Virus record (IMG/VR): IMGVR_UViG_3300037882_004575
Location: 1 to 46,085 of that record
DNA from: a virus
Reading direction: 5' to 3' (one strand)
DNA: 46,085 bases
The notes under the pieces were generated by a model. The model saw only the letters and a list, made by a program, of their open reading frames with translations. It had not been told where the DNA came from and did not search any database. The position numbers were made by a program, and so were the translations under genes. Shown one piece after another: positions 1 through 46,085 of this stretch. Every line of letters begins with the position of its first letter. Position 1 is the stretch's first letter.

Positions 1-1128
1 AATTCCTATTCGAATCAATCCGTGGTTGATGGGGTGAGCCAATTATCTCGCGTACAGGGGGCTAGTTTCTCAATAGATTTTAACCGGGAATTACTTGAGT
101 ATACTAATGAGTCACTTGAGAATACCAAATTCAACACGCCCGTTGTTAATTTTAATGGGGATTACTTAGTTACTAACGGCGCAAATGAGGAGAAATTGGG
201 ATTAGTCGTGAATGGAGTGGATAGTGCAATTTCGGCAATCAATCAGATTAAAAATTACTATTTAGTCGCAACTCACAACAATGATGAATTTTTATATTAT
301 TCGGGGCAAAAAAACTTAAATATATTCGCGGTCGGTAATTGCTTCCTAAATAGTTATAACGTAAACGCTTCTGTTGGCGGGTTTACATCGGCGTCCTTCA
401 CGGCAGAAGGTTTGAATGTAGAGTCATACACGGGAATTCCAACTGGTTTACCCTCACCCGCGTTAAATCTAACCGGCGGCCTATATGGTAACTTATTCAC
501 AATCTATTCCGGCAATTCCTTTTTTAACCCAAGCGGCGATTTCCCCGAGCAAATAGCAGCATTAGGGCATAAAGACATATTCATGGAAATTCCAATTAAT
601 TTTGGTTTTTCAACGGAAATGTCAGGATCAAATAGTTGCGCCCTTCAAGATTTTTCTCTGTCAATTAATTTCCCCAAAGACGACATTTACCGGATGGGTA
701 GCCCTGTACCAGAGCGTAATTTAAAGATGCCGGTATTGATGGAGCTTAATGCCAACGCAGTTTTAACTAAATGGCAGGCGGATACCTTACTTAGAAGTTG
801 CGGGGACGAAGAGAAAGATATTAAAATTGTCATCAAGAAACCTTGCACCGAATTCTTGGCAATTGAGTATTTCCTTAAGGGGATGAAACTTGAATCGCAA
901 GAAATTGGCGAAACGATGTTTGATAAAACCCGAGTTTCATTCCTTTGGCGCGGTTATATTCCTTATGTGAATTCAACGACGAATAATTTATATATTACGC
1001 GAGCCTTCGCGGGAAATACTTCTTACGCATATATTCTAACTCATGTACGACCAATTTTCGGTTATGATGTTGATGGAAATCCATTTGTTTCCGAAGAAGA
1101 GTTTTACGAAAGGGTCGAAGTATCCTAA
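1..1128 (+). CDS. Tail-tube-like structural protein, paralog A (5' partial)
   Basis: The reading frame is open to the first base of the window, so the true start lies upstream; the GTG at 22 is only the first internal candidate. The protein is a paralog of the products at 4321 and 5322. Residues just after the cut (QLSRVQGASFSIDFNRE) match RAQSFSHDFTINRQ of the 5322 product, 'TNGANEEKLGL' matches 'TDGANESKIGL', and 'GMKLESQ' near the C-terminus matches 'NAKLESQ'. Being alike in both halves suggests a duplicated tube-type beta fold. Likely role: a minor tail-tube or tube-related virion protein; the family assignment is inference from paralogy and context. It overlaps the next gene by one base. 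Its position upstream of the neck genes is unusual for a tube protein. Confidence 0.6.
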   Translation, partial: NSYSNQSVVDGVSQLSRVQGASFSIDFNRELLEYTNESLENTKFNTPVVNFNGDYLVTNGANEEKLGLVVNGVDSAISAINQIKNYYLVATHNNDEFLYYSGQKNLNIFAVGNCFLNSYNVNASVGGFTSASFTAEGLNVESYTGIPTGLPSPALNLTGGLYGNLFTIYSGNSFFNPSGDFPEQIAALGHKDIFMEIPINFGFSTEMSGSNSCALQDFSLSINFPKDDIYRMGSPVPERNLKMPVLMELNANAVLTKWQADTLLRSCGDEEKDIKIVIKKPCTEFLAIEYFLKGMKLESQEIGETMFDKTRVSFLWRGYIPYVNSTTNNLYITRAFAGNTSYAYILTHVRPIFGYDVDGNPFVSEEEFYERVEVS

Positions 1129-2348
1129 TGGCCATTTTTTATCCATCGGGCACAGGTTATATCCCCGTTGACGCTTGGGCGCAAACGACAAATCTTTATG
1201 GATTAGATGCTTACGCATACGGACCCCTAATCACGGGTGTCCCCTTACTATCGGGTGACTTTTTCTCGGGTAGATGGGCATCCTATTTCAAGGAGGACCA
1301 CGTCCAAATTAATAGGTTGACCTCAATTAATGATACTGCGAGCGCAAGTTTTACCGGTTATGAATTAGATTGGTTCGGGGGAACCTTTTCAACCAATAGC
1401 ACCGCGCGTTTTACTAATTTCTCCTTATCGTTCAATAATTCTGGGTTACCCTTGGTCGCTTATCAAGATAATGGCGATTCGATAGTTGGTTTTACTAATA
1501 AACCCTATGTAAATGTTTGGCAATTAAGTGGTTCCACTCCGATAAGCAGCGGATGGCTAGGTGAAGCGCCGGGGCTAATGAATTCCCTAATTATCGATCA
1601 GATTGGTGCTAAGGGTTCAGGTAATCGCTATCAAAGATATCAAACGGGCCAGAATTTATGCTTTTACCAACTTAATGATGCCTTATATTACCGTTTTCAG
1701 TCGGGTTTTGAGTGGTCTAGTGGCATTTTAATATCAAATGATTTAACCTCTGGATATAGAGGGCGGACTAAAATCGAAATATTAGAATATTCACTGGAAA
1801 AGCCATATAGCCCTTACCGTTTTGCGATATTAAATCAAAATGCGGGTGGAACTTCGCTCCGAATGATTGGATCAACTTATCTGATTCAGTGCGGATGGGA
1901 CGATTTTAAACGTTATGCTACGGGAGAGCTATTAACCGAGTATGGAATTCGCCCATTGGCAAGTGGTTATGGTGCGATAGTTTCCGATTATATATATGGG
2001 CCAAAGAAGACCCATGTTTTTAGTAACGATGATTATTATTTTGACAGTTTCAATTTATATTCAACTGGTTTACAAACGGGCCTAAATGGAACCGGTCTAT
2101 TTTTTAAGGACGGCTATTCCACGGGATTCGCGACTGGTTTAACATATAGTAACGAGAATTACTTCGCGAGCGATTTTAATCTGTATTCAACCGGATTTTA
2201 TAGCGGTTACGGAGTCACGGGAAATTTGACGGGATTCTCATCAGGGCTAAGCCCATTAGATAAGATAATTAGAAAACTAAATTACGATCAATTTACTGGG
2301 GTAACAAGTGGTTACTCGATTTGGTCCGGTTATTTAGGTGTAATGTAA
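1128..2348 (+). CDS. Gly/Tyr-rich structural protein, function unknown
   Basis: A 406-residue protein with no family I recognise. It starts on the last base of the preceding stop codon, so the two are probably translated together. It has no membrane segment or signal peptide. The C-terminal third (about residues 300-390) carries loose repeats of the type 'NLYSTG..TG..GTGLF' and 'NLYSTGF.SGY', rich in Tyr, Ser, Thr and Gly, as in beta-rich virion decoration or fibre proteins. The same TG/SG-rich style runs through neighbouring structural proteins. Between a tube-like protein and the neck genes it is most likely a virion component, possibly a head or neck decoration. Confidence 0.5.
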   Translation: MAIFYPSGTGYIPVDAWAQTTNLYGLDAYAYGPLITGVPLLSGDFFSGRWASYFKEDHVQINRLTSINDTASASFTGYELDWFGGTFSTNSTARFTNFSLSFNNSGLPLVAYQDNGDSIVGFTNKPYVNVWQLSGSTPISSGWLGEAPGLMNSLIIDQIGAKGSGNRYQRYQTGQNLCFYQLNDALYYRFQSGFEWSSGILISNDLTSGYRGRTKIEILEYSLEKPYSPYRFAILNQNAGGTSLRMIGSTYLIQCGWDDFKRYATGELLTEYGIRPLASGYGAIVSDYIYGPKKTHVFSNDDYYFDSFNLYSTGLQTGLNGTGLFFKDGYSTGFATGLTYSNENYFASDFNLYSTGFYSGYGVTGNLTGFSSGLSPLDKIIRKLNYDQFTGVTSGYSIWSGYLGVM

Positions 2349-2352
2349 CGAA

Positions 2353-2820
2353 ATGGCCTCATTATTTACGGATGCAGAAAAAGCTGAATTTAGCGCATTG
2401 CTCGTTGATGTGGCCGATACCTTTGAGCGCGAAATCACCGTTTATAAATCGCCCGAGAAGACAATGGTTTTCACTGAGGAAGGTTGGAATAGATTTTCGG
2501 AGAATGATCAAAACGATTTAAATAATCCTACAAATACCTATCAAAGATTTACCATTCAGGCGCGTATTTTGTATGCCAAACAGATGAAAGAGGAACTTTT
2601 AACCCCTTATGTTGGCGGCGCACTGGATGAGGCCCAACTTAAATTAGCAAGTTCAAACGGAATGGTCAGAATCAAGGTCGGGCCAACTGGTTATGCGATA
2701 ATGAAAGAGGTTAAGGAGTTGGAATTTGATGGTTTCCGCTTTTCTATCGCTAGTCCCGAACGCCCGCATGGCTTATTTACTCCGCAATATTATACCTTTT
2801 ACCTAACCTTAATTAAGTGA
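2353..2820 (+). CDS. Putative neck / head-closure protein
   Basis: A 155-residue soluble protein. It opens with an acidic helix (residues 1-25), then beta-rich sequence containing 'GGALDEAQLKLASSNGMVRIKV', and ends in hydrophobic strands (YYTFYLTLIK). I do not recognise the family from motifs. The size, the beta-rich second half and the place just before a gp10-like gene and a tail-terminator-like gene fit the head-closure or stopper proteins of siphoviruses, so the call rests on synteny. There is no clear Shine-Dalgarno; the gene starts 5 bases after the previous stop. Its 3' end overlaps the next gene by 4 bases (GTGA). Confidence 0.4.
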   Translation: MASLFTDAEKAEFSALLVDVADTFEREITVYKSPEKTMVFTEEGWNRFSENDQNDLNNPTNTYQRFTIQARILYAKQMKEELLTPYVGGALDEAQLKLASSNGMVRIKVGPTGYAIMKEVKELEFDGFRFSIASPERPHGLFTPQYYTFYLTLIK

Positions 2821-3452
2821 ACGAGAGTGCCTTAATTCGCGCTATTAGATCCCAACAAGAAAAATTACTTGTTCGGGAGGCCACCGCATTGGTTAGGGAG
2901 CAAATTTTTGAGCCTGCCGTTGAGCAAATGAGGCAAGACTTTGATAATCACCCCGTCACGCGAGAAATTGAGAATGGGAACGCCTCCGACAATATCAGTG
3001 ATACGCTAATTGGCGTTAAATCGAAAGATAATCCGCAAAATTTGTTCTCCTTTATCGGTTTTGAAAATGGCTCAGATCCAGTTTCGCCCATTAGAAATAT
3101 TCTAGACGAGGAAAATGAATCCGGGCCAAAAGTAAAATACATTCGCGGGTCCCAACAAGATGGCCTAAGGTTTAAATTCGCTTTCACACCACCCTCAAAA
3201 GAAGAAATGTTCAACGAGACTCCAATGCCATGGGCCGAAGGATTAAGTTGGGCCGATAGAATTGAGAAGGGTATTCCGGGGATTACGCATTTCTTATCAA
3301 AACCCGGAATTAAGGGTAGTCGCTCGGAGGGCGGCATTCAAGTTGATGCAAATATTTCGCCCGGAGCGCGGTTTAGGAACGTCTCCTACATATCGGGGAT
3401 TATAAATAAGTTTCTTGAGAATATTAGGAGGGGAACGAGGCGCGGAATATAA
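2817..3452 (+). CDS. Putative neck / tail-completion protein (HK97 gp10-like position)
   Basis: A 211-residue protein starting at GTG inside a GTGA overlap with the previous stop. The N-terminal 45 residues are a charged helix (REATALVREQIFEPAVEQMR), a usual feature of HK97 gp10-like neck and tail-completion proteins. The C-terminus is strongly basic (NIRRGTRRGI), compatible with contact with DNA or the portal. The middle holds a Gly/Pro-rich stretch, 'HFLSKPGIKGSRSEGG'. The function is inferred from gene order (neck gene, this gene, terminator-like gene, tube) and the helical N-terminus; no catalytic motif is present. It ends on the first base of the next ATG. Confidence 0.4.
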   Translation: MNESALIRAIRSQQEKLLVREATALVREQIFEPAVEQMRQDFDNHPVTREIENGNASDNISDTLIGVKSKDNPQNLFSFIGFENGSDPVSPIRNILDEENESGPKVKYIRGSQQDGLRFKFAFTPPSKEEMFNETPMPWAEGLSWADRIEKGIPGITHFLSKPGIKGSRSEGGIQVDANISPGARFRNVSYISGIINKFLENIRRGTRRGI

Positions 3453-4303
3453 TGAATAATCAAATAATCAACGATTGTAAAGCGTCTTTTCTCTTCTGGG
3501 TTGAGAATGCTCTCTTAAACGAGGGTCAAGCCTACAAGAATTATACATCGAAGCTATACTACCGCGCGGACAATCGTGTGCCGGGCTACGTTTCATATTC
3601 CGCCCCATTCAAACAGTGGGTTTACGATTATGGCGTTTCTGGTGCGCAAATTTGCTCTGGTATAAGCGGCTCAATAACACTGAGTAACAATCAAGGCGGT
3701 ATGTTAATTGATTATGAAAATGGGCGAGTTTTACTACCTTCGTCTTTCGGAACCGGTCTTAATATTAGTGGATCTTATGCATTTAAGGATTTTAATACTT
3801 ATTTGTCAAACGAAACTGAGGAGAAGCTATTAACAACAGAAAAATATTACTTAAATTCCCGCTACAATCAGGGTCCGGTCAGTGGAATTGAGCCTTACGC
3901 GGTCATTACCCCGGGAATGTTTATTAATGCCTTATCCACGGATAACAAAGGTTTCGCGTTAGGCGGCCTCAAACAGACAAGAATTTCAATGTCCACGATC
4001 CTTTTCGCCGAGACGATGGATAATTTGGACGCCGCGATTTCATTCCTGTCAGATAAAGCCGAAAAAAGTTTTCCTCAAATTAATAAATCAATTGACCCAT
4101 TAACTCCATTTGGCGGGGTTAAGACGGGCTTATACCCAAGCGGCTATAATTACCTAACCGTTAAGGGGCAAAATTGGGCTCCCGGGAATCTATTTTATGT
4201 CGAGTCTGTTCGCGGATCAAAGTTATCTGACAGCTTTAAAGTTAACAACAAGAATTTCGCGGGAATAGTTGATTTTCAAATTACGAAAGAAAGGTACACC
4301 TAA
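3452..4303 (+). CDS. Putative tail terminator / tail completion protein
   Basis: A 283-residue protein whose ATG shares one base with the upstream stop. The N-terminal 45 residues form a helix (DCKASFLFWVENALLNEG); the rest is beta-rich, with 'ITLSNNQGGMLIDYENGRVLLP', a hairpin pattern common in phage structural proteins. Tail terminator genes usually lie just before the tube gene, as here. I see no diagnostic motif and it is longer than most terminators (about 130-200 residues), so a neck or baseplate role is possible. Confidence 0.35.
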   Translation: MNNQIINDCKASFLFWVENALLNEGQAYKNYTSKLYYRADNRVPGYVSYSAPFKQWVYDYGVSGAQICSGISGSITLSNNQGGMLIDYENGRVLLPSSFGTGLNISGSYAFKDFNTYLSNETEEKLLTTEKYYLNSRYNQGPVSGIEPYAVITPGMFINALSTDNKGFALGGLKQTRISMSTILFAETMDNLDAAISFLSDKAEKSFPQINKSIDPLTPFGGVKTGLYPSGYNYLTVKGQNWAPGNLFYVESVRGSKLSDSFKVNNKNFAGIVDFQITKERYT

Positions 4304-4305
4304 AT

Positions 4306-4313
4306 AGTGTAAA
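4306..4313 (+). promoter_or_regulatory. AGTGTAA element upstream of tube paralog B
   Basis: AGTGTAAA lies in the 17-base gap between the stop at 4303 and the ATG at 4321. The same core is found before the genes at 5322, 8556 and 16212 and on the minus strand before SSB. Read as a -10 (TGTAAA), it ends 7 bases before the start codon. No -35-like hexamer precedes it. AAAGG at 4311-4315 could also serve as a ribosome binding site with a 5-base spacer, so the sequence may have both roles or only the second. Confidence 0.35.
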
Positions 4314-4320
4314 GGTAATT

Positions 4321-5271
4321 ATGCCATTTTTCCAATCACAGCACGTTAAGATTTCCACCGGGAACGGCGAGGGATTCCAGTCGATAGAGCGCATTCAAAG
4401 TGCTACTTGGGGTTTTCAGATTCCGCGTGCGGATATTAGTAATCTTGGCCGGTTTAAGCCACTTAATGAGCGCCCCGTAATTAACTATACACCAATCAGT
4501 TATAGTATAGATGCGATTAAAAGTTCTCGCGAAATTGAAACAAATCTAGGACTAATCAATACGACAGGTGTGGGAATCGTTTTAGGCCAAACTAACGGCA
4601 CTTCACTAACGAATTATGGAACCCGAAATCTAGAATTCCTAAATGGGGCTTCAAATTCAGCTAATTACGATACCAAAGTAACTGTTTATTCAGGTTGTTT
4701 AAATTCCTACTCAATGAACGTGAGTATTGGAGAGCCCGCGAAAGTGTCCTTTAACGGTGAGGGGTTTGATTATAAGGTAGAAGCCTTCACGGATGCTAAA
4801 GACAACACAAATTTTGCTACCGCTCTTGTTCGCGCGCAAGACACTTTCTATACGGGTATTCAATTCAGCGGTGCGGGCGTGACTGGATTAAACGTGCAAA
4901 GCTTCGGACTTAACCTAAGTTTCGGTCGGCAAGCGATTGGTTATTTCGGGCGCAAATTTCCAGATCGTCCTATTACTAGCATTAACGCATCAATTTCGGT
5001 AAACGGATTCTTGGAGGGGTTTAGCCCGCTAAATAATTTAAGCCACTTTGATTGCGGCCACCCATTAACGGGAAGTATTTTCGTGACTTTAATTCCCTCG
5101 TGTTCGGGTGCGGGTGCAGGAACAACTTACGAAATCACCAACTCTTACATTGATAGCGTCAACTTCGGTTCCTCGGTTGGTTCATTCACAAGTGTAGATT
5201 TTGGATTATCTTTACCAATCAGCGTTTCTGCCACTGAGGCCGCGAATGGGTCGAATTTAAAAATAACCTAA
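4321..5271 (+). CDS. Tail-tube-like structural protein, paralog B
   Basis: A 316-residue protein related to the products at 1-1128 and 5322-6437. The shared order is: an N-terminal 'RIQSATWGFQIPRADISNLGRF' segment (compare RAQSFSHDFTINRQDVNQMG), a middle 'LNSYSMNVSIGEPAKVSFNGEG' segment (compare SNINWNFSVGAIPTCDVTFE), then a second half repeating the same layout ('GLNLSFGRQAIGYFGRKFPD', later 'SVDFGLSLPI'). This looks like two tube-type beta domains in tandem. It is probably a minor tube or tail-terminal tube protein beside the major tube protein. The start is the ATG at 4321, preceded by AAAGG. Confidence 0.55.
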   Translation: MPFFQSQHVKISTGNGEGFQSIERIQSATWGFQIPRADISNLGRFKPLNERPVINYTPISYSIDAIKSSREIETNLGLINTTGVGIVLGQTNGTSLTNYGTRNLEFLNGASNSANYDTKVTVYSGCLNSYSMNVSIGEPAKVSFNGEGFDYKVEAFTDAKDNTNFATALVRAQDTFYTGIQFSGAGVTGLNVQSFGLNLSFGRQAIGYFGRKFPDRPITSINASISVNGFLEGFSPLNNLSHFDCGHPLTGSIFVTLIPSCSGAGAGTTYEITNSYIDSVNFGSSVGSFTSVDFGLSLPISVSATEAANGSNLKIT

Positions 5272-5286
5272 AGTTTCACGAAATAA

Positions 5287-5294
5287 AGTGTAAA
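5287..5294 (+). promoter_or_regulatory. AGTGTAA element, candidate late promoter of the major tail tube gene
   Basis: AGTGTAAA lies in the 50-base gap before the ATG at 5322, in the context AAATAAAGTGTAAAC. The same AAATAAGTGTAA context occurs on the minus strand before SSB. No -35-like hexamer lies 15-19 bases upstream. Transcription from this element would give an AT-rich leader of about 20 bases without a Shine-Dalgarno. A terminator closes the gene at 6460-6487, so the tube gene may be a separate, strongly expressed unit. The promoter role is inference from recurrence and position. Confidence 0.4.
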
Positions 5295-5321
5295 CAAAAA
5301 TAACTTAATCTATAAAATAAT

Positions 5322-6437
5322 ATGAGCAGAATCCGCAATTTATATCAATCTGAGGCCATCTTTATTACCAGCGGTGTCGCCTCTGGTTATATGTTCTCAT
5401 CGGGCAATTCCGGCATTAATGGCCTTTTACAAATTCATCGCGCCCAATCTTTCTCTCACGATTTTACAATTAATCGTCAGGATGTTAACCAGATGGGCCA
5501 ACTTTCCCGTGTTGACTCGATTATCACTGAAGCTCCGACCGTAAATCTTTCCCTTCAGTATTATCCTACTGATGGTGCAAATGAGTCTAAAATCGGTCTA
5601 TTTGCTAAGGGCGGCGTCTCTTGTTTATCCGGTATTCTATCTAAAGCCACCGACCCGAAGAATATTTTTTGCGTATTAAGTCCTGAAGGCTCTGATGCTA
5701 TCGGTAATACCAATACTAATGCCCAAGCTGTTTACGCTTTCGGTAATGCTTCCGTATCAAATATTAACTGGAATTTCTCAGTTGGCGCTATCCCAACTTG
5801 CGATGTTACTTTTGAAGCCCTTAACGTAGATTATCAGACTGGTTCACAAAATCTCCCAACTCCCGCCGTTAATCTTGAGAATGGTCGCCCAATTACTGGG
5901 ATTAATTTTAGCATTCCTACTGCTACCGCTGGAACTGGCGTCGGTCTATTAAGCGCCCTTAAACCCGGCGATGTTAACATTGAGATGGACAATTCCGATG
6001 CGACGGCTCTCGGTATTTATACCAGCGGCGCTAACAAGGTTCCCGTTCAAAGCGTTTCCATTTCCCTTCCTCTCGCGCGCGAAAATCTTAATCGTTTGGG
6101 TTCTGCCTTTGCTTATGCTAAAGCTGAAACTTACCCGATTACTCCCACCGTTCAGGTTGAGGTTTTTGCCACCGAACTTAAGGCCAGCTCTTTGAGCGAT
6201 GTTCTTTGTAATGACGCCTTCACTAATTTCGCTGTCACCTGTAAAGAACCAAACTGCGAAGGCACCGGCGCTGTTTTCCTTCGTTTTGATATTAGAAATG
6301 CTAAGCTGGAAAGCCAGTCCTTTTCAAATGCGGTTGGTCAAAATGCGGAAACTGTTAGTTTAAGCTATAGTTGCACAATAGGGGGACCCGAGGATATTAC
6401 AAACGGAATTATGATCTCCGGTCGGAATGCATTCTAA
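5322..6437 (+). CDS. Probable major tail tube protein
   Basis: A 371-residue protein of the same family as the two tube-like paralogs. Three facts mark it as the abundant one. It sits immediately before the chaperone-like and tape-measure genes. It has its own candidate promoter (5287) and a strong terminator (6460). Its codons differ from its neighbours: Leu is often CTT/CTC and Arg CGT/CGC, where surrounding genes favour TTA and AGA. The chain looks duplicated: 'FTINRQDVNQMGQL' and later 'SLPLARENLNRLGSA' occupy equivalent places, and each half ends in a similar beta segment. Tube proteins with two fused domains (T5 pb6) assemble as trimers instead of hexamers; whether that holds here is inference. 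The codon bias fades over the last 30 or so codons. Confidence 0.65.
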   Translation: MSRIRNLYQSEAIFITSGVASGYMFSSGNSGINGLLQIHRAQSFSHDFTINRQDVNQMGQLSRVDSIITEAPTVNLSLQYYPTDGANESKIGLFAKGGVSCLSGILSKATDPKNIFCVLSPEGSDAIGNTNTNAQAVYAFGNASVSNINWNFSVGAIPTCDVTFEALNVDYQTGSQNLPTPAVNLENGRPITGINFSIPTATAGTGVGLLSALKPGDVNIEMDNSDATALGIYTSGANKVPVQSVSISLPLARENLNRLGSAFAYAKAETYPITPTVQVEVFATELKASSLSDVLCNDAFTNFAVTCKEPNCEGTGAVFLRFDIRNAKLESQSFSNAVGQNAETVSLSYSCTIGGPEDITNGIMISGRNAF

Positions 6438-6459
6438 GCAAAGAATTAAAAAATAATTC

Positions 6460-6487
6460 AAAGCCCGCTATAAAAGGCGGGCTTTTT
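6460..6487 (+). terminator. Rho-independent terminator after the major tail tube gene
   Basis: A 9-bp perfect stem, AAAGCCCGC (6460-6468) paired with GCGGGCTTT (6477-6485), with an 8-base loop TATAAAAG and a run of five T (6483-6487). It lies 22 bases after the tube stop codon and 31 before the next gene, and would limit transcription into the chaperone and tape-measure genes. Confidence 0.9.
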
Positions 6488-6518
6488 CGTGTTTTAATAA
6501 GTAGGAATAAGGATCACA

Positions 6519-6806
6519 ATGGACAATAAAGCAGAACAACTATTTTTGTTTGGGTGTAAACGCAACGTCACGACTCTATTTAAGGATTTTCTAATGATTT
6601 TAGAAGCCCTTGAGAGCGATCACCTTGAATCAATGGGTAAACTAATGGATGCCCTACCAGAAGATCAGAAAGCGAAACTTATTTTAGCCAACCATTTGAC
6701 TCCTGAATATATGGACCGATTGCGCAAACGAGTATTATCTAACGGCAATGATTGCTACCGCTCAATTGAGGCAACGGTGGGTAAATTGAATATTGATTTT
6801 AAGTGA
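6519..6806 (+). CDS. Putative tail assembly chaperone (gpG-like position)
   Basis: A 95-residue acidic, helical protein, first gene after the tube terminator, with AAGGA five bases before its ATG. Size and position (between major tail protein and tape measure) match the small tail assembly chaperones of siphoviruses such as lambda gpG. No direct motif confirms it. In lambda, gpG is extended by a -1 ribosomal frameshift to gpGT. Here the next gene starts 30 bases later with its own AAGGAA site and I found no slippery heptamer at the 3' end, so a frameshifted extension is not supported. Confidence 0.4.
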   Translation: MDNKAEQLFLFGCKRNVTTLFKDFLMILEALESDHLESMGKLMDALPEDQKAKLILANHLTPEYMDRLRKRVLSNGNDCYRSIEATVGKLNIDFK

Positions 6807-6836
6807 GAATTTCACAATAATAAGGAACAAGCAAAC

Positions 6837-7568
6837 ATGAAAGAACTATACAAATTCAAGGTTAATGTTGAAACTGAAGTTGAAAAAACTGAGGTTAAAA
6901 CCGAAAATGGTCAGGAAACTACCATTAAAACCAAGGTTAAGGAGCCGGTGAGCCATGAGATTATTATGAAGCAACCTGCGCGTGGGGAAAATGATAAGTT
7001 TCGCCTGTTTTATGGTTCACAAATCAAGAAAGCCATTGATTCCGGTCTGATGACCAAAGCGGTTTTAGTAAATAAGCATATCGATGGCGCGGGGGCTTTA
7101 ATTTCAAAAGAAACGGCACGGCGAATTGCTGATTTGACCATTGGGATTGAAAAACTCCGAAACGAGCTAATTGAATTTGGCACGGTTAAGGAAGAGGAGA
7201 CTGAGAAAAAAGAGAAACAAGTTGATATCCTATCACGTCTAGTCGAGCACCAACGAGAAATTCAGGCTATCGAATCATCAAATCAAATTATCTTCCAAAA
7301 TACCGCCGAGTCTTACGCGCAAGAGCGGGCGAACCTTTGGTTGGTATTTAATCAGACATATTATCAAATCGGCGATAAGACTGAACCTCTATTTAAGGGG
7401 CATACATTTGAGGAAAAAGAAAATTTCTACTTTGATCTAGAGGAAAAGGCCGATCCATTATATTTGGCCGCGCATGAGAAACTTGCTCTATTCTGGGGAA
7501 TGTATAGTCTGGGGCGTGCTTCTAAATTTGAGGATTTTGAGCAGATTGAAAAAGACTTGAATCAATGA
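6837..7568 (+). CDS. Putative tail assembly protein, coiled coil
   Basis: A 243-residue, very charged protein. Residues 1-45 are Lys/Glu/Thr-rich. Residues 90-145 are predicted by eye to be a coiled coil (ARRIADLTIGIEKLRNELIE and the KEEETEKKEKQ stretch), and the C-terminal third is helical and acidic. There is a good ribosome binding site (AAGGAA, spacer 9). It overlaps the next gene by ATGA, so the two are translationally coupled. Between a gpG-like gene and the tape measure it may help fold or load the tape measure; this is inference from position, and the protein is longer than classical chaperones. Confidence 0.4.
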   Translation: MKELYKFKVNVETEVEKTEVKTENGQETTIKTKVKEPVSHEIIMKQPARGENDKFRLFYGSQIKKAIDSGLMTKAVLVNKHIDGAGALISKETARRIADLTIGIEKLRNELIEFGTVKEEETEKKEKQVDILSRLVEHQREIQAIESSNQIIFQNTAESYAQERANLWLVFNQTYYQIGDKTEPLFKGHTFEEKENFYFDLEEKADPLYLAAHEKLALFWGMYSLGRASKFEDFEQIEKDLNQ

Positions 7569-8530
7569 GCCGCATTCTCCGTCAGGCATTCCTTGACGTT
7601 TGTAACGGTTACTCAGTTTGCTCCTTAAATGGGACGAATCTTTATATTAAGCATTTATCCCATAAGGAGCATTTGTTTTTAGATGACCTTTACGAGAAAT
7701 TTCGTGAAGAAGCTATTGCAAATGGTTTACAATCAGAGCAAGATCGATTAAAATATATAATCGCGGAGGGTTTATGGACGGAAAAGCGGGAGTTTGAGAT
7801 TGTTCAGAAAAGGGATTATATCAAAAGGTTGAATGAGGGCAAAAAACTCATCAATTACCCATCAATATTAGAACGCCATAATAAGGATATTGAGGTTGAG
7901 ACTAACAAACTATACAAAATTGAATTAGAGCGGTTAGACTTAATTGGGGTAACGTGCGAATCTTATGCGAATAAGGTAATTAGTGATTATTATATTTTAA
8001 GATCCATATTTAAGGATGCTGATTGTAAAATTCCATACTTAACGGAGCAGGAATTCGATGAAATTGATGACGAGATATTAACGGAACTAATAGGCGCTTA
8101 TAGAACGGCGGGCGAAACGTGCTCGGATTCTAATTTAAAAAAGTTAGCCATTCAGGATTTTTATACTCCATATTTTTACTTGTGCGCGGATAACATATCG
8201 TCCTTTTTTGGTAAATCAATTTGCGACTTAACATATAATCAAGTCAAACTGGCCAATTTTTCAAAGTATTTTAAGGCACTGTTGGAAAATGTCGATATTA
8301 AAACGCTTCCCAAAAAGGCGGCGGAAGATCCCGATGAGCTGGTTAATTATTTGACAGTCACTAAAAATGCCAAGGGCGTAATTGATAAGAATCAACATGC
8401 AAACGTAGCCTTAGTTGGCGCAAATAAGAATGATATTGCGGCGATTACAGGTAAAGAACAAAACTCATTACCGGCCAAACCAATGAGCATGAAGGAAATG
8501 ATTGAATTAGAGAAAAAGCGGGGGCGCTGA
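7565..8530 (+). CDS. Pre-tape-measure tail protein, function unknown
   Basis: A 321-residue protein coupled to the previous gene through ATGA. It is helix-rich and hydrophilic, with no membrane segment. It contains five cysteines spread over the chain (for example CNGYSVCSLNG at 12-18 and LCADNISSFFGKSICDL near 213-228) but no CxxC zinc pattern. The C-terminus, 'KPMSMKEMIELEKKRGR', is a basic helix. I do not recognise a family. Its place immediately before the tape measure suggests a chaperone or a tail-initiation role. Confidence 0.4.
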   Translation: MSRILRQAFLDVCNGYSVCSLNGTNLYIKHLSHKEHLFLDDLYEKFREEAIANGLQSEQDRLKYIIAEGLWTEKREFEIVQKRDYIKRLNEGKKLINYPSILERHNKDIEVETNKLYKIELERLDLIGVTCESYANKVISDYYILRSIFKDADCKIPYLTEQEFDEIDDEILTELIGAYRTAGETCSDSNLKKLAIQDFYTPYFYLCADNISSFFGKSICDLTYNQVKLANFSKYFKALLENVDIKTLPKKAAEDPDELVNYLTVTKNAKGVIDKNQHANVALVGANKNDIAAITGKEQNSLPAKPMSMKEMIELEKKRGR

Positions 8531-8537
8531 GTGTAAT
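8530..8537 (+). promoter_or_regulatory. AGTGTAA element upstream of the tape measure gene
   Basis: AGTGTAAT overlaps the last base of the upstream stop codon and lies 18 bases before the ATG at 8556. TGTAAT matches the TATAAT consensus at five of six positions, but no -35 hexamer lies 16-18 bases upstream. A separate AAAGGA ribosome binding site (8545-8550) follows, so the element is not simply the ribosome binding site. Confidence 0.4.
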
Positions 8538-8555
8538 GATTTGAAAGGAAAATAA

Positions 8556-11500
8556 ATGGCCGAACCTATCGTCAATCTAACTCTCGACGGAGATGTCAGC
8601 AGGATAACAAAAAAGCTCAGGGAGCTAGAGCGTTCTACGCAGTTAAACATAAAGGTAAACGACCGCGCTGTTTTACAACCTTTGGGTAGAATTCGGACCG
8701 GTGTTGATCAAATTAATTCTTCCCTTGACGCCGCGAATCAACGTGTTTTAACTTTCGCCGCTTCTGCCCTTCTTTTGGGCGGTGTTTCGCGCGCTTTTGG
8801 TGAGATTCTGAACTCAACGAGAAAAGTTGAGAAGGCTCTGTTGGATATTAATTCGGTTTTCGGTTTATCGACAACTCAGTTAAATAAATTTTCAAAAGAA
8901 ATATTTAATATTGCCCGAGAGACCGCCCAATCATTTGATACCGTCTCCAAAGCCGCGATTGAATTTTCCCGGCAAGGTTTAGGGGTTGAGGAGACACAGA
9001 AACGCTTGCGAGCATCCCTCATTTTAACTCGTTTGTCGGGTTTGGACTCGGCTAAAGCAGTTGAATCCATGACTGCCGCGATTAACGGGTTTTCGCGTGA
9101 GAATTTAAAAGCTTCGGAAATTCTAAATAAATTAGTCGCAGTCGATACTAAGTTTGCCGTTTCAACTGCCGATTTATCAGAAGCTTTAAGTCGTGTAGGT
9201 TCAACCGCCCAAGATGCTGGCGTAAGTTTTGACAAGTTGCTCGGTTTGGTTGCCTCGGCCCAACAAACAACGGCCCGTGGTGGCGCGGTGATTGGTAACG
9301 CCTTTAAGACTATTTTCACAAGAATTCAGCGCCCCGAAGTGTTGACCCAGTTGGAATCTTTCGGCGTTCAAGTCAAGGATTTCGGCGGGGAGGTATTGGC
9401 GGCGGATAAGATTCTTGAGAATTTGGCCAAGCAATTCGACAACCTATCACGTAGCCAACAGCAATCTGTCGTTGAATTATCGGCTGGTATTTATCAGGTC
9501 AATCAATTTCGCGCGATATTAGGAGATTTGGGGAAGACTTATAATCTGGTTGAACAGGCCACTCGCGCCGCATCCTCCGCATCGAATGAGGCTGAAAAAA
9601 GAAATGCCGCGCTTAATAAGTCTTTAGATTCAACCCTTCAGACATTTAAGACAGCTTTATCTGAGGCCGGTGCAATTATTGGCGATTTCACTTTAGCTCC
9701 ATTCATTAAAGATACCTTAGGGAGTGATTTCCTAAACGCAATTTTAAACTCAATTAAGGGCGCTAACACACAAGACTCCCTTCAGAAACCGGGCGAACAA
9801 ATCGCAGAAGGCTTTTTAAGGGGCATTTCCAATGTAATTACCGGTCCCGCTTTAGTCGCCGCGTTTGCCGTTGTGAGCGCCGTTGTGAGACGAACCGCCC
9901 GCGTCGTTCAAGAGGATTTGGGCGGACTTGTCTTTCGTCGCAATAAAGAAGCAGACGCAATTAAGGGTTTAAGTGTTTTACTGAATACCGCGTCACAGAA
10001 GGATAAGGAACGCTTACAGACTGCCACCTCAATCGCGCAAAAAGAACAGATTATCCTTGAGATTCTAGCCAAACAGAATGCTTTAAGAAATCAGCAGGTT
10101 GCCCAGCAAAATAACCTAGCCACGGGAATTAGCCGAGGAAGTCCGGGCGCATATTCTAAAATCACCGCGTTAGGAAGATCCGGTTTTACTCCAAACTTCG
10201 CTGGAAATCCACTCAAAGATGCGATTGCGCGCGAGATTAAGGCAGGTGTAAACCCGAAAGATATTTACATTGATTCTGATCCTAGAGTTAAAGGGCCAAA
10301 GAATCCGTTAGGGTTATTAGTGGCTAATAAAAGGGATGAACCATTGGGTGGTTATCAAGGAGTTCAACGCGCAATTAGTGAAGGGGTAAACCCAAGGAAT
10401 TATGGAACTCAGGTGCCGAATTTCGCGGAATTTGACAAATTTGAGGGAACAATTTCCAAAGGGGCGATGGTTCCGGTTCCTATTCAGATTAATGAGTTGG
10501 AGGCAAAGGAACTTAGATCGCTTTTTGGTCAACTTAGAACATCAGGTACGGCCTCAGTTGAGTCATTCAAGGAAATTACAGAGAGAATTAAAAGTGCCGC
10601 TGATAGATTTAATTTAACGGATAAGTCATTACAACTATTAAATGCCAAAATAGATTCTGCCGCGACGAAACTCGCCCTTAACCTAGCTAAGCCAACCATT
10701 TTTTATGGCGGAACTCGTAGCTCAAGTGGAATAGCATCAACTCAATCGGGCGGAAAGTTATCTGAACAATTTGGCGGAATCATTAGTGGGAGTTCGCTTG
10801 GCAATAGATTTAAACTATCTGATCCAACAGAAATTGAGGAATCATTAAAGAAGACTTTAGATAACCTGTCGAATAAACAGATAAGCGGAATCACTGGGAG
10901 AAATGTAAACAGAGCGGAAAATATTTTTAGCGCGCGAACCATATTTGACGAACCCGTATTAAATAGGGGCGCGGCTAATAAAGAGCGAATCGGGGGATTA
11001 CTTAATTTAGCTTCATCGGGAACTCTTCAAACTGATTTTGAGTCCACGGTTAAAAAACTTGTCGTTAAGGGAACCTCCTTAAGCTCGGCTTACGAACAAG
11101 CTAGTAATAACCTATTAAAAAGTGGCGGGACAGCGAAACAATTAACGGCCGCGCAATTAGAATACGCCTACCGTTTAACTGATTTCTCAGGTGAAGTTGA
11201 AAGCCAACGCCGCGCAATTAAGGGGACTATTGCCACACGCAATTTAACCAATGCAATTGACAATAAGGGGGTTGCGGGATTAAATAATAGTGAACGTAGA
11301 CAATTAGCCGGTGGAATCAAATCTTCTGTAACTCAGGATCTTTTCGGGAATATTGACCCAGAGGTATTAAAAGCTGATAAGGAAGCACAAAGAGTCATAG
11401 CGCGCGAAACTGGAAAACGTTTTTCGCAATTAAGAAAAGATGCCTTAGAACAGGCTGCCGATCAAACCGCTGATGATTTCGTTACTTCTCGTCAAGTTCC

Positions 11501-14500
11501 AACAGGTAGATTCTCAAGTTATAAAGGGCTATTCCGAAACTTCGATAAAGAAGCAGAGCAATTCATCGGGTCAACACCCAACCTATCTAAACAGTCGGCG
11601 CAAAAAGTTAGGGAGCGCGCGCTTGGGCTAAATGAACAACGAAAACAAAACTTAAATAGCGCTGCCCTTCAAGCTGCCTTTTTAGTTCCTTTGGCGGCGG
11701 GTTTTGCTCCTCAAGGGGAGGGTGGAACAAGTAAGGGTAAACTAGGGGGTGCTATCAGTGGGGCGGCGGCGGGTTTTGGAACGGGTGCATTACTTGGAAG
11801 TATTCTTCCCGGTCCGGGCACATTAATTGGTGGTGCGGTTGGCGCGGCGGCAGGCGGCACTTTTGGTTTTATTAGCAAGTTATCCCAATCATTTGAGGAG
11901 TTAAGTCAGACGGTAAATAATATCAATGCCTCTTATACTCAGCAAATTGACGCGGTCGGCACTTACATTCAACTTCAGCAGAAAATTAATGATGCGGTTG
12001 AGCGCGGGACATCTGAAAAAGAACTTAAGGGATTAGTTGGGGACCAATTTAGCGTCCTTCAACGAATTAAAGATCCGTCTATTCGCGCGCAAATCTTGTC
12101 CGCTGGAACTGATGTTGGAAAAATTAGCGAAGCAGGAAGAGGATTATCCGAAAGAGGTATTCGTGTTGGCGCGACGGGTGACGTTAGAACCGCGCTTAAG
12201 GCGTTTTCCGATGATAATACTTCAAAAAATATTATTGACGCGGCAACATCCTTGGCGGTGGCCACCGATAGATCCAATAAGCAAATTAATGAGGCTTTCA
12301 CTTCGTTTCGGAACACCTTTGAATCCAATCCATTAGGAGCTTTTAAGGAATTTGCCGATGAGTTAGGGTTAAGCCAAAAGGAAATTGACGACAACGTTAA
12401 ATTATTGCGCAAATCTCCTGAGGATGTTAAATTTCTATTTAGATTATTCGTAAAGAATAGTGATCAATTCGTTGAGGATTTAAAAGTTTCTACTCAGAAT
12501 CTTAAAAGGGTTACTCAGGCGGTGGATTTTGCCAGTATTACCAGAGATTTATCTCGGGCTATCGGGAACAGGGCAAAGATTTCCGAATCAAATTTGGGCT
12601 CGCAGTTAAACATATCGCGCACTTTAACTGAGTCTGGCATTTTAGCCCAAAATTTAAATCCCGAGAGAGAAATTCAAACTCGCGCGGACTTCTCTATTCA
12701 GGAAAACAGACTAAGAAATCAGGGACAAACAGAATCTCTTATTCAAGGGTTAAGGTCGGAACTTGTTTCGCTAAGGGGTAAAGAAACCGATGGAATAACT
12801 TTAGGGGCGAATGGTGATAAGATCCTTTCTTCGTTATCTTCAGTTGGGGATTTAACCGCGTTGCTTAGGGATGCCAATGTTACGACTCAGGAGTTAATCA
12901 AAAATGTTATTGATCAAATAGTAATCGGTAACAATATTGCGGAAAACACTGAGAAGGAAATCGCTGCGCAAAGAACGGCGGATATTTTACGAGTTCGTTT
13001 AGAAACCAAAAATCGCGCGTTACAAGGCGGGGTATTCAATCAGGACTCTTTATCCTCGTTCGGCCAATCCCGCCGGGCGGGCAATTTAATTGGTGGCGGC
13101 GTTCAAAATATTAATAATCGGTTGGGGGGAATTGAGGCGTTAGATGCGTTTGGTTTACCGGAATCTGATCAAACGGATTTGATTAGAAATGCCATTAGAT
13201 TCCAATCCGGGAAAAAGACTTATGCTAAAATTTTAGGCGAGCTGCTTGAGGCTGAAGTGGGTGAATCTGAAGCTGAGTTGCAAAAAGCCGTTAACGATAT
13301 AGTTTCAAGTCCTAATTTCGGCCTATTAGATAAAGAAACTGCTAAGCGTGTCGGTTTAGGCTTAACGGCGGCTAAAGACACTCCCGAACAATCCTTGGCG
13401 AAATTCGCGGCGGGTGATTTTGGCGGGTTAATTTCTTCGGGGAAAATATCTACCGATACGGGCGCTTTGGGGATTAGTTTGGATAAAATCGGGACGAAAT
13501 TAGATCCGCTAACTTTAATCAAGGACAATACTGGCGATATGGCTGGGTTGATGGCTCAGTTTTTAAATGCAACAAAAGAACGTAGAAAAGGGGTTGAGCA
13601 AGGGGATCGCTTGGCCGAAACTAGGGCGAAAATAGGAGCCAACGAATCAAGATTAACACAAGCGGAAGATAATTTTATATCGAAGGCTAAAACCCCCGAT
13701 ATATTGTCTGGATTAATAACGTCAAGCGCTAACAAGAATATAGTTTCAACTCCGGCTGGTAATATCCCAACTCCAACTAGAAATATACTAAATCTTGTAT
13801 CGGAACTAAAGAAAAGAAGTAAGGATGACGAAAATCTTGCAGAAACTTTAAACTTACTGAAAGGTGAAAACCAAGATCGTCCATTTGAGGATGTTAATTT
13901 AACACTTAAGGAAATTCGGGAGCTAATACTTGATCAGGTAGTTATTGACGAAAAACAAGTTAGATTTTTAAATTCTCTAAAAGACAGGATTAAATTAGCG
14001 GAAAGAGAACTGACTTTCGTTAAAACTGGTGAAACCCCATTGGGCGCAGCGTTCAAAGGTGTTGATATGTTCAAATATGGGATCACTGGACAACCAGCCG
14101 CGAAAACAGACCCATCCTTCCGCTTTTTTGAAAATAAGGGTGTCGATATAGCTAAAGAATCCGCTGAGCAGACAAACACCGAAAAGGAGGCCGTTGCCAA
14201 AATATATAACCTCCGCCAATTAACCGCCGTTGAGATAAAAGAGATCGTCAGTGAGGGCGAGAAGGGTATTAATATTGAAAAACTCCAAGAAAAAGGACTG
14301 TTGGCTCAATTGGAAATTCTCACCGACCAGAAAGCGATTTATAATGATTTAAATAAGAATTCTCTAACTCGTTTACAATACGACGAACAAATCCTACAGA
14401 AAGAACTAGAAATTGCCCAATTAACAGGGGATTCGGCGGATACTTTCACCAAAACAATCGAGCTTAAGTTCAACCAACTAAAACAGGAGATGAACGATTT

Positions 14501-16181
14501 CTCTGGCGTTGCCGCTGGGATTTTTGATTCATTCCAGAATAATGCGGGCCAAGCCTTTGGTGATTTCGTTACGGGCGCAAAAAGTGGTAAAGATGCCTTT
14601 AGAGATTTCGTCACCTCCGTTCTAAATGATGCCGCGCGCGCGTTTGCTTCGAAAGCGGTTCAAGGAATTATCGGGTCAGCTTTTGGCGCATTTGGAACAG
14701 GTTTTGCCGCTGGTGGTCCCGTTAAATTAGCTAATGGTGGGACAGTTCCCGCCTTACTCATGGGCGGCGAATATTATGTTTCGCCTCAAAGCGCGAAATC
14801 AATTGGGAAAGATACCTTAGACCGACTTAATAATGGCTCCGTCCCGAAATTTGCAAGTGGCGGGCAAGTTGGTTCAAGAAATTTTTATATCTCGGGTGGT
14901 TCGGGGACTAAGGATGATATACCTGCGAGATTAAGTCCCGGCGGATATGTTCTCAAAAAGAGCGCGGTAAGTAAGTATGGCCGCGACTATATTGAAAAGT
15001 TAGCTAACAATAAGGTTGAAAAGAAACTTATTGGCGGTGTTATTGGTGCTTTAGTTGGCGCGGCTGTTGGTGGCGGAATTGGCTATGCTACAGGTGGCAA
15101 AAAGGGAGCTTTAGTTGGGGCTGGAATAGGTGCGATTGGTGGTGCTTATGTTGGTTCGCAAATGAGTGCTGGTCCGGGTATAACGGGGACGGGTGTTAGC
15201 GCGAATAATTTACCAAGTAGTAGTTCATTCTCAAATTCCTTTAATAATACTCCTATTAACACAGTTGGTGGTGGAGTTGCTGATTTTTCATCGTCAGTAA
15301 CCAATGGGGTCGGCGCTTCAACCGCTGGGGCCGTTGGGAAAATAGGGTTCAAGGGAATTGCCTTTGCTTTAGGTGCATCGGCCTTACTTGGAGTTGGCGT
15401 ACAAGCTTTATCCCCAAAGGATAAGGGTGTTTCGTATAAAGATACTAGCCCGAAAGTTAAAAAGAAAGAGGAAATGAGCGAAGGTGAATTCGCTTACTTA
15501 CAGGAAAATCCTCAAGGTGGCATTAGTTTAATTGGTTATGGCCAAGCTCCCGCGACGCGCAGATTTAGTGAGGGTGGGCCGGTTCCTTTTGGATCTTCGT
15601 TATCGAAAGCTTTCCCCGTGGAAGAAGTTCGGGTTAATAATGAAGTCACCGAATCCAGTCGCTTTAATCCATACGAAGGATTATCCATTGGTTATTCAAA
15701 ACCGATTAAGGGGCAGATGCCGAAAACTCAAAATTTTGACGAGGGTGGCCCCGTTAATCTAATAAACATTAACCAAGAGACGGTTGAACAAGAAGTTGCC
15801 CCGAAGGCTTATCCGAGTAACCCAACAGCCTATTCCAAGGCGATGAAAAATCGTTATGTGGGGGAAACCCTATCTTACTCGTCTCCTATTCCAAGCGCTC
15901 CCGGTTGGGCTGATGGCGGATATGTTGGTTCCGCGCCAATGAGCAATACGCAAAGCGAGCCAAATTCGCAAACCATGGGCGCGCCAACGGTTTATATTAA
16001 TATCACTAACAATAATGGTGAAGTTAAAACCGATACTAATACTGAGGGTGGCCAAGGTAATGGAGAGGGTCCATTTGGTAAGGATTTTGCCAATAAAATC
16101 GAAAAGCAGGTTCGTGGAATTGTTCGTGATGAGATGGTTCAGTCTCGTAGAACTGGGAATATGTCGAAGAGAAATTCTTAA
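8556..16181 (+). CDS. Tail tape measure protein
   Basis: A 2541-residue protein, by far the longest gene, directly before gpM-L-K-I-J homologs: the defining position of a tape measure. Residues about 75-270 match the TP901-type tape-measure N-terminal domain (KALLDINSVFGLS; AIEFSRQGLGVEETQKRL; VGSTAQDAGVSFDKLLGLVA; GGAVIGNAFKTIFTRIQ). Long helical, charged stretches follow. Two glycine-zipper membrane-active segments are visible, at about 1055-1110 (GAAAGFGTGALLGSILPGPG) and 2158-2203 (GALVGAAVGGGIGYATGG). The C-terminal region has the usual 'FAAGGPVKLANGGTVPALL' and 'GGEYYVSP' type repeats (about 2045-2130). At about 0.15 nm per residue it would set a tail near 380 nm, which is very long. 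It has a strong AAAGGA ribosome binding site. Confidence 0.93.
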   Translation: MAEPIVNLTLDGDVSRITKKLRELERSTQLNIKVNDRAVLQPLGRIRTGVDQINSSLDAANQRVLTFAASALLLGGVSRAFGEILNSTRKVEKALLDINSVFGLSTTQLNKFSKEIFNIARETAQSFDTVSKAAIEFSRQGLGVEETQKRLRASLILTRLSGLDSAKAVESMTAAINGFSRENLKASEILNKLVAVDTKFAVSTADLSEALSRVGSTAQDAGVSFDKLLGLVASAQQTTARGGAVIGNAFKTIFTRIQRPEVLTQLESFGVQVKDFGGEVLAADKILENLAKQFDNLSRSQQQSVVELSAGIYQVNQFRAILGDLGKTYNLVEQATRAASSASNEAEKRNAALNKSLDSTLQTFKTALSEAGAIIGDFTLAPFIKDTLGSDFLNAILNSIKGANTQDSLQKPGEQIAEGFLRGISNVITGPALVAAFAVVSAVVRRTARVVQEDLGGLVFRRNKEADAIKGLSVLLNTASQKDKERLQTATSIAQKEQIILEILAKQNALRNQQVAQQNNLATGISRGSPGAYSKITALGRSGFTPNFAGNPLKDAIAREIKAGVNPKDIYIDSDPRVKGPKNPLGLLVANKRDEPLGGYQGVQRAISEGVNPRNYGTQVPNFAEFDKFEGTISKGAMVPVPIQINELEAKELRSLFGQLRTSGTASVESFKEITERIKSAADRFNLTDKSLQLLNAKIDSAATKLALNLAKPTIFYGGTRSSSGIASTQSGGKLSEQFGGIISGSSLGNRFKLSDPTEIEESLKKTLDNLSNKQISGITGRNVNRAENIFSARTIFDEPVLNRGAANKERIGGLLNLASSGTLQTDFESTVKKLVVKGTSLSSAYEQASNNLLKSGGTAKQLTAAQLEYAYRLTDFSGEVESQRRAIKGTIATRNLTNAIDNKGVAGLNNSERRQLAGGIKSSVTQDLFGNIDPEVLKADKEAQRVIARETGKRFSQLRKDALEQAADQTADDFVTSRQVPTGRFSSYKGLFRNFDKEAEQFIGSTPNLSKQSAQKVRERALGLNEQRKQNLNSAALQAAFLVPLAAGFAPQGEGGTSKGKLGGAISGAAAGFGTGALLGSILPGPGTLIGGAVGAAAGGTFGFISKLSQSFEELSQTVNNINASYTQQIDAVGTYIQLQQKINDAVERGTSEKELKGLVGDQFSVLQRIKDPSIRAQILSAGTDVGKISEAGRGLSERGIRVGATGDVRTALKAFSDDNTSKNIIDAATSLAVATDRSNKQINEAFTSFRNTFESNPLGAFKEFADELGLSQKEIDDNVKLLRKSPEDVKFLFRLFVKNSDQFVEDLKVSTQNLKRVTQAVDFASITRDLSRAIGNRAKISESNLGSQLNISRTLTESGILAQNLNPEREIQTRADFSIQENRLRNQGQTESLIQGLRSELVSLRGKETDGITLGANGDKILSSLSSVGDLTALLRDANVTTQELIKNVIDQIVIGNNIAENTEKEIAAQRTADILRVRLETKNRALQGGVFNQDSLSSFGQSRRAGNLIGGGVQNINNRLGGIEALDAFGLPESDQTDLIRNAIRFQSGKKTYAKILGELLEAEVGESEAELQKAVNDIVSSPNFGLLDKETAKRVGLGLTAAKDTPEQSLAKFAAGDFGGLISSGKISTDTGALGISLDKIGTKLDPLTLIKDNTGDMAGLMAQFLNATKERRKGVEQGDRLAETRAKIGANESRLTQAEDNFISKAKTPDILSGLITSSANKNIVSTPAGNIPTPTRNILNLVSELKKRSKDDENLAETLNLLKGENQDRPFEDVNLTLKEIRELILDQVVIDEKQVRFLNSLKDRIKLAERELTFVKTGETPLGAAFKGVDMFKYGITGQPAAKTDPSFRFFENKGVDIAKESAEQTNTEKEAVAKIYNLRQLTAVEIKEIVSEGEKGINIEKLQEKGLLAQLEILTDQKAIYNDLNKNSLTRLQYDEQILQKELEIAQLTGDSADTFTKTIELKFNQLKQEMNDFSGVAAGIFDSFQNNAGQAFGDFVTGAKSGKDAFRDFVTSVLNDAARAFASKAVQGIIGSAFGAFGTGFAAGGPVKLANGGTVPALLMGGEYYVSPQSAKSIGKDTLDRLNNGSVPKFASGGQVGSRNFYISGGSGTKDDIPARLSPGGYVLKKSAVSKYGRDYIEKLANNKVEKKLIGGVIGALVGAAVGGGIGYATGGKKGALVGAGIGAIGGAYVGSQMSAGPGITGTGVSANNLPSSSSFSNSFNNTPINTVGGGVADFSSSVTNGVGASTAGAVGKIGFKGIAFALGASALLGVGVQALSPKDKGVSYKDTSPKVKKKEEMSEGEFAYLQENPQGGISLIGYGQAPATRRFSEGGPVPFGSSLSKAFPVEEVRVNNEVTESSRFNPYEGLSIGYSKPIKGQMPKTQNFDEGGPVNLININQETVEQEVAPKAYPSNPTAYSKAMKNRYVGETLSYSSPIPSAPGWADGGYVGSAPMSNTQSEPNSQTMGAPTVYINITNNNGEVKTDTNTEGGQGNGEGPFGKDFANKIEKQVRGIVRDEMVQSRRTGNMSKRNS

Positions 16182-16184
16182 TTT

Positions 16185-16192
16185 AGTGTATT
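16185..16192 (+). promoter_or_regulatory. AGTGTAT element upstream of the tail-tip operon
   Basis: AGTGTATT lies 4 bases after the tape measure stop and 19 bases before the ATG at 16212. It shares the AGTGTA core with the elements at 4306, 5287 and 8530. A ribosome binding site (AGAAAGG, 16196-16202) lies downstream. It would head the tightly coupled gpM-L-K-I-J unit. The promoter role is inference. Confidence 0.35.
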
Positions 16193-16211
16193 CAAGAGAA
16201 AGGTCTAAGGC

Positions 16212-16946
16212 ATGTCAACTCAATATACGTATTTCCCATATGATAACAACTCGAATTATAAAAAGTTTGATGTTGTAAGGGGTTTGTCCAGCACGGACAC
16301 CTATTACTTATACGCGACTCAGGATAGCATTGGGCAAAAACCAAATAGTTCTTACATTTATCCTATAACAGCGTTAGTAAGAGACGACTTTAAAATCAGA
16401 CTAACCCTAAATAAGACTGGAAGCGGGCCGAGTTTTGCCGCCGGTTCAGTTATTGTTGTCACAGGCGCGGCGCAGGGAAATTTCACGGGAATGGTGGTTG
16501 AGGGTGGCTCGAATTATGTTGATTACATAAGTAATGGTCAACCGTTAACCTTGGGGACTAGTGGCGCGGTAAATACAATTTATAATCCAGCTTGGACGAG
16601 CGGGTTTATGTTTATTCCATCGTATGGATCTAATTTAGATACTCAAACCCGAAAAGTTGAGGCAAAATTTGGCGATGGTTACTCTCAACGGCAACGGGAC
16701 GGAATCAATTCAAATTCTCACACATGGAAATTAAGTTTTGAAAATAGGTCCGACAGAGAAGCTCGCGCATTAAGTAATTTTATCGAAGACAAAGGTGGCG
16801 TAGATAATTTCCAACTTTTACTACCCGCAAACCGATTAGTGATTGACCCTTACCTAAAATATGTTGCGACAAACCCTCAGACGAACACACAATCGTTTAA
16901 TATAAACAACATAAGCGCAGATTTCATGCAAGTCTTTGATATATGA
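16212..16946 (+). CDS. Minor tail protein gpM-like with N-terminal carbohydrate-binding-like module
   Basis: A 244-residue tail-tip protein. Residues about 132-215 are the gpM-like part (FIPSYGSNL; 'VEAKFGDGYSQRQRDGINS'; 'WKLSFENRSDREARALSNFI'; a final 'GGVDNFQLLLP'). Lambda gpM is about 110 residues, so about 130 residues are extra. The N-terminal 60 (Y..NSNYKKFDVVRG, then YYLYATQDSIGQKP) follow the 'Y..fDvV....yY.a.qds....P' pattern of small CBM5/12-like folds. gpM caps the tail-tip side of the tube in lambda; the added module may bind a host glycan (inference). It overlaps gpL by ATGA. Confidence 0.75.
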   Translation: MSTQYTYFPYDNNSNYKKFDVVRGLSSTDTYYLYATQDSIGQKPNSSYIYPITALVRDDFKIRLTLNKTGSGPSFAAGSVIVVTGAAQGNFTGMVVEGGSNYVDYISNGQPLTLGTSGAVNTIYNPAWTSGFMFIPSYGSNLDTQTRKVEAKFGDGYSQRQRDGINSNSHTWKLSFENRSDREARALSNFIEDKGGVDNFQLLLPANRLVIDPYLKYVATNPQTNTQSFNINNISADFMQVFDI

Positions 16947-17845
16947 GTCAACAGAAAGTCAATTTAGAGGCGACAAAATTCAACCCATCATCACTTCTAT
17001 CTCTATATGAGCTAGATGCGTCGGCGGTTGGTGGCCCGCATCTGTATTTTCATGATGGCTCAAGCAATAATTATCAGAATATCACGTTAGATGGTCAGGA
17101 ATACACGGCGTTTCCAATTTTTATGGAGGGTTTTGAGTATGACGGGAAGGGTTCCTTGCCAAGACCCCGCTTAAGGGCGGCTAATGTTAATGGATTTGTA
17201 TCGGCTTATATTTTAGGCGGCTCAAGTTTAATTAATGCCCGTTTTATGCGGCGTAGAATTTTCGCGCGATATATTGATGCGGTAAATTTCACGAATGGAG
17301 TTAACCCGTTTGGAACACCTGATCCAACCGCCGTTTACCCGGATGATGTTTTTGTTGTGAATAGAAAGGTCACTGAGAATAGGCAGTATGTTGAGTTTGA
17401 ATTGTCCACTCCACTAGAGATTGACAATGTAATGCTACCCAATAGGCAGATTTTTGCTCATATTTGCGGGTTCAAATATCGCGATTCCTCCTGTGGTTAT
17501 TCGGGGGTTCCTGTTGGGGACAAGAATAATCGTTCGTTTGGGCCAACTGGTTATAATTTTACGTTGGTCGATCAGGGAGAATACGATGAGGCAACGACTT
17601 ACAATATTGGGGATTATGTATTTATTACAAGCACCTTGCCGCAAACTTCGGGTGAATTGAATTATTTCGTTTGTAATGCCAATGGAACAGTTGGATTGGC
17701 TAATGGCCCATTGAAAAAACCCGCGAACTGGGTGCAAGATTACTGTTCAAAATCTATTCCCGGATGCCGATTAAGGTATATTTCTCCAACAACCTTGCGT
17801 TTTGGCGGTTTCCCGGGTGCTTCAAGAGGAGGATACTCGATATGA
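16943..17845 (+). CDS. Minor tail protein gpL-like, iron-sulfur tail-tip protein with inserted domain
   Basis: A 300-residue protein in lambda gpL position. The N-terminal 170 residues contain the usual 'PRPRLRAANVNGF' segment. The C-terminal part has cysteines C175, C184, C268 and C275, spaced 8 and 6 residues within the pairs. Lambda gpL has the same 8 and 6 spacing in the domain that holds a [4Fe-4S] cluster. In lambda the two pairs are about 22 residues apart; here they are 83 apart. The insert (about 195-265) contains 'YDEATTYNIGDYVFI' and ends 'KKPANW', the pattern of CBM5/12 chitin-binding-like modules. Coupled to gpK by ATGA. Confidence 0.8.
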   Translation: MSQQKVNLEATKFNPSSLLSLYELDASAVGGPHLYFHDGSSNNYQNITLDGQEYTAFPIFMEGFEYDGKGSLPRPRLRAANVNGFVSAYILGGSSLINARFMRRRIFARYIDAVNFTNGVNPFGTPDPTAVYPDDVFVVNRKVTENRQYVEFELSTPLEIDNVMLPNRQIFAHICGFKYRDSSCGYSGVPVGDKNNRSFGPTGYNFTLVDQGEYDEATTYNIGDYVFITSTLPQTSGELNYFVCNANGTVGLANGPLKKPANWVQDYCSKSIPGCRLRYISPTTLRFGGFPGASRGGYSI

Positions 17846-18528
17846 ATAGTAGAATTAAACAGGGGATTATTGATCTCGCCCTCAAATCCGATAAAGAGAT
17901 TTGCGGTTTTATTTATAATGATTCGGGATTGGCCAAACTTTTTGAGTGTGAGAATATAGCTACAGATAAAGAGAATACTTTTGAAATTTCCGCCGAAGAT
18001 TATATTAAGTGCTTTAATTTAGGCAAGATTTACGGGATATATCACTCTCACGTTAATCAGGTTTCAGACTTCAGCATTCATGATAAAGAACTTTCCGAAG
18101 AAATGGGCATTCCTATTTATGTTTTTTCAATAAAAGATAACTTATTTAACTTGTTTATACCCAACGACTTAGACATTTCTGACTACGTTGGTCGGACATT
18201 CTGTTGGGGATTTGATGATTGTTACGGGTTGGTGAAGGATTTTTATAGAAAAGAGTATAGAATTATTCTATCGGATTACGAGCGAGACGAAAACTTTCGT
18301 AATTCAGATTTCGATATTGTAGGCGAACTAAATAAGAATGATTTCAAGAAGGTTGATAGCCCGGAGAAGGGTGACATCATTTTGTTTAAAGGAGTTAAAG
18401 GCGCGCCAAAACATCTAGCTATTTATATGGGCGAGGGAAAAATTCTTCACCATGGATATAAAAAGTTATCCTGTATCAAGGAACTTGGCGAATCAGCATT
18501 AAACATTGAAGGGGTTTACAGAAAATGA
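17842..18528 (+). CDS. Tail assembly protein gpK-like: JAMM peptidase plus NlpC/P60
   Basis: A 228-residue two-domain protein. Residues 1-110 are a Mov34/MPN (JAMM) metallopeptidase with the complete HxHx7Sx2D motif: H68, H70, S78, D81, and E19 as probable catalytic glutamate. Residues 115-228 are an NlpC/P60-type cysteine peptidase with 'DDCYGLV' (C127) and H191 in 'APKHLAIYMG'. Lambda gpK has the same two domains and acts at the tail tip. The ATG at 17842 was chosen because AGAGGAGGA lies 9 bases upstream and it forms an ATGA overlap with gpL; an in-frame ATG at 17764 would add residues that match nothing in the family. Confidence 0.9.
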   Translation: MNSRIKQGIIDLALKSDKEICGFIYNDSGLAKLFECENIATDKENTFEISAEDYIKCFNLGKIYGIYHSHVNQVSDFSIHDKELSEEMGIPIYVFSIKDNLFNLFIPNDLDISDYVGRTFCWGFDDCYGLVKDFYRKEYRIILSDYERDENFRNSDFDIVGELNKNDFKKVDSPEKGDIILFKGVKGAPKHLAIYMGEGKILHHGYKKLSCIKELGESALNIEGVYRK

Positions 18529-19190
18529 CCTTAACGACAATTCATTTAGGCGGAGTTCTAGGCAGAATGTTTGGCAAAAAATGGGAACTATATGTGAATA
18601 GTCCAGCGGAAGCAATTCGCGCAATTGATGTGAATGTGGGTGGTCGATTGAGGGAGTATTTGAGCACTAAGGGGTCCAAAAAATATTATAAGGTGGCGGT
18701 TCAAAATAAGAATAATTTGCTGAGCAAAGATGAAATAGGTGGGAGAACTGGAAGTGGAGATATTTTTATTTTACCAACAATTAGGGGCGCGGGCGATGAT
18801 GGTGGACTTTTACAGATTATTATTGGGGTTGTCTTAATTGTCGCTACTTGGGGCGCGGCCACGGCAGGTGTGATTGCTTATGGATCAACAGCGGCAACAA
18901 TAGGATTTGGGCTTGGAGCATCTATGGTATTGGGAGGTATAGTTCAAATGCTAACTCCTCAGCCAAAGATGACCAAAGATAAGGAGGGGAAGGGTTCAAC
19001 TTTATTTCCCGGTGGTGCGGTCGCGATTGAGCAAGGGAATGCGGTCCCGCTAATTTATGGCCGAATACTAACAAGCGCAGTTCCAATCAATATTAGTATT
19101 AACAACTATCAAGAATCAAATAAAAGTCAGGCGGATATTGAATTTCCCGTTAGAATAGATTTACCCGATGGCTCCTTCTATTACCAGTGA
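18525..19190 (+). CDS. Tail assembly protein gpI-like
   Basis: A 221-residue protein that follows gpK with an ATGA overlap. It shows the gpI layout: an N-terminal ubiquitin-like part ('LGGVLGRMFGKKWELYVNSP', 'AIRAIDVN'), then a hydrophobic Gly/Ala-rich double segment at about residues 88-145 (LLQIIIGVVLIVATWGAA and GFGLGASMVLGGIVQMLTP), then a short C-terminal strand region. In lambda, gpI is needed for tail-tip assembly and works with gpJ. The gene ends 6 bases before gpJ. Confidence 0.85.
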   Translation: MTLTTIHLGGVLGRMFGKKWELYVNSPAEAIRAIDVNVGGRLREYLSTKGSKKYYKVAVQNKNNLLSKDEIGGRTGSGDIFILPTIRGAGDDGGLLQIIIGVVLIVATWGAATAGVIAYGSTAATIGFGLGASMVLGGIVQMLTPQPKMTKDKEGKGSTLFPGGAVAIEQGNAVPLIYGRILTSAVPINISINNYQESNKSQADIEFPVRIDLPDGSFYYQ

Positions 19191-19196
19191 CCTATT

Positions 19197-22100
19197 ATGG
19201 CCTCTAAACCTGCAAAACCCACTTCAGTTCCCCCCGCCGGATACGCTTGGAAATATAGTAATGGAGCGTGGAGCCTCATACTAAAGAATGATACCAAACG
19301 GCAAGTTTCCATCATTCAACAGAACGGCGGTTATAATGATTTGATTCCGGGTGCGGCAACAGGCTCAGCGGCACTTGAAACGATTTTCACGAAAGAAAAG
19401 AAATCAACATTAGTTTCTAAATCAGTTTGGAAAATAACAGACTTGCTTGGTGAGGGGCCAATATCTGGTTTTTTCTATAATTCCGGCATTTATGGATCAG
19501 ATCCCTTAACGTCAACCTATTTCGATGGTGTTCGAGTTAGGAATTTAGACGGTAATTATAACTTTAACTTATCGGGATTTTCGGGCTCAGCCAGCGCGAA
19601 ATCATTTGAATTTAATTATACTCTAGGGACAAGTGGGCAATCAGGAATACCGGGCTTCAATAAAACAGAGGTATTTCTTCCGTTAAGCGCGAACACGAAT
19701 GTCTCCAAACTGCCATCGTCTCTTGGCGTTCCAAAAGATGTTATATTCACGATCAATAAGAAAGATTATATTGACATTGAAGGGATTAAATTAACCTTAC
19801 GGGTTCCGGCTCTATATCATATTAAGAATGATGGAAGCAAAAAAGGGTTGCAAATTCTTTATTCGGTTAAGGCTAGAAAGGATAATGGTACTGAAATTGA
19901 TCTTTTGCCAGAGAGATTAGTGGCCTCGACATTTGATGAATTGTTACAAAAATGGAATTTCGAGAAACGAAAAGTCGGGGCGATTTTGGGCATTGCAAAT
20001 TCCCCCTATCTAACGACCCGCCCAATTTATCATAGCATATTCCAAGATTCTTGGTCTCGTTTAACGATTAGGGTGGTCAGAGAAAATGAAAATGTGGTGA
20101 GCGACCGAGATCAAAACGAATTATTTGTCGATTCCGTTGCGGCCCTTTGTTCAAATAAGTATTCCTACCCGAATAGTTCTATCGCGGGGATGATTTTTAA
20201 CTCAGATCAAATCACGCAAATTCCCGTCAGATCTTACGATTTAATGGGGCTTCTCCTTGATGTTCCAGAAGGATACGTGCCGACAAAAATTAACCCTGAT
20301 GGAAGTTTCACGGCGGCTTCTTACCCTTCTATTTGGTTAGGGAATTTTTCAACGAATAAAAAGTGGACTAATAACCCAGCGTGGGTTTTTTACGACCTTT
20401 TAACAAACAGGCGATATGGCTTAGGGAACTATTTCGCCGCGAGTCAAATTGATAAATGGACACTGTATGAAATTGCAAAATATTGCGATGAAATGGTTGA
20501 TGATGGAGATGGCGGACTAGAACCGCGCTTTACCTGTAATACATCAATCTCAACAAGAGAGGCCGCGTATGAGTTAATCCAAGATTTGGCGTCCTGTTTT
20601 CAAGGGATGACCTATTGGGCGAATGGGAAAATCTTCGTTAATGCGTCGAAAACATATCCGTCCGTTTATGATTTTACAAATGCCAATGTAATCGATGGGA
20701 ATTTCTTATACTCTGATACCGCACGTAATACTAGGTCAACTGTAATTAAGGTAAAGTGGCGAGATCCCGACCTATTATTTAAGGAGGATGTTTTAAAAAT
20801 TGAAGACCCCGATGGAATATTGAAATATGGATATATTGAGAAGGATATTCAGGCTTTTGGTTGTACATCAAGGGGTTTGGCTACGCGCGTTGCAAACTGG
20901 ATTCTTGAATCAGAGCGCCTTCTAACTGAGACTGTAACATTTCAAACATCCTTAGAGGGTATCTATTTGCGCCCCGGGGATAATTTCAACATTTACGATA
21001 ACTTCGTTAATAATAAAAGTCAAGGCGGGCGCATATTAAAATTAGAAACCTCCTTAACTGGGATTCACTTAGACCGCCCTGTGAATTTAGATGTTGGTAA
21101 AACATACGAATTATCCCTTGTCCGCCCGCAGTTTAACTATAGTGATGTTTCGGAAGTTACTGGATCGAATCAATTTTCTGGTATAAGAAACCCACAAATT
21201 GACGCACGAACGGTTTCCTCGGTTGCCGGGAGCGGGTTAACATTTATTGGAGTTAATAGCGCGTTTGGAACGGGGATACAAAACGGTGCGATTTGGATTT
21301 TATCCTCAACATCATCAGGAATTTACAACGATGCATCCCGAACATTCCGGTGTTTAGCGGCGTCCGAGTTAGAACCCGGGATTATTGAGGTTTTGGGAGT
21401 GGAGAATAACACGGGAATCGTTTATCGCGCGTCAACGGGTTATTATGCTAATAATATAAATGTAATTCCGAATGTTTTAGACCCAATTGATCCACCCTCA
21501 AATCTATCAGTTGGCTACTACACGGGTTTGCAATTAGGCCAATTCCAATTTAACTATCAATTAAATTGGGTTGATAGTCCATCGACGAACTTATCCTATT
21601 ATCAAATTTCGGGCAAGATTGGAACGGGCGATTATATTGATATTGCCGAGGTTAATGCAACCGGCTATACAAGTCCATTTACTGAGAGCGGTTATTATCA
21701 ATTTAGATTAGGGGCAGTTAGTGACGAGGGAGTTCACTCAAGTTACATTACCGGCGGAATATTATTCTCGTTAACTAGTAATCCATTAGGCGGGCCACCG
21801 GAAATTTCTGGGATTCAGGTTGATTATAATGCTGATATCGATAGAACGCCAACTGGTTACGTAAATAATGATTTCTCAATAAATTGGCAAATGGAAGCGG
21901 GCGAAGAGGAGGGGTATTTCTCGGCTAAAAGCGCCTTTTTCTCGGGTTATAAAGTATCTATTCTGAACCCAGATTCGGACGCGGTTTTATTAACGGACAA
22001 CCTAAACGATCCCAACCTAAACTCGTACTTTTTCGACCGCGAAGTTTTAACTGGGTTAGGTTTAAACCGGCGCGATACAAAAATTCGCCTAACCAGTCAT

Positions 22101-22907
22101 GATATTTTCGGGGCGAGTACAACTCCAATTGATACCGTATTTTACGATCATCCCGCGCGCGCACCCGTGACTAGCGGATTTATTCAGACGGTCGGCGGAT
22201 TAAATTACTCAATGATTCCGGATAGTAGGGACCTTGATTTGAGTGGATCTTATTTATGGGCTAATGAATCAAACTCATTCATACCAACGTTCAGTAATCA
22301 TAGCACCTCATCAAGTGAGACAGAAGGGTTTTTAGCCAATTCCTTCTCAGATATATTTTACGTTTGGTTTTCCCTAATTGATAATTTCGGCACGGGCGGG
22401 AGCCAGATTTATGGGCCGGTTGAGGTTGAGCCCACTGTTTCTATCGTTACTGGCATTCAGGCTTTTGGGAGCCCTTACCTAAAGGGTGGTGTAACCTTAT
22501 CCGGTGTTGGCGGAGTTAATTTGAGCCAAAATGGCCAAACAATCTTTATCAGCGGCGAACGGAGCCCCTTTAATTTAGGATTTTTCTTGGACAATGCGCC
22601 CGACGAAACGGGAATAGCGATGGGTGAACTAATCTCGTCAAAAGGATTCGTTTTTACAGGATATTCGGTTAGTTGCCGGACAGTGGGCTCAGCCAACTTA
22701 AGCGGTCTTCTGTATCATTGCGCCTTAGATAACAGTGATAAAACATCGCTTGGAAGTTACGGATTGGTTGCGGGGCAAACGAATCGGACGCAGGGATTAC
22801 CTTATGTAACAGTTCCTCAATCAAGGAAGATCGGGTATGATGTAACCTCGTTACCAACTGATGCGGAAAAGATTAGCCTAGGAATATTCGGCTTCGACGT
22901 GAAATAA
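19197..22907 (+). CDS. gpJ-like central tail tip / host specificity protein
   Basis: A 1236-residue protein in gpJ position. Recognised parts: residues 65-90 'LVSKSVWKITDLLGEGPISG' (the gpJ/TipJ family opening); about 380-480 the phage-tail_3 type region (PAWVFYDLLTNRRYGLG; 'EPRFTCNTSISTREAAYELI'; 'ASCFQGMTYWANGKIFV'); about 765-860 a fibronectin type III-like domain (PPSNLSVGYY; YYQISGKIG); then a beta-rich C-terminal 200 residues with 'GGVTLSGVGGVNLSQNGQTI', probably fibre-like. gpJ hubs bind the host receptor with the C-terminus. Length is close to lambda gpJ (1132). The first codon follows 'ctattatgg' without a clear Shine-Dalgarno; coupling from gpI is likely. Confidence 0.88.
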   Translation: MASKPAKPTSVPPAGYAWKYSNGAWSLILKNDTKRQVSIIQQNGGYNDLIPGAATGSAALETIFTKEKKSTLVSKSVWKITDLLGEGPISGFFYNSGIYGSDPLTSTYFDGVRVRNLDGNYNFNLSGFSGSASAKSFEFNYTLGTSGQSGIPGFNKTEVFLPLSANTNVSKLPSSLGVPKDVIFTINKKDYIDIEGIKLTLRVPALYHIKNDGSKKGLQILYSVKARKDNGTEIDLLPERLVASTFDELLQKWNFEKRKVGAILGIANSPYLTTRPIYHSIFQDSWSRLTIRVVRENENVVSDRDQNELFVDSVAALCSNKYSYPNSSIAGMIFNSDQITQIPVRSYDLMGLLLDVPEGYVPTKINPDGSFTAASYPSIWLGNFSTNKKWTNNPAWVFYDLLTNRRYGLGNYFAASQIDKWTLYEIAKYCDEMVDDGDGGLEPRFTCNTSISTREAAYELIQDLASCFQGMTYWANGKIFVNASKTYPSVYDFTNANVIDGNFLYSDTARNTRSTVIKVKWRDPDLLFKEDVLKIEDPDGILKYGYIEKDIQAFGCTSRGLATRVANWILESERLLTETVTFQTSLEGIYLRPGDNFNIYDNFVNNKSQGGRILKLETSLTGIHLDRPVNLDVGKTYELSLVRPQFNYSDVSEVTGSNQFSGIRNPQIDARTVSSVAGSGLTFIGVNSAFGTGIQNGAIWILSSTSSGIYNDASRTFRCLAASELEPGIIEVLGVENNTGIVYRASTGYYANNINVIPNVLDPIDPPSNLSVGYYTGLQLGQFQFNYQLNWVDSPSTNLSYYQISGKIGTGDYIDIAEVNATGYTSPFTESGYYQFRLGAVSDEGVHSSYITGGILFSLTSNPLGGPPEISGIQVDYNADIDRTPTGYVNNDFSINWQMEAGEEEGYFSAKSAFFSGYKVSILNPDSDAVLLTDNLNDPNLNSYFFDREVLTGLGLNRRDTKIRLTSHDIFGASTTPIDTVFYDHPARAPVTSGFIQTVGGLNYSMIPDSRDLDLSGSYLWANESNSFIPTFSNHSTSSSETEGFLANSFSDIFYVWFSLIDNFGTGGSQIYGPVEVEPTVSIVTGIQAFGSPYLKGGVTLSGVGGVNLSQNGQTIFISGERSPFNLGFFLDNAPDETGIAMGELISSKGFVFTGYSVSCRTVGSANLSGLLYHCALDNSDKTSLGSYGLVAGQTNRTQGLPYVTVPQSRKIGYDVTSLPTDAEKISLGIFGFDVK

Positions 22908-22909
22908 TC

Positions 22910-24214
22910 ATGTATCCGTTCAATTTAATCGCGCCACAGAATAAGATTTGCTTCACCGATTATGGTCACTCCTCGGGGAAGTGGTGCGGAGCTAAGGGGC
23001 GTGTTTTTCAAACGGCTGGCATTTTTGATAGCGGAATTCTATTTGGTTCTGGCGGCGGGATAAGAAAAAATTTTAGCTCGCAAGAGCTAAATCAATTCAC
23101 CGTAGAGCATTGGACAAACATTGCTGAGACAGGAGTTTTATTTAAAGCGGGAAATTTAGAATATGGAGTTGTCCAGTCTGGCCCAAGTTATTTTTATAAT
23201 TTAGGAAATGGGAATGTGACAGGATCGGTTCTTGATCCTTCATGGAATCATTATGCCTTAAGCATAACTGGATATTCGTACGGAACGGGATCTTTCTTGA
23301 CAGATTTTGGAAGATACAAAGCTCATTTAGAGGGGGATTTTTTACTGACAGGAGGATACTTTGGCAAAGGATTTGGTTTTAAGTCCGCGTTTGGATCATC
23401 AGCAGATGGAACAGGGGCTTCCCTTGGGATTAGCGAGGTAGTATCACATACATTCCAAGTATGGACATATATCAAGTCCTCTGCCAGTTTGGGCAACCCA
23501 TCTATAAGAATTCTTTTCCCGACTGCTGATTTTACGAGAACCGAATATATATTTATGGGTCATGGAAATGGCCAAGCTAGTGGATATTTTGATATAGGAG
23601 GAGCAGGTGGTCTTTGTAGTGACGTGGGATGCTTTAGCCTTGACATACCAACCGGAGTTTGGACGAATATATCTGTATCAATTAACTATGACGGAACCAG
23701 CAAGATTGCATCTGGGTTTTTAAATGGCGAGCTACGCAAAACAGGACTATTTGCACTTAATAGCTTTACTGGAAACAGTAGAAAAGATGTAGAGGTAAGC
23801 GTGGATGAAGATGGCGATATTATAGACGAGGTTCGTTTTTGGTCAGGAGCATTATCTTCGGGAGAAATATGGAGTAATTATAATTCTGTTATTACGAGTC
23901 CATTTGGTGAGCCAAATTTATTACATTACTATAGGTTTGATAGCCCGGGGGAATATGTTGGCGAACAAAGATATTCTTTTTACAAAAACGGCCAATTAGA
24001 ATATACTGGCCTATTCACGGGGATTGAGACCAGCTTAGTATTAAACCGGGCGATTTTAGGCAACAAAGCGACGGGAAATTTTGATGAATTTCGTTTATGG
24101 TCCGGGGTTAGGACATCTGGGGAAATATATGCGCACTATAATGCCCGACTTACGGGATTTTCTGGATTCCGCGAATCGGGCCTATTATCTTACCTACCTT
24201 TCGAGAATTATTAA
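22910..24214 (+). CDS. LamG/concanavalin-like tail protein, probable receptor-binding or decoration protein
   Basis: A 434-residue protein two bases after gpJ. It carries LamG (jelly-roll lectin) signatures twice. 'IDEVRFWSGALSSGEIWSNY' (about 305-324) and 'FDEFRLWSGVRTSGEIYAHY' (391-410) are both the 'DEvRiWs..ls..EI...Y' strand-helix that closes a LamG domain. The N-terminal part (35-120, ending SWNHYALSITG) lacks a closing motif of its own and is best completed by residues 352-434. The second complete domain (about 130-345) therefore seems inserted into the first. Likely function: glycan binding at the tail tip. The stop codon overlaps the stop of the convergent gene at 24211. Confidence 0.7.
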   Translation: MYPFNLIAPQNKICFTDYGHSSGKWCGAKGRVFQTAGIFDSGILFGSGGGIRKNFSSQELNQFTVEHWTNIAETGVLFKAGNLEYGVVQSGPSYFYNLGNGNVTGSVLDPSWNHYALSITGYSYGTGSFLTDFGRYKAHLEGDFLLTGGYFGKGFGFKSAFGSSADGTGASLGISEVVSHTFQVWTYIKSSASLGNPSIRILFPTADFTRTEYIFMGHGNGQASGYFDIGGAGGLCSDVGCFSLDIPTGVWTNISVSINYDGTSKIASGFLNGELRKTGLFALNSFTGNSRKDVEVSVDEDGDIIDEVRFWSGALSSGEIWSNYNSVITSPFGEPNLLHYYRFDSPGEYVGEQRYSFYKNGQLEYTGLFTGIETSLVLNRAILGNKATGNFDEFRLWSGVRTSGEIYAHYNARLTGFSGFRESGLLSYLPFENY

Positions 24215-24987
24215 GTACGCTTTTTTGAGTCCCGGATTAGGTTAATTAAAGTGTATATATCATTCGGACAGATGTCCTTAATCGTTTTCCATGCGGATGG
24301 ATCTTCGCGCATCTTATCCTTATAGGCACTGATTACCGTGCGCTTTAATATTTCAAAATTCATCTCGGGCTCCTTTTTTTTCATTTCCGACTCAAGGAGA
24401 CTTAAGGGGCTAAAACCGGCGATTGGTTGGGTTTCCGGGCTTGTAGTTTCTACATTCGAAAATTCATCCTTACCTAAGATCTTTATTTTCAAAAAGTTAC
24501 GTAAACACCGGATTAGGGCACGATTCTCGGCAGTAGCGGCCAGATAAAAAGCCCATTCGCTCATTTTGTTTTTCCCAATTGGTGCGGCATTATTTTTAGT
24601 TGCCTCTCCGATACCAGAAAAAACTACCTCGCGCATTTCTGTTTCAAAATTTGGTAGGAAGGTGATTTTACATTCAACGACAACTGCGCCATCCGAACCG
24701 TAAACCGGCCTTGAATATTCAACTTTACTGTAGCCACGCAAATCTAGAAGATATCTTGTTGCGGAAAGCAACATTAAGCGTTGATGGTCTTCAACCTCTA
24801 AGACACTTGCCTCGGATAATGGCTTTCCTAATTTTTCGACAATTTGATTTTCGTAAGATTTATTAATCACTAGATGCTCGGCGGGAATCATTGCCTTCCA
24901 ATCTACTAAATTATCAGAGGTAAAGCGGTAGTCGTAGCCTTCTTTCAGTCCAAATTCATTACGCTTAGAGATTTGTGGGATTTCCAT
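24211..24987 (-). CDS. Putative single-strand annealing / recombination protein
   Basis: A 258-residue soluble protein. The middle contains beta strands (VVVECKITFLPNFETEMREV) followed by 'SGIGEATKNNAAP' and then a helix 'AATAENRALIRCLRNFLKI' (about 150-170). That order, a small-residue strand then an A-ET/N-RAL-R helix, resembles Rad52-like and related phage ssDNA-annealing proteins. SSB in the same leftward block supports a recombination role. The C-terminal 80 residues are basic and helical. No enzyme motif was seen, and other DNA-binding roles are possible. It is last in the leftward unit, 6 bases after the YopX-like gene. Confidence 0.4.
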   Translation of the reverse strand: MEIPQISKRNEFGLKEGYDYRFTSDNLVDWKAMIPAEHLVINKSYENQIVEKLGKPLSEASVLEVEDHQRLMLLSATRYLLDLRGYSKVEYSRPVYGSDGAVVVECKITFLPNFETEMREVVFSGIGEATKNNAAPIGKNKMSEWAFYLAATAENRALIRCLRNFLKIKILGKDEFSNVETTSPETQPIAGFSPLSLLESEMKKKEPEMNFEILKRTVISAYKDKMREDPSAWKTIKDICPNDIYTLINLIRDSKKRT

Positions 24988-24993
24988 GTTAAA

Positions 24994-25422
24994 TTATTTT
25001 GTTAAAAGTTCGGGGTTTTCGTAGATGTTACCAATCACCTCTAATTCGTAGTCGGCGATTCCAACCGGGTCAAGGTAAGCGGAACTAACTCTAGAATTTC
25101 CATCGTAGGGCAAATCTTTTATTTCTTTCATTCTAAAGGATGCCTCATCATTGTTAAAATAACATTCAAAAAGTATTTCATACCTACTTTTTATAACATC
25201 GCCTTCGTAAATTTCTTTTCCGTTTTTATCAGTTAAACCGGTAAACTGCTGAATAATATTTTCCTCTTTGGGAAGACCAACTATTGCCTGTTCAGTTCTG
25301 CCGTCATCATGAACCGCAACAAAATGACTTCCAATATTTCCGGGACAATCAATAACGGCAACATGATTAATCCATTGTTTGTGTTTTAAGTTCCAAACCC
25401 TAAATTTAAAGATTCTGTTCAT
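24994..25422 (-). CDS. YopX-like protein 1
   Basis: A 142-residue protein of the YopX family: it opens MNRIFKFRVWNLKHKQW and carries the core 'IIQQFTGLTDKNGKEIYEGD', then a variable middle and the closing 'VIGNIYENPELL'. YopX-like proteins are common in phages; their function is unknown. The ATG at 25422 was chosen over an in-frame GTG six codons upstream because all four YopX copies here begin with M-[NS]-R-x-[IF]-KFRVW and because a promoter (25431-25459) ends 8 bases before it, which would exclude the GTG. Three paralogs lie at 32730, 33712 and 34140. Confidence 0.85.
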   Translation of the reverse strand: MNRIFKFRVWNLKHKQWINHVAVIDCPGNIGSHFVAVHDDGRTEQAIVGLPKEENIIQQFTGLTDKNGKEIYEGDVIKSRYEILFECYFNNDEASFRMKEIKDLPYDGNSRVSSAYLDPVGIADYELEVIGNIYENPELLTK

Positions 25423-25430
25423 AAAACATG

Positions 25431-25459
25431 AATATGACACAATTTATCAGTCAAGTCAA
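25431..25459 (-). promoter_or_regulatory. Sigma-70-like promoter of YopX-like gene 1 (leaderless geometry)
   Basis: On the minus strand TTGACT (25459-25454), a 17-base spacer and CATATT (25436-25431) precede the ATG at 25422 by 8 bases. Transcription would begin at about the start codon. No Shine-Dalgarno is present. A second TTGACT overlaps the first (25454-25449) but gives no good -10. Confidence 0.5.
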
Positions 25460-25461
25460 GG

Positions 25462-26682
25462 CTAAACCTGCTGGTCAAACATATAAAAGTAATCTTGTTC
25501 GCGCCAAAACTCCTCGTGGTCTGGCACTTGGGAGATATTTTTACTAAAATCTTCCGTTGGCAAATCCATTAAATAGTGAAATTTTGATAAGTAAACTTTA
25601 CCTCGCGCCAGAAGGTATTTATTTGATTTAAACCATGTGGATGGCTTAATCTCAAGGTTAAACTGAGGATCATTCAGATAGCGGCGCGTGTCTGAGATGA
25701 AGTTATCCCTAGTTTTGTGGTTTGCCTTAATGATTTGGCAATAATCAAAGAATTCCAACCGCTTACGACTCAATTCATCCCCATCTAACTCTAATGTAAA
25801 GCACTGTAATTTTAGGCCAATTGATTTAAGAATTTTAATATATTCCGTGGTGATTAAAGAGTCTTTTATAAATTCAATAGTCAAAATATCCACATTCCCT
25901 TTGAGTTGGGCCAAACCATTCGGATTAATGGGGCGATTGGTGAGGATATTTAACTTACGAATTTGTAGCGTTTGAAATAAGATTTCCTCAGACCCGCCTA
26001 GATCAAATCGCGCGAGGGGGATTGAACCTTTGGCGAAGTCGGCACCTAATGGCATGTCGGGCACATATTCTAGCATAGGAGAGTTGAACCGTTGCCCAAT
26101 GAATAGGGATTTGCGGTTTAAATGGATTGATGCGCCGAGGATTTTGAAGACGCTATTAACGACCTCCTCTGGAGAAATTAATGCAATTGTGGATTCTTGT
26201 TCGTTGTTAGAAAATGTCGGATTACGATTCCAGCGATGAGATTCAATGGGGATACTAGCGGGGTGATACTGATAGGCAAAGTGGTTGGCGGAACTTGTTG
26301 GCCCGAAAGGTGTTACGACCGGAATATTTAAATAACCAGCTCGATGCTGACTCCACGAATCATTGCCTAAAAGCATTATTGCCCGTTTGATTAAGTAATT
26401 CGTTTGATGGAGAGAAGTTTGCCCCATGAGGTGAACGCATCCCGGAATGGGTTGATCTTCTTTGCCGCCAATTTGATAAATAGTGATACCATTTTGCTCA
26501 AAAATAGGGCCTAGAATTGAGATTACTTCCTGATAGTAGGGATAATTTTTACTGGCCATTCCGCTACTTGCGTGAAGTAAAATATAAGGGCCTTCTTTGG
26601 GCAGAGGAAAATATTTCTCGGCAAGGAACTGATTACCAATTTTTAAACCAGTCGCTAAACTATAAGATGGGAGTAATTTCAT
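25462..26682 (-). CDS. GT9 (heptosyltransferase-like) C-terminal half plus extra domain; 3' part of a frameshifted gene
   Basis: A 406-residue reading frame that begins inside a GT9 fold. Residues 32-50 (GPYILLHASSGMASKNYP) and 75-135 ('YQIGGKEDQPIPG'; 'LLGNDSWSQHRAGYLNIPVV'; 'TPFGPTSS') are the nucleotide-sugar half of GT9/ADP-heptose transferases. The N-terminal half is encoded at the end of the upstream gene in another frame. In this frame the sequence is open for about 30 codons upstream of the ATG and reads like GT9 (DFYPSSPKLPIELQSYFARM), so the ATG is probably internal. About 220 further residues (AQLKGNVDILTIEF...) form a domain I cannot name. The stop is TAG. Confidence 0.65.
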   Translation of the reverse strand: MKLLPSYSLATGLKIGNQFLAEKYFPLPKEGPYILLHASSGMASKNYPYYQEVISILGPIFEQNGITIYQIGGKEDQPIPGCVHLMGQTSLHQTNYLIKRAIMLLGNDSWSQHRAGYLNIPVVTPFGPTSSANHFAYQYHPASIPIESHRWNRNPTFSNNEQESTIALISPEEVVNSVFKILGASIHLNRKSLFIGQRFNSPMLEYVPDMPLGADFAKGSIPLARFDLGGSEEILFQTLQIRKLNILTNRPINPNGLAQLKGNVDILTIEFIKDSLITTEYIKILKSIGLKLQCFTLELDGDELSRKRLEFFDYCQIIKANHKTRDNFISDTRRYLNDPQFNLEIKPSTWFKSNKYLLARGKVYLSKFHYLMDLPTEDFSKNISQVPDHEEFWREQDYFYMFDQQV

Positions 26683-28580
26683 GCGGGCAAAATAGGATTG
26701 GAGTTCGATAGGTAGTTTAGGTGAACTTGGGTAGAAATCGCGGGAAAAAAGAAATAATGGAAGAGAGGATTATTCTTATCACCGCCACTTGAAATCATGG
26801 CCATTTCCTGAGTGAAGATCGGGTTAAAGGGAATGATTTTATGGACATGAGGGTTCCCTTCAAATACCTCCATGACTTTGGGTTCGCAGCAAATGTAGAG
26901 ATCGGTGCTCGGATACTGTTCGTGAAATGATTCAAATAGTTGTGTGAGGACCAGTGCATCGCCGATGGATTCCTTGAGAGTAATTAAGCCTCGTTTTTGT
27001 GGGCGATCTTTGTCGATGATATCCCATATATTAGTTTGAGTATTTTTTTGAACTTCATCTATGGCAACTTTTATGAAAAATTGATAAACCTGTTCGCGCG
27101 GGACGTTATTATTTAGTTGGTTAAACCAATTGTCAAATCCACCCTTGTCGGCGTCACGATTCAATATTTCTTTATACAAAAGGTTAATAAACTCGGGGAT
27201 GGATAAATCTTTATAGTTTGGGGGGAGTTGATAATTTGGGTTGGCTTTCGGGGCATCTAGGTTAATGGTGGACCAGTCAACCAACGGAAGTGAATCAATA
27301 AACTCCTCAATCTTTTTGCAATTTAGTTCCAAGTCATAATTCTCTTTTGCCCACTGACGCGACAACCGACCCATTTCCGTGCGCTTTGAGTCGTCCATGT
27401 TAAGGACTTTTTTGAGCTGTTTGGCGATGGAGGAAGGGTAAGGAGCAGACTTCTCAAACTGAGTGCCAATTTCAAGGTATTTGGCCCAATCCAAACAGAG
27501 GGCACCTTTATTAAGCTCTATCACATCTTCGCCATAAGAATAATCCGGAACGATAACGATTCTTTCCGCTGCTGCTGCCTCAATTACCGTTAGCTCGGCC
27601 CCGCCGCTTGTACTCGGATGCAAAAAAACATCCATCACGTTATAAACTTCGTTAAGCTGATCTTCAGTTAAACCTTTCGTGATATTAACTGTATTAACAG
27701 CTTTTTCTTTGCCGGTGAATGGGCATTTTTGTTCTTGGCCAACAAAGGGATGGAGGAAATATTCATTGCATTCAGAGGAAACATACGCGGTCCAAACTTC
27801 CTTCATATCCACGCCATAAGTTTTCGCCAAACGGGGAATATCCCAGCCTTCGCTAAAATTAGTAACTAAAAGAAGGATAGATTTTACTAATGGATTTTCT
27901 TTGCGAAAAACGGCGTAACCTTCCACTAAATTCGTAAACTTACGCAATTGATTGCGGCTGGAATCCCCAATCACGAAAACATCATCGCTGATTTTGAATT
28001 TATTCCGCAATTCTTTCGTCTTATTCACGCCCAAATTATAAAAATGAGTCAAATCGACGGGCGGATATTGGGTTTTAACATGTGTTTTCCCAAGTTTATG
28101 AAACTCTTTTCGCGCGAAATCGGCCCATGTCCAATAATAAGGAGTGGCATCGGCATCATCTACTCCAATTAAAGGTTTGCTATCCTGAGTAACCCAAAAA
28201 ACACTCGGGATTTTACCCCAGAAATTTTTAGTTTTATTGAAGTCAATTCCCCACTTATCTTCGACAAAAAAGTTTACATCTGATTGAAAATCTTTGACAA
28301 CATTTTCGACATTCATTTCTCCATAAGAAGCCAATCGGGCGCGATTTGGATCTTTATTTAGCTCGTTTAAAATTTGCTGGTTTGCGGGTAGGGCACCACG
28401 GGCTTTCCACGGTAAGGTTTGGAGTTCAGGGTTATGGTCGATTACTTGGGAGGCATATTCTAAAATTTCATATTTGCCAGTTTTTTGAAGATAAGATAGG
28501 ACGTTTTTTGTATTTTTTCCGAACCCAGTGAGCATGCGACTGTAGTTCGAGTTGAAGAGAATGCGTTTCTTGCGAGACAT
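26679..28580 (-). CDS. GT4-DUF4214-GT9 fusion glycosyltransferase, 5' part (frameshifted)
   Basis: A 633-residue protein. Residues 1-430 are a GT-B glycosyltransferase of GT4 type, with the C-terminal 'STSGGAELTVIEAAAAE' (E...E motif, about 325-340). Residues about 462-508 resemble DUF4214 (FINLLYKEILNRDADKGGFDNWF). From about 525 a GT9 N-terminal half starts ('LITLKESIGDALVLTQLFES'; 'ICCEPKVMEVFEGNPHVHK'). The GT9 fold breaks at a T6 run (26745-26750 on this strand); the last 20 residues look out of frame. The remaining GT9 half is the next gene. An intact gene would encode about 1050 residues with two active sites. A promoter lies directly upstream (28588-28616). Confidence 0.75.
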   Translation of the reverse strand: MSRKKRILFNSNYSRMLTGFGKNTKNVLSYLQKTGKYEILEYASQVIDHNPELQTLPWKARGALPANQQILNELNKDPNRARLASYGEMNVENVVKDFQSDVNFFVEDKWGIDFNKTKNFWGKIPSVFWVTQDSKPLIGVDDADATPYYWTWADFARKEFHKLGKTHVKTQYPPVDLTHFYNLGVNKTKELRNKFKISDDVFVIGDSSRNQLRKFTNLVEGYAVFRKENPLVKSILLLVTNFSEGWDIPRLAKTYGVDMKEVWTAYVSSECNEYFLHPFVGQEQKCPFTGKEKAVNTVNITKGLTEDQLNEVYNVMDVFLHPSTSGGAELTVIEAAAAERIVIVPDYSYGEDVIELNKGALCLDWAKYLEIGTQFEKSAPYPSSIAKQLKKVLNMDDSKRTEMGRLSRQWAKENYDLELNCKKIEEFIDSLPLVDWSTINLDAPKANPNYQLPPNYKDLSIPEFINLLYKEILNRDADKGGFDNWFNQLNNNVPREQVYQFFIKVAIDEVQKNTQTNIWDIIDKDRPQKRGLITLKESIGDALVLTQLFESFHEQYPSTDLYICCEPKVMEVFEGNPHVHKIIPFNPIFTQEMAMISSGGDKNNPLFHYFFFPAISTQVHLNYLSNSNPILPA

Positions 28581-28587
28581 ATTAGCT

Positions 28588-28616
28588 ATTATATTTAGTA
28601 ATAGGTAAAAAGTCTA
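28588..28616 (-). promoter_or_regulatory. Sigma-70-like promoter of the GT4-GT9 gene (leaderless geometry)
   Basis: On the minus strand TAGACT (28616-28611), a 17-base spacer and a perfect TATAAT (28593-28588), which ends 7 bases before the ATG at 28580. The predicted transcript starts at or next to the ATG. The -35 segment with its flank, TTAGACTTTTT, recurs at the promoter near 34886. Confidence 0.65.
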
Positions 28617-28619
28617 AGT

Positions 28620-29747
28620 TTAATCTTTGAATTTCCAGATATAACCATAAGCAGATTTAAGTCTTTCGTGGCATGCGGAAGAAATATTGTCAGCGGATAT
28701 ACCTAGTTCGTTTGCGGCAGCTTGAATGCTAGGCCACTCTTTGATTAATTCCTTTGTAATCTTATCTATTTGAAGTGTTTTTCTGCATCTTTTGGGAAGC
28801 TTAACCGTAAATCGAACTTTTTCCTCATCTGACAAATTTATATCGAGTTTATTAAAACCATACGGGGTATTATTCAGTTTATTATTTTTTATAATTTCAT
28901 TAGAATCTTCTAGGAGAATCTTTGTTTTTATGTTTTTACGAGATTCATTTAATTCAAGTATTTTAACAATTTTTATGAATTTGGAATATTTTCTATGTAG
29001 AAAAAACTTCGGTGGATCAGTATATATCCAATTCATAAAAGCTAGCGCTCCAGCTATAGACATGCCGATTTGGGCGCTTTTAGTATTTTTCTTCTCGCTA
29101 TAATAACAGTTTATACCAAGCTTCTCCTTGATAAATAGTTCTAAATCTTTTATTAGGCCGTAGGAACCGGTAAAACCAACCTGATATTTAAACTGATTTT
29201 TATTAAACATAAAATTTATTGAACCGTCGCCATCTAATAGACCGAGTAAAAAGGACCGATACATTTCTTCTGGCAGGAAAAATGGGAATCTAGTTGTCTC
29301 TATTTTATTTTGATGAGCGCCTTGATCTATTAGATTTTTACAAAACTTTACAGAATTTACATTTATTCTTACCATTTTGGAAATTTTATACTTCATTTGA
29401 CGCTCTCTATAAGTCTTATTTGATTCGCATCCGGAATCTAGCAGGAACCGATCTAAGGCGTATTCGTCGGTTTGCCATAGGCTAAAAGAAAAATTTCCAC
29501 GAACAGATACGCTTCCATCCGCGTAAATAAATCCAAGCCAGTAATCTTTCTCGGGAGTGTTAATTGCTTTAAAATAATCTTCATTAACTTTGTGGATTCT
29601 TGAATCTCTAAATTTAATCTTATTTCGCTTGAGAACGCAATGTATTGATGAGCCGGTTTTACCAAGTAGATCACCTATCTTTTGGCAAGACAGTCCACTC
29701 AAATACATGTCTATAACTTTTGAATCGTTTTCTGTGTTGGGTTTCAT
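28620..29747 (-). CDS. LAGLIDADG homing endonuclease (free-standing)
   Basis: A 375-residue protein with two LAGLIDADG motifs, WLGFIYADG (70-78) and LLGLLDGDG (167-175), each with the acidic residue that binds the catalytic metal. One chain with two motifs normally acts as a monomer and cuts a long, weakly symmetric site. Residues 8-45 form a helix-turn-helix (VIDMYLSGLSCQKIGDLLGK) and residues about 325-375 a NUMOD1-like DNA-binding module (SIQAAANELGISADNIS). It is AT-richer than its neighbours and sits between a terminator and the promoter of the glycosyltransferase gene, as expected for an invading gene. No intron or intein is recognised around it. Confidence 0.92.
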   Translation of the reverse strand: MKPNTENDSKVIDMYLSGLSCQKIGDLLGKTGSSIHCVLKRNKIKFRDSRIHKVNEDYFKAINTPEKDYWLGFIYADGSVSVRGNFSFSLWQTDEYALDRFLLDSGCESNKTYRERQMKYKISKMVRINVNSVKFCKNLIDQGAHQNKIETTRFPFFLPEEMYRSFLLGLLDGDGSINFMFNKNQFKYQVGFTGSYGLIKDLELFIKEKLGINCYYSEKKNTKSAQIGMSIAGALAFMNWIYTDPPKFFLHRKYSKFIKIVKILELNESRKNIKTKILLEDSNEIIKNNKLNNTPYGFNKLDINLSDEEKVRFTVKLPKRCRKTLQIDKITKELIKEWPSIQAAANELGISADNISSACHERLKSAYGYIWKFKD

Positions 29748-29751
29748 AAAT

Positions 29752-29780
29752 AAAAAAACCTTCCCCGGTTAAGGGAAGGT
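29752..29780 (-). terminator. Rho-independent terminator after SSB
   Basis: On the minus strand ACCTTCCC (29780-29773) pairs with GGGAAGGT (29765-29758) over a 7-base loop, followed by a T run (29758-29752). It closes SSB, 30 bases after its stop, and lies 5 bases before the homing endonuclease start, which therefore needs read-through or its own promoter. Confidence 0.9.
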
Positions 29781-29809
29781 CATTAAGACGAATGTGTTAT
29801 GATTAGTTT

Positions 29810-30499
29810 TTAGAACGGTACTTCATCAGAGGGAGTATCAGATGCGGGTTCTGGCTCTTGTGGAGTAGAAGTTTGAGCGGGCTTGGGCGCGGGTTTCTTG
29901 GTATTCTTTTGCGCGGCCTCCACTTTCTTCGCCAACTCATCAATCTCCTTTTTAACAAGTTCATCAAGCTCTGTATAATCGGTTGCGATAACTTCTTTTT
30001 TCTTATTAAGAGTCACTTCTGGCTTGGGCAGCTTATCAAGTGGATACTTACCCTTGATCATCTTGTCCTTTTGCCACACAGATACATTCGTATAAACCTT
30101 ATTAGTGGTTTTGTTCTCAGATTTATATAGAGAAATTGAAACTCCCTCGTAAGATTCAAGATTGGCTAGGGCAAGATAAAGATTCCGGGCAACTGCCGAT
30201 AGGCGACCGTCAAACAAGTACACTTCCTTAGCTTCGTCATCCTTGAAATACAGCTTAATTACATCGTATTCCTTATTCTTCTCCTTCCAAATTTTAGTGG
30301 TGCGTTCAACCTTATACAGATCTCCACCAAATTGCTCTTCAAGTTTGGGGCGAACCGTCCATTCCCCACCATCAGTCTGAGGTGGTTCACTGATTTCGAA
30401 TTGATACGGGGTCATCACAACACCCGCTTCATCTTTTGATTTAATACGGATAACAAGAACCTTGCCGTCCGGAGTTTGATTGCGTTTTCCAATTGCCAT
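29810..30499 (-). CDS. ssb: Single-stranded DNA-binding protein
   Basis: A 229-residue protein with a beta-rich N-terminal part (residues 10-150: VLVIRIKSKDEAGVV, 'DVIKLYFKDDEAKEVYLFDG', 'KVYTNVSVWQKDK') that fits an OB fold, a Lys/Ala/Pro-rich flexible linker (about 185-215) and the acidic tip 'DTPSDEVPF'. The linker and the acidic tip ending in -PF are the mark of bacterial and phage SSB, where the tip recruits replication and repair proteins. It has its own promoter (30564-30593), a leader of about 57 bases that is A-rich and lacks a Shine-Dalgarno, and a terminator. It is expected to serve phage DNA replication and recombination. Confidence 0.78.
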   Translation of the reverse strand: MAIGKRNQTPDGKVLVIRIKSKDEAGVVMTPYQFEISEPPQTDGGEWTVRPKLEEQFGGDLYKVERTTKIWKEKNKEYDVIKLYFKDDEAKEVYLFDGRLSAVARNLYLALANLESYEGVSISLYKSENKTTNKVYTNVSVWQKDKMIKGKYPLDKLPKPEVTLNKKKEVIATDYTELDELVKKEIDELAKKVEAAQKNTKKPAPKPAQTSTPQEPEPASDTPSDEVPF

Positions 30500-30563
30500 T
30501 TTATTTTACTTTTGTTTGTTGTTTACTTTGTTTTACTATTAGATGGTCGCCCACCGTAAAGAT

Positions 30564-30593
30564 ATATTACACTTATTTCGGGAATAAAGTCAA
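30564..30593 (-). promoter_or_regulatory. ssb: Promoter of SSB, TTGACT/TAATAT overlapping AGTGTAA
   Basis: On the minus strand TTGACT (30593-30588), an 18-base spacer and TAATAT (30569-30564). The AGTGTAA core seen in the virion region lies across the same place (30573-30567, context AAATAAGTGTAA). This site therefore has both kinds of signal and may be read early and late. Unlike the other promoters here, it gives a leader of about 57 bases. Confidence 0.6.
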
Positions 30594-30608
30594 CTTATTT
30601 TTTGCACC

Positions 30609-31013
30609 TTATTCCAAAACAATCCCCTTTTTCGCCAAACTTTCTTTCGCCTTGCGCTTCTTAACCTCGAATGATTCCAGTCCAGTGAGTTTCTTCCTCT
30701 CTTCAAAATGCTTTTCCTTAATAGGGTCCAAGCCACCCGCCTGCTGCGCACGTTTTTCGCTCATCTCGGCTGAATAATCACTTAGCTCGCCCCAGTTACC
30801 CTTCATTTTCCCAGTCTTCTCGGTAAATTGCTTTTGCGAAAAACAATCGACTTTTTGAGAATCTGAACTAGTGGTTGGTAAGGTGGGCATTCGTCTCCAC
30901 TGCTGATTTTCGTATTCGATTATCGTCCCAATTCGGGGAGCGTCCTTGAAAGTGAAGAAAATATCTGTGTAAATTTCTTCGTTATCGACTGATTGAAAGA
31001 GGTATGTAGGAAT
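30609..31013 (-). CDS. FmdB-like phage protein with apparent AUU start
   Basis: Translating upstream of the first ATG (30890) gives 41 more codons that open with I/M-PTYLFQSVDNEEIYTD, the start of phage FmdB-like proteins (MPTYxF...). The later parts also fit that family: 'WRRMPTLP', 'CFSQKQFTEKTGKMKGNWGE', 'SEKRAQQAGGLDPIKEKHFE'. The full protein is 134 residues; starting at the ATG would delete the conserved domain. The codon at the family's Met position is ATT (31013-31011), preceded by GGAG 9 bases upstream. An in-frame stop lies further upstream and no ATG, GTG or TTG is available between. The zinc-ribbon cysteines of cellular FmdB are missing. Function unknown, perhaps regulatory. Confidence 0.7.
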   Translation of the reverse strand: MPTYLFQSVDNEEIYTDIFFTFKDAPRIGTIIEYENQQWRRMPTLPTTSSDSQKVDCFSQKQFTEKTGKMKGNWGELSDYSAEMSEKRAQQAGGLDPIKEKHFEERKKLTGLESFEVKKRKAKESLAKKGIVLE

Positions 31014-31029
31014 TTTAAATTTCTCCGTT

Positions 31030-32121
31030 TTAAGTTAGGTTAGTCAAAATTGTATCCACCGTCTTTTCCCAAGTAAATTGTTCGCGCAATTTAAGACCGG
31101 CGCTATTCAATTTATTTGCATTTTTCCGCTCCATCACCTTATCAAATGCCACCATCAAATCGGGCTCACTCCACGTCCAGAAGTTTCCGATATTGAAATC
31201 ACCAGTGTTAGAGAAAAAGATTCCATCCTTGGCGACTGTCTTTCCTGTGGATTCTACTAAAACCGCATTCTCGCTATTCGCCCACCCCTTCATCGCGCTC
31301 GCATTGTGAATAATAGCATGTTTACCCAAACCCATCGTAGAGAAGCTTGGGATCGACCAGCCTTCATTTGAGGACATATCTATAACAATATCCGCGCAAT
31401 TATATGCATCATTTAACTGAGCGAGGTTTTCAACGTAAGGAATCGCCACAACATTATCCCACTTCTTGCCTAGAATTTCGTTAAGAATTTGCGCGTTATG
31501 TTCGGGCTTTAAGTGGACGTTATAAATACTTAAGTGAAGCATATGGGCCATATTGTTTCCATATTTTTTCAACCACGCGCGAGTCGTCTCTAGGGTTTTT
31601 TTACGGGATTCTGCCTTACCACTTATAATCCAACAAGTTACGTTATCGTCGTAATACTTTTTATTAGTCTTGTTGAAGTGCAGCGTATCGTAACCAAGCG
31701 GAGCACAAACGACTTTTGTTTTAACCCCATTTTCAAGAAATGTTTGCTTTGTCTCCTCAGAGGATACAAAAACGCACGATTGATTGTTGAGGATATTCGT
31801 TTCAACGGGAGTAAGGCCGTCCACTAACTCGTAAAACGTGAATAAATTCTGGTTCGCGCCAACTGATTCCCACGATTGCCCAATATGCCACAGACGTAAC
31901 GTAGGATTCGCGCGGGAGAATTTAAGTGGCGCGTTCTTTGCGGATTGGTGAATCCAGCTAATTAGCTCGGGCTCGGCTTTATTGAAAGAGCTTAGGTCTA
32001 AATTTCCACCAATGGGAAATAGATCAACCTCAAGGCCGCGTTTCCAAAATTCGCGGAGAATATGGAAGGAGCAGAACCCGAAAGATAAGCTGTTGACCGC
32101 CAAATGTAAATTATATCTCAT
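31030..32121 (-). CDS. GT4-family glycosyltransferase
   Basis: A 363-residue GT-B enzyme. The N-terminal half has Rossmann-type strands with 'LFTFYELVDGLTPVETNIL' (an acceptor-side feature) and 'VFVSSEETKQTFLENGV'. The donor half shows 'CWIISGKAESRKKTLETTRA', 'YVENLAQLNDAYNCADIVID' and 'SSNEGWSIPSFSTMGLGKHA'. The last is the E...(E) region, with S in place of the second Glu, so catalysis may differ from standard GT4. Likely role: transfer of a sugar to a phage or host acceptor. The stop precedes the AUU of the FmdB-like gene by 16 bases. Starts 14 bases after the gene at 32136. Confidence 0.75.
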   Translation of the reverse strand: MRYNLHLAVNSLSFGFCSFHILREFWKRGLEVDLFPIGGNLDLSSFNKAEPELISWIHQSAKNAPLKFSRANPTLRLWHIGQSWESVGANQNLFTFYELVDGLTPVETNILNNQSCVFVSSEETKQTFLENGVKTKVVCAPLGYDTLHFNKTNKKYYDDNVTCWIISGKAESRKKTLETTRAWLKKYGNNMAHMLHLSIYNVHLKPEHNAQILNEILGKKWDNVVAIPYVENLAQLNDAYNCADIVIDMSSNEGWSIPSFSTMGLGKHAIIHNASAMKGWANSENAVLVESTGKTVAKDGIFFSNTGDFNIGNFWTWSEPDLMVAFDKVMERKNANKLNSAGLKLREQFTWEKTVDTILTNLT

Positions 32122-32135
32122 TGATTATTAAATAG

Positions 32136-32723
32136 TTACGCTGTTTTCGCCACAGACGGTAGATTATCAAAAAATTCGTCAATCTCTCCAACGGTTAAAG
32201 TCTTTATAGCCTCAGGGGGAAGTTCAATCTTGATAGTTTTATCAGTCACTAAAATCCTGCCTAGCTTTGGATCGTTAAACATTTCTTGCAATTTTTCCAA
32301 GCTAGTCATTTCGCGCCTACCCAAAACAGCAATCGCCTCGTCATAAACTTCCTTCGTAATTCCCCCACTCTCAAGCATATCGTCCATAAGTTTAATCGCA
32401 TCACTTTCGTTAAAGTCCCCGCCCAACGATTCCTTTAAATCTTGAAACCAATTGGATTCAACCTCATCGTCCTTTTCATCAGAGAAAGTTACGGTAAATG
32501 TTTTATCACTAGCCTTATAAAAAGATGTGAAACGTATAATATCACTAGAGTTAAAATCTAGCAACCCATCCTTCACATATTCAATTTTAAAATCCCGACT
32601 ATCCTTAACCACGGAGTAAATAAACGCCGGGTCAGTGTCAGATTTTTCAAAGAAGAGGCTTACCGTAAGAAGGTTATCCTCGTCTTTATCCAAAAATTTA
32701 TTAAATTTAATCGTAGTTTGCAT
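32136..32723 (-). CDS. Acidic protein of unknown function
   Basis: A 195-residue, very acidic protein. Residues 1-95 look beta-rich (TVSLFFEKSD, 'SDIIRFTSFYKASDKTFTVT'); residues 100-195 are helical (AIKLMDDMLESGGITKEVYD; 'EKLQEMFNDP'). There is no membrane segment, cysteine motif or enzyme signature, and I do not recognise a family. It sits in a tight leftward unit, 6 bases after a YopX-like gene and 14 before a glycosyltransferase, which suggests an early or middle phage function. Confidence 0.55.
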   Translation of the reverse strand: MQTTIKFNKFLDKDEDNLLTVSLFFEKSDTDPAFIYSVVKDSRDFKIEYVKDGLLDFNSSDIIRFTSFYKASDKTFTVTFSDEKDDEVESNWFQDLKESLGGDFNESDAIKLMDDMLESGGITKEVYDEAIAVLGRREMTSLEKLQEMFNDPKLGRILVTDKTIKIELPPEAIKTLTVGEIDEFFDNLPSVAKTA

Positions 32724-32729
32724 GTTTTA

Positions 32730-33110
32730 TTATGTCTTAATCAACTCTGGATTCTCAAAAATATTACCAACCAATTCCTTCTCATTAAAATTCCCCATCG
32801 ACCCATAAAAACAATACTCGCTTCCATCTAGCAGGAAAAATTGAAATCCTTGGTGGCCCATGTATTTAATTTTTCCCCATTTTACGATTAGCGCTTCACC
32901 GTTATCGTCTTTAAAAACATCGCCCTCATAAATTTCACGGCCATTTTTATCTAAGAGTCCCGTAAACTGTTGGATAATAAACTTATCTCTGTTCGGGGTA
33001 TGCCCAAAATACATTAATTCGCCGCCATTCCCGCATTCTAGATAGTCTGGATTAGCCCATTGTTTTGTCTCGGGGTCCCAAACGCGAAATTTAAATTGTC
33101 GGTTATTCAT
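32730..33110 (-). CDS. YopX-like protein 2
   Basis: A 126-residue YopX-family protein: opening MNRQFKFRVWDPETKQWANP, core 'IIQQFTGLLDKNGREIYEGD' and closing 'LVGNIFENPELI'. The middle (residues 70-105) contains 'EALIVKWGKIKYMGHQGFQF', typical of the beta-barrel-like YopX fold. It is 3 bases downstream of the sigma-factor gene, in the same transcription unit. The function of the family is unknown; the four copies differ mainly in the middle, which suggests different partners. Confidence 0.85.
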   Translation of the reverse strand: MNNRQFKFRVWDPETKQWANPDYLECGNGGELMYFGHTPNRDKFIIQQFTGLLDKNGREIYEGDVFKDDNGEALIVKWGKIKYMGHQGFQFFLLDGSEYCFYGSMGNFNEKELVGNIFENPELIKT

Positions 33111-33113
33111 ATT

Positions 33114-33710
33114 TTATGCGGTTGTGTAACTAAATTTTGCCTTACAATCTTCCTTGAATTTTTCAATGGCCAAATCATGTACCTTACGACTCTTCTCATG
33201 GGAGAAGGTAAGCCCATGATCCTTGAGTGAGTGCCAACTAACTTTCCCCGAATCATCCCCGAAGTAGCGCGCCTCAATCACTTTTTCAAATTCATGCCCT
33301 CCTACCGTCCGCGCAATCTTAAGGGCTTCATTTTTCACGGAATCTGAATCGTTGAACGAAAAACTCTCTGAGCCCTCTATTGTCTCATTAGTAAGCTCCT
33401 CCATTTCAACATTTTCGCGCAGAACGTGCAGACAATCCCAGCGGGTCTTTTGATGCAGCCAACTTGAAAGTTTCATCCCTTTATTCGGGTTGTAGTCTAA
33501 TGTATATGAGTAAATATTTGTATCTTTCTGATCCTTAAGGTCGTCTTTGATTAAATTTGGTAGTTTAAACCCATTTACCACATTCATGTATATCCCGGTA
33601 TGCCGGTTGATGATTTCACACATGGCCTCATTGGAGGCAGATTCTTGAACTTTACGGGCAAGCTCGGAATCTGTAAGTTTTTGAATCTCGGCAATTTCGG
33701 CGGGCAACAT
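33114..33710 (-). CDS. Sigma-70-family RNA polymerase sigma factor
   Basis: A 198-residue protein with the two core sigma regions. Region 2 (about 25-100) reads 'SNEAMCEIINRHTGIYMNVV' and then 'LDYNPNKGMKLSSWLHQKTR', the phage counterpart of 'FDP.RG.kFstwa...iR'. Region 4 (about 138-188) reads 'FEKVIEARYFGDDSGKVSWH' and 'HGLTFSHEKSRKVHDLAIEK', the helix-turn-helix that contacts a -35. The linker is short and acidic. The protein would redirect host RNA polymerase, probably to late genes. The AGTGTA elements are candidate targets (inference). It lies between YopX-like genes with 1-3 base gaps. Confidence 0.82.
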   Translation of the reverse strand: MLPAEIAEIQKLTDSELARKVQESASNEAMCEIINRHTGIYMNVVNGFKLPNLIKDDLKDQKDTNIYSYTLDYNPNKGMKLSSWLHQKTRWDCLHVLRENVEMEELTNETIEGSESFSFNDSDSVKNEALKIARTVGGHEFEKVIEARYFGDDSGKVSWHSLKDHGLTFSHEKSRKVHDLAIEKFKEDCKAKFSYTTA

Positions 33711-33711
33711 A

Positions 33712-34143
33712 TTAAAGGGGTCCGTGAATGTCAGTCATTTGTTTGAGGATAACCGGCTTGTTACTTAGTAGCTCGGGATTAGCGTGAATATTACCAGCGA
33801 TTTTAATTGCGTCCCAATAGGGAATCCCATTATAGGATTGAAAATCAACCGTATGGTAAAAAGCACCCCGCTTATGATCCCATTTTACCACGCCAAAACT
33901 ATCATTATTACCGAGATTGATTTTGACAATATCATCCTCATAAATTTCCTTCCCGTTTTTATCCAAAAGCCCCGTAAACTGCATCAAAGGTGTCGCTTCA
34001 TTATAAATTGTGTTAGCATCACTTAAACAGGCCGAATCCTTCTTAGACATCCCCTCAACATAAAAGTGCCCTAGCGCACCCGCGAGAACGCGATATTCCA
34101 TTGAGTAACCATTCCAAACGCGAAATTTGATTTGACGATTCAT
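33712..34143 (-). CDS. YopX-like protein 3
   Basis: A 143-residue YopX-family protein: MNRQIKFRVWNGYSMEYRVL, core 'LMQFTGLLDKNGKEIYEDDI', then 'FGVVKWDHKRGAFYH' and 'IAGNIHANPELL'. A 13-residue tail, 'KPVILKQMTDIHG' and two more residues, extends past the usual family end. Its start overlaps the previous gene (34140) by 4 bases, so the two YopX-like genes are translationally coupled. The insertion 'HFYVEGMSKKDSACLSDA' before the core is specific to this copy. Confidence 0.85.
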   Translation of the reverse strand: MNRQIKFRVWNGYSMEYRVLAGALGHFYVEGMSKKDSACLSDANTIYNEATPLMQFTGLLDKNGKEIYEDDIVKINLGNNDSFGVVKWDHKRGAFYHTVDFQSYNGIPYWDAIKIAGNIHANPELLSNKPVILKQMTDIHGPL

Positions 34144-34583
34144 TTTGTTAGTAATTCGGGGTTTTGAAAAATGTTGCCAATAATTTGAACGCCAACTACA
34201 TCGGGATTGGATTCGATATTTTCTCTTAGTTCTTCAAGTTTGCTAAAATCCCACTGAACCGAGTGTTGCCAGATAACCGTAGTAATATCATCTTCTTTAT
34301 TTTTATTTTTGTCAAAAGTAATATGATGATCATTCAAAGCAAAAAAACCGAACTGCACAATATCACCCTCATATATCTCAGCTCCATTCTTATCAGTTAA
34401 ACCGGTGAATTGCTGGAATAGATAATTTGGGTCTTTCTGTCCATCAAAAGAATCCTTAATATAATCTAACTCGCCTTTTAAATTTAAAGTAAACTTAGCT
34501 TGACCCCCCGAAAATAATTCGTTTTTAAAAATGAACTTTTTATTGTCATCATCCCAAACTCTAAATTTAATTTCGCGCGACAT
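34140..34583 (-). CDS. YopX-like protein 4
   Basis: A 147-residue YopX-family protein: MSREIKFRVWDDDNKKFIF, core 'LFQQFTGLTDKNGAEIYEGD', closing 'VQIIGNIFQNPELLTK'. It is closest to copy 1 in the core (both read GLTDKNG) whereas copies 2 and 3 read GLLDKNG, so two pairs seem to exist. It follows the small membrane protein gene by 3 bases. Confidence 0.85.
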   Translation of the reverse strand: MSREIKFRVWDDDNKKFIFKNELFSGGQAKFTLNLKGELDYIKDSFDGQKDPNYLFQQFTGLTDKNGAEIYEGDIVQFGFFALNDHHITFDKNKNKEDDITTVIWQHSVQWDFSKLEELRENIESNPDVVGVQIIGNIFQNPELLTK

Positions 34584-34586
34584 GAT

Positions 34587-34850
34587 TTAAGATTGTGTTA
34601 AATAAAGATAGATTGAATGGAGGAATAAGTTAATTCCGGGGGCCACGAGGATGAGCCACCACGGAAATTGCGTAAATGGTGCAATAGTAACGGTTAACCA
34701 CCAAGTGAAACAAAAAATGCACCCCAAGGCATACTTCACCTTCTCGGGGAAATTCTGCGTGAAGTTTTTAACAAAAATTGATATTCCGTTGGAGTAATTT
34801 AGAACCCAGAACACCGAGTAAATTGCAAGCGCGAAAAAGAAAGGATTCAT
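34587..34850 (-). CDS. Small membrane protein
   Basis: An 87-residue protein with probably two or three membrane helices: residues 3-19 (PFFFALAIYSVFWVLNY), about 40-60 (ALGCIFCFTWWLTVTIA) and 64-84 (WWLILVAPGINLFLHSIYLY). I do not recognise a family. The size and helices would fit a holin, but no endolysin gene is adjacent, so that is not claimed. It heads the YopX-sigma unit and has its own promoter at 34863-34891. Confidence 0.6.
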   Translation of the reverse strand: MNPFFFALAIYSVFWVLNYSNGISIFVKNFTQNFPEKVKYALGCIFCFTWWLTVTIAPFTQFPWWLILVAPGINLFLHSIYLYLTQS

Positions 34851-34862
34851 GGCTAATTTATT

Positions 34863-34891
34863 ATTCTAGAGAAATTGCGGCAAAAAGTCTA
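34863..34891 (-). promoter_or_regulatory. Sigma-70-like promoter of the YopX-sigma unit (short leader)
   Basis: On the minus strand TAGACT (34891-34886), a 17-base spacer and TAGAAT (34868-34863), ending 12 bases before the ATG at 34850, so the leader would be about 5 bases. The -35 and its flank (TTAGACTTTTTGCC) nearly repeat the promoter of the GT4-GT9 gene (TTAGACTTTTTACC). Confidence 0.6.
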
Positions 34892-34892
34892 A

Positions 34893-35171
34893 TTAAATTT
34901 CCGTCGTATAACCATGCTGCCATTTAAGCGCGAAGTAACGATCCTTATCATCACAATATTGGCTATATTTGAGCTTATCCTTATCCCATATAGCTCGGCA
35001 ATCTGCTAATTGAAAAGGGGTTAGCTGGTCGAACTCAGTGGTAAATTTCTCATAAGCCTTTTTATACCGGCGACGGTTTTTCCAATCGGCTAATTCAATT
35101 GCTATTTGAAAGGCAGCGAAGAAAAGAATTGGGGTAAGAAAGCCCGCGAGATAAAATAGGAATGAGGTCAT
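34893..35171 (-). CDS. Small membrane-anchored protein
   Basis: A 92-residue protein with one N-terminal membrane helix (residues 3-28, FLFYLAGFLTPILFFAAFQI), then a basic stretch, 'WKNRRRYKKAYEKF', and a soluble charged C-terminus with 'QLADCRAIWDKDKLKYSQY'. The positive residues after the helix predict that the soluble part stays in the cytoplasm. No family recognised. The ATG is preceded by an A-rich run without a Shine-Dalgarno. It starts 5 bases after the apparent original end of the upstream gene (35177). Confidence 0.55.
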   Translation of the reverse strand: MTSFLFYLAGFLTPILFFAAFQIAIELADWKNRRRYKKAYEKFTTEFDQLTPFQLADCRAIWDKDKLKYSQYCDDKDRYFALKWQHGYTTEI

Positions 35172-35176
35172 TTTTT

Positions 35177-35548
35177 TTAATCGTGAAAAGGACCAACAAC
35201 CACAGAGGGCTCAGGTGAGGATTTATATCCATCCAAATTAGGATCTTTGTCCCGAATTTCATTCAATTCGCGCCAGTATTTCTCCTAACCTTTAAAAAAA
35301 TCTAATTGAGATTTTAACTGCTTATTCTCATTAATGGTCTCTTCAAGGGCATCCCATAATTTCGGGCGAAAGGCGAAACCCACGGAATGGGATAAATCAT
35401 CTAGATAATCACGCAGGTATTCACCGAGTTCCCCAAGGAATATTAGTAACTGAACGAAAATTGCGAAAATTAGGAGAAAGGTGAATGGGATTGCGCGCAA
35501 GATTAACCATAGGACGTTGCGAAAGCGGGTTAGATGGGTGTTTGTCAT
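35177..35548 (-). pseudogene. Membrane / coiled-coil protein interrupted by an in-frame amber codon
   Basis: The intact part (35548-35285) encodes 87 residues: a membrane helix at about 12-38 (LWLILRAIPFTFLLIFAIFV) and a C-terminal helix 'EETINENKQLKSQLDFFKG', then TAG. Without a break, the same frame continues for 35 more codons, opening 'EKYWRELNEIRDKDPNLDGY' and ending 'PEPSVVVGPFHD', to a TAA at 35177, 5 bases before the next start. The continuation reads as coding and fills the only sizable gap in a dense region. TAG ends two other genes here (25462, 35961), so it is not reassigned. Either a point mutation shortened the gene or the stop is sometimes read through. Coupled by 4 bases to 35545. 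Confidence 0.5.
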
Positions 35549-35922
35549 TTTTTAAAGGAAAGAAGGCGAAGATGGTTTTTAAATTCAAAATTTGACGAAT
35601 AAAGAATTTTCTTTTCGGCGATATTCTCGGCAATTGTTGGGGAGGACTCAAATACAGCGAATTCGTTAACCTTATTGAAAAATACGAAATTCCGCTCTGG
35701 AAGGCGTAAAACGTAATACTCGGATTTGGTTAATTCCGCCTTAATTGTGATAATAAGGTCGCGGGCAACCTTCTCGTAATGTTGGCTGGTTTTTCCAAAA
35801 AGACCCAATAACCGTTCGGACAACAAATCAAATCCGCCATCGTCATCCCCGGCCATATCAAGACCACAAAAAATGAAATAACCGGCGAAATTACTGACTT
35901 GGATTGTTTCGTATCGTTTCAC
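35545..35922 (-). CDS. Hypothetical protein
   Basis: A 125-residue soluble protein with a GTG start: MKRYETIQVSNFAGYFIF, then acidic 'GDDDGGFDLLSERLLGLFGK', and beta-like 'SEYYVLRLPERNFVFFNKV'. No family recognised. The GTG at 35922 is supported by a promoter whose -10 ends 8 bases before it, the same arrangement as at other genes here. It overlaps the next gene by 4 bases. Confidence 0.55.
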   Translation of the reverse strand: MKRYETIQVSNFAGYFIFCGLDMAGDDDGGFDLLSERLLGLFGKTSQHYEKVARDLIITIKAELTKSEYYVLRLPERNFVFFNKVNEFAVFESSPTIAENIAEKKILYSSNFEFKNHLRLLSFKK

Positions 35923-35930
35923 TTTGGTCT

Positions 35931-35959
35931 ATAATTGATTGTTTCTACTCTTTAGTCAA
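35931..35959 (-). promoter_or_regulatory. Sigma-70-like promoter of the gene at 35545-35922 (leaderless geometry)
   Basis: On the minus strand TTGACT (35959-35954), a 17-base spacer and AATTAT (35936-35931), ending 8 bases before the GTG at 35922. The -10 matches consensus at four of six positions. It begins two bases after the TAG of the polymerase-like gene. Confidence 0.5.
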
Positions 35960-35960
35960 T

Positions 35961-37373
35961 CTATTTAATCTTAATAATTGGATCGTCGCCCATAACCGCT
36001 TTGAATTCTTGAATCATTAATTGATTAATTTCATCAACATCGGACATTTTGCAAATGATAGAATCATGAACCGTTAAACAGTGAATTTCGCGATCTATAA
36101 GTTTATCTAATACACCACTTATGACGATTTTTGCCTCCATGGCTTGCAACCTAATTGACGATAATCGGTAATCAATAGCTTTAATTTCCGTAATTCTTCG
36201 CGCCAAAACAGGGAATGATTCACAAAAGAATTGCCATAGTTGATGGTTGGGGTTAGTTGGCCCGAAAAATATTTCCTTAAATACCCTTTCCTTAAATTCG
36301 TCCTTATTCTCACCCTTTAAAATATCCACGTTCGCGCGTTTGGCAAAAAAGCTATAAAATTCATTTTTCTTTGAAATTTCGCGGTAACGGCTAATTTCAT
36401 CTAAAACATCTGGGTTTTTAAGATCGGCGTCCGAATAAAATGTCAAACAGAGCCAAGGTTGCATATTTCCGTAGTCAATTTCGCAAGTTTGTTCCCCATC
36501 AATTAAAATAAATCTCCGGAGAGTTCGCGGGCAAGAAGTGGCCCAAGTATGCCATCGTCCCGACTTTTTATCAGGCTTTGCTGAATATCGGCGGTCATGG
36601 TATCGGTCAATGTGTCGAATGAAGTTAGGTTTAGCATCCTTAGGGGCCTCAAGAACGCAATTTAAGTAGCCCGGCAATAGGGAGACCGCCTTTGTTGATT
36701 CAATGAAGAAATTTTGCCGCCTAATATCTATTTCTGATAATGGCTCCAAATGGCCGCAAATTCTTTTTTTGTCAAAAAACCCTTTAACCAATTTTAGGGG
36801 CAAGTAAAGTCGGGCGTAAAAGAAATCTTTAAAATATTTTTCGGAAATCTTATACTGCTTGCTGGTTTTCAATTTAAGGTCGGCGCAATCATGATTCACC
36901 TTTAAAACGCCAAAATCTTCCAAATACTTTTTAATTCGCGGTAATTCATGTGAGCCATAAATTAGTTCCGATACCTTGGAGTAGAGATTAACGTAACAAC
37001 CTTCAGTTTTATGGCCTTCTTTTTTAAATTTGAATTTACTTTTCGAATAAACCGTTGAAACAAAACAAAGACATTTAAATTTAAAAATGTTTGATTCATT
37101 CAAAGAACAAATACCGTTATAGATTTCATCATTCAAATATACCTTAACACTGTTATCTGAGGTAAGCCAAGAGTGCTGAGACAGAGAAAGGAAGTACTGA
37201 TGATCTATAGGTATGAACCATAAAGGATAAACAAACCTATTCTCTAAAATATGGCTATTCATAGGTTCTGCACTTTTCAAATGACTTAAAAATTGGGTTT
37301 TGGTCGATTTTGGGGTGCGAACTTTTGTGCGTTTCTTGGCCCAGCGTGGATTTCTATCGTCGGATTTTTGCAT
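35961..37373 (-). CDS. Small stand-alone family-A-like (palm) polymerase
   Basis: A 470-residue protein whose C-terminal 200 residues carry the order of family A polymerase motifs: 'SGRWHTWATSCPRTLRRF' (271-288, like TGR..s...P..IR), motif A 'CEIDYGNMQPWL' with D300, a motif-B-like 'KERVFKEIFFG' (361-371), 'RLQAMEAKIV' (408-417), and motif C 'LTVHDSII' with H436-D437. No 3'-5' exonuclease domain fits in the N-terminal 270 residues, whose function I cannot read. The size suggests a minimal DNA polymerase, primer-maker or T7-like RNA polymerase relative. First gene of the leftward block, with a TTGACA promoter directly upstream. It ends with TAG. Confidence 0.6.
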   Translation of the reverse strand: MQKSDDRNPRWAKKRTKVRTPKSTKTQFLSHLKSAEPMNSHILENRFVYPLWFIPIDHQYFLSLSQHSWLTSDNSVKVYLNDEIYNGICSLNESNIFKFKCLCFVSTVYSKSKFKFKKEGHKTEGCYVNLYSKVSELIYGSHELPRIKKYLEDFGVLKVNHDCADLKLKTSKQYKISEKYFKDFFYARLYLPLKLVKGFFDKKRICGHLEPLSEIDIRRQNFFIESTKAVSLLPGYLNCVLEAPKDAKPNFIRHIDRYHDRRYSAKPDKKSGRWHTWATSCPRTLRRFILIDGEQTCEIDYGNMQPWLCLTFYSDADLKNPDVLDEISRYREISKKNEFYSFFAKRANVDILKGENKDEFKERVFKEIFFGPTNPNHQLWQFFCESFPVLARRITEIKAIDYRLSSIRLQAMEAKIVISGVLDKLIDREIHCLTVHDSIICKMSDVDEINQLMIQEFKAVMGDDPIIKIK

Positions 37374-37380
37374 TTGATTT

Positions 37381-37446
37381 AAGTTACGCGGAATTTGAAT
37401 GATTTGTCAAGATTTTTGTTGACTTGATTTATGAAATATGTTATTT
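37381..37446. promoter_or_regulatory. Divergent promoter region with facing -35 boxes
   Basis: Leftward: TTGACA (37410-37405), 18 bases, TAACTT (37386-37381), ending 7 bases before the ATG at 37373. Rightward: TTGACT (37419-37424) with a weak -10 near TTATTTG (37441-37447), ending about 8 bases before the ATG at 37455. The two -35 boxes form an inverted repeat, GTCAA-N8-TTGAC (37406-37423), so a dimeric repressor or a single polymerase could choose between directions. The rightward -10 is poor and may need an activator. Confidence 0.5.
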
Positions 37447-37454
37447 GGGGCAAA

Positions 37455-38165
37455 ATGAAAAATAAAGACAAGATGATGTTCGGGATGAAGCTGGGCGTCA
37501 AATGGTTTGATTCTAAGGTTAAGTGCCGAAAGTTTATAAACGACCTGCTTAAAGGGCGAGATGGCATTATTGAGGACTATTGGACTCGGGATATTTTATG
37601 GGATTTGCTGCAATTTCATCCAAGTCTCGATCTTAAAACCGGAGTAGGATTAAATTATTTTTATTTTGACGAGAATGGCATTTTGTCGATTATGAGGGTT
37701 GATGGGAGTTCAGTTGATTTTGGGGTAACTGCATGTTTAGATGGGATTTATGAGACAAATTTAAATTTTTTTAGGAGTTTGGTCAGAGTTCAGGTAGAAG
37801 CCTATAAACGGTCGTTCGTGGGTAACGCAAGTTATTTTGATTCTGAGTATTCTGGGACGAAGTTTCATGTTTCGCAAATAAATTGCGATCATCTAATTCC
37901 GTTTAGATATATTTTGGATAAGTTTTGTTCCTTAAGTAAGGTTAATTTATATTCACAAAAATTTTTCGAGAATCCAAGTGAGAATCAAATTCTTTTGGAT
38001 AAATGGTTCAAATTTCATAAGATGTTCCCATTACGGGTGGTTTCGGCCCAAGAGAACGCTTCGGATATCCGAAAAGATGACAACGAGCGCGGAGAAGAGT
38101 ATTTCCAGCAAAGAATTGATGAAATTTTATTGAGAAATGATTGGATTCGCGACAACCCAGTTTAA
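37455..38165 (+). CDS. DUF3223 protein with HNH-like C-terminus
   Basis: A 236-residue protein. Residues 8-100 match DUF3223 (DCL-type): 'WFDSKVKCRKFINDLLKG', 'LLQFHPSLDLKTGVGLNYF', then 'IMRVDGSSVDFGVTACLDG'. The C-terminal part follows the bacterial DUF3223 layout with a nuclease-like 'FHVSQINCDHLIPFRYILDK', which keeps the D-H of an HNH fold but lacks the usual Cys pair. A nucleic-acid-related function is likely but not shown. The ATG at 37455 was preferred because the promoter would begin transcripts at about that point; an in-frame ATG at 37431 adds 8 residues and would lie upstream of the predicted RNA start. Confidence 0.7.
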   Translation: MKNKDKMMFGMKLGVKWFDSKVKCRKFINDLLKGRDGIIEDYWTRDILWDLLQFHPSLDLKTGVGLNYFYFDENGILSIMRVDGSSVDFGVTACLDGIYETNLNFFRSLVRVQVEAYKRSFVGNASYFDSEYSGTKFHVSQINCDHLIPFRYILDKFCSLSKVNLYSQKFFENPSENQILLDKWFKFHKMFPLRVVSAQENASDIRKDDNERGEEYFQQRIDEILLRNDWIRDNPV

Positions 38166-38167
38166 AT

Positions 38168-38196
38168 TTGACTTCCTTCCCAAATTCCCCAATAAT
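38168..38196 (+). promoter_or_regulatory. Sigma-70-like promoter in front of a TTG start (leaderless geometry)
   Basis: TTGACT (38168-38173), a 17-base spacer and AATAAT (38191-38196, five of six consensus), ending 7 bases before the TTG at 38204. It fills the whole gap between two genes and is the clearest rightward example of this promoter-start arrangement. Confidence 0.65.
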
Positions 38197-38203
38197 CCCT
38201 TAA

Positions 38204-38389
38204 TTGAACATCGAACTTAAAACCTCTTCCGGCGACAAGATTAAATTCGTAGGTTTGTCTAAAAACAAGGGTGTGGTATGGGTGGAGTTGTTTGGACGAC
38301 GAAATCACCTACTTATCAGTGACCTAGACGAAGAATCTCGGTTAAGGGTGGTTGCTCTTGAGGTTGAGGCAAGACGAAATTTAACATGA
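38204..38389 (+). CDS. Small protein with TTG start
   Basis: A 61-residue protein (MNIELKTSSGDKIKFVGLSK...). It has four or five short beta strands and a basic C-terminal helix (EVEARRNLT), SH3- or Sm-like in style; no family recognised. The codon directly before the TTG is a stop, and there is no ATG in frame, so TTG is the only start that keeps the N-terminal strands. There is no Shine-Dalgarno. It is coupled to the next gene by ATGA. Confidence 0.5.
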   Translation: MNIELKTSSGDKIKFVGLSKNKGVVWVELFGRRNHLLISDLDEESRLRVVALEVEARRNLT

Positions 38390-38643
38390 ATGACATTGAA
38401 ATTTACATAGATAACGCGCGCGGGCAAGTACCCCTTAAGGACGCTCTGAATTTAATTCACGCAAAAATTAACGCAAATGAACGCCTTTCCCTCGAAACCG
38501 CCAATGATTTGCGTTTAGCTTGCGAGACTCTGCTCCACCGATATGGCGAGTTGAAAAGCGCGGCGAAGGAAGCGGTCAGGTGTGATAAGTTTGGGATTCA
38601 TTCTGAAGAGGCTATGGATAATCTCAGGAATTTAATCGCATGA
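38386..38643 (+). CDS. Small helical protein
   Basis: An 85-residue, soluble, mostly helical protein (DALNLIHAKINANERLSLETAN, broken after 20: the helix continues 'DLRLACETLLHRYGELKS'). Two cysteines without a metal-binding pattern. No family recognised. ATGA overlaps link it to genes on both sides, so it belongs to the early rightward operon that begins at 38204. Confidence 0.5.
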   Translation: MNDIEIYIDNARGQVPLKDALNLIHAKINANERLSLETANDLRLACETLLHRYGELKSAAKEAVRCDKFGIHSEEAMDNLRNLIA

Positions 38644-38873
38644 AAATCTCTAATAAGTGGCACAATTTCCTGTTTGGTTGGCGGCGCGGAACAGCGGCCT
38701 ATTTACTAATTTGGCTCGGTTCATTTGGCGGGTTGGGCCAACTTTTAAACGGTGCGGATTCTTATTTGGGAGTAATTTCGGCGTATTGTTTCGTTTATTT
38801 TATTTTTCAAGGTTATAAAAAGTGCGGATTTATTGATCTGTGGGATAAAGAGGAATATACTAACCTAAAATGA
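38640..38873 (+). CDS. Small membrane protein
   Basis: A 77-residue protein with two probable membrane helices, at about 17-37 (GTAAYLLIWLGSFGGLGQLL) and 42-58 (YLGVISAYCFVYFIFQG), and charged ends (WRR before, KKCGFIDLWDKEEY after). No family recognised. Coupled by ATGA at both ends in the early operon; the position before a glycosyltransferase might mean a shared membrane task, but that is a guess. Confidence 0.5.
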   Translation: MKISNKWHNFLFGWRRGTAAYLLIWLGSFGGLGQLLNGADSYLGVISAYCFVYFIFQGYKKCGFIDLWDKEEYTNLK

Positions 38874-39790
38874 AGATTTTCTGTGATGGCAGTCGCTTTT
38901 ATGGATCACAAATCGAATCCATCGAAAAGGGTTTTATTGAACTCGGCCATGAAATAACCTCTCATATTGGGGAAGCTAATCTTATTTATTCGAATAATCC
39001 GTCACCAACGCGCACGCAAATTGTTAAGGATATTAAGGAAGGAAAAACAAAAAGGGGCGCGAAATTTGTTACAACAATTTTGGATTTTCCGGAACATTTA
39101 GAGCATACCGAATCTTTCCAAAAGGAAATTCCTCAAATAAAAGCCGACTTAAGCGCTGCGGATGCCGTTTGCTCAATTTCAGAATATACGCAAAAAATGG
39201 TCAAGCTTAAGTATGGCTTTGATTCAACGGTGATTTATAATCCTATTAAAGACGTTTGCTTATCCCCTTACATCAAACGCAATGTATTTGCAACAATAGT
39301 CGGGAGGAAATTTGATCCGAACAAGTTCGTGAAAACGGCAATTCAAGCCTGTCAAATTTTAGGTGTCCCCGAAGAGCAGGTTTTAATGGTGGGAAGCGAA
39401 TCCGTTGGTTGGGGCAATTTTCAAGGCGTCTTGAGTGATGAGAATTTAAATAAAGTTTACAACTCGGCATTTTTCTCATTTAGTTTAGGCGAAGTGGAAG
39501 GGATCAACTTGCCTGCCATTGAAGCCGCTGCTTGTGGTTGCATACCCGTTATTAACTCTAAACTAACAACTAGACAGGAGTTATTTCCTAGTAGCTTGTT
39601 CCCCGAGTATGATTCCGTTAATGCAGACCCTGTTAGTATCGCCAAATTTATCGCCAGATTTAGTCAAGATAATGGCGCGAGAGAAGATTTGACGAACAGG
39701 CTTACCAACCATTATAATAATAACCTGAAGGATAAATTTAGTGGGCGGTCTGTCGCGCAAAAAATATTAAAAATTTATGAAAATCTCTGA
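38870..39790 (+). CDS. GT4-like glycosyltransferase
   Basis: A 306-residue GT-B enzyme, shorter than usual. It contains 'AADAVCSISEYTQKMVKLKY' and 'VIYNPIKDV' (linker to the donor domain), 'VGRKFDPNKFVKTAIQACQI', and 'FSLGEVEGINLPAIEAAACG', the E-x7-E nucleotide-sugar motif of GT4 (about residues 205-222). The N-terminal acceptor domain is reduced. It probably transfers a sugar from a nucleotide donor to a phage or cell-surface acceptor. Start by ATGA overlap; the next gene starts 14 bases before its end. Confidence 0.78.
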   Translation: MKIFCDGSRFYGSQIESIEKGFIELGHEITSHIGEANLIYSNNPSPTRTQIVKDIKEGKTKRGAKFVTTILDFPEHLEHTESFQKEIPQIKADLSAADAVCSISEYTQKMVKLKYGFDSTVIYNPIKDVCLSPYIKRNVFATIVGRKFDPNKFVKTAIQACQILGVPEEQVLMVGSESVGWGNFQGVLSDENLNKVYNSAFFSFSLGEVEGINLPAIEAAACGCIPVINSKLTTRQELFPSSLFPEYDSVNADPVSIAKFIARFSQDNGAREDLTNRLTNHYNNNLKDKFSGRSVAQKILKIYENL

Positions 39791-39986
39791 GTTAAAGGTA
39801 ATTTTAGACGAATACTTAAGTAAGGGTCTTGATTATGAGATCGTAAGCCATGATTTTTATGATGTTGGTTATTATAGTGGTATTGAGGTTGACGAGATTG
39901 ATTTTTCCTCACCTCAATTTGAAGATTGTTATCGCCAGCTAAAAAGAGATAAATATTTATTGATTGGCGGAGATTCTGATTTATGA
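39777..39986 (+). CDS. Small acidic protein
   Basis: A 69-residue acidic protein (ELKVILDEYLSKGLDYEIVS, 'GIEVDEIDFSSPQFED', ending LLIGGDSDL). No family recognised. The ATG lies inside the 3' end of the glycosyltransferase gene, in the context AAATTTATG, shared with several genes of this block. It is coupled to the next gene by ATGA. Confidence 0.45.
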   Translation: MKISELKVILDEYLSKGLDYEIVSHDFYDVGYYSGIEVDEIDFSSPQFEDCYRQLKRDKYLLIGGDSDL

Positions 39987-40216
39987 GTAAACACCAACAC
40001 CTCTTCAACTGGCTTCAAGCTAAGTTCGCGCGAAAGCCGAAGATTATCATTCTTGGCGGGGCACACTCTGAAACACCCAACTATTACGCGGAATCTGGCT
40101 TTGAACCTTGTGAAATCGCGGGGCAACAGATTAAGCTTAATTTAACGGAGGATACTTCTGGTAGGCGCTGGGTTACGGTTGGGAATAATTTTAGTTTCGC
40201 GGGATACTCAACATGA
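39983..40216 (+). CDS. Small hypothetical protein
   Basis: A 77-residue protein that begins with a basic helix (QHLFNWLQAKFARKPKI) and continues with beta strands (KIIILGGAHSE; 'EIAGQQIKLNLTEDT'; 'RRWVTVGNNFSFAGY'). The 'IIILGGAHSET' segment looks like a nucleotide-fold strand and loop but the protein is too short for a full fold. No family recognised. Coupled to both neighbours by ATGA. Confidence 0.45.
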   Translation: MSKHQHLFNWLQAKFARKPKIIILGGAHSETPNYYAESGFEPCEIAGQQIKLNLTEDTSGRRWVTVGNNFSFAGYST

Positions 40217-40311
40217 CCTATTTAATTTGTGTTAATTATACAAATTCATATGATTTCAGACCGGCTTATATCCCGTTTAACAGTCAACGAGTCGTATATT
40301 CCGAGGTTTAA
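40213..40311 (+). CDS. Possible micro-protein of 32 residues
   Basis: An ATGA overlap with the previous stop opens a frame of 32 codons (MTYLICVNYTNSYDFRPAY..., ending VVYSEV), closed by TAA 3 bases before the next ATG. It fills the gap exactly, as real genes in this block do. It is too short for recognition, and an inverted repeat at 40224-40246 lies within it, so the stretch may be regulatory instead. Confidence 0.35.
   Translation: MTYLICVNYTNSYDFRPAYIPFNSQRVVYSEV
40224..40246 (+). repeat. Inverted repeat AATTTGT-N9-ACAAATT
   Basis: A perfect 7-base inverted repeat (40224-40230 and 40240-40246) around GTTAATTAT. It lies between the small early genes and the glycosyltransferase run. AT-rich with no T tract, it is more like a protein-binding site than a terminator. 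Confidence 0.5.
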
Positions 40312-40314
40312 TTT

Positions 40315-41118
40315 ATGAATGAATATAAAGAGCCAGAGTTGACTATAGTAGTTTTGGATTTTTTAAAGGAGACCGAAACTCGTTTATGCCTAGACTCAAT
40401 CAAGCGGCATGTTAAGTTTCCCATAAAGGTGATTTACATGCACAATGGCAACGGCGCGGAATACCCATATCAATTTTTTAAGGAAGGTTTGTGTGACACT
40501 CTTATTCAAACGCAAAAGAACGAGGGTTTGGGAATTGGGACAAGAGATACTTTCAATGCGGTTTTTAGTCCGTGGACCCTAAGCTTACAGAACGATCAAG
40601 TCATTGGGCGCGATTTCACTCAGGAAGAATTTAATAAAATAAAGCAATATTTTGACGCCGGTTACAATGGGAATATTATTAAATCGGTTGGTCTAGCCGG
40701 TCACGTTTGTGGCCAAGGAATTTATAGCGAGAGATGTCATATAATTAAGACCGAATTTTATAAATGGATGGAAAAGGGGCTTCCTTATCATGGTTGTGGG
40801 CCGTACCACGATGGTGAATGGAGGGAGTCTTATATTCAGCGGTTATATAAGGCTAATAAGTTAATCCATTTTACGGATTGGCAACCTTTAGTTATTGATA
40901 ATGGTCGGAGCGCAAAACGACAAAATCCAGATGGGTCATTATGGGAACATAGGCCCGACACAAAGGGGCTTAGATTGATTAGTGGCCCCGTCAAGGAGAA
41001 GAATATTTACCCCTTTTTTACAGACGAAGAGTGGGCGAAAGTTATTTCTACGCAAACTTGGCCCGAATGGCAGATTCCAGAACGCGAAAAGGCGCATAGT
41101 TTTCATGTGTGGAATTAA
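40315..41118 (+). CDS. GT2-like (GT-A) glycosyltransferase
   Basis: A 267-residue protein with a GT-A N-terminal fold: 'LTIVVLDFLKETETRLCLDS' (strand, loop, helix), 'FPIKVIYMHNGNG', 'LIQTQKNEGLGIGTRDTFNA' (the nucleotide-sugar loop) and 'TLSLQNDQVIG' at the DxD place, where N-D-Q replaces D-x-D. The C-terminal half has His, Cys and Trp residues ('GHVCGQGIYSERCHII', 'YHGCGPYHDGEW') not usual in GT2. Metal use may therefore differ, or it may not be an active transferase. Start ATG in the context TTTAATTTATG. Part of the rightward glycan cluster. Confidence 0.6.
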   Translation: MNEYKEPELTIVVLDFLKETETRLCLDSIKRHVKFPIKVIYMHNGNGAEYPYQFFKEGLCDTLIQTQKNEGLGIGTRDTFNAVFSPWTLSLQNDQVIGRDFTQEEFNKIKQYFDAGYNGNIIKSVGLAGHVCGQGIYSERCHIIKTEFYKWMEKGLPYHGCGPYHDGEWRESYIQRLYKANKLIHFTDWQPLVIDNGRSAKRQNPDGSLWEHRPDTKGLRLISGPVKEKNIYPFFTDEEWAKVISTQTWPEWQIPEREKAHSFHVWN

Positions 41119-41130
41119 ATTATAAAATTT

Positions 41131-41928
41131 ATGTTTAGTATTTATGTTAGCTTATTTAATCTAGAAAAACACAACTTTCCTTGGCGCGAAAGTGCCGAAA
41201 ATTTTGTTCAATTTGCTGGAGAGTCGGGAGAGGTTGTTCTTGCGGTTAACAAATCAGAAGATAACTCCCTTATTTTAGTTCAAGAGTTCGCCGCGCAACA
41301 CAAAAACGTGGTAGTCATTGAGACTAATTTCTCATACGGAGACATTGAGTTTGACGGAAAAATCAAGAACGCCGCACTTCAAGCTACAACCAAGCCGGTA
41401 AAAATTCAAATGGACGCGGATGAAATCATTCCGCTGAGTCAAAAACCGAAATGGGAAATGTATGCGCGCGAATTACTTAAAAACTCGCAAATTGACTGCT
41501 GGATGGTCCCGACACTTGATGTTTATGGATCTTTAGATAAAATTCGTTCGGATATCCAAATTGGCCAAAAATTCAGAATCCATAAGGAAGGGTTTTTTCG
41601 CGGGGTAATTAATTCTGCGCGAAGAGGGGATAAGATTGACACGTCAAAATCTGATTCTTGTGAAATCATCAATGCCAATGGGGACTTGGCCCGATGCGCG
41701 AGTTTTGTTAATCCAATAGTTCTAAACCCTATATTTGCCGATCAACTCTCTGATTATATTTTTACCGTGCATCTCGGCTACTTGAGTTTTGAGCATCGGC
41801 TAAATATTAACAACAAGCTATGGAAATCGCATTGGCAACTCAGGTCGGGCCACGAAGAAAACGTAGCCACCTCCATTAATCAACTTGACAAATATCCCTT
41901 AGCATTTCACAATCTTCCCCTAATTTAA
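41131..41928 (+). CDS. GT2-like (GT-A) glycosyltransferase
   Basis: A 265-residue GT-A protein. 'VVLAVNKSEDNSLILVQEF' and 'KNAALQATTKPVKIQMDADE' lead to the D95-x-D97 metal-binding motif. 'FEHRLNINNKLWKSHW' near the C-terminus is also seen in phage glycosyltransferases with this domain. The initiation context is AAAATTTATG without a Shine-Dalgarno. It is the second of four GT-A genes in the cluster and probably extends or decorates the same glycan. Confidence 0.72.
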   Translation: MFSIYVSLFNLEKHNFPWRESAENFVQFAGESGEVVLAVNKSEDNSLILVQEFAAQHKNVVVIETNFSYGDIEFDGKIKNAALQATTKPVKIQMDADEIIPLSQKPKWEMYARELLKNSQIDCWMVPTLDVYGSLDKIRSDIQIGQKFRIHKEGFFRGVINSARRGDKIDTSKSDSCEIINANGDLARCASFVNPIVLNPIFADQLSDYIFTVHLGYLSFEHRLNINNKLWKSHWQLRSGHEENVATSINQLDKYPLAFHNLPLI

Positions 41929-41929
41929 T

Positions 41930-42136
41930 ATGCCCCGCTCCAAAGAGAGAATTAAACCCTTACTAGAGAATATTGAGAAAATTTGGGCCACTCAGCCAGA
42001 TCTAAGGCTAAATCAGCTCTTATCGGTGCTTGCAAAATTGCATGGCGGTTGGCGCGAAAATGATTTATTTTATTTTGAAGACAAAGACTTATTGACAGCC
42101 ACGGAGAAATATATGAAGATGCATCAAATTAAGTAA
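41930..42136 (+). CDS. Small RxxRI/PDLRLxQL protein
   Basis: A 68-residue protein. 'RSKERIKPLLENIEKIW', 'PDLRLNQLLSVLAKL' and 'NDLFYFEDKDLL' form a pattern common to a family of small bacterial and phage proteins of unknown function (R..RI.p.l..l...W...PDLRL.QL...D.FY.ED..L). I cannot name the family with certainty. It starts 1 base after the previous stop, so it is translated from the glycan operon. Confidence 0.6.
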   Translation: MPRSKERIKPLLENIEKIWATQPDLRLNQLLSVLAKLHGGWRENDLFYFEDKDLLTATEKYMKMHQIK

Positions 42137-42139
42137 CCT

Positions 42140-42505
42140 ATGAAAAATAACATTTTACCAGATAGCTTTAAAGAGTCTTTTGAGAAAGAGGAGTCGTTTA
42201 AAAACTTGATGCGTGAACAGGCCGTCACCGAATTTGTTTTATTTACATTCGGAAGTTTAGATGATTTCATTATAAAAGGCGAAAAGGCTCATATTAAAAA
42301 TTCAGATTACCATTTAATTAAAGGTCGCGGGGATTATTTACTAATATTCCATAATACTATGAGCGATAGATTTAATGTAAATACTCCAATTCAGACAAAA
42401 GGGGACATATACAGGGAAATTGTTAGATGGGAGAATATAGAGGCTGGAACCTCAATTAAAAAGCCATCTTTTTTCTCTAGACTTTTTAATTTTTCGCGCG
42501 TTTAA
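42140..42505 (+). CDS. Hypothetical protein
   Basis: A 121-residue soluble protein, with charged helices at the N-terminus (DSFKESFEKEESFKNLMRE), beta strands in the middle ('YHLIKGRGDYLLIFHNT') and a basic, aromatic C-terminus (KKPSFFSRLFNFSRV) that could touch a membrane. No family recognised. It starts 3 bases after the previous stop, within the glycan operon. Confidence 0.5.
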   Translation: MKNNILPDSFKESFEKEESFKNLMREQAVTEFVLFTFGSLDDFIIKGEKAHIKNSDYHLIKGRGDYLLIFHNTMSDRFNVNTPIQTKGDIYREIVRWENIEAGTSIKKPSFFSRLFNFSRV

Positions 42506-42509
42506 GCTG

Positions 42510-43358
42510 ATGATTAAGCCATATCTGGTATTCATGTCAGGACCCGGCGAGGAAATCAACATCCGGGAATTAGTTGAACCCATAAAATCTTATATCCGAG
42601 GAGTTTGCGCCCTAATCCATGATGCGGATTCATTTGACGCGGGCTCGCAATACTTACTGAAGGTTAATGATGAATTAGGTGGCGGAAATGTGATTTTTGG
42701 CCCTTACACGGGTCGCCATGACGCTAGTCGTAATAGGATTCTGTATGAAACCGGAATCAAAGAGAACGAATGGTACTTACAAACAGATTTACTTGAACAT
42801 CCCCGTAAGGAATTTCTTGAAAAGGTACCTGAAATTATCAAGCAGAACCCCTCCTTGAATTGCTTATTTTATTACGGGAAACCATATTTGGTGAAATTCA
42901 CAGAATGGTTGAAATACGACGGAACGCCGCATGAAAGTTTAAAGGGTATTCGGGGGCAGTCAGTGGAGTACTCACAAATTGAACCAGACGAATCAAAAGT
43001 GCGGCAAAATATGCGCCCCCTTAAACGGAAAGACCGCCTCCATTTCGTGGGACACTACGCAAAATACTATTTTTTACCCGGCAGTAATCAATGTTTACTT
43101 GGACTAGATCATCGCCCAAATGATTCTTTTGAACGGAGAATGGCCTTAAGGGACCATCTTAAGAAATATATGCTAGATAAGGGGCTTGATTTTTCGTTAA
43201 ATAGCTTCATTGATATGGTCAAACGTGAGGGAATTTATCACGAATTGAAAAAATATATTAATCACGAGAAGATTTTACAAGATGTGGTGAGATTAAATGT
43301 GATGAAGGAGACAGATATTCAAGATGAGCACGCATGGACAACGATGAAAACTTATTAA
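42510..43358 (+). CDS. GT-A-like glycosyltransferase-family protein
   Basis: A 282-residue protein of the glycan cluster. 'GVCALIHDADSFDAGSQYLL', 'NVIFGPYTGRHDASRNRILY' and 'NEWYLQTDLLEHPRKEFLEK' follow the order of a GT-A fold in which the D-L-L-E segment takes the DxD place; a clear DxD is absent. The 'RHD.SRN' segment is seen in phage relatives of GT2 enzymes. The C-terminal third is helical and charged. A sugar transferase function is likely but the acceptor is unknown. The start has no good Shine-Dalgarno. Confidence 0.55.
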   Translation: MIKPYLVFMSGPGEEINIRELVEPIKSYIRGVCALIHDADSFDAGSQYLLKVNDELGGGNVIFGPYTGRHDASRNRILYETGIKENEWYLQTDLLEHPRKEFLEKVPEIIKQNPSLNCLFYYGKPYLVKFTEWLKYDGTPHESLKGIRGQSVEYSQIEPDESKVRQNMRPLKRKDRLHFVGHYAKYYFLPGSNQCLLGLDHRPNDSFERRMALRDHLKKYMLDKGLDFSLNSFIDMVKREGIYHELKKYINHEKILQDVVRLNVMKETDIQDEHAWTTMKTY

Positions 43359-43362
43359 ATTT

Positions 43363-44136
43363 ATGAAAATTCCTGTTAATATCTGCCTATTCACAAGCAC
43401 AAAAGGTCATTGGAATGTCCGCACGAGATATTTTGATACTGTAAACAACTTAAATAACCAAATCCCCCTATCATCTTTCGTGGGTTTATTCGCGCACATT
43501 AAAGTGACCCCCGGTGAGGAACAGATTGCAAACGATATGCAGTTAAATTTGGAGAAATTTGGTTTTACCGTAATCAAAACCATTGGCGATTGGGCGCACG
43601 GTAAAAATCATCAGGAGGAATACTTGAAGGATATTACAAAAATATTTTTTAACCCAGAAGTTAATAAAACCGAATATTCATTTTTTCTTGAGGACGATTT
43701 CGATATTGTTTGTAGAAAAGATAAATTTGTAGATTATATTGCCAAAGCCACGCTAATTTTGAATGAAAATCCCGACATTGTTTCGGTGAGAATCGCACGC
43801 GCGGCTAATGAAAGGGAGAGAATTTCTGGTTTGTGGGCGAAACATGGAATTCAATCTTTCGTATCTTTGGATTTAAATGGTTATTTCTTGGCCACGGACT
43901 TTAGTAATAATCCTCATTTTATTCGAACTCGTGACATGCGTAATGCAATGATTCTATTAAGAAAAGTAAACGGTTTCCCAATTCATTCGGAACACGGAAC
44001 AGCGGCGGCAATTAAAGTTTTTAATAATTCACAAATGCCAATCGCCATTTTTTGCCCGGAGGATATCGTTTGCAGGCATCGGGGGACGCCCATTGGCGAG
44101 GAAGAACCGAATGATAAGGATATTTTTCTTGACTAA
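43363..44136 (+). CDS. GT-A glycosyltransferase
   Basis: A 257-residue GT-A enzyme with 'SFFLEDDFDIVCRKDKFVDY', whose E110-D-D-F-D114 carries the DxD metal motif. 'PEDIVCRHRGTPIGEEEPN' is a C-terminal segment with conserved-looking His and Arg. The N-terminus 'VNICLFTSTKGHWNVRTRYF' is the nucleotide-sugar strand. Initiation context AAATTTATG. The last codons hold the -35 of the next gene's promoter (44129-44134), so the glycan cluster is split into two transcription units here. Confidence 0.7.
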   Translation: MKIPVNICLFTSTKGHWNVRTRYFDTVNNLNNQIPLSSFVGLFAHIKVTPGEEQIANDMQLNLEKFGFTVIKTIGDWAHGKNHQEEYLKDITKIFFNPEVNKTEYSFFLEDDFDIVCRKDKFVDYIAKATLILNENPDIVSVRIARAANERERISGLWAKHGIQSFVSLDLNGYFLATDFSNNPHFIRTRDMRNAMILLRKVNGFPIHSEHGTAAAIKVFNNSQMPIAIFCPEDIVCRHRGTPIGEEEPNDKDIFLD

Positions 44137-44157
44137 GATAACGTAATCCAATAAAAT
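44129..44157 (+). promoter_or_regulatory. Sigma-70-like promoter of the DegT unit (leaderless geometry)
   Basis: TTGACT (44129-44134, overlapping the last codons of the previous gene), a 17-base spacer and TAAAAT (44152-44157, five of six consensus), ending 6 bases before the ATG at 44164. No Shine-Dalgarno is present. Confidence 0.65.
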
Positions 44158-44163
44158 CTAAAA

Positions 44164-44529
44164 ATGAGAATCGAAAGAGATAATGCGTTAATTTTTGATG
44201 ATTTAAGCATCATTGCCGTAAAAGCTGACAAGACTGGTTTAGAGTCAGCCCTAAACAAGTATATCCAAACCTGCAATTTAATCCGCGCGGAAATTGGCGA
44301 TTCGTTTTTCGAGTTGATCATTAAATCCAAGGAATATTTAGACCTTTATGAGGCGAACTCCTTAATTTTTGATTTAGTCGATGAGGTTAAGAGGAATCCG
44401 GGTCTGCTCGCATCGGTGGTTGATAAGGCGAATTATTCAAGATGGATTAAAAAGGGGGCTTTGCAGGCTAAGTTCTTCCCCGAGAAGGTTTTAAGCGAAC
44501 AGAAATATGGTTACGGGGAGGGAAAATGA
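44164..44529 (+). CDS. Helical protein, possibly DUF6165-like
   Basis: A 121-residue helical protein. 'FDDLSIIAVKADKTGLESAL', 'LYEANSLIFDLVDEVKRN', 'VDKANYSRWIKKGALQAKFF' and the ending 'SEQKYGYGEG' follow the order I associate with DUF6165 (a D-L-I-K opening, an N..l.d..d.v segment, then N..R...K...... and a final ..KSY). The match is weak and by eye. DUF6165 genes occur in cell-surface glycan clusters, which agrees with the place before the DegT gene. Coupled to that gene by ATGA. Confidence 0.4.
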   Translation: MRIERDNALIFDDLSIIAVKADKTGLESALNKYIQTCNLIRAEIGDSFFELIIKSKEYLDLYEANSLIFDLVDEVKRNPGLLASVVDKANYSRWIKKGALQAKFFPEKVLSEQKYGYGEGK

Positions 44530-45713
44530 GTAAGTATAATTGGCCTTTATGTAGTTCTGTTTTTACGTTCTGGGATAAGGTCAAAATTAGCAAATTCCTA
44601 TTCACGGAAAAAATCTGGACTTATGGCGAGTGGGTGAAAAAGTATGAGCAAATGTGGAGTGATTTTCTTCATGGCTCACACGTAATCATGGTTAGTTCAG
44701 GTTCGGCGGCGAATGAGTTGATTGCTTTACGTCGAAAATGGGAGTTACAACAAGCGGGTGAATGGCCGCGCCGAAACAAGGTTGTCGCACCTTGCAACAC
44801 ATGGATAAGCTCGGTCTCTTGCTGGATTAATGTCGGATATGATGTTGTATTCACCGATGTTGCGCCACATAATCTAAACATGACTTCCGAGCATTTAAAG
44901 GAGGTTTTCGCCAAGGATACCAACAAAGAAATCGGGACAGTATTTTATACCGCTTTATTAGGATTTTTTGGCGACTTGCATGAGTGTAAACGACTAACGG
45001 AAGAGCATGGAGCGCGGTTTTTAATGGATAATTGTGAGGCGACTCTAAGCGGGATAACAACTCATTTGCCCGGTGAAAACACAAATCTCCTAAACTTCTG
45101 CACATCATCAACTTCCCTATTTTTTTCACATTTTGTGGTCTCTGGAACCGAGGGCGGGTTAATCGTAACCCAAGATGAGGACGAAGCAAATTTCTATAGA
45201 ATGATGAGATCCCACGGATTAACGCGTGGAATGCCCGAGAAATATAAAAACAAAGCCGTTTCGCCGGAATTTGACTTTGCGTTAATGGGGTCTAATTACC
45301 GCTCGTCTAATTTACAAGCCTACATGGCCAGTCTGGATTTTGAGCGGGGGATTAAGTATTGTCGTAATGAACGAATGAAGATTTTTCAGACCTTTTATCT
45401 CAATTTGAATGATAATTTTGAAATGTTTTTTCAGGTTGAGCCCGGTTATGTCACGCCACTCGCTATTCCTATTATTTGTAAAACGGACGAGCTGAAGATT
45501 AAACTTGAATTATTTTGTAAGTTAATGGGGATAATGACGAGGCCGATAATCGGTGGGGTGCTATGTGAACATACCGCTTTCAAGGGATTGTGCGACTCGG
45601 CTGATTATCCAGTGGCCCTAAATGCTCATAAGCGCGGATTATACATTGGGATTAATAAAAACGTGACAGAAAAAATGGCCTTTGATTTGGCGCAAGATTT
45701 AAACAAACTTTAA
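44526..45713 (+). CDS. DegT/DnrJ/EryC1-family PLP enzyme lacking the catalytic lysine (ColD-like)
   Basis: A 395-residue fold-type I PLP enzyme of the sugar aminotransferase family: 'VSSGSAANELIAL' (56-68, phosphate-binding), 'VVAPCNTWISSVSCWINVGY', 'FLMDNCEATLSG' (D168 holds the PLP nitrogen) and 'FFSHFVVSGTEGGLIVT' (199-215). In the last segment the Lys that normally binds PLP is missing, with H202 near that place. ColD, a GDP-4-keto-6-deoxymannose 3-dehydratase, also has His for Lys and the related 'EDNCDALG'. The enzyme may therefore be a dehydratase for a 3,6-dideoxy sugar, not an aminotransferase. Supplies a modified sugar for the neighbouring transferases (inference). Confidence 0.75.
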   Translation: MSKYNWPLCSSVFTFWDKVKISKFLFTEKIWTYGEWVKKYEQMWSDFLHGSHVIMVSSGSAANELIALRRKWELQQAGEWPRRNKVVAPCNTWISSVSCWINVGYDVVFTDVAPHNLNMTSEHLKEVFAKDTNKEIGTVFYTALLGFFGDLHECKRLTEEHGARFLMDNCEATLSGITTHLPGENTNLLNFCTSSTSLFFSHFVVSGTEGGLIVTQDEDEANFYRMMRSHGLTRGMPEKYKNKAVSPEFDFALMGSNYRSSNLQAYMASLDFERGIKYCRNERMKIFQTFYLNLNDNFEMFFQVEPGYVTPLAIPIICKTDELKIKLELFCKLMGIMTRPIIGGVLCEHTAFKGLCDSADYPVALNAHKRGLYIGINKNVTEKMAFDLAQDLNKL

Positions 45714-45714
45714 T

Positions 45715-46085
45715 ATGCAATTCAACAACGATTTATTCAAACACGCTGACAATATCGAGCGGGGACAATATTTATCCACGACCTCATTTAAACTATTCGG
45801 CCTTAAACTCCAACAGGTCCCAAAAGCCGTATTGAAAATCAATCAGCTACTCAATATGGTCAAATTCGACCGCATTATTGAAATCGGCGCGGGAGACGGA
45901 GGTCTGAGTTTTTTGGTCGCATTGTACGCGAAAATTGAGGGGGTGGAATTCCATTCATATGATATTCATGATAAGGGAGCGAATATTGCGCAGTTACGTC
46001 TAATCACGGATGGTTTTGAGGTTAAGGATGTCCTATTTGATGAGGAAAACGTCAAGGAGGTCGCCGCAATCATTCAAAAACCGGG
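45715..46085 (+). CDS. Class I SAM-dependent methyltransferase-like protein (3' partial)
   Basis: An open frame of 123 codons from the ATG at 45715 to the window end, without a stop. Residues about 57-80 read 'FDRIIEIGAGDGGLSFLVAL', the glycine-rich motif I of class I methyltransferases (or of the related cephalosporin-hydroxylase-like proteins), followed by 'FHSYDIHDKG', whose acidic residue would hold the SAM ribose. It follows the DegT gene by one base, so it is in the same unit and may methylate the sugar made there. The rest lies outside the window. Confidence 0.65.
   Translation, partial: MQFNNDLFKHADNIERGQYLSTTSFKLFGLKLQQVPKAVLKINQLLNMVKFDRIIEIGAGDGGLSFLVALYAKIEGVEFHSYDIHDKGANIAQLRLITDGFEVKDVLFDEENVKEVAAIIQKP

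Follow-up and report, generated by a model that had tools for sequence, protein, structure and literature searches.

Sigma-70 promoters adjoining start codons suggest leaderless early mRNAs in an uncultured phage clade

Introduction

The cI and cro mRNAs of phage PY54 begin at the AUG, as determined by RACE (PMC4488713). In these genes, as in cI of lambda (PRM), the promoter is placed directly ahead of the start codon, and this is the arrangement that we describe here for a phage clade. The lambda and PY54 cases concern single repressor genes of temperate phages, whereas in the clade the arrangement accounts for most detectable sigma-70 promoters and, unlike in lambda and PY54, stands ahead of replication, recombination and glycosyltransferase genes.

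Among cellular genomes, the TA-led genes of Deinococcus-Thermus and Actinobacteria have the first T of their -10 element about 12 bp before the start codon and lack a Shine-Dalgarno (SD) sequence (PMC3160421, PMC12340547). The clade resembles them in having a -10 that adjoins the open reading frame and in the absence of an SD. However, TA-led genes are cellular and often carry a bare -10 (TANNNT), whereas the clade consists of AT-rich phages with a TTGAC -35 at 17 bp spacing. The virion genes of the clade recall the T4-type late promoters (gp55, TATAAATA), in that a single AT-rich element is found before virion genes and a phage sigma-like protein is encoded. In the T4-type system, the phage sigma factor reads its single-element late promoter together with a sliding-clamp co-activator. 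The clade differs in its element, AGTGTAA(WWA), and in a protein with sigma regions 2 and 4, and the link between element and protein is one of co-occurrence only.

Single leaderless phage mRNAs are already known. In the literature that we searched, the coverage of which was incomplete, we found no phage group described in which leaderless initiation predominates among early genes, and its use in this role by a whole clade appears to be new.

Promoter sites in the window

The window, i.e., the whole stretch of 46,085 nucleotides that was analysed, is a fragment of a tailed phage and constitutes a 46-kb IMG/VR virus record. Lambda-like tail genes are on the plus strand, up to position 24214. 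The early region is on the minus strand (24211-37373), and a plus-strand region (37455-45713) encodes many glycosyltransferases. The label "early" is inferred from gene content, without time courses. No DNA match was found for positions 20001-44000 among 50,697 phage records, nor did the protein of the SSAP gene (Table 1) match anything in the phage records searched; thus, no cultured host is indicated.

Table 1. Promoters, motifs and genes of the window (G001-G005, related IMG/VR genomes; numbers between hexamers are spacer lengths in bp)
Feature	Coordinates	Strand	Remarks
AGTGTA motif	4306..4311	+	start of virion gene 15 nt downstream; near group, strict SD tetramer absent
AGTGTA motif	5287..5292	+	ahead of virion gene 5322; retained in G002
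AGTGTA motif	8530..8535	+	upstream of tape-measure-like gene 8556; followed by SD
AGTGTA motif	16185..16190	+	ahead of minor tail gene 16212, with AAAGG after the motif; retained in G001, G002, G004 and G005
Rad52/ERF/Sak-like single-strand annealing protein (SSAP)	24211..24987	-	from predicted fold; marker gene of the clade
Fused promoter TTGACT-17-CATATT	25431..25459	-	8 nt to ATG 25422; YopX-like gene, then SSAP
Fused promoter TAGACT-17-TATAAT	28588..28616	-	7 nt to ATG 28580; glycosyltransferase operon
AGTGTA motif	30568..30573	-	ahead of gene 29810-30499; retained in G001 and G004
Sigma-70-like factor, regions 2 and 4	33114..33710	-	family A5; candidate AGTGTAA reader
Promoter TAGACT-17-TAGAAT	34863..34891	-	12 nt to ATG 34850; probably short leader (~5 nt)
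Fused promoter TTGACT-17-AATTAT	35931..35959	-	8 nt to GTG 35922
Fused promoter TTGACA-18-TAACTT	37381..37410	-	7 nt to ATG 37373; back to back with the 37455 promoter
Fused promoter TTGACT-17-TATTTG	37419..37447	+	7 nt to ATG 37455; weak -10, shuffle p=0.086
Fused promoter TTGACT-17-AATAAT	38168..38196	+	7 nt to TTG 38204
Fused promoter TTGACT-17-TAAAAT	44129..44157	+	6 nt to ATG 44164; absent in G001 and G004

The initial annotation had proposed that a -35/-10 pair recurs at the heads of early units, with the -10 ending 6-12 bases before the start codon and no SD, and that the resulting mRNAs are leaderless. We observe the pair at all eight sites, with a spacer of 17-18 bp; the -10 ends 6-8 nt before the start at seven of them and 12 nt before it at 34850. 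At six starts, the distance back to the first T of TTGAC is 35, 36, 36, 37, 37 and 37 nt, and at 28580 TAGACT is found 36 nt ahead; the window contains about 106 TTGAC words on both strands. SD tetramers are missing from the fused starts (0/8) and are detected at 4 of 16 virion starts and 7 of 25 other early starts, in agreement with the proposal that genes inside operons or in the virion region often have one.

The window was scored with an E. coli sigma-70 matrix that was not fitted to these sites, and starts were chosen automatically. Eight sites score at least 7 bits at a -10-to-start distance (d) of 4-9 nt, compared with about 0.8 expected, and the best near-start score (d=4-12) of the 16 virion starts is 5.2 bits. 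The motif-to-start distance is not equally common in shuffled or virion upstream regions; an equal frequency there would have refuted the leaderless reading. Some of the sites are imperfect. The -10 hexamers CATATT, AATTAT, TAACTT and TATTTG are poor, the starts at 25422 and 37455 must be placed downstream of the longest open reading frame start, and at 34850 the matrix itself favours TTGCCG-17-TAAATT at d=4. TTGACA words before 41930 and 42140 were rejected as promoters (they are within coding sequence and a -10 would be 16-19 nt off), and additional matrix matches at 32723 and 38870 (8.3-8.4 bits) are not claimed, as both are inside upstream genes and that at 38870 is not found in orthologs.

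At 7-8 nt downstream of the -10, E. coli sigma-70 polymerase favours a purine as the starting base. Given this preference, a -10 ending 6 nt before the ATG would place initiation on the A of the ATG. Leaderless transcripts (0-2 nt) at the heads of units are the best reading of these sites, and a strong inference. Under the mechanism that we propose, early and replication genes would be driven by host-type sigma-70 promoters (TTGAC-N18-TATAAT, with the -10 about 6-8 nt before the start codon), and this distance suggests that host RNA polymerase initiates at the start codon or 1-2 nt ahead of it. The mRNAs would be translated via recognition of the 5'-terminal AUG, probably by the 70S route and not by SD pairing, and translation of the downstream genes of each unit may depend on coupling (ATGA overlaps) or on weak SDs. 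As the start choice of the polymerase varies by 1-3 nt, some leaders may be 1-3 nt long. The sigma-70 consensus and the rules for transcription start sites are borrowed from E. coli because the host is unknown, and by E. coli standards the TTG of 38204 is a poor leaderless start.

Related loci and control phages

The product of 24211-24987 resembles, in its predicted fold, annealing proteins of the Rad52/ERF/Sak type. A scan of IMG/VR with an alignment of this protein retrieved 171 relatives, 80 of which were kept. Across 79 SSAP loci (GC content 27-45%), approximately three quarters of the readable starts have TTGAC 33-38 nt before the ATG. The clade set was defined as 48 dereplicated IMG/VR loci that share the SSAP gene (688 genes). 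In this set TTGAC is detected 75 times at 33-38 nt, including 41 times at exactly 35, versus 0.6 per position, and the -10 consensus TATAAT, which was not selected for, emerges at a 17-bp spacer. Matrix sites are strongly enriched at 4-9 nt (81 versus 1.3 expected) and at d=5-9 (80 versus 1.4 expected). The spacing peaks at d=6 (43 matches versus 0.28 expected); distances of 1-3 and 13-59 nt are nearly empty. De novo positional 6-mers comprise TTGACA/TTGACT at -35, TATCAT at -12 and GTGTAA at -15. The fused genes belong to 21 gene families, and the peak persists without the largest of them.

No SD tetramer is present at the fused starts of the clade in either of two counts (0/83 and 0/89); the tetramers are found in about 20% of the other genes and in 7% of control stretches. 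ATG is the start codon of 87 of the 89 fused genes, in line with the marked AUG preference of leaderless genes; in the window, however, the starts at 35922 and 38204 are GTG and TTG. The first 40 nt are less structured in the fused class (-1.67 versus -2.68 kcal/mol, p=3e-4), and T is enriched at position -1 in the d=35 class (28/47 versus 39%, p=0.009). The p-values for structure and for the -1 base are optimistic, given that family members are not independent, and are regarded as supporting evidence only.

The same matrix comparison revealed no fused class in lambda, P22, T1 or part of T4. Of the excess of sigma-70 promoters located near genes, the fused class accounts for 0.89 in the clade, compared with 0.28 in a sample of other viral contigs and 0.00 in the enterobacterial phages. 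This sample is not fully random, as its contigs had been retrieved by means of a promoter whose gap is 15 nt; the starts matched in this way were left out of the count. Other IMG/VR contigs (L242-L361) have a TTGAC peak at 34-37 nt (24 versus 2 per flanking 4-nt bin). Since this peak is discrete and minor, environmental phages in general seem to use leaderless promoters as a minor mode. A leaderless start seems to be the chief mode for early units in an uncultured and widespread phage clade. In environmental viruses at large it seems to be a separate mode of lesser extent (about 28% of the sigma-70 promoters detectable close to genes in the sampled contigs). This has consequences for the calling of gene starts and promoters in genomes of this kind, and it offers a simple way of testing whether phage take-over is served by 70S/leaderless initiation.

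We also compared orthologous genes. The IMG/VR relatives G001-G005, found via the minor tail protein (16212-16946), have gene order in common with the window, and most shared genes encode proteins that are about 36-70% identical. Single-protein scans with the glycosyltransferase and 35961-37373 proteins as queries returned zero relatives. Orthologs of 28580 (about 37% protein identity) in G001 and G004 are preceded by TTGACA-17-TATTAT/AATAAT-7-ATG. In G001, G002 and G004 the SSAP ortholog is itself directly preceded by TTGACT-17-AATCAT/AACCAT-6-ATG, and in L029 it has TTGACA 34 nt before the ATG. The promoter of 38204 is kept in G001 and G004 (in G004 the start is an ATG two codons later), and that of 44164 is found in the window only. 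Leaderless initiation at the heads of early units is therefore supported by spacing, SD absence and orthologs, except at 34850. Relatives of this gene have TTGACA-17-AATACT-16-ATG, and a -10 that is 12 nt from the start here and 16 nt in the relatives indicates that 34850 is probably short-leadered and not leaderless.

Virion genes and a sigma-like protein

The AGTGTA motif is in excess in intergenic sequence (4 versus 0.3 expected in the window, 7 versus 0.4 in G002). Its extended form is AGTGTAA(WWA), with no clear -35. Where the motif is far from the start (25-40 nt), an SD is detected in 41% of cases by a strict definition and in 67% by a lax one; where it is near (14-18 nt), the strict frequency is 0%. 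This contrast is expected if transcription begins just downstream of AGTGTA. We consider AGTGTA(A) a candidate late promoter before virion genes, which would in most cases give a short SD-bearing leader and may be read by a phage sigma factor. In divergent gene pairs of three relatives (L053, L086 and L064), AGTGTA(A) forms the palindrome TTACACTATWATAGTGTAA.

A protein that may fill this role is encoded at 33114-33710. On its own the window protein has no Pfam or PHROGs match. In its family (A5), Pfam detects Sigma70_r2 in 12 of 18 members and Sigma70_r4 in 9 of 18, and the family profile matches SigA with E=3e-9. The best-ranked matches to the predicted fold are sigma factors. The AlphaFold model has a pTM of 0.50 and whole-chain superpositions are only loose, because the relative placement of the two domains is poor. 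The family is conserved, and related loci, either viral or MAG-binned, contain 20 homologs; a single-protein scan with the window protein retrieved one locus, with a match of 18 residues only. That this sigma factor reads AGTGTAA is a candidate assignment inferred from the co-occurrence of gene and motif, without binding or transcription data.

The fused promoters are paired with a candidate phage sigma factor and a candidate late promoter motif. Although no RNA 5' ends are available, we regard it as very likely that early genes are on fused sigma-70 promoters that give rise to leaderless mRNAs and that virion genes are on AGTGTAA. Far more speculative, and rather doubtful at present, is the notion that early and late messages are sorted by initiation route, with leaderless early mRNAs from host sigma-70 and mostly SD-led virion mRNAs from the phage sigma and AGTGTAA. 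If true, such sorting would imply two mRNA classes with different initiation pathways and ribosome states during infection.

Alternative explanations

The host lineage may be heavy in leaderless genes and the phages may simply imitate it, an explanation that rivals only a phage-specific strategy and not leaderlessness itself. We consider this a serious possibility, if somewhat short of an even chance. Several lineages, among them Deinococcus-Thermus and Actinobacteria, commonly have leaderless promoters (PMC3160421, PMC12340547), and a trait found across the clade fits a common host group. However, SDs do occur at other genes of these phages, and the MAGs with binned relatives display no clear enrichment of fused over displaced promoters on the chromosome, although the binning may be wrong and the hosts are unknown. 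A first host query of GTDB genomes returned nothing. A second retrieved contigs binned with Verrucomicrobiales, Flavobacteria, Cytophagaceae and a Lokiarchaeon; this set is inconsistent, and the contigs were taken as binned viral contigs and not as an indication of hosts.

Genome compaction could also have pushed promoters into the shortest intergenic space, leaving leaders of 1-5 nt with S1- or structure-based initiation, so that leaderlessness would be a by-product. The layout is compatible with this. The intergenic space at fused starts contains the promoter and little besides: at five window sites the -35 is only 1-3 bp away from the upstream gene, at 44164 there is an 8-bp overlap with the upstream gene, and two promoters back to back make up the 81-bp gap at 37374-37454. 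In addition, 34850 retains a leader of 5-9 nt without an SD. Yet compaction alone would not yield the sharp 6-nt peak with its empty flanks, and the far AGTGTA group of the same genomes keeps SD-bearing leaders. We therefore view compaction as unlikely to be the whole explanation.

Misassigned start codons, with true starts downstream that have an SD and ordinary leaders, are very improbable. The sites at 25422, 37455 and 38204 do depend on a particular choice of start, but orthologous proteins start at the same codon within one residue (query 1 to subject 1 at 28580, query 1 to subject 2 at 44164 and 34850), and the conserved core of several SSAP orthologs is preceded by no more than a few residues. 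Chance or base composition, i.e., AT-rich upstream sequence that mimics promoters, can practically be discarded: the genomes are AT-rich and some -10s are weak, but the matrix was independent and background rates were applied, the controls comprised virion starts, further distances and phages outside the clade, and the promoters are conserved at orthologs. Leaderless early mRNAs remain the reading that we prefer.

Genes next to the promoters

A YopX-like gene (24994-25422, minus strand) is located between the fused promoter and the SSAP gene. G004 encodes two YopX-like genes (25502 and 68950, both on the minus strand), likewise with fused promoters. The protein of 35961-37373 (minus strand) matches PHROG 4756 and, weakly, ICP1-like and huge phage proteins; its conserved part is the C-terminal half, and no function is assigned. 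Finally, a LAGLIDADG homing endonuclease gene (28620-29747, minus strand), the ATG of which comes right after a terminator-like hairpin, adjoins the fused promoter of 28580, just before it, and is absent from this position in the relatives.
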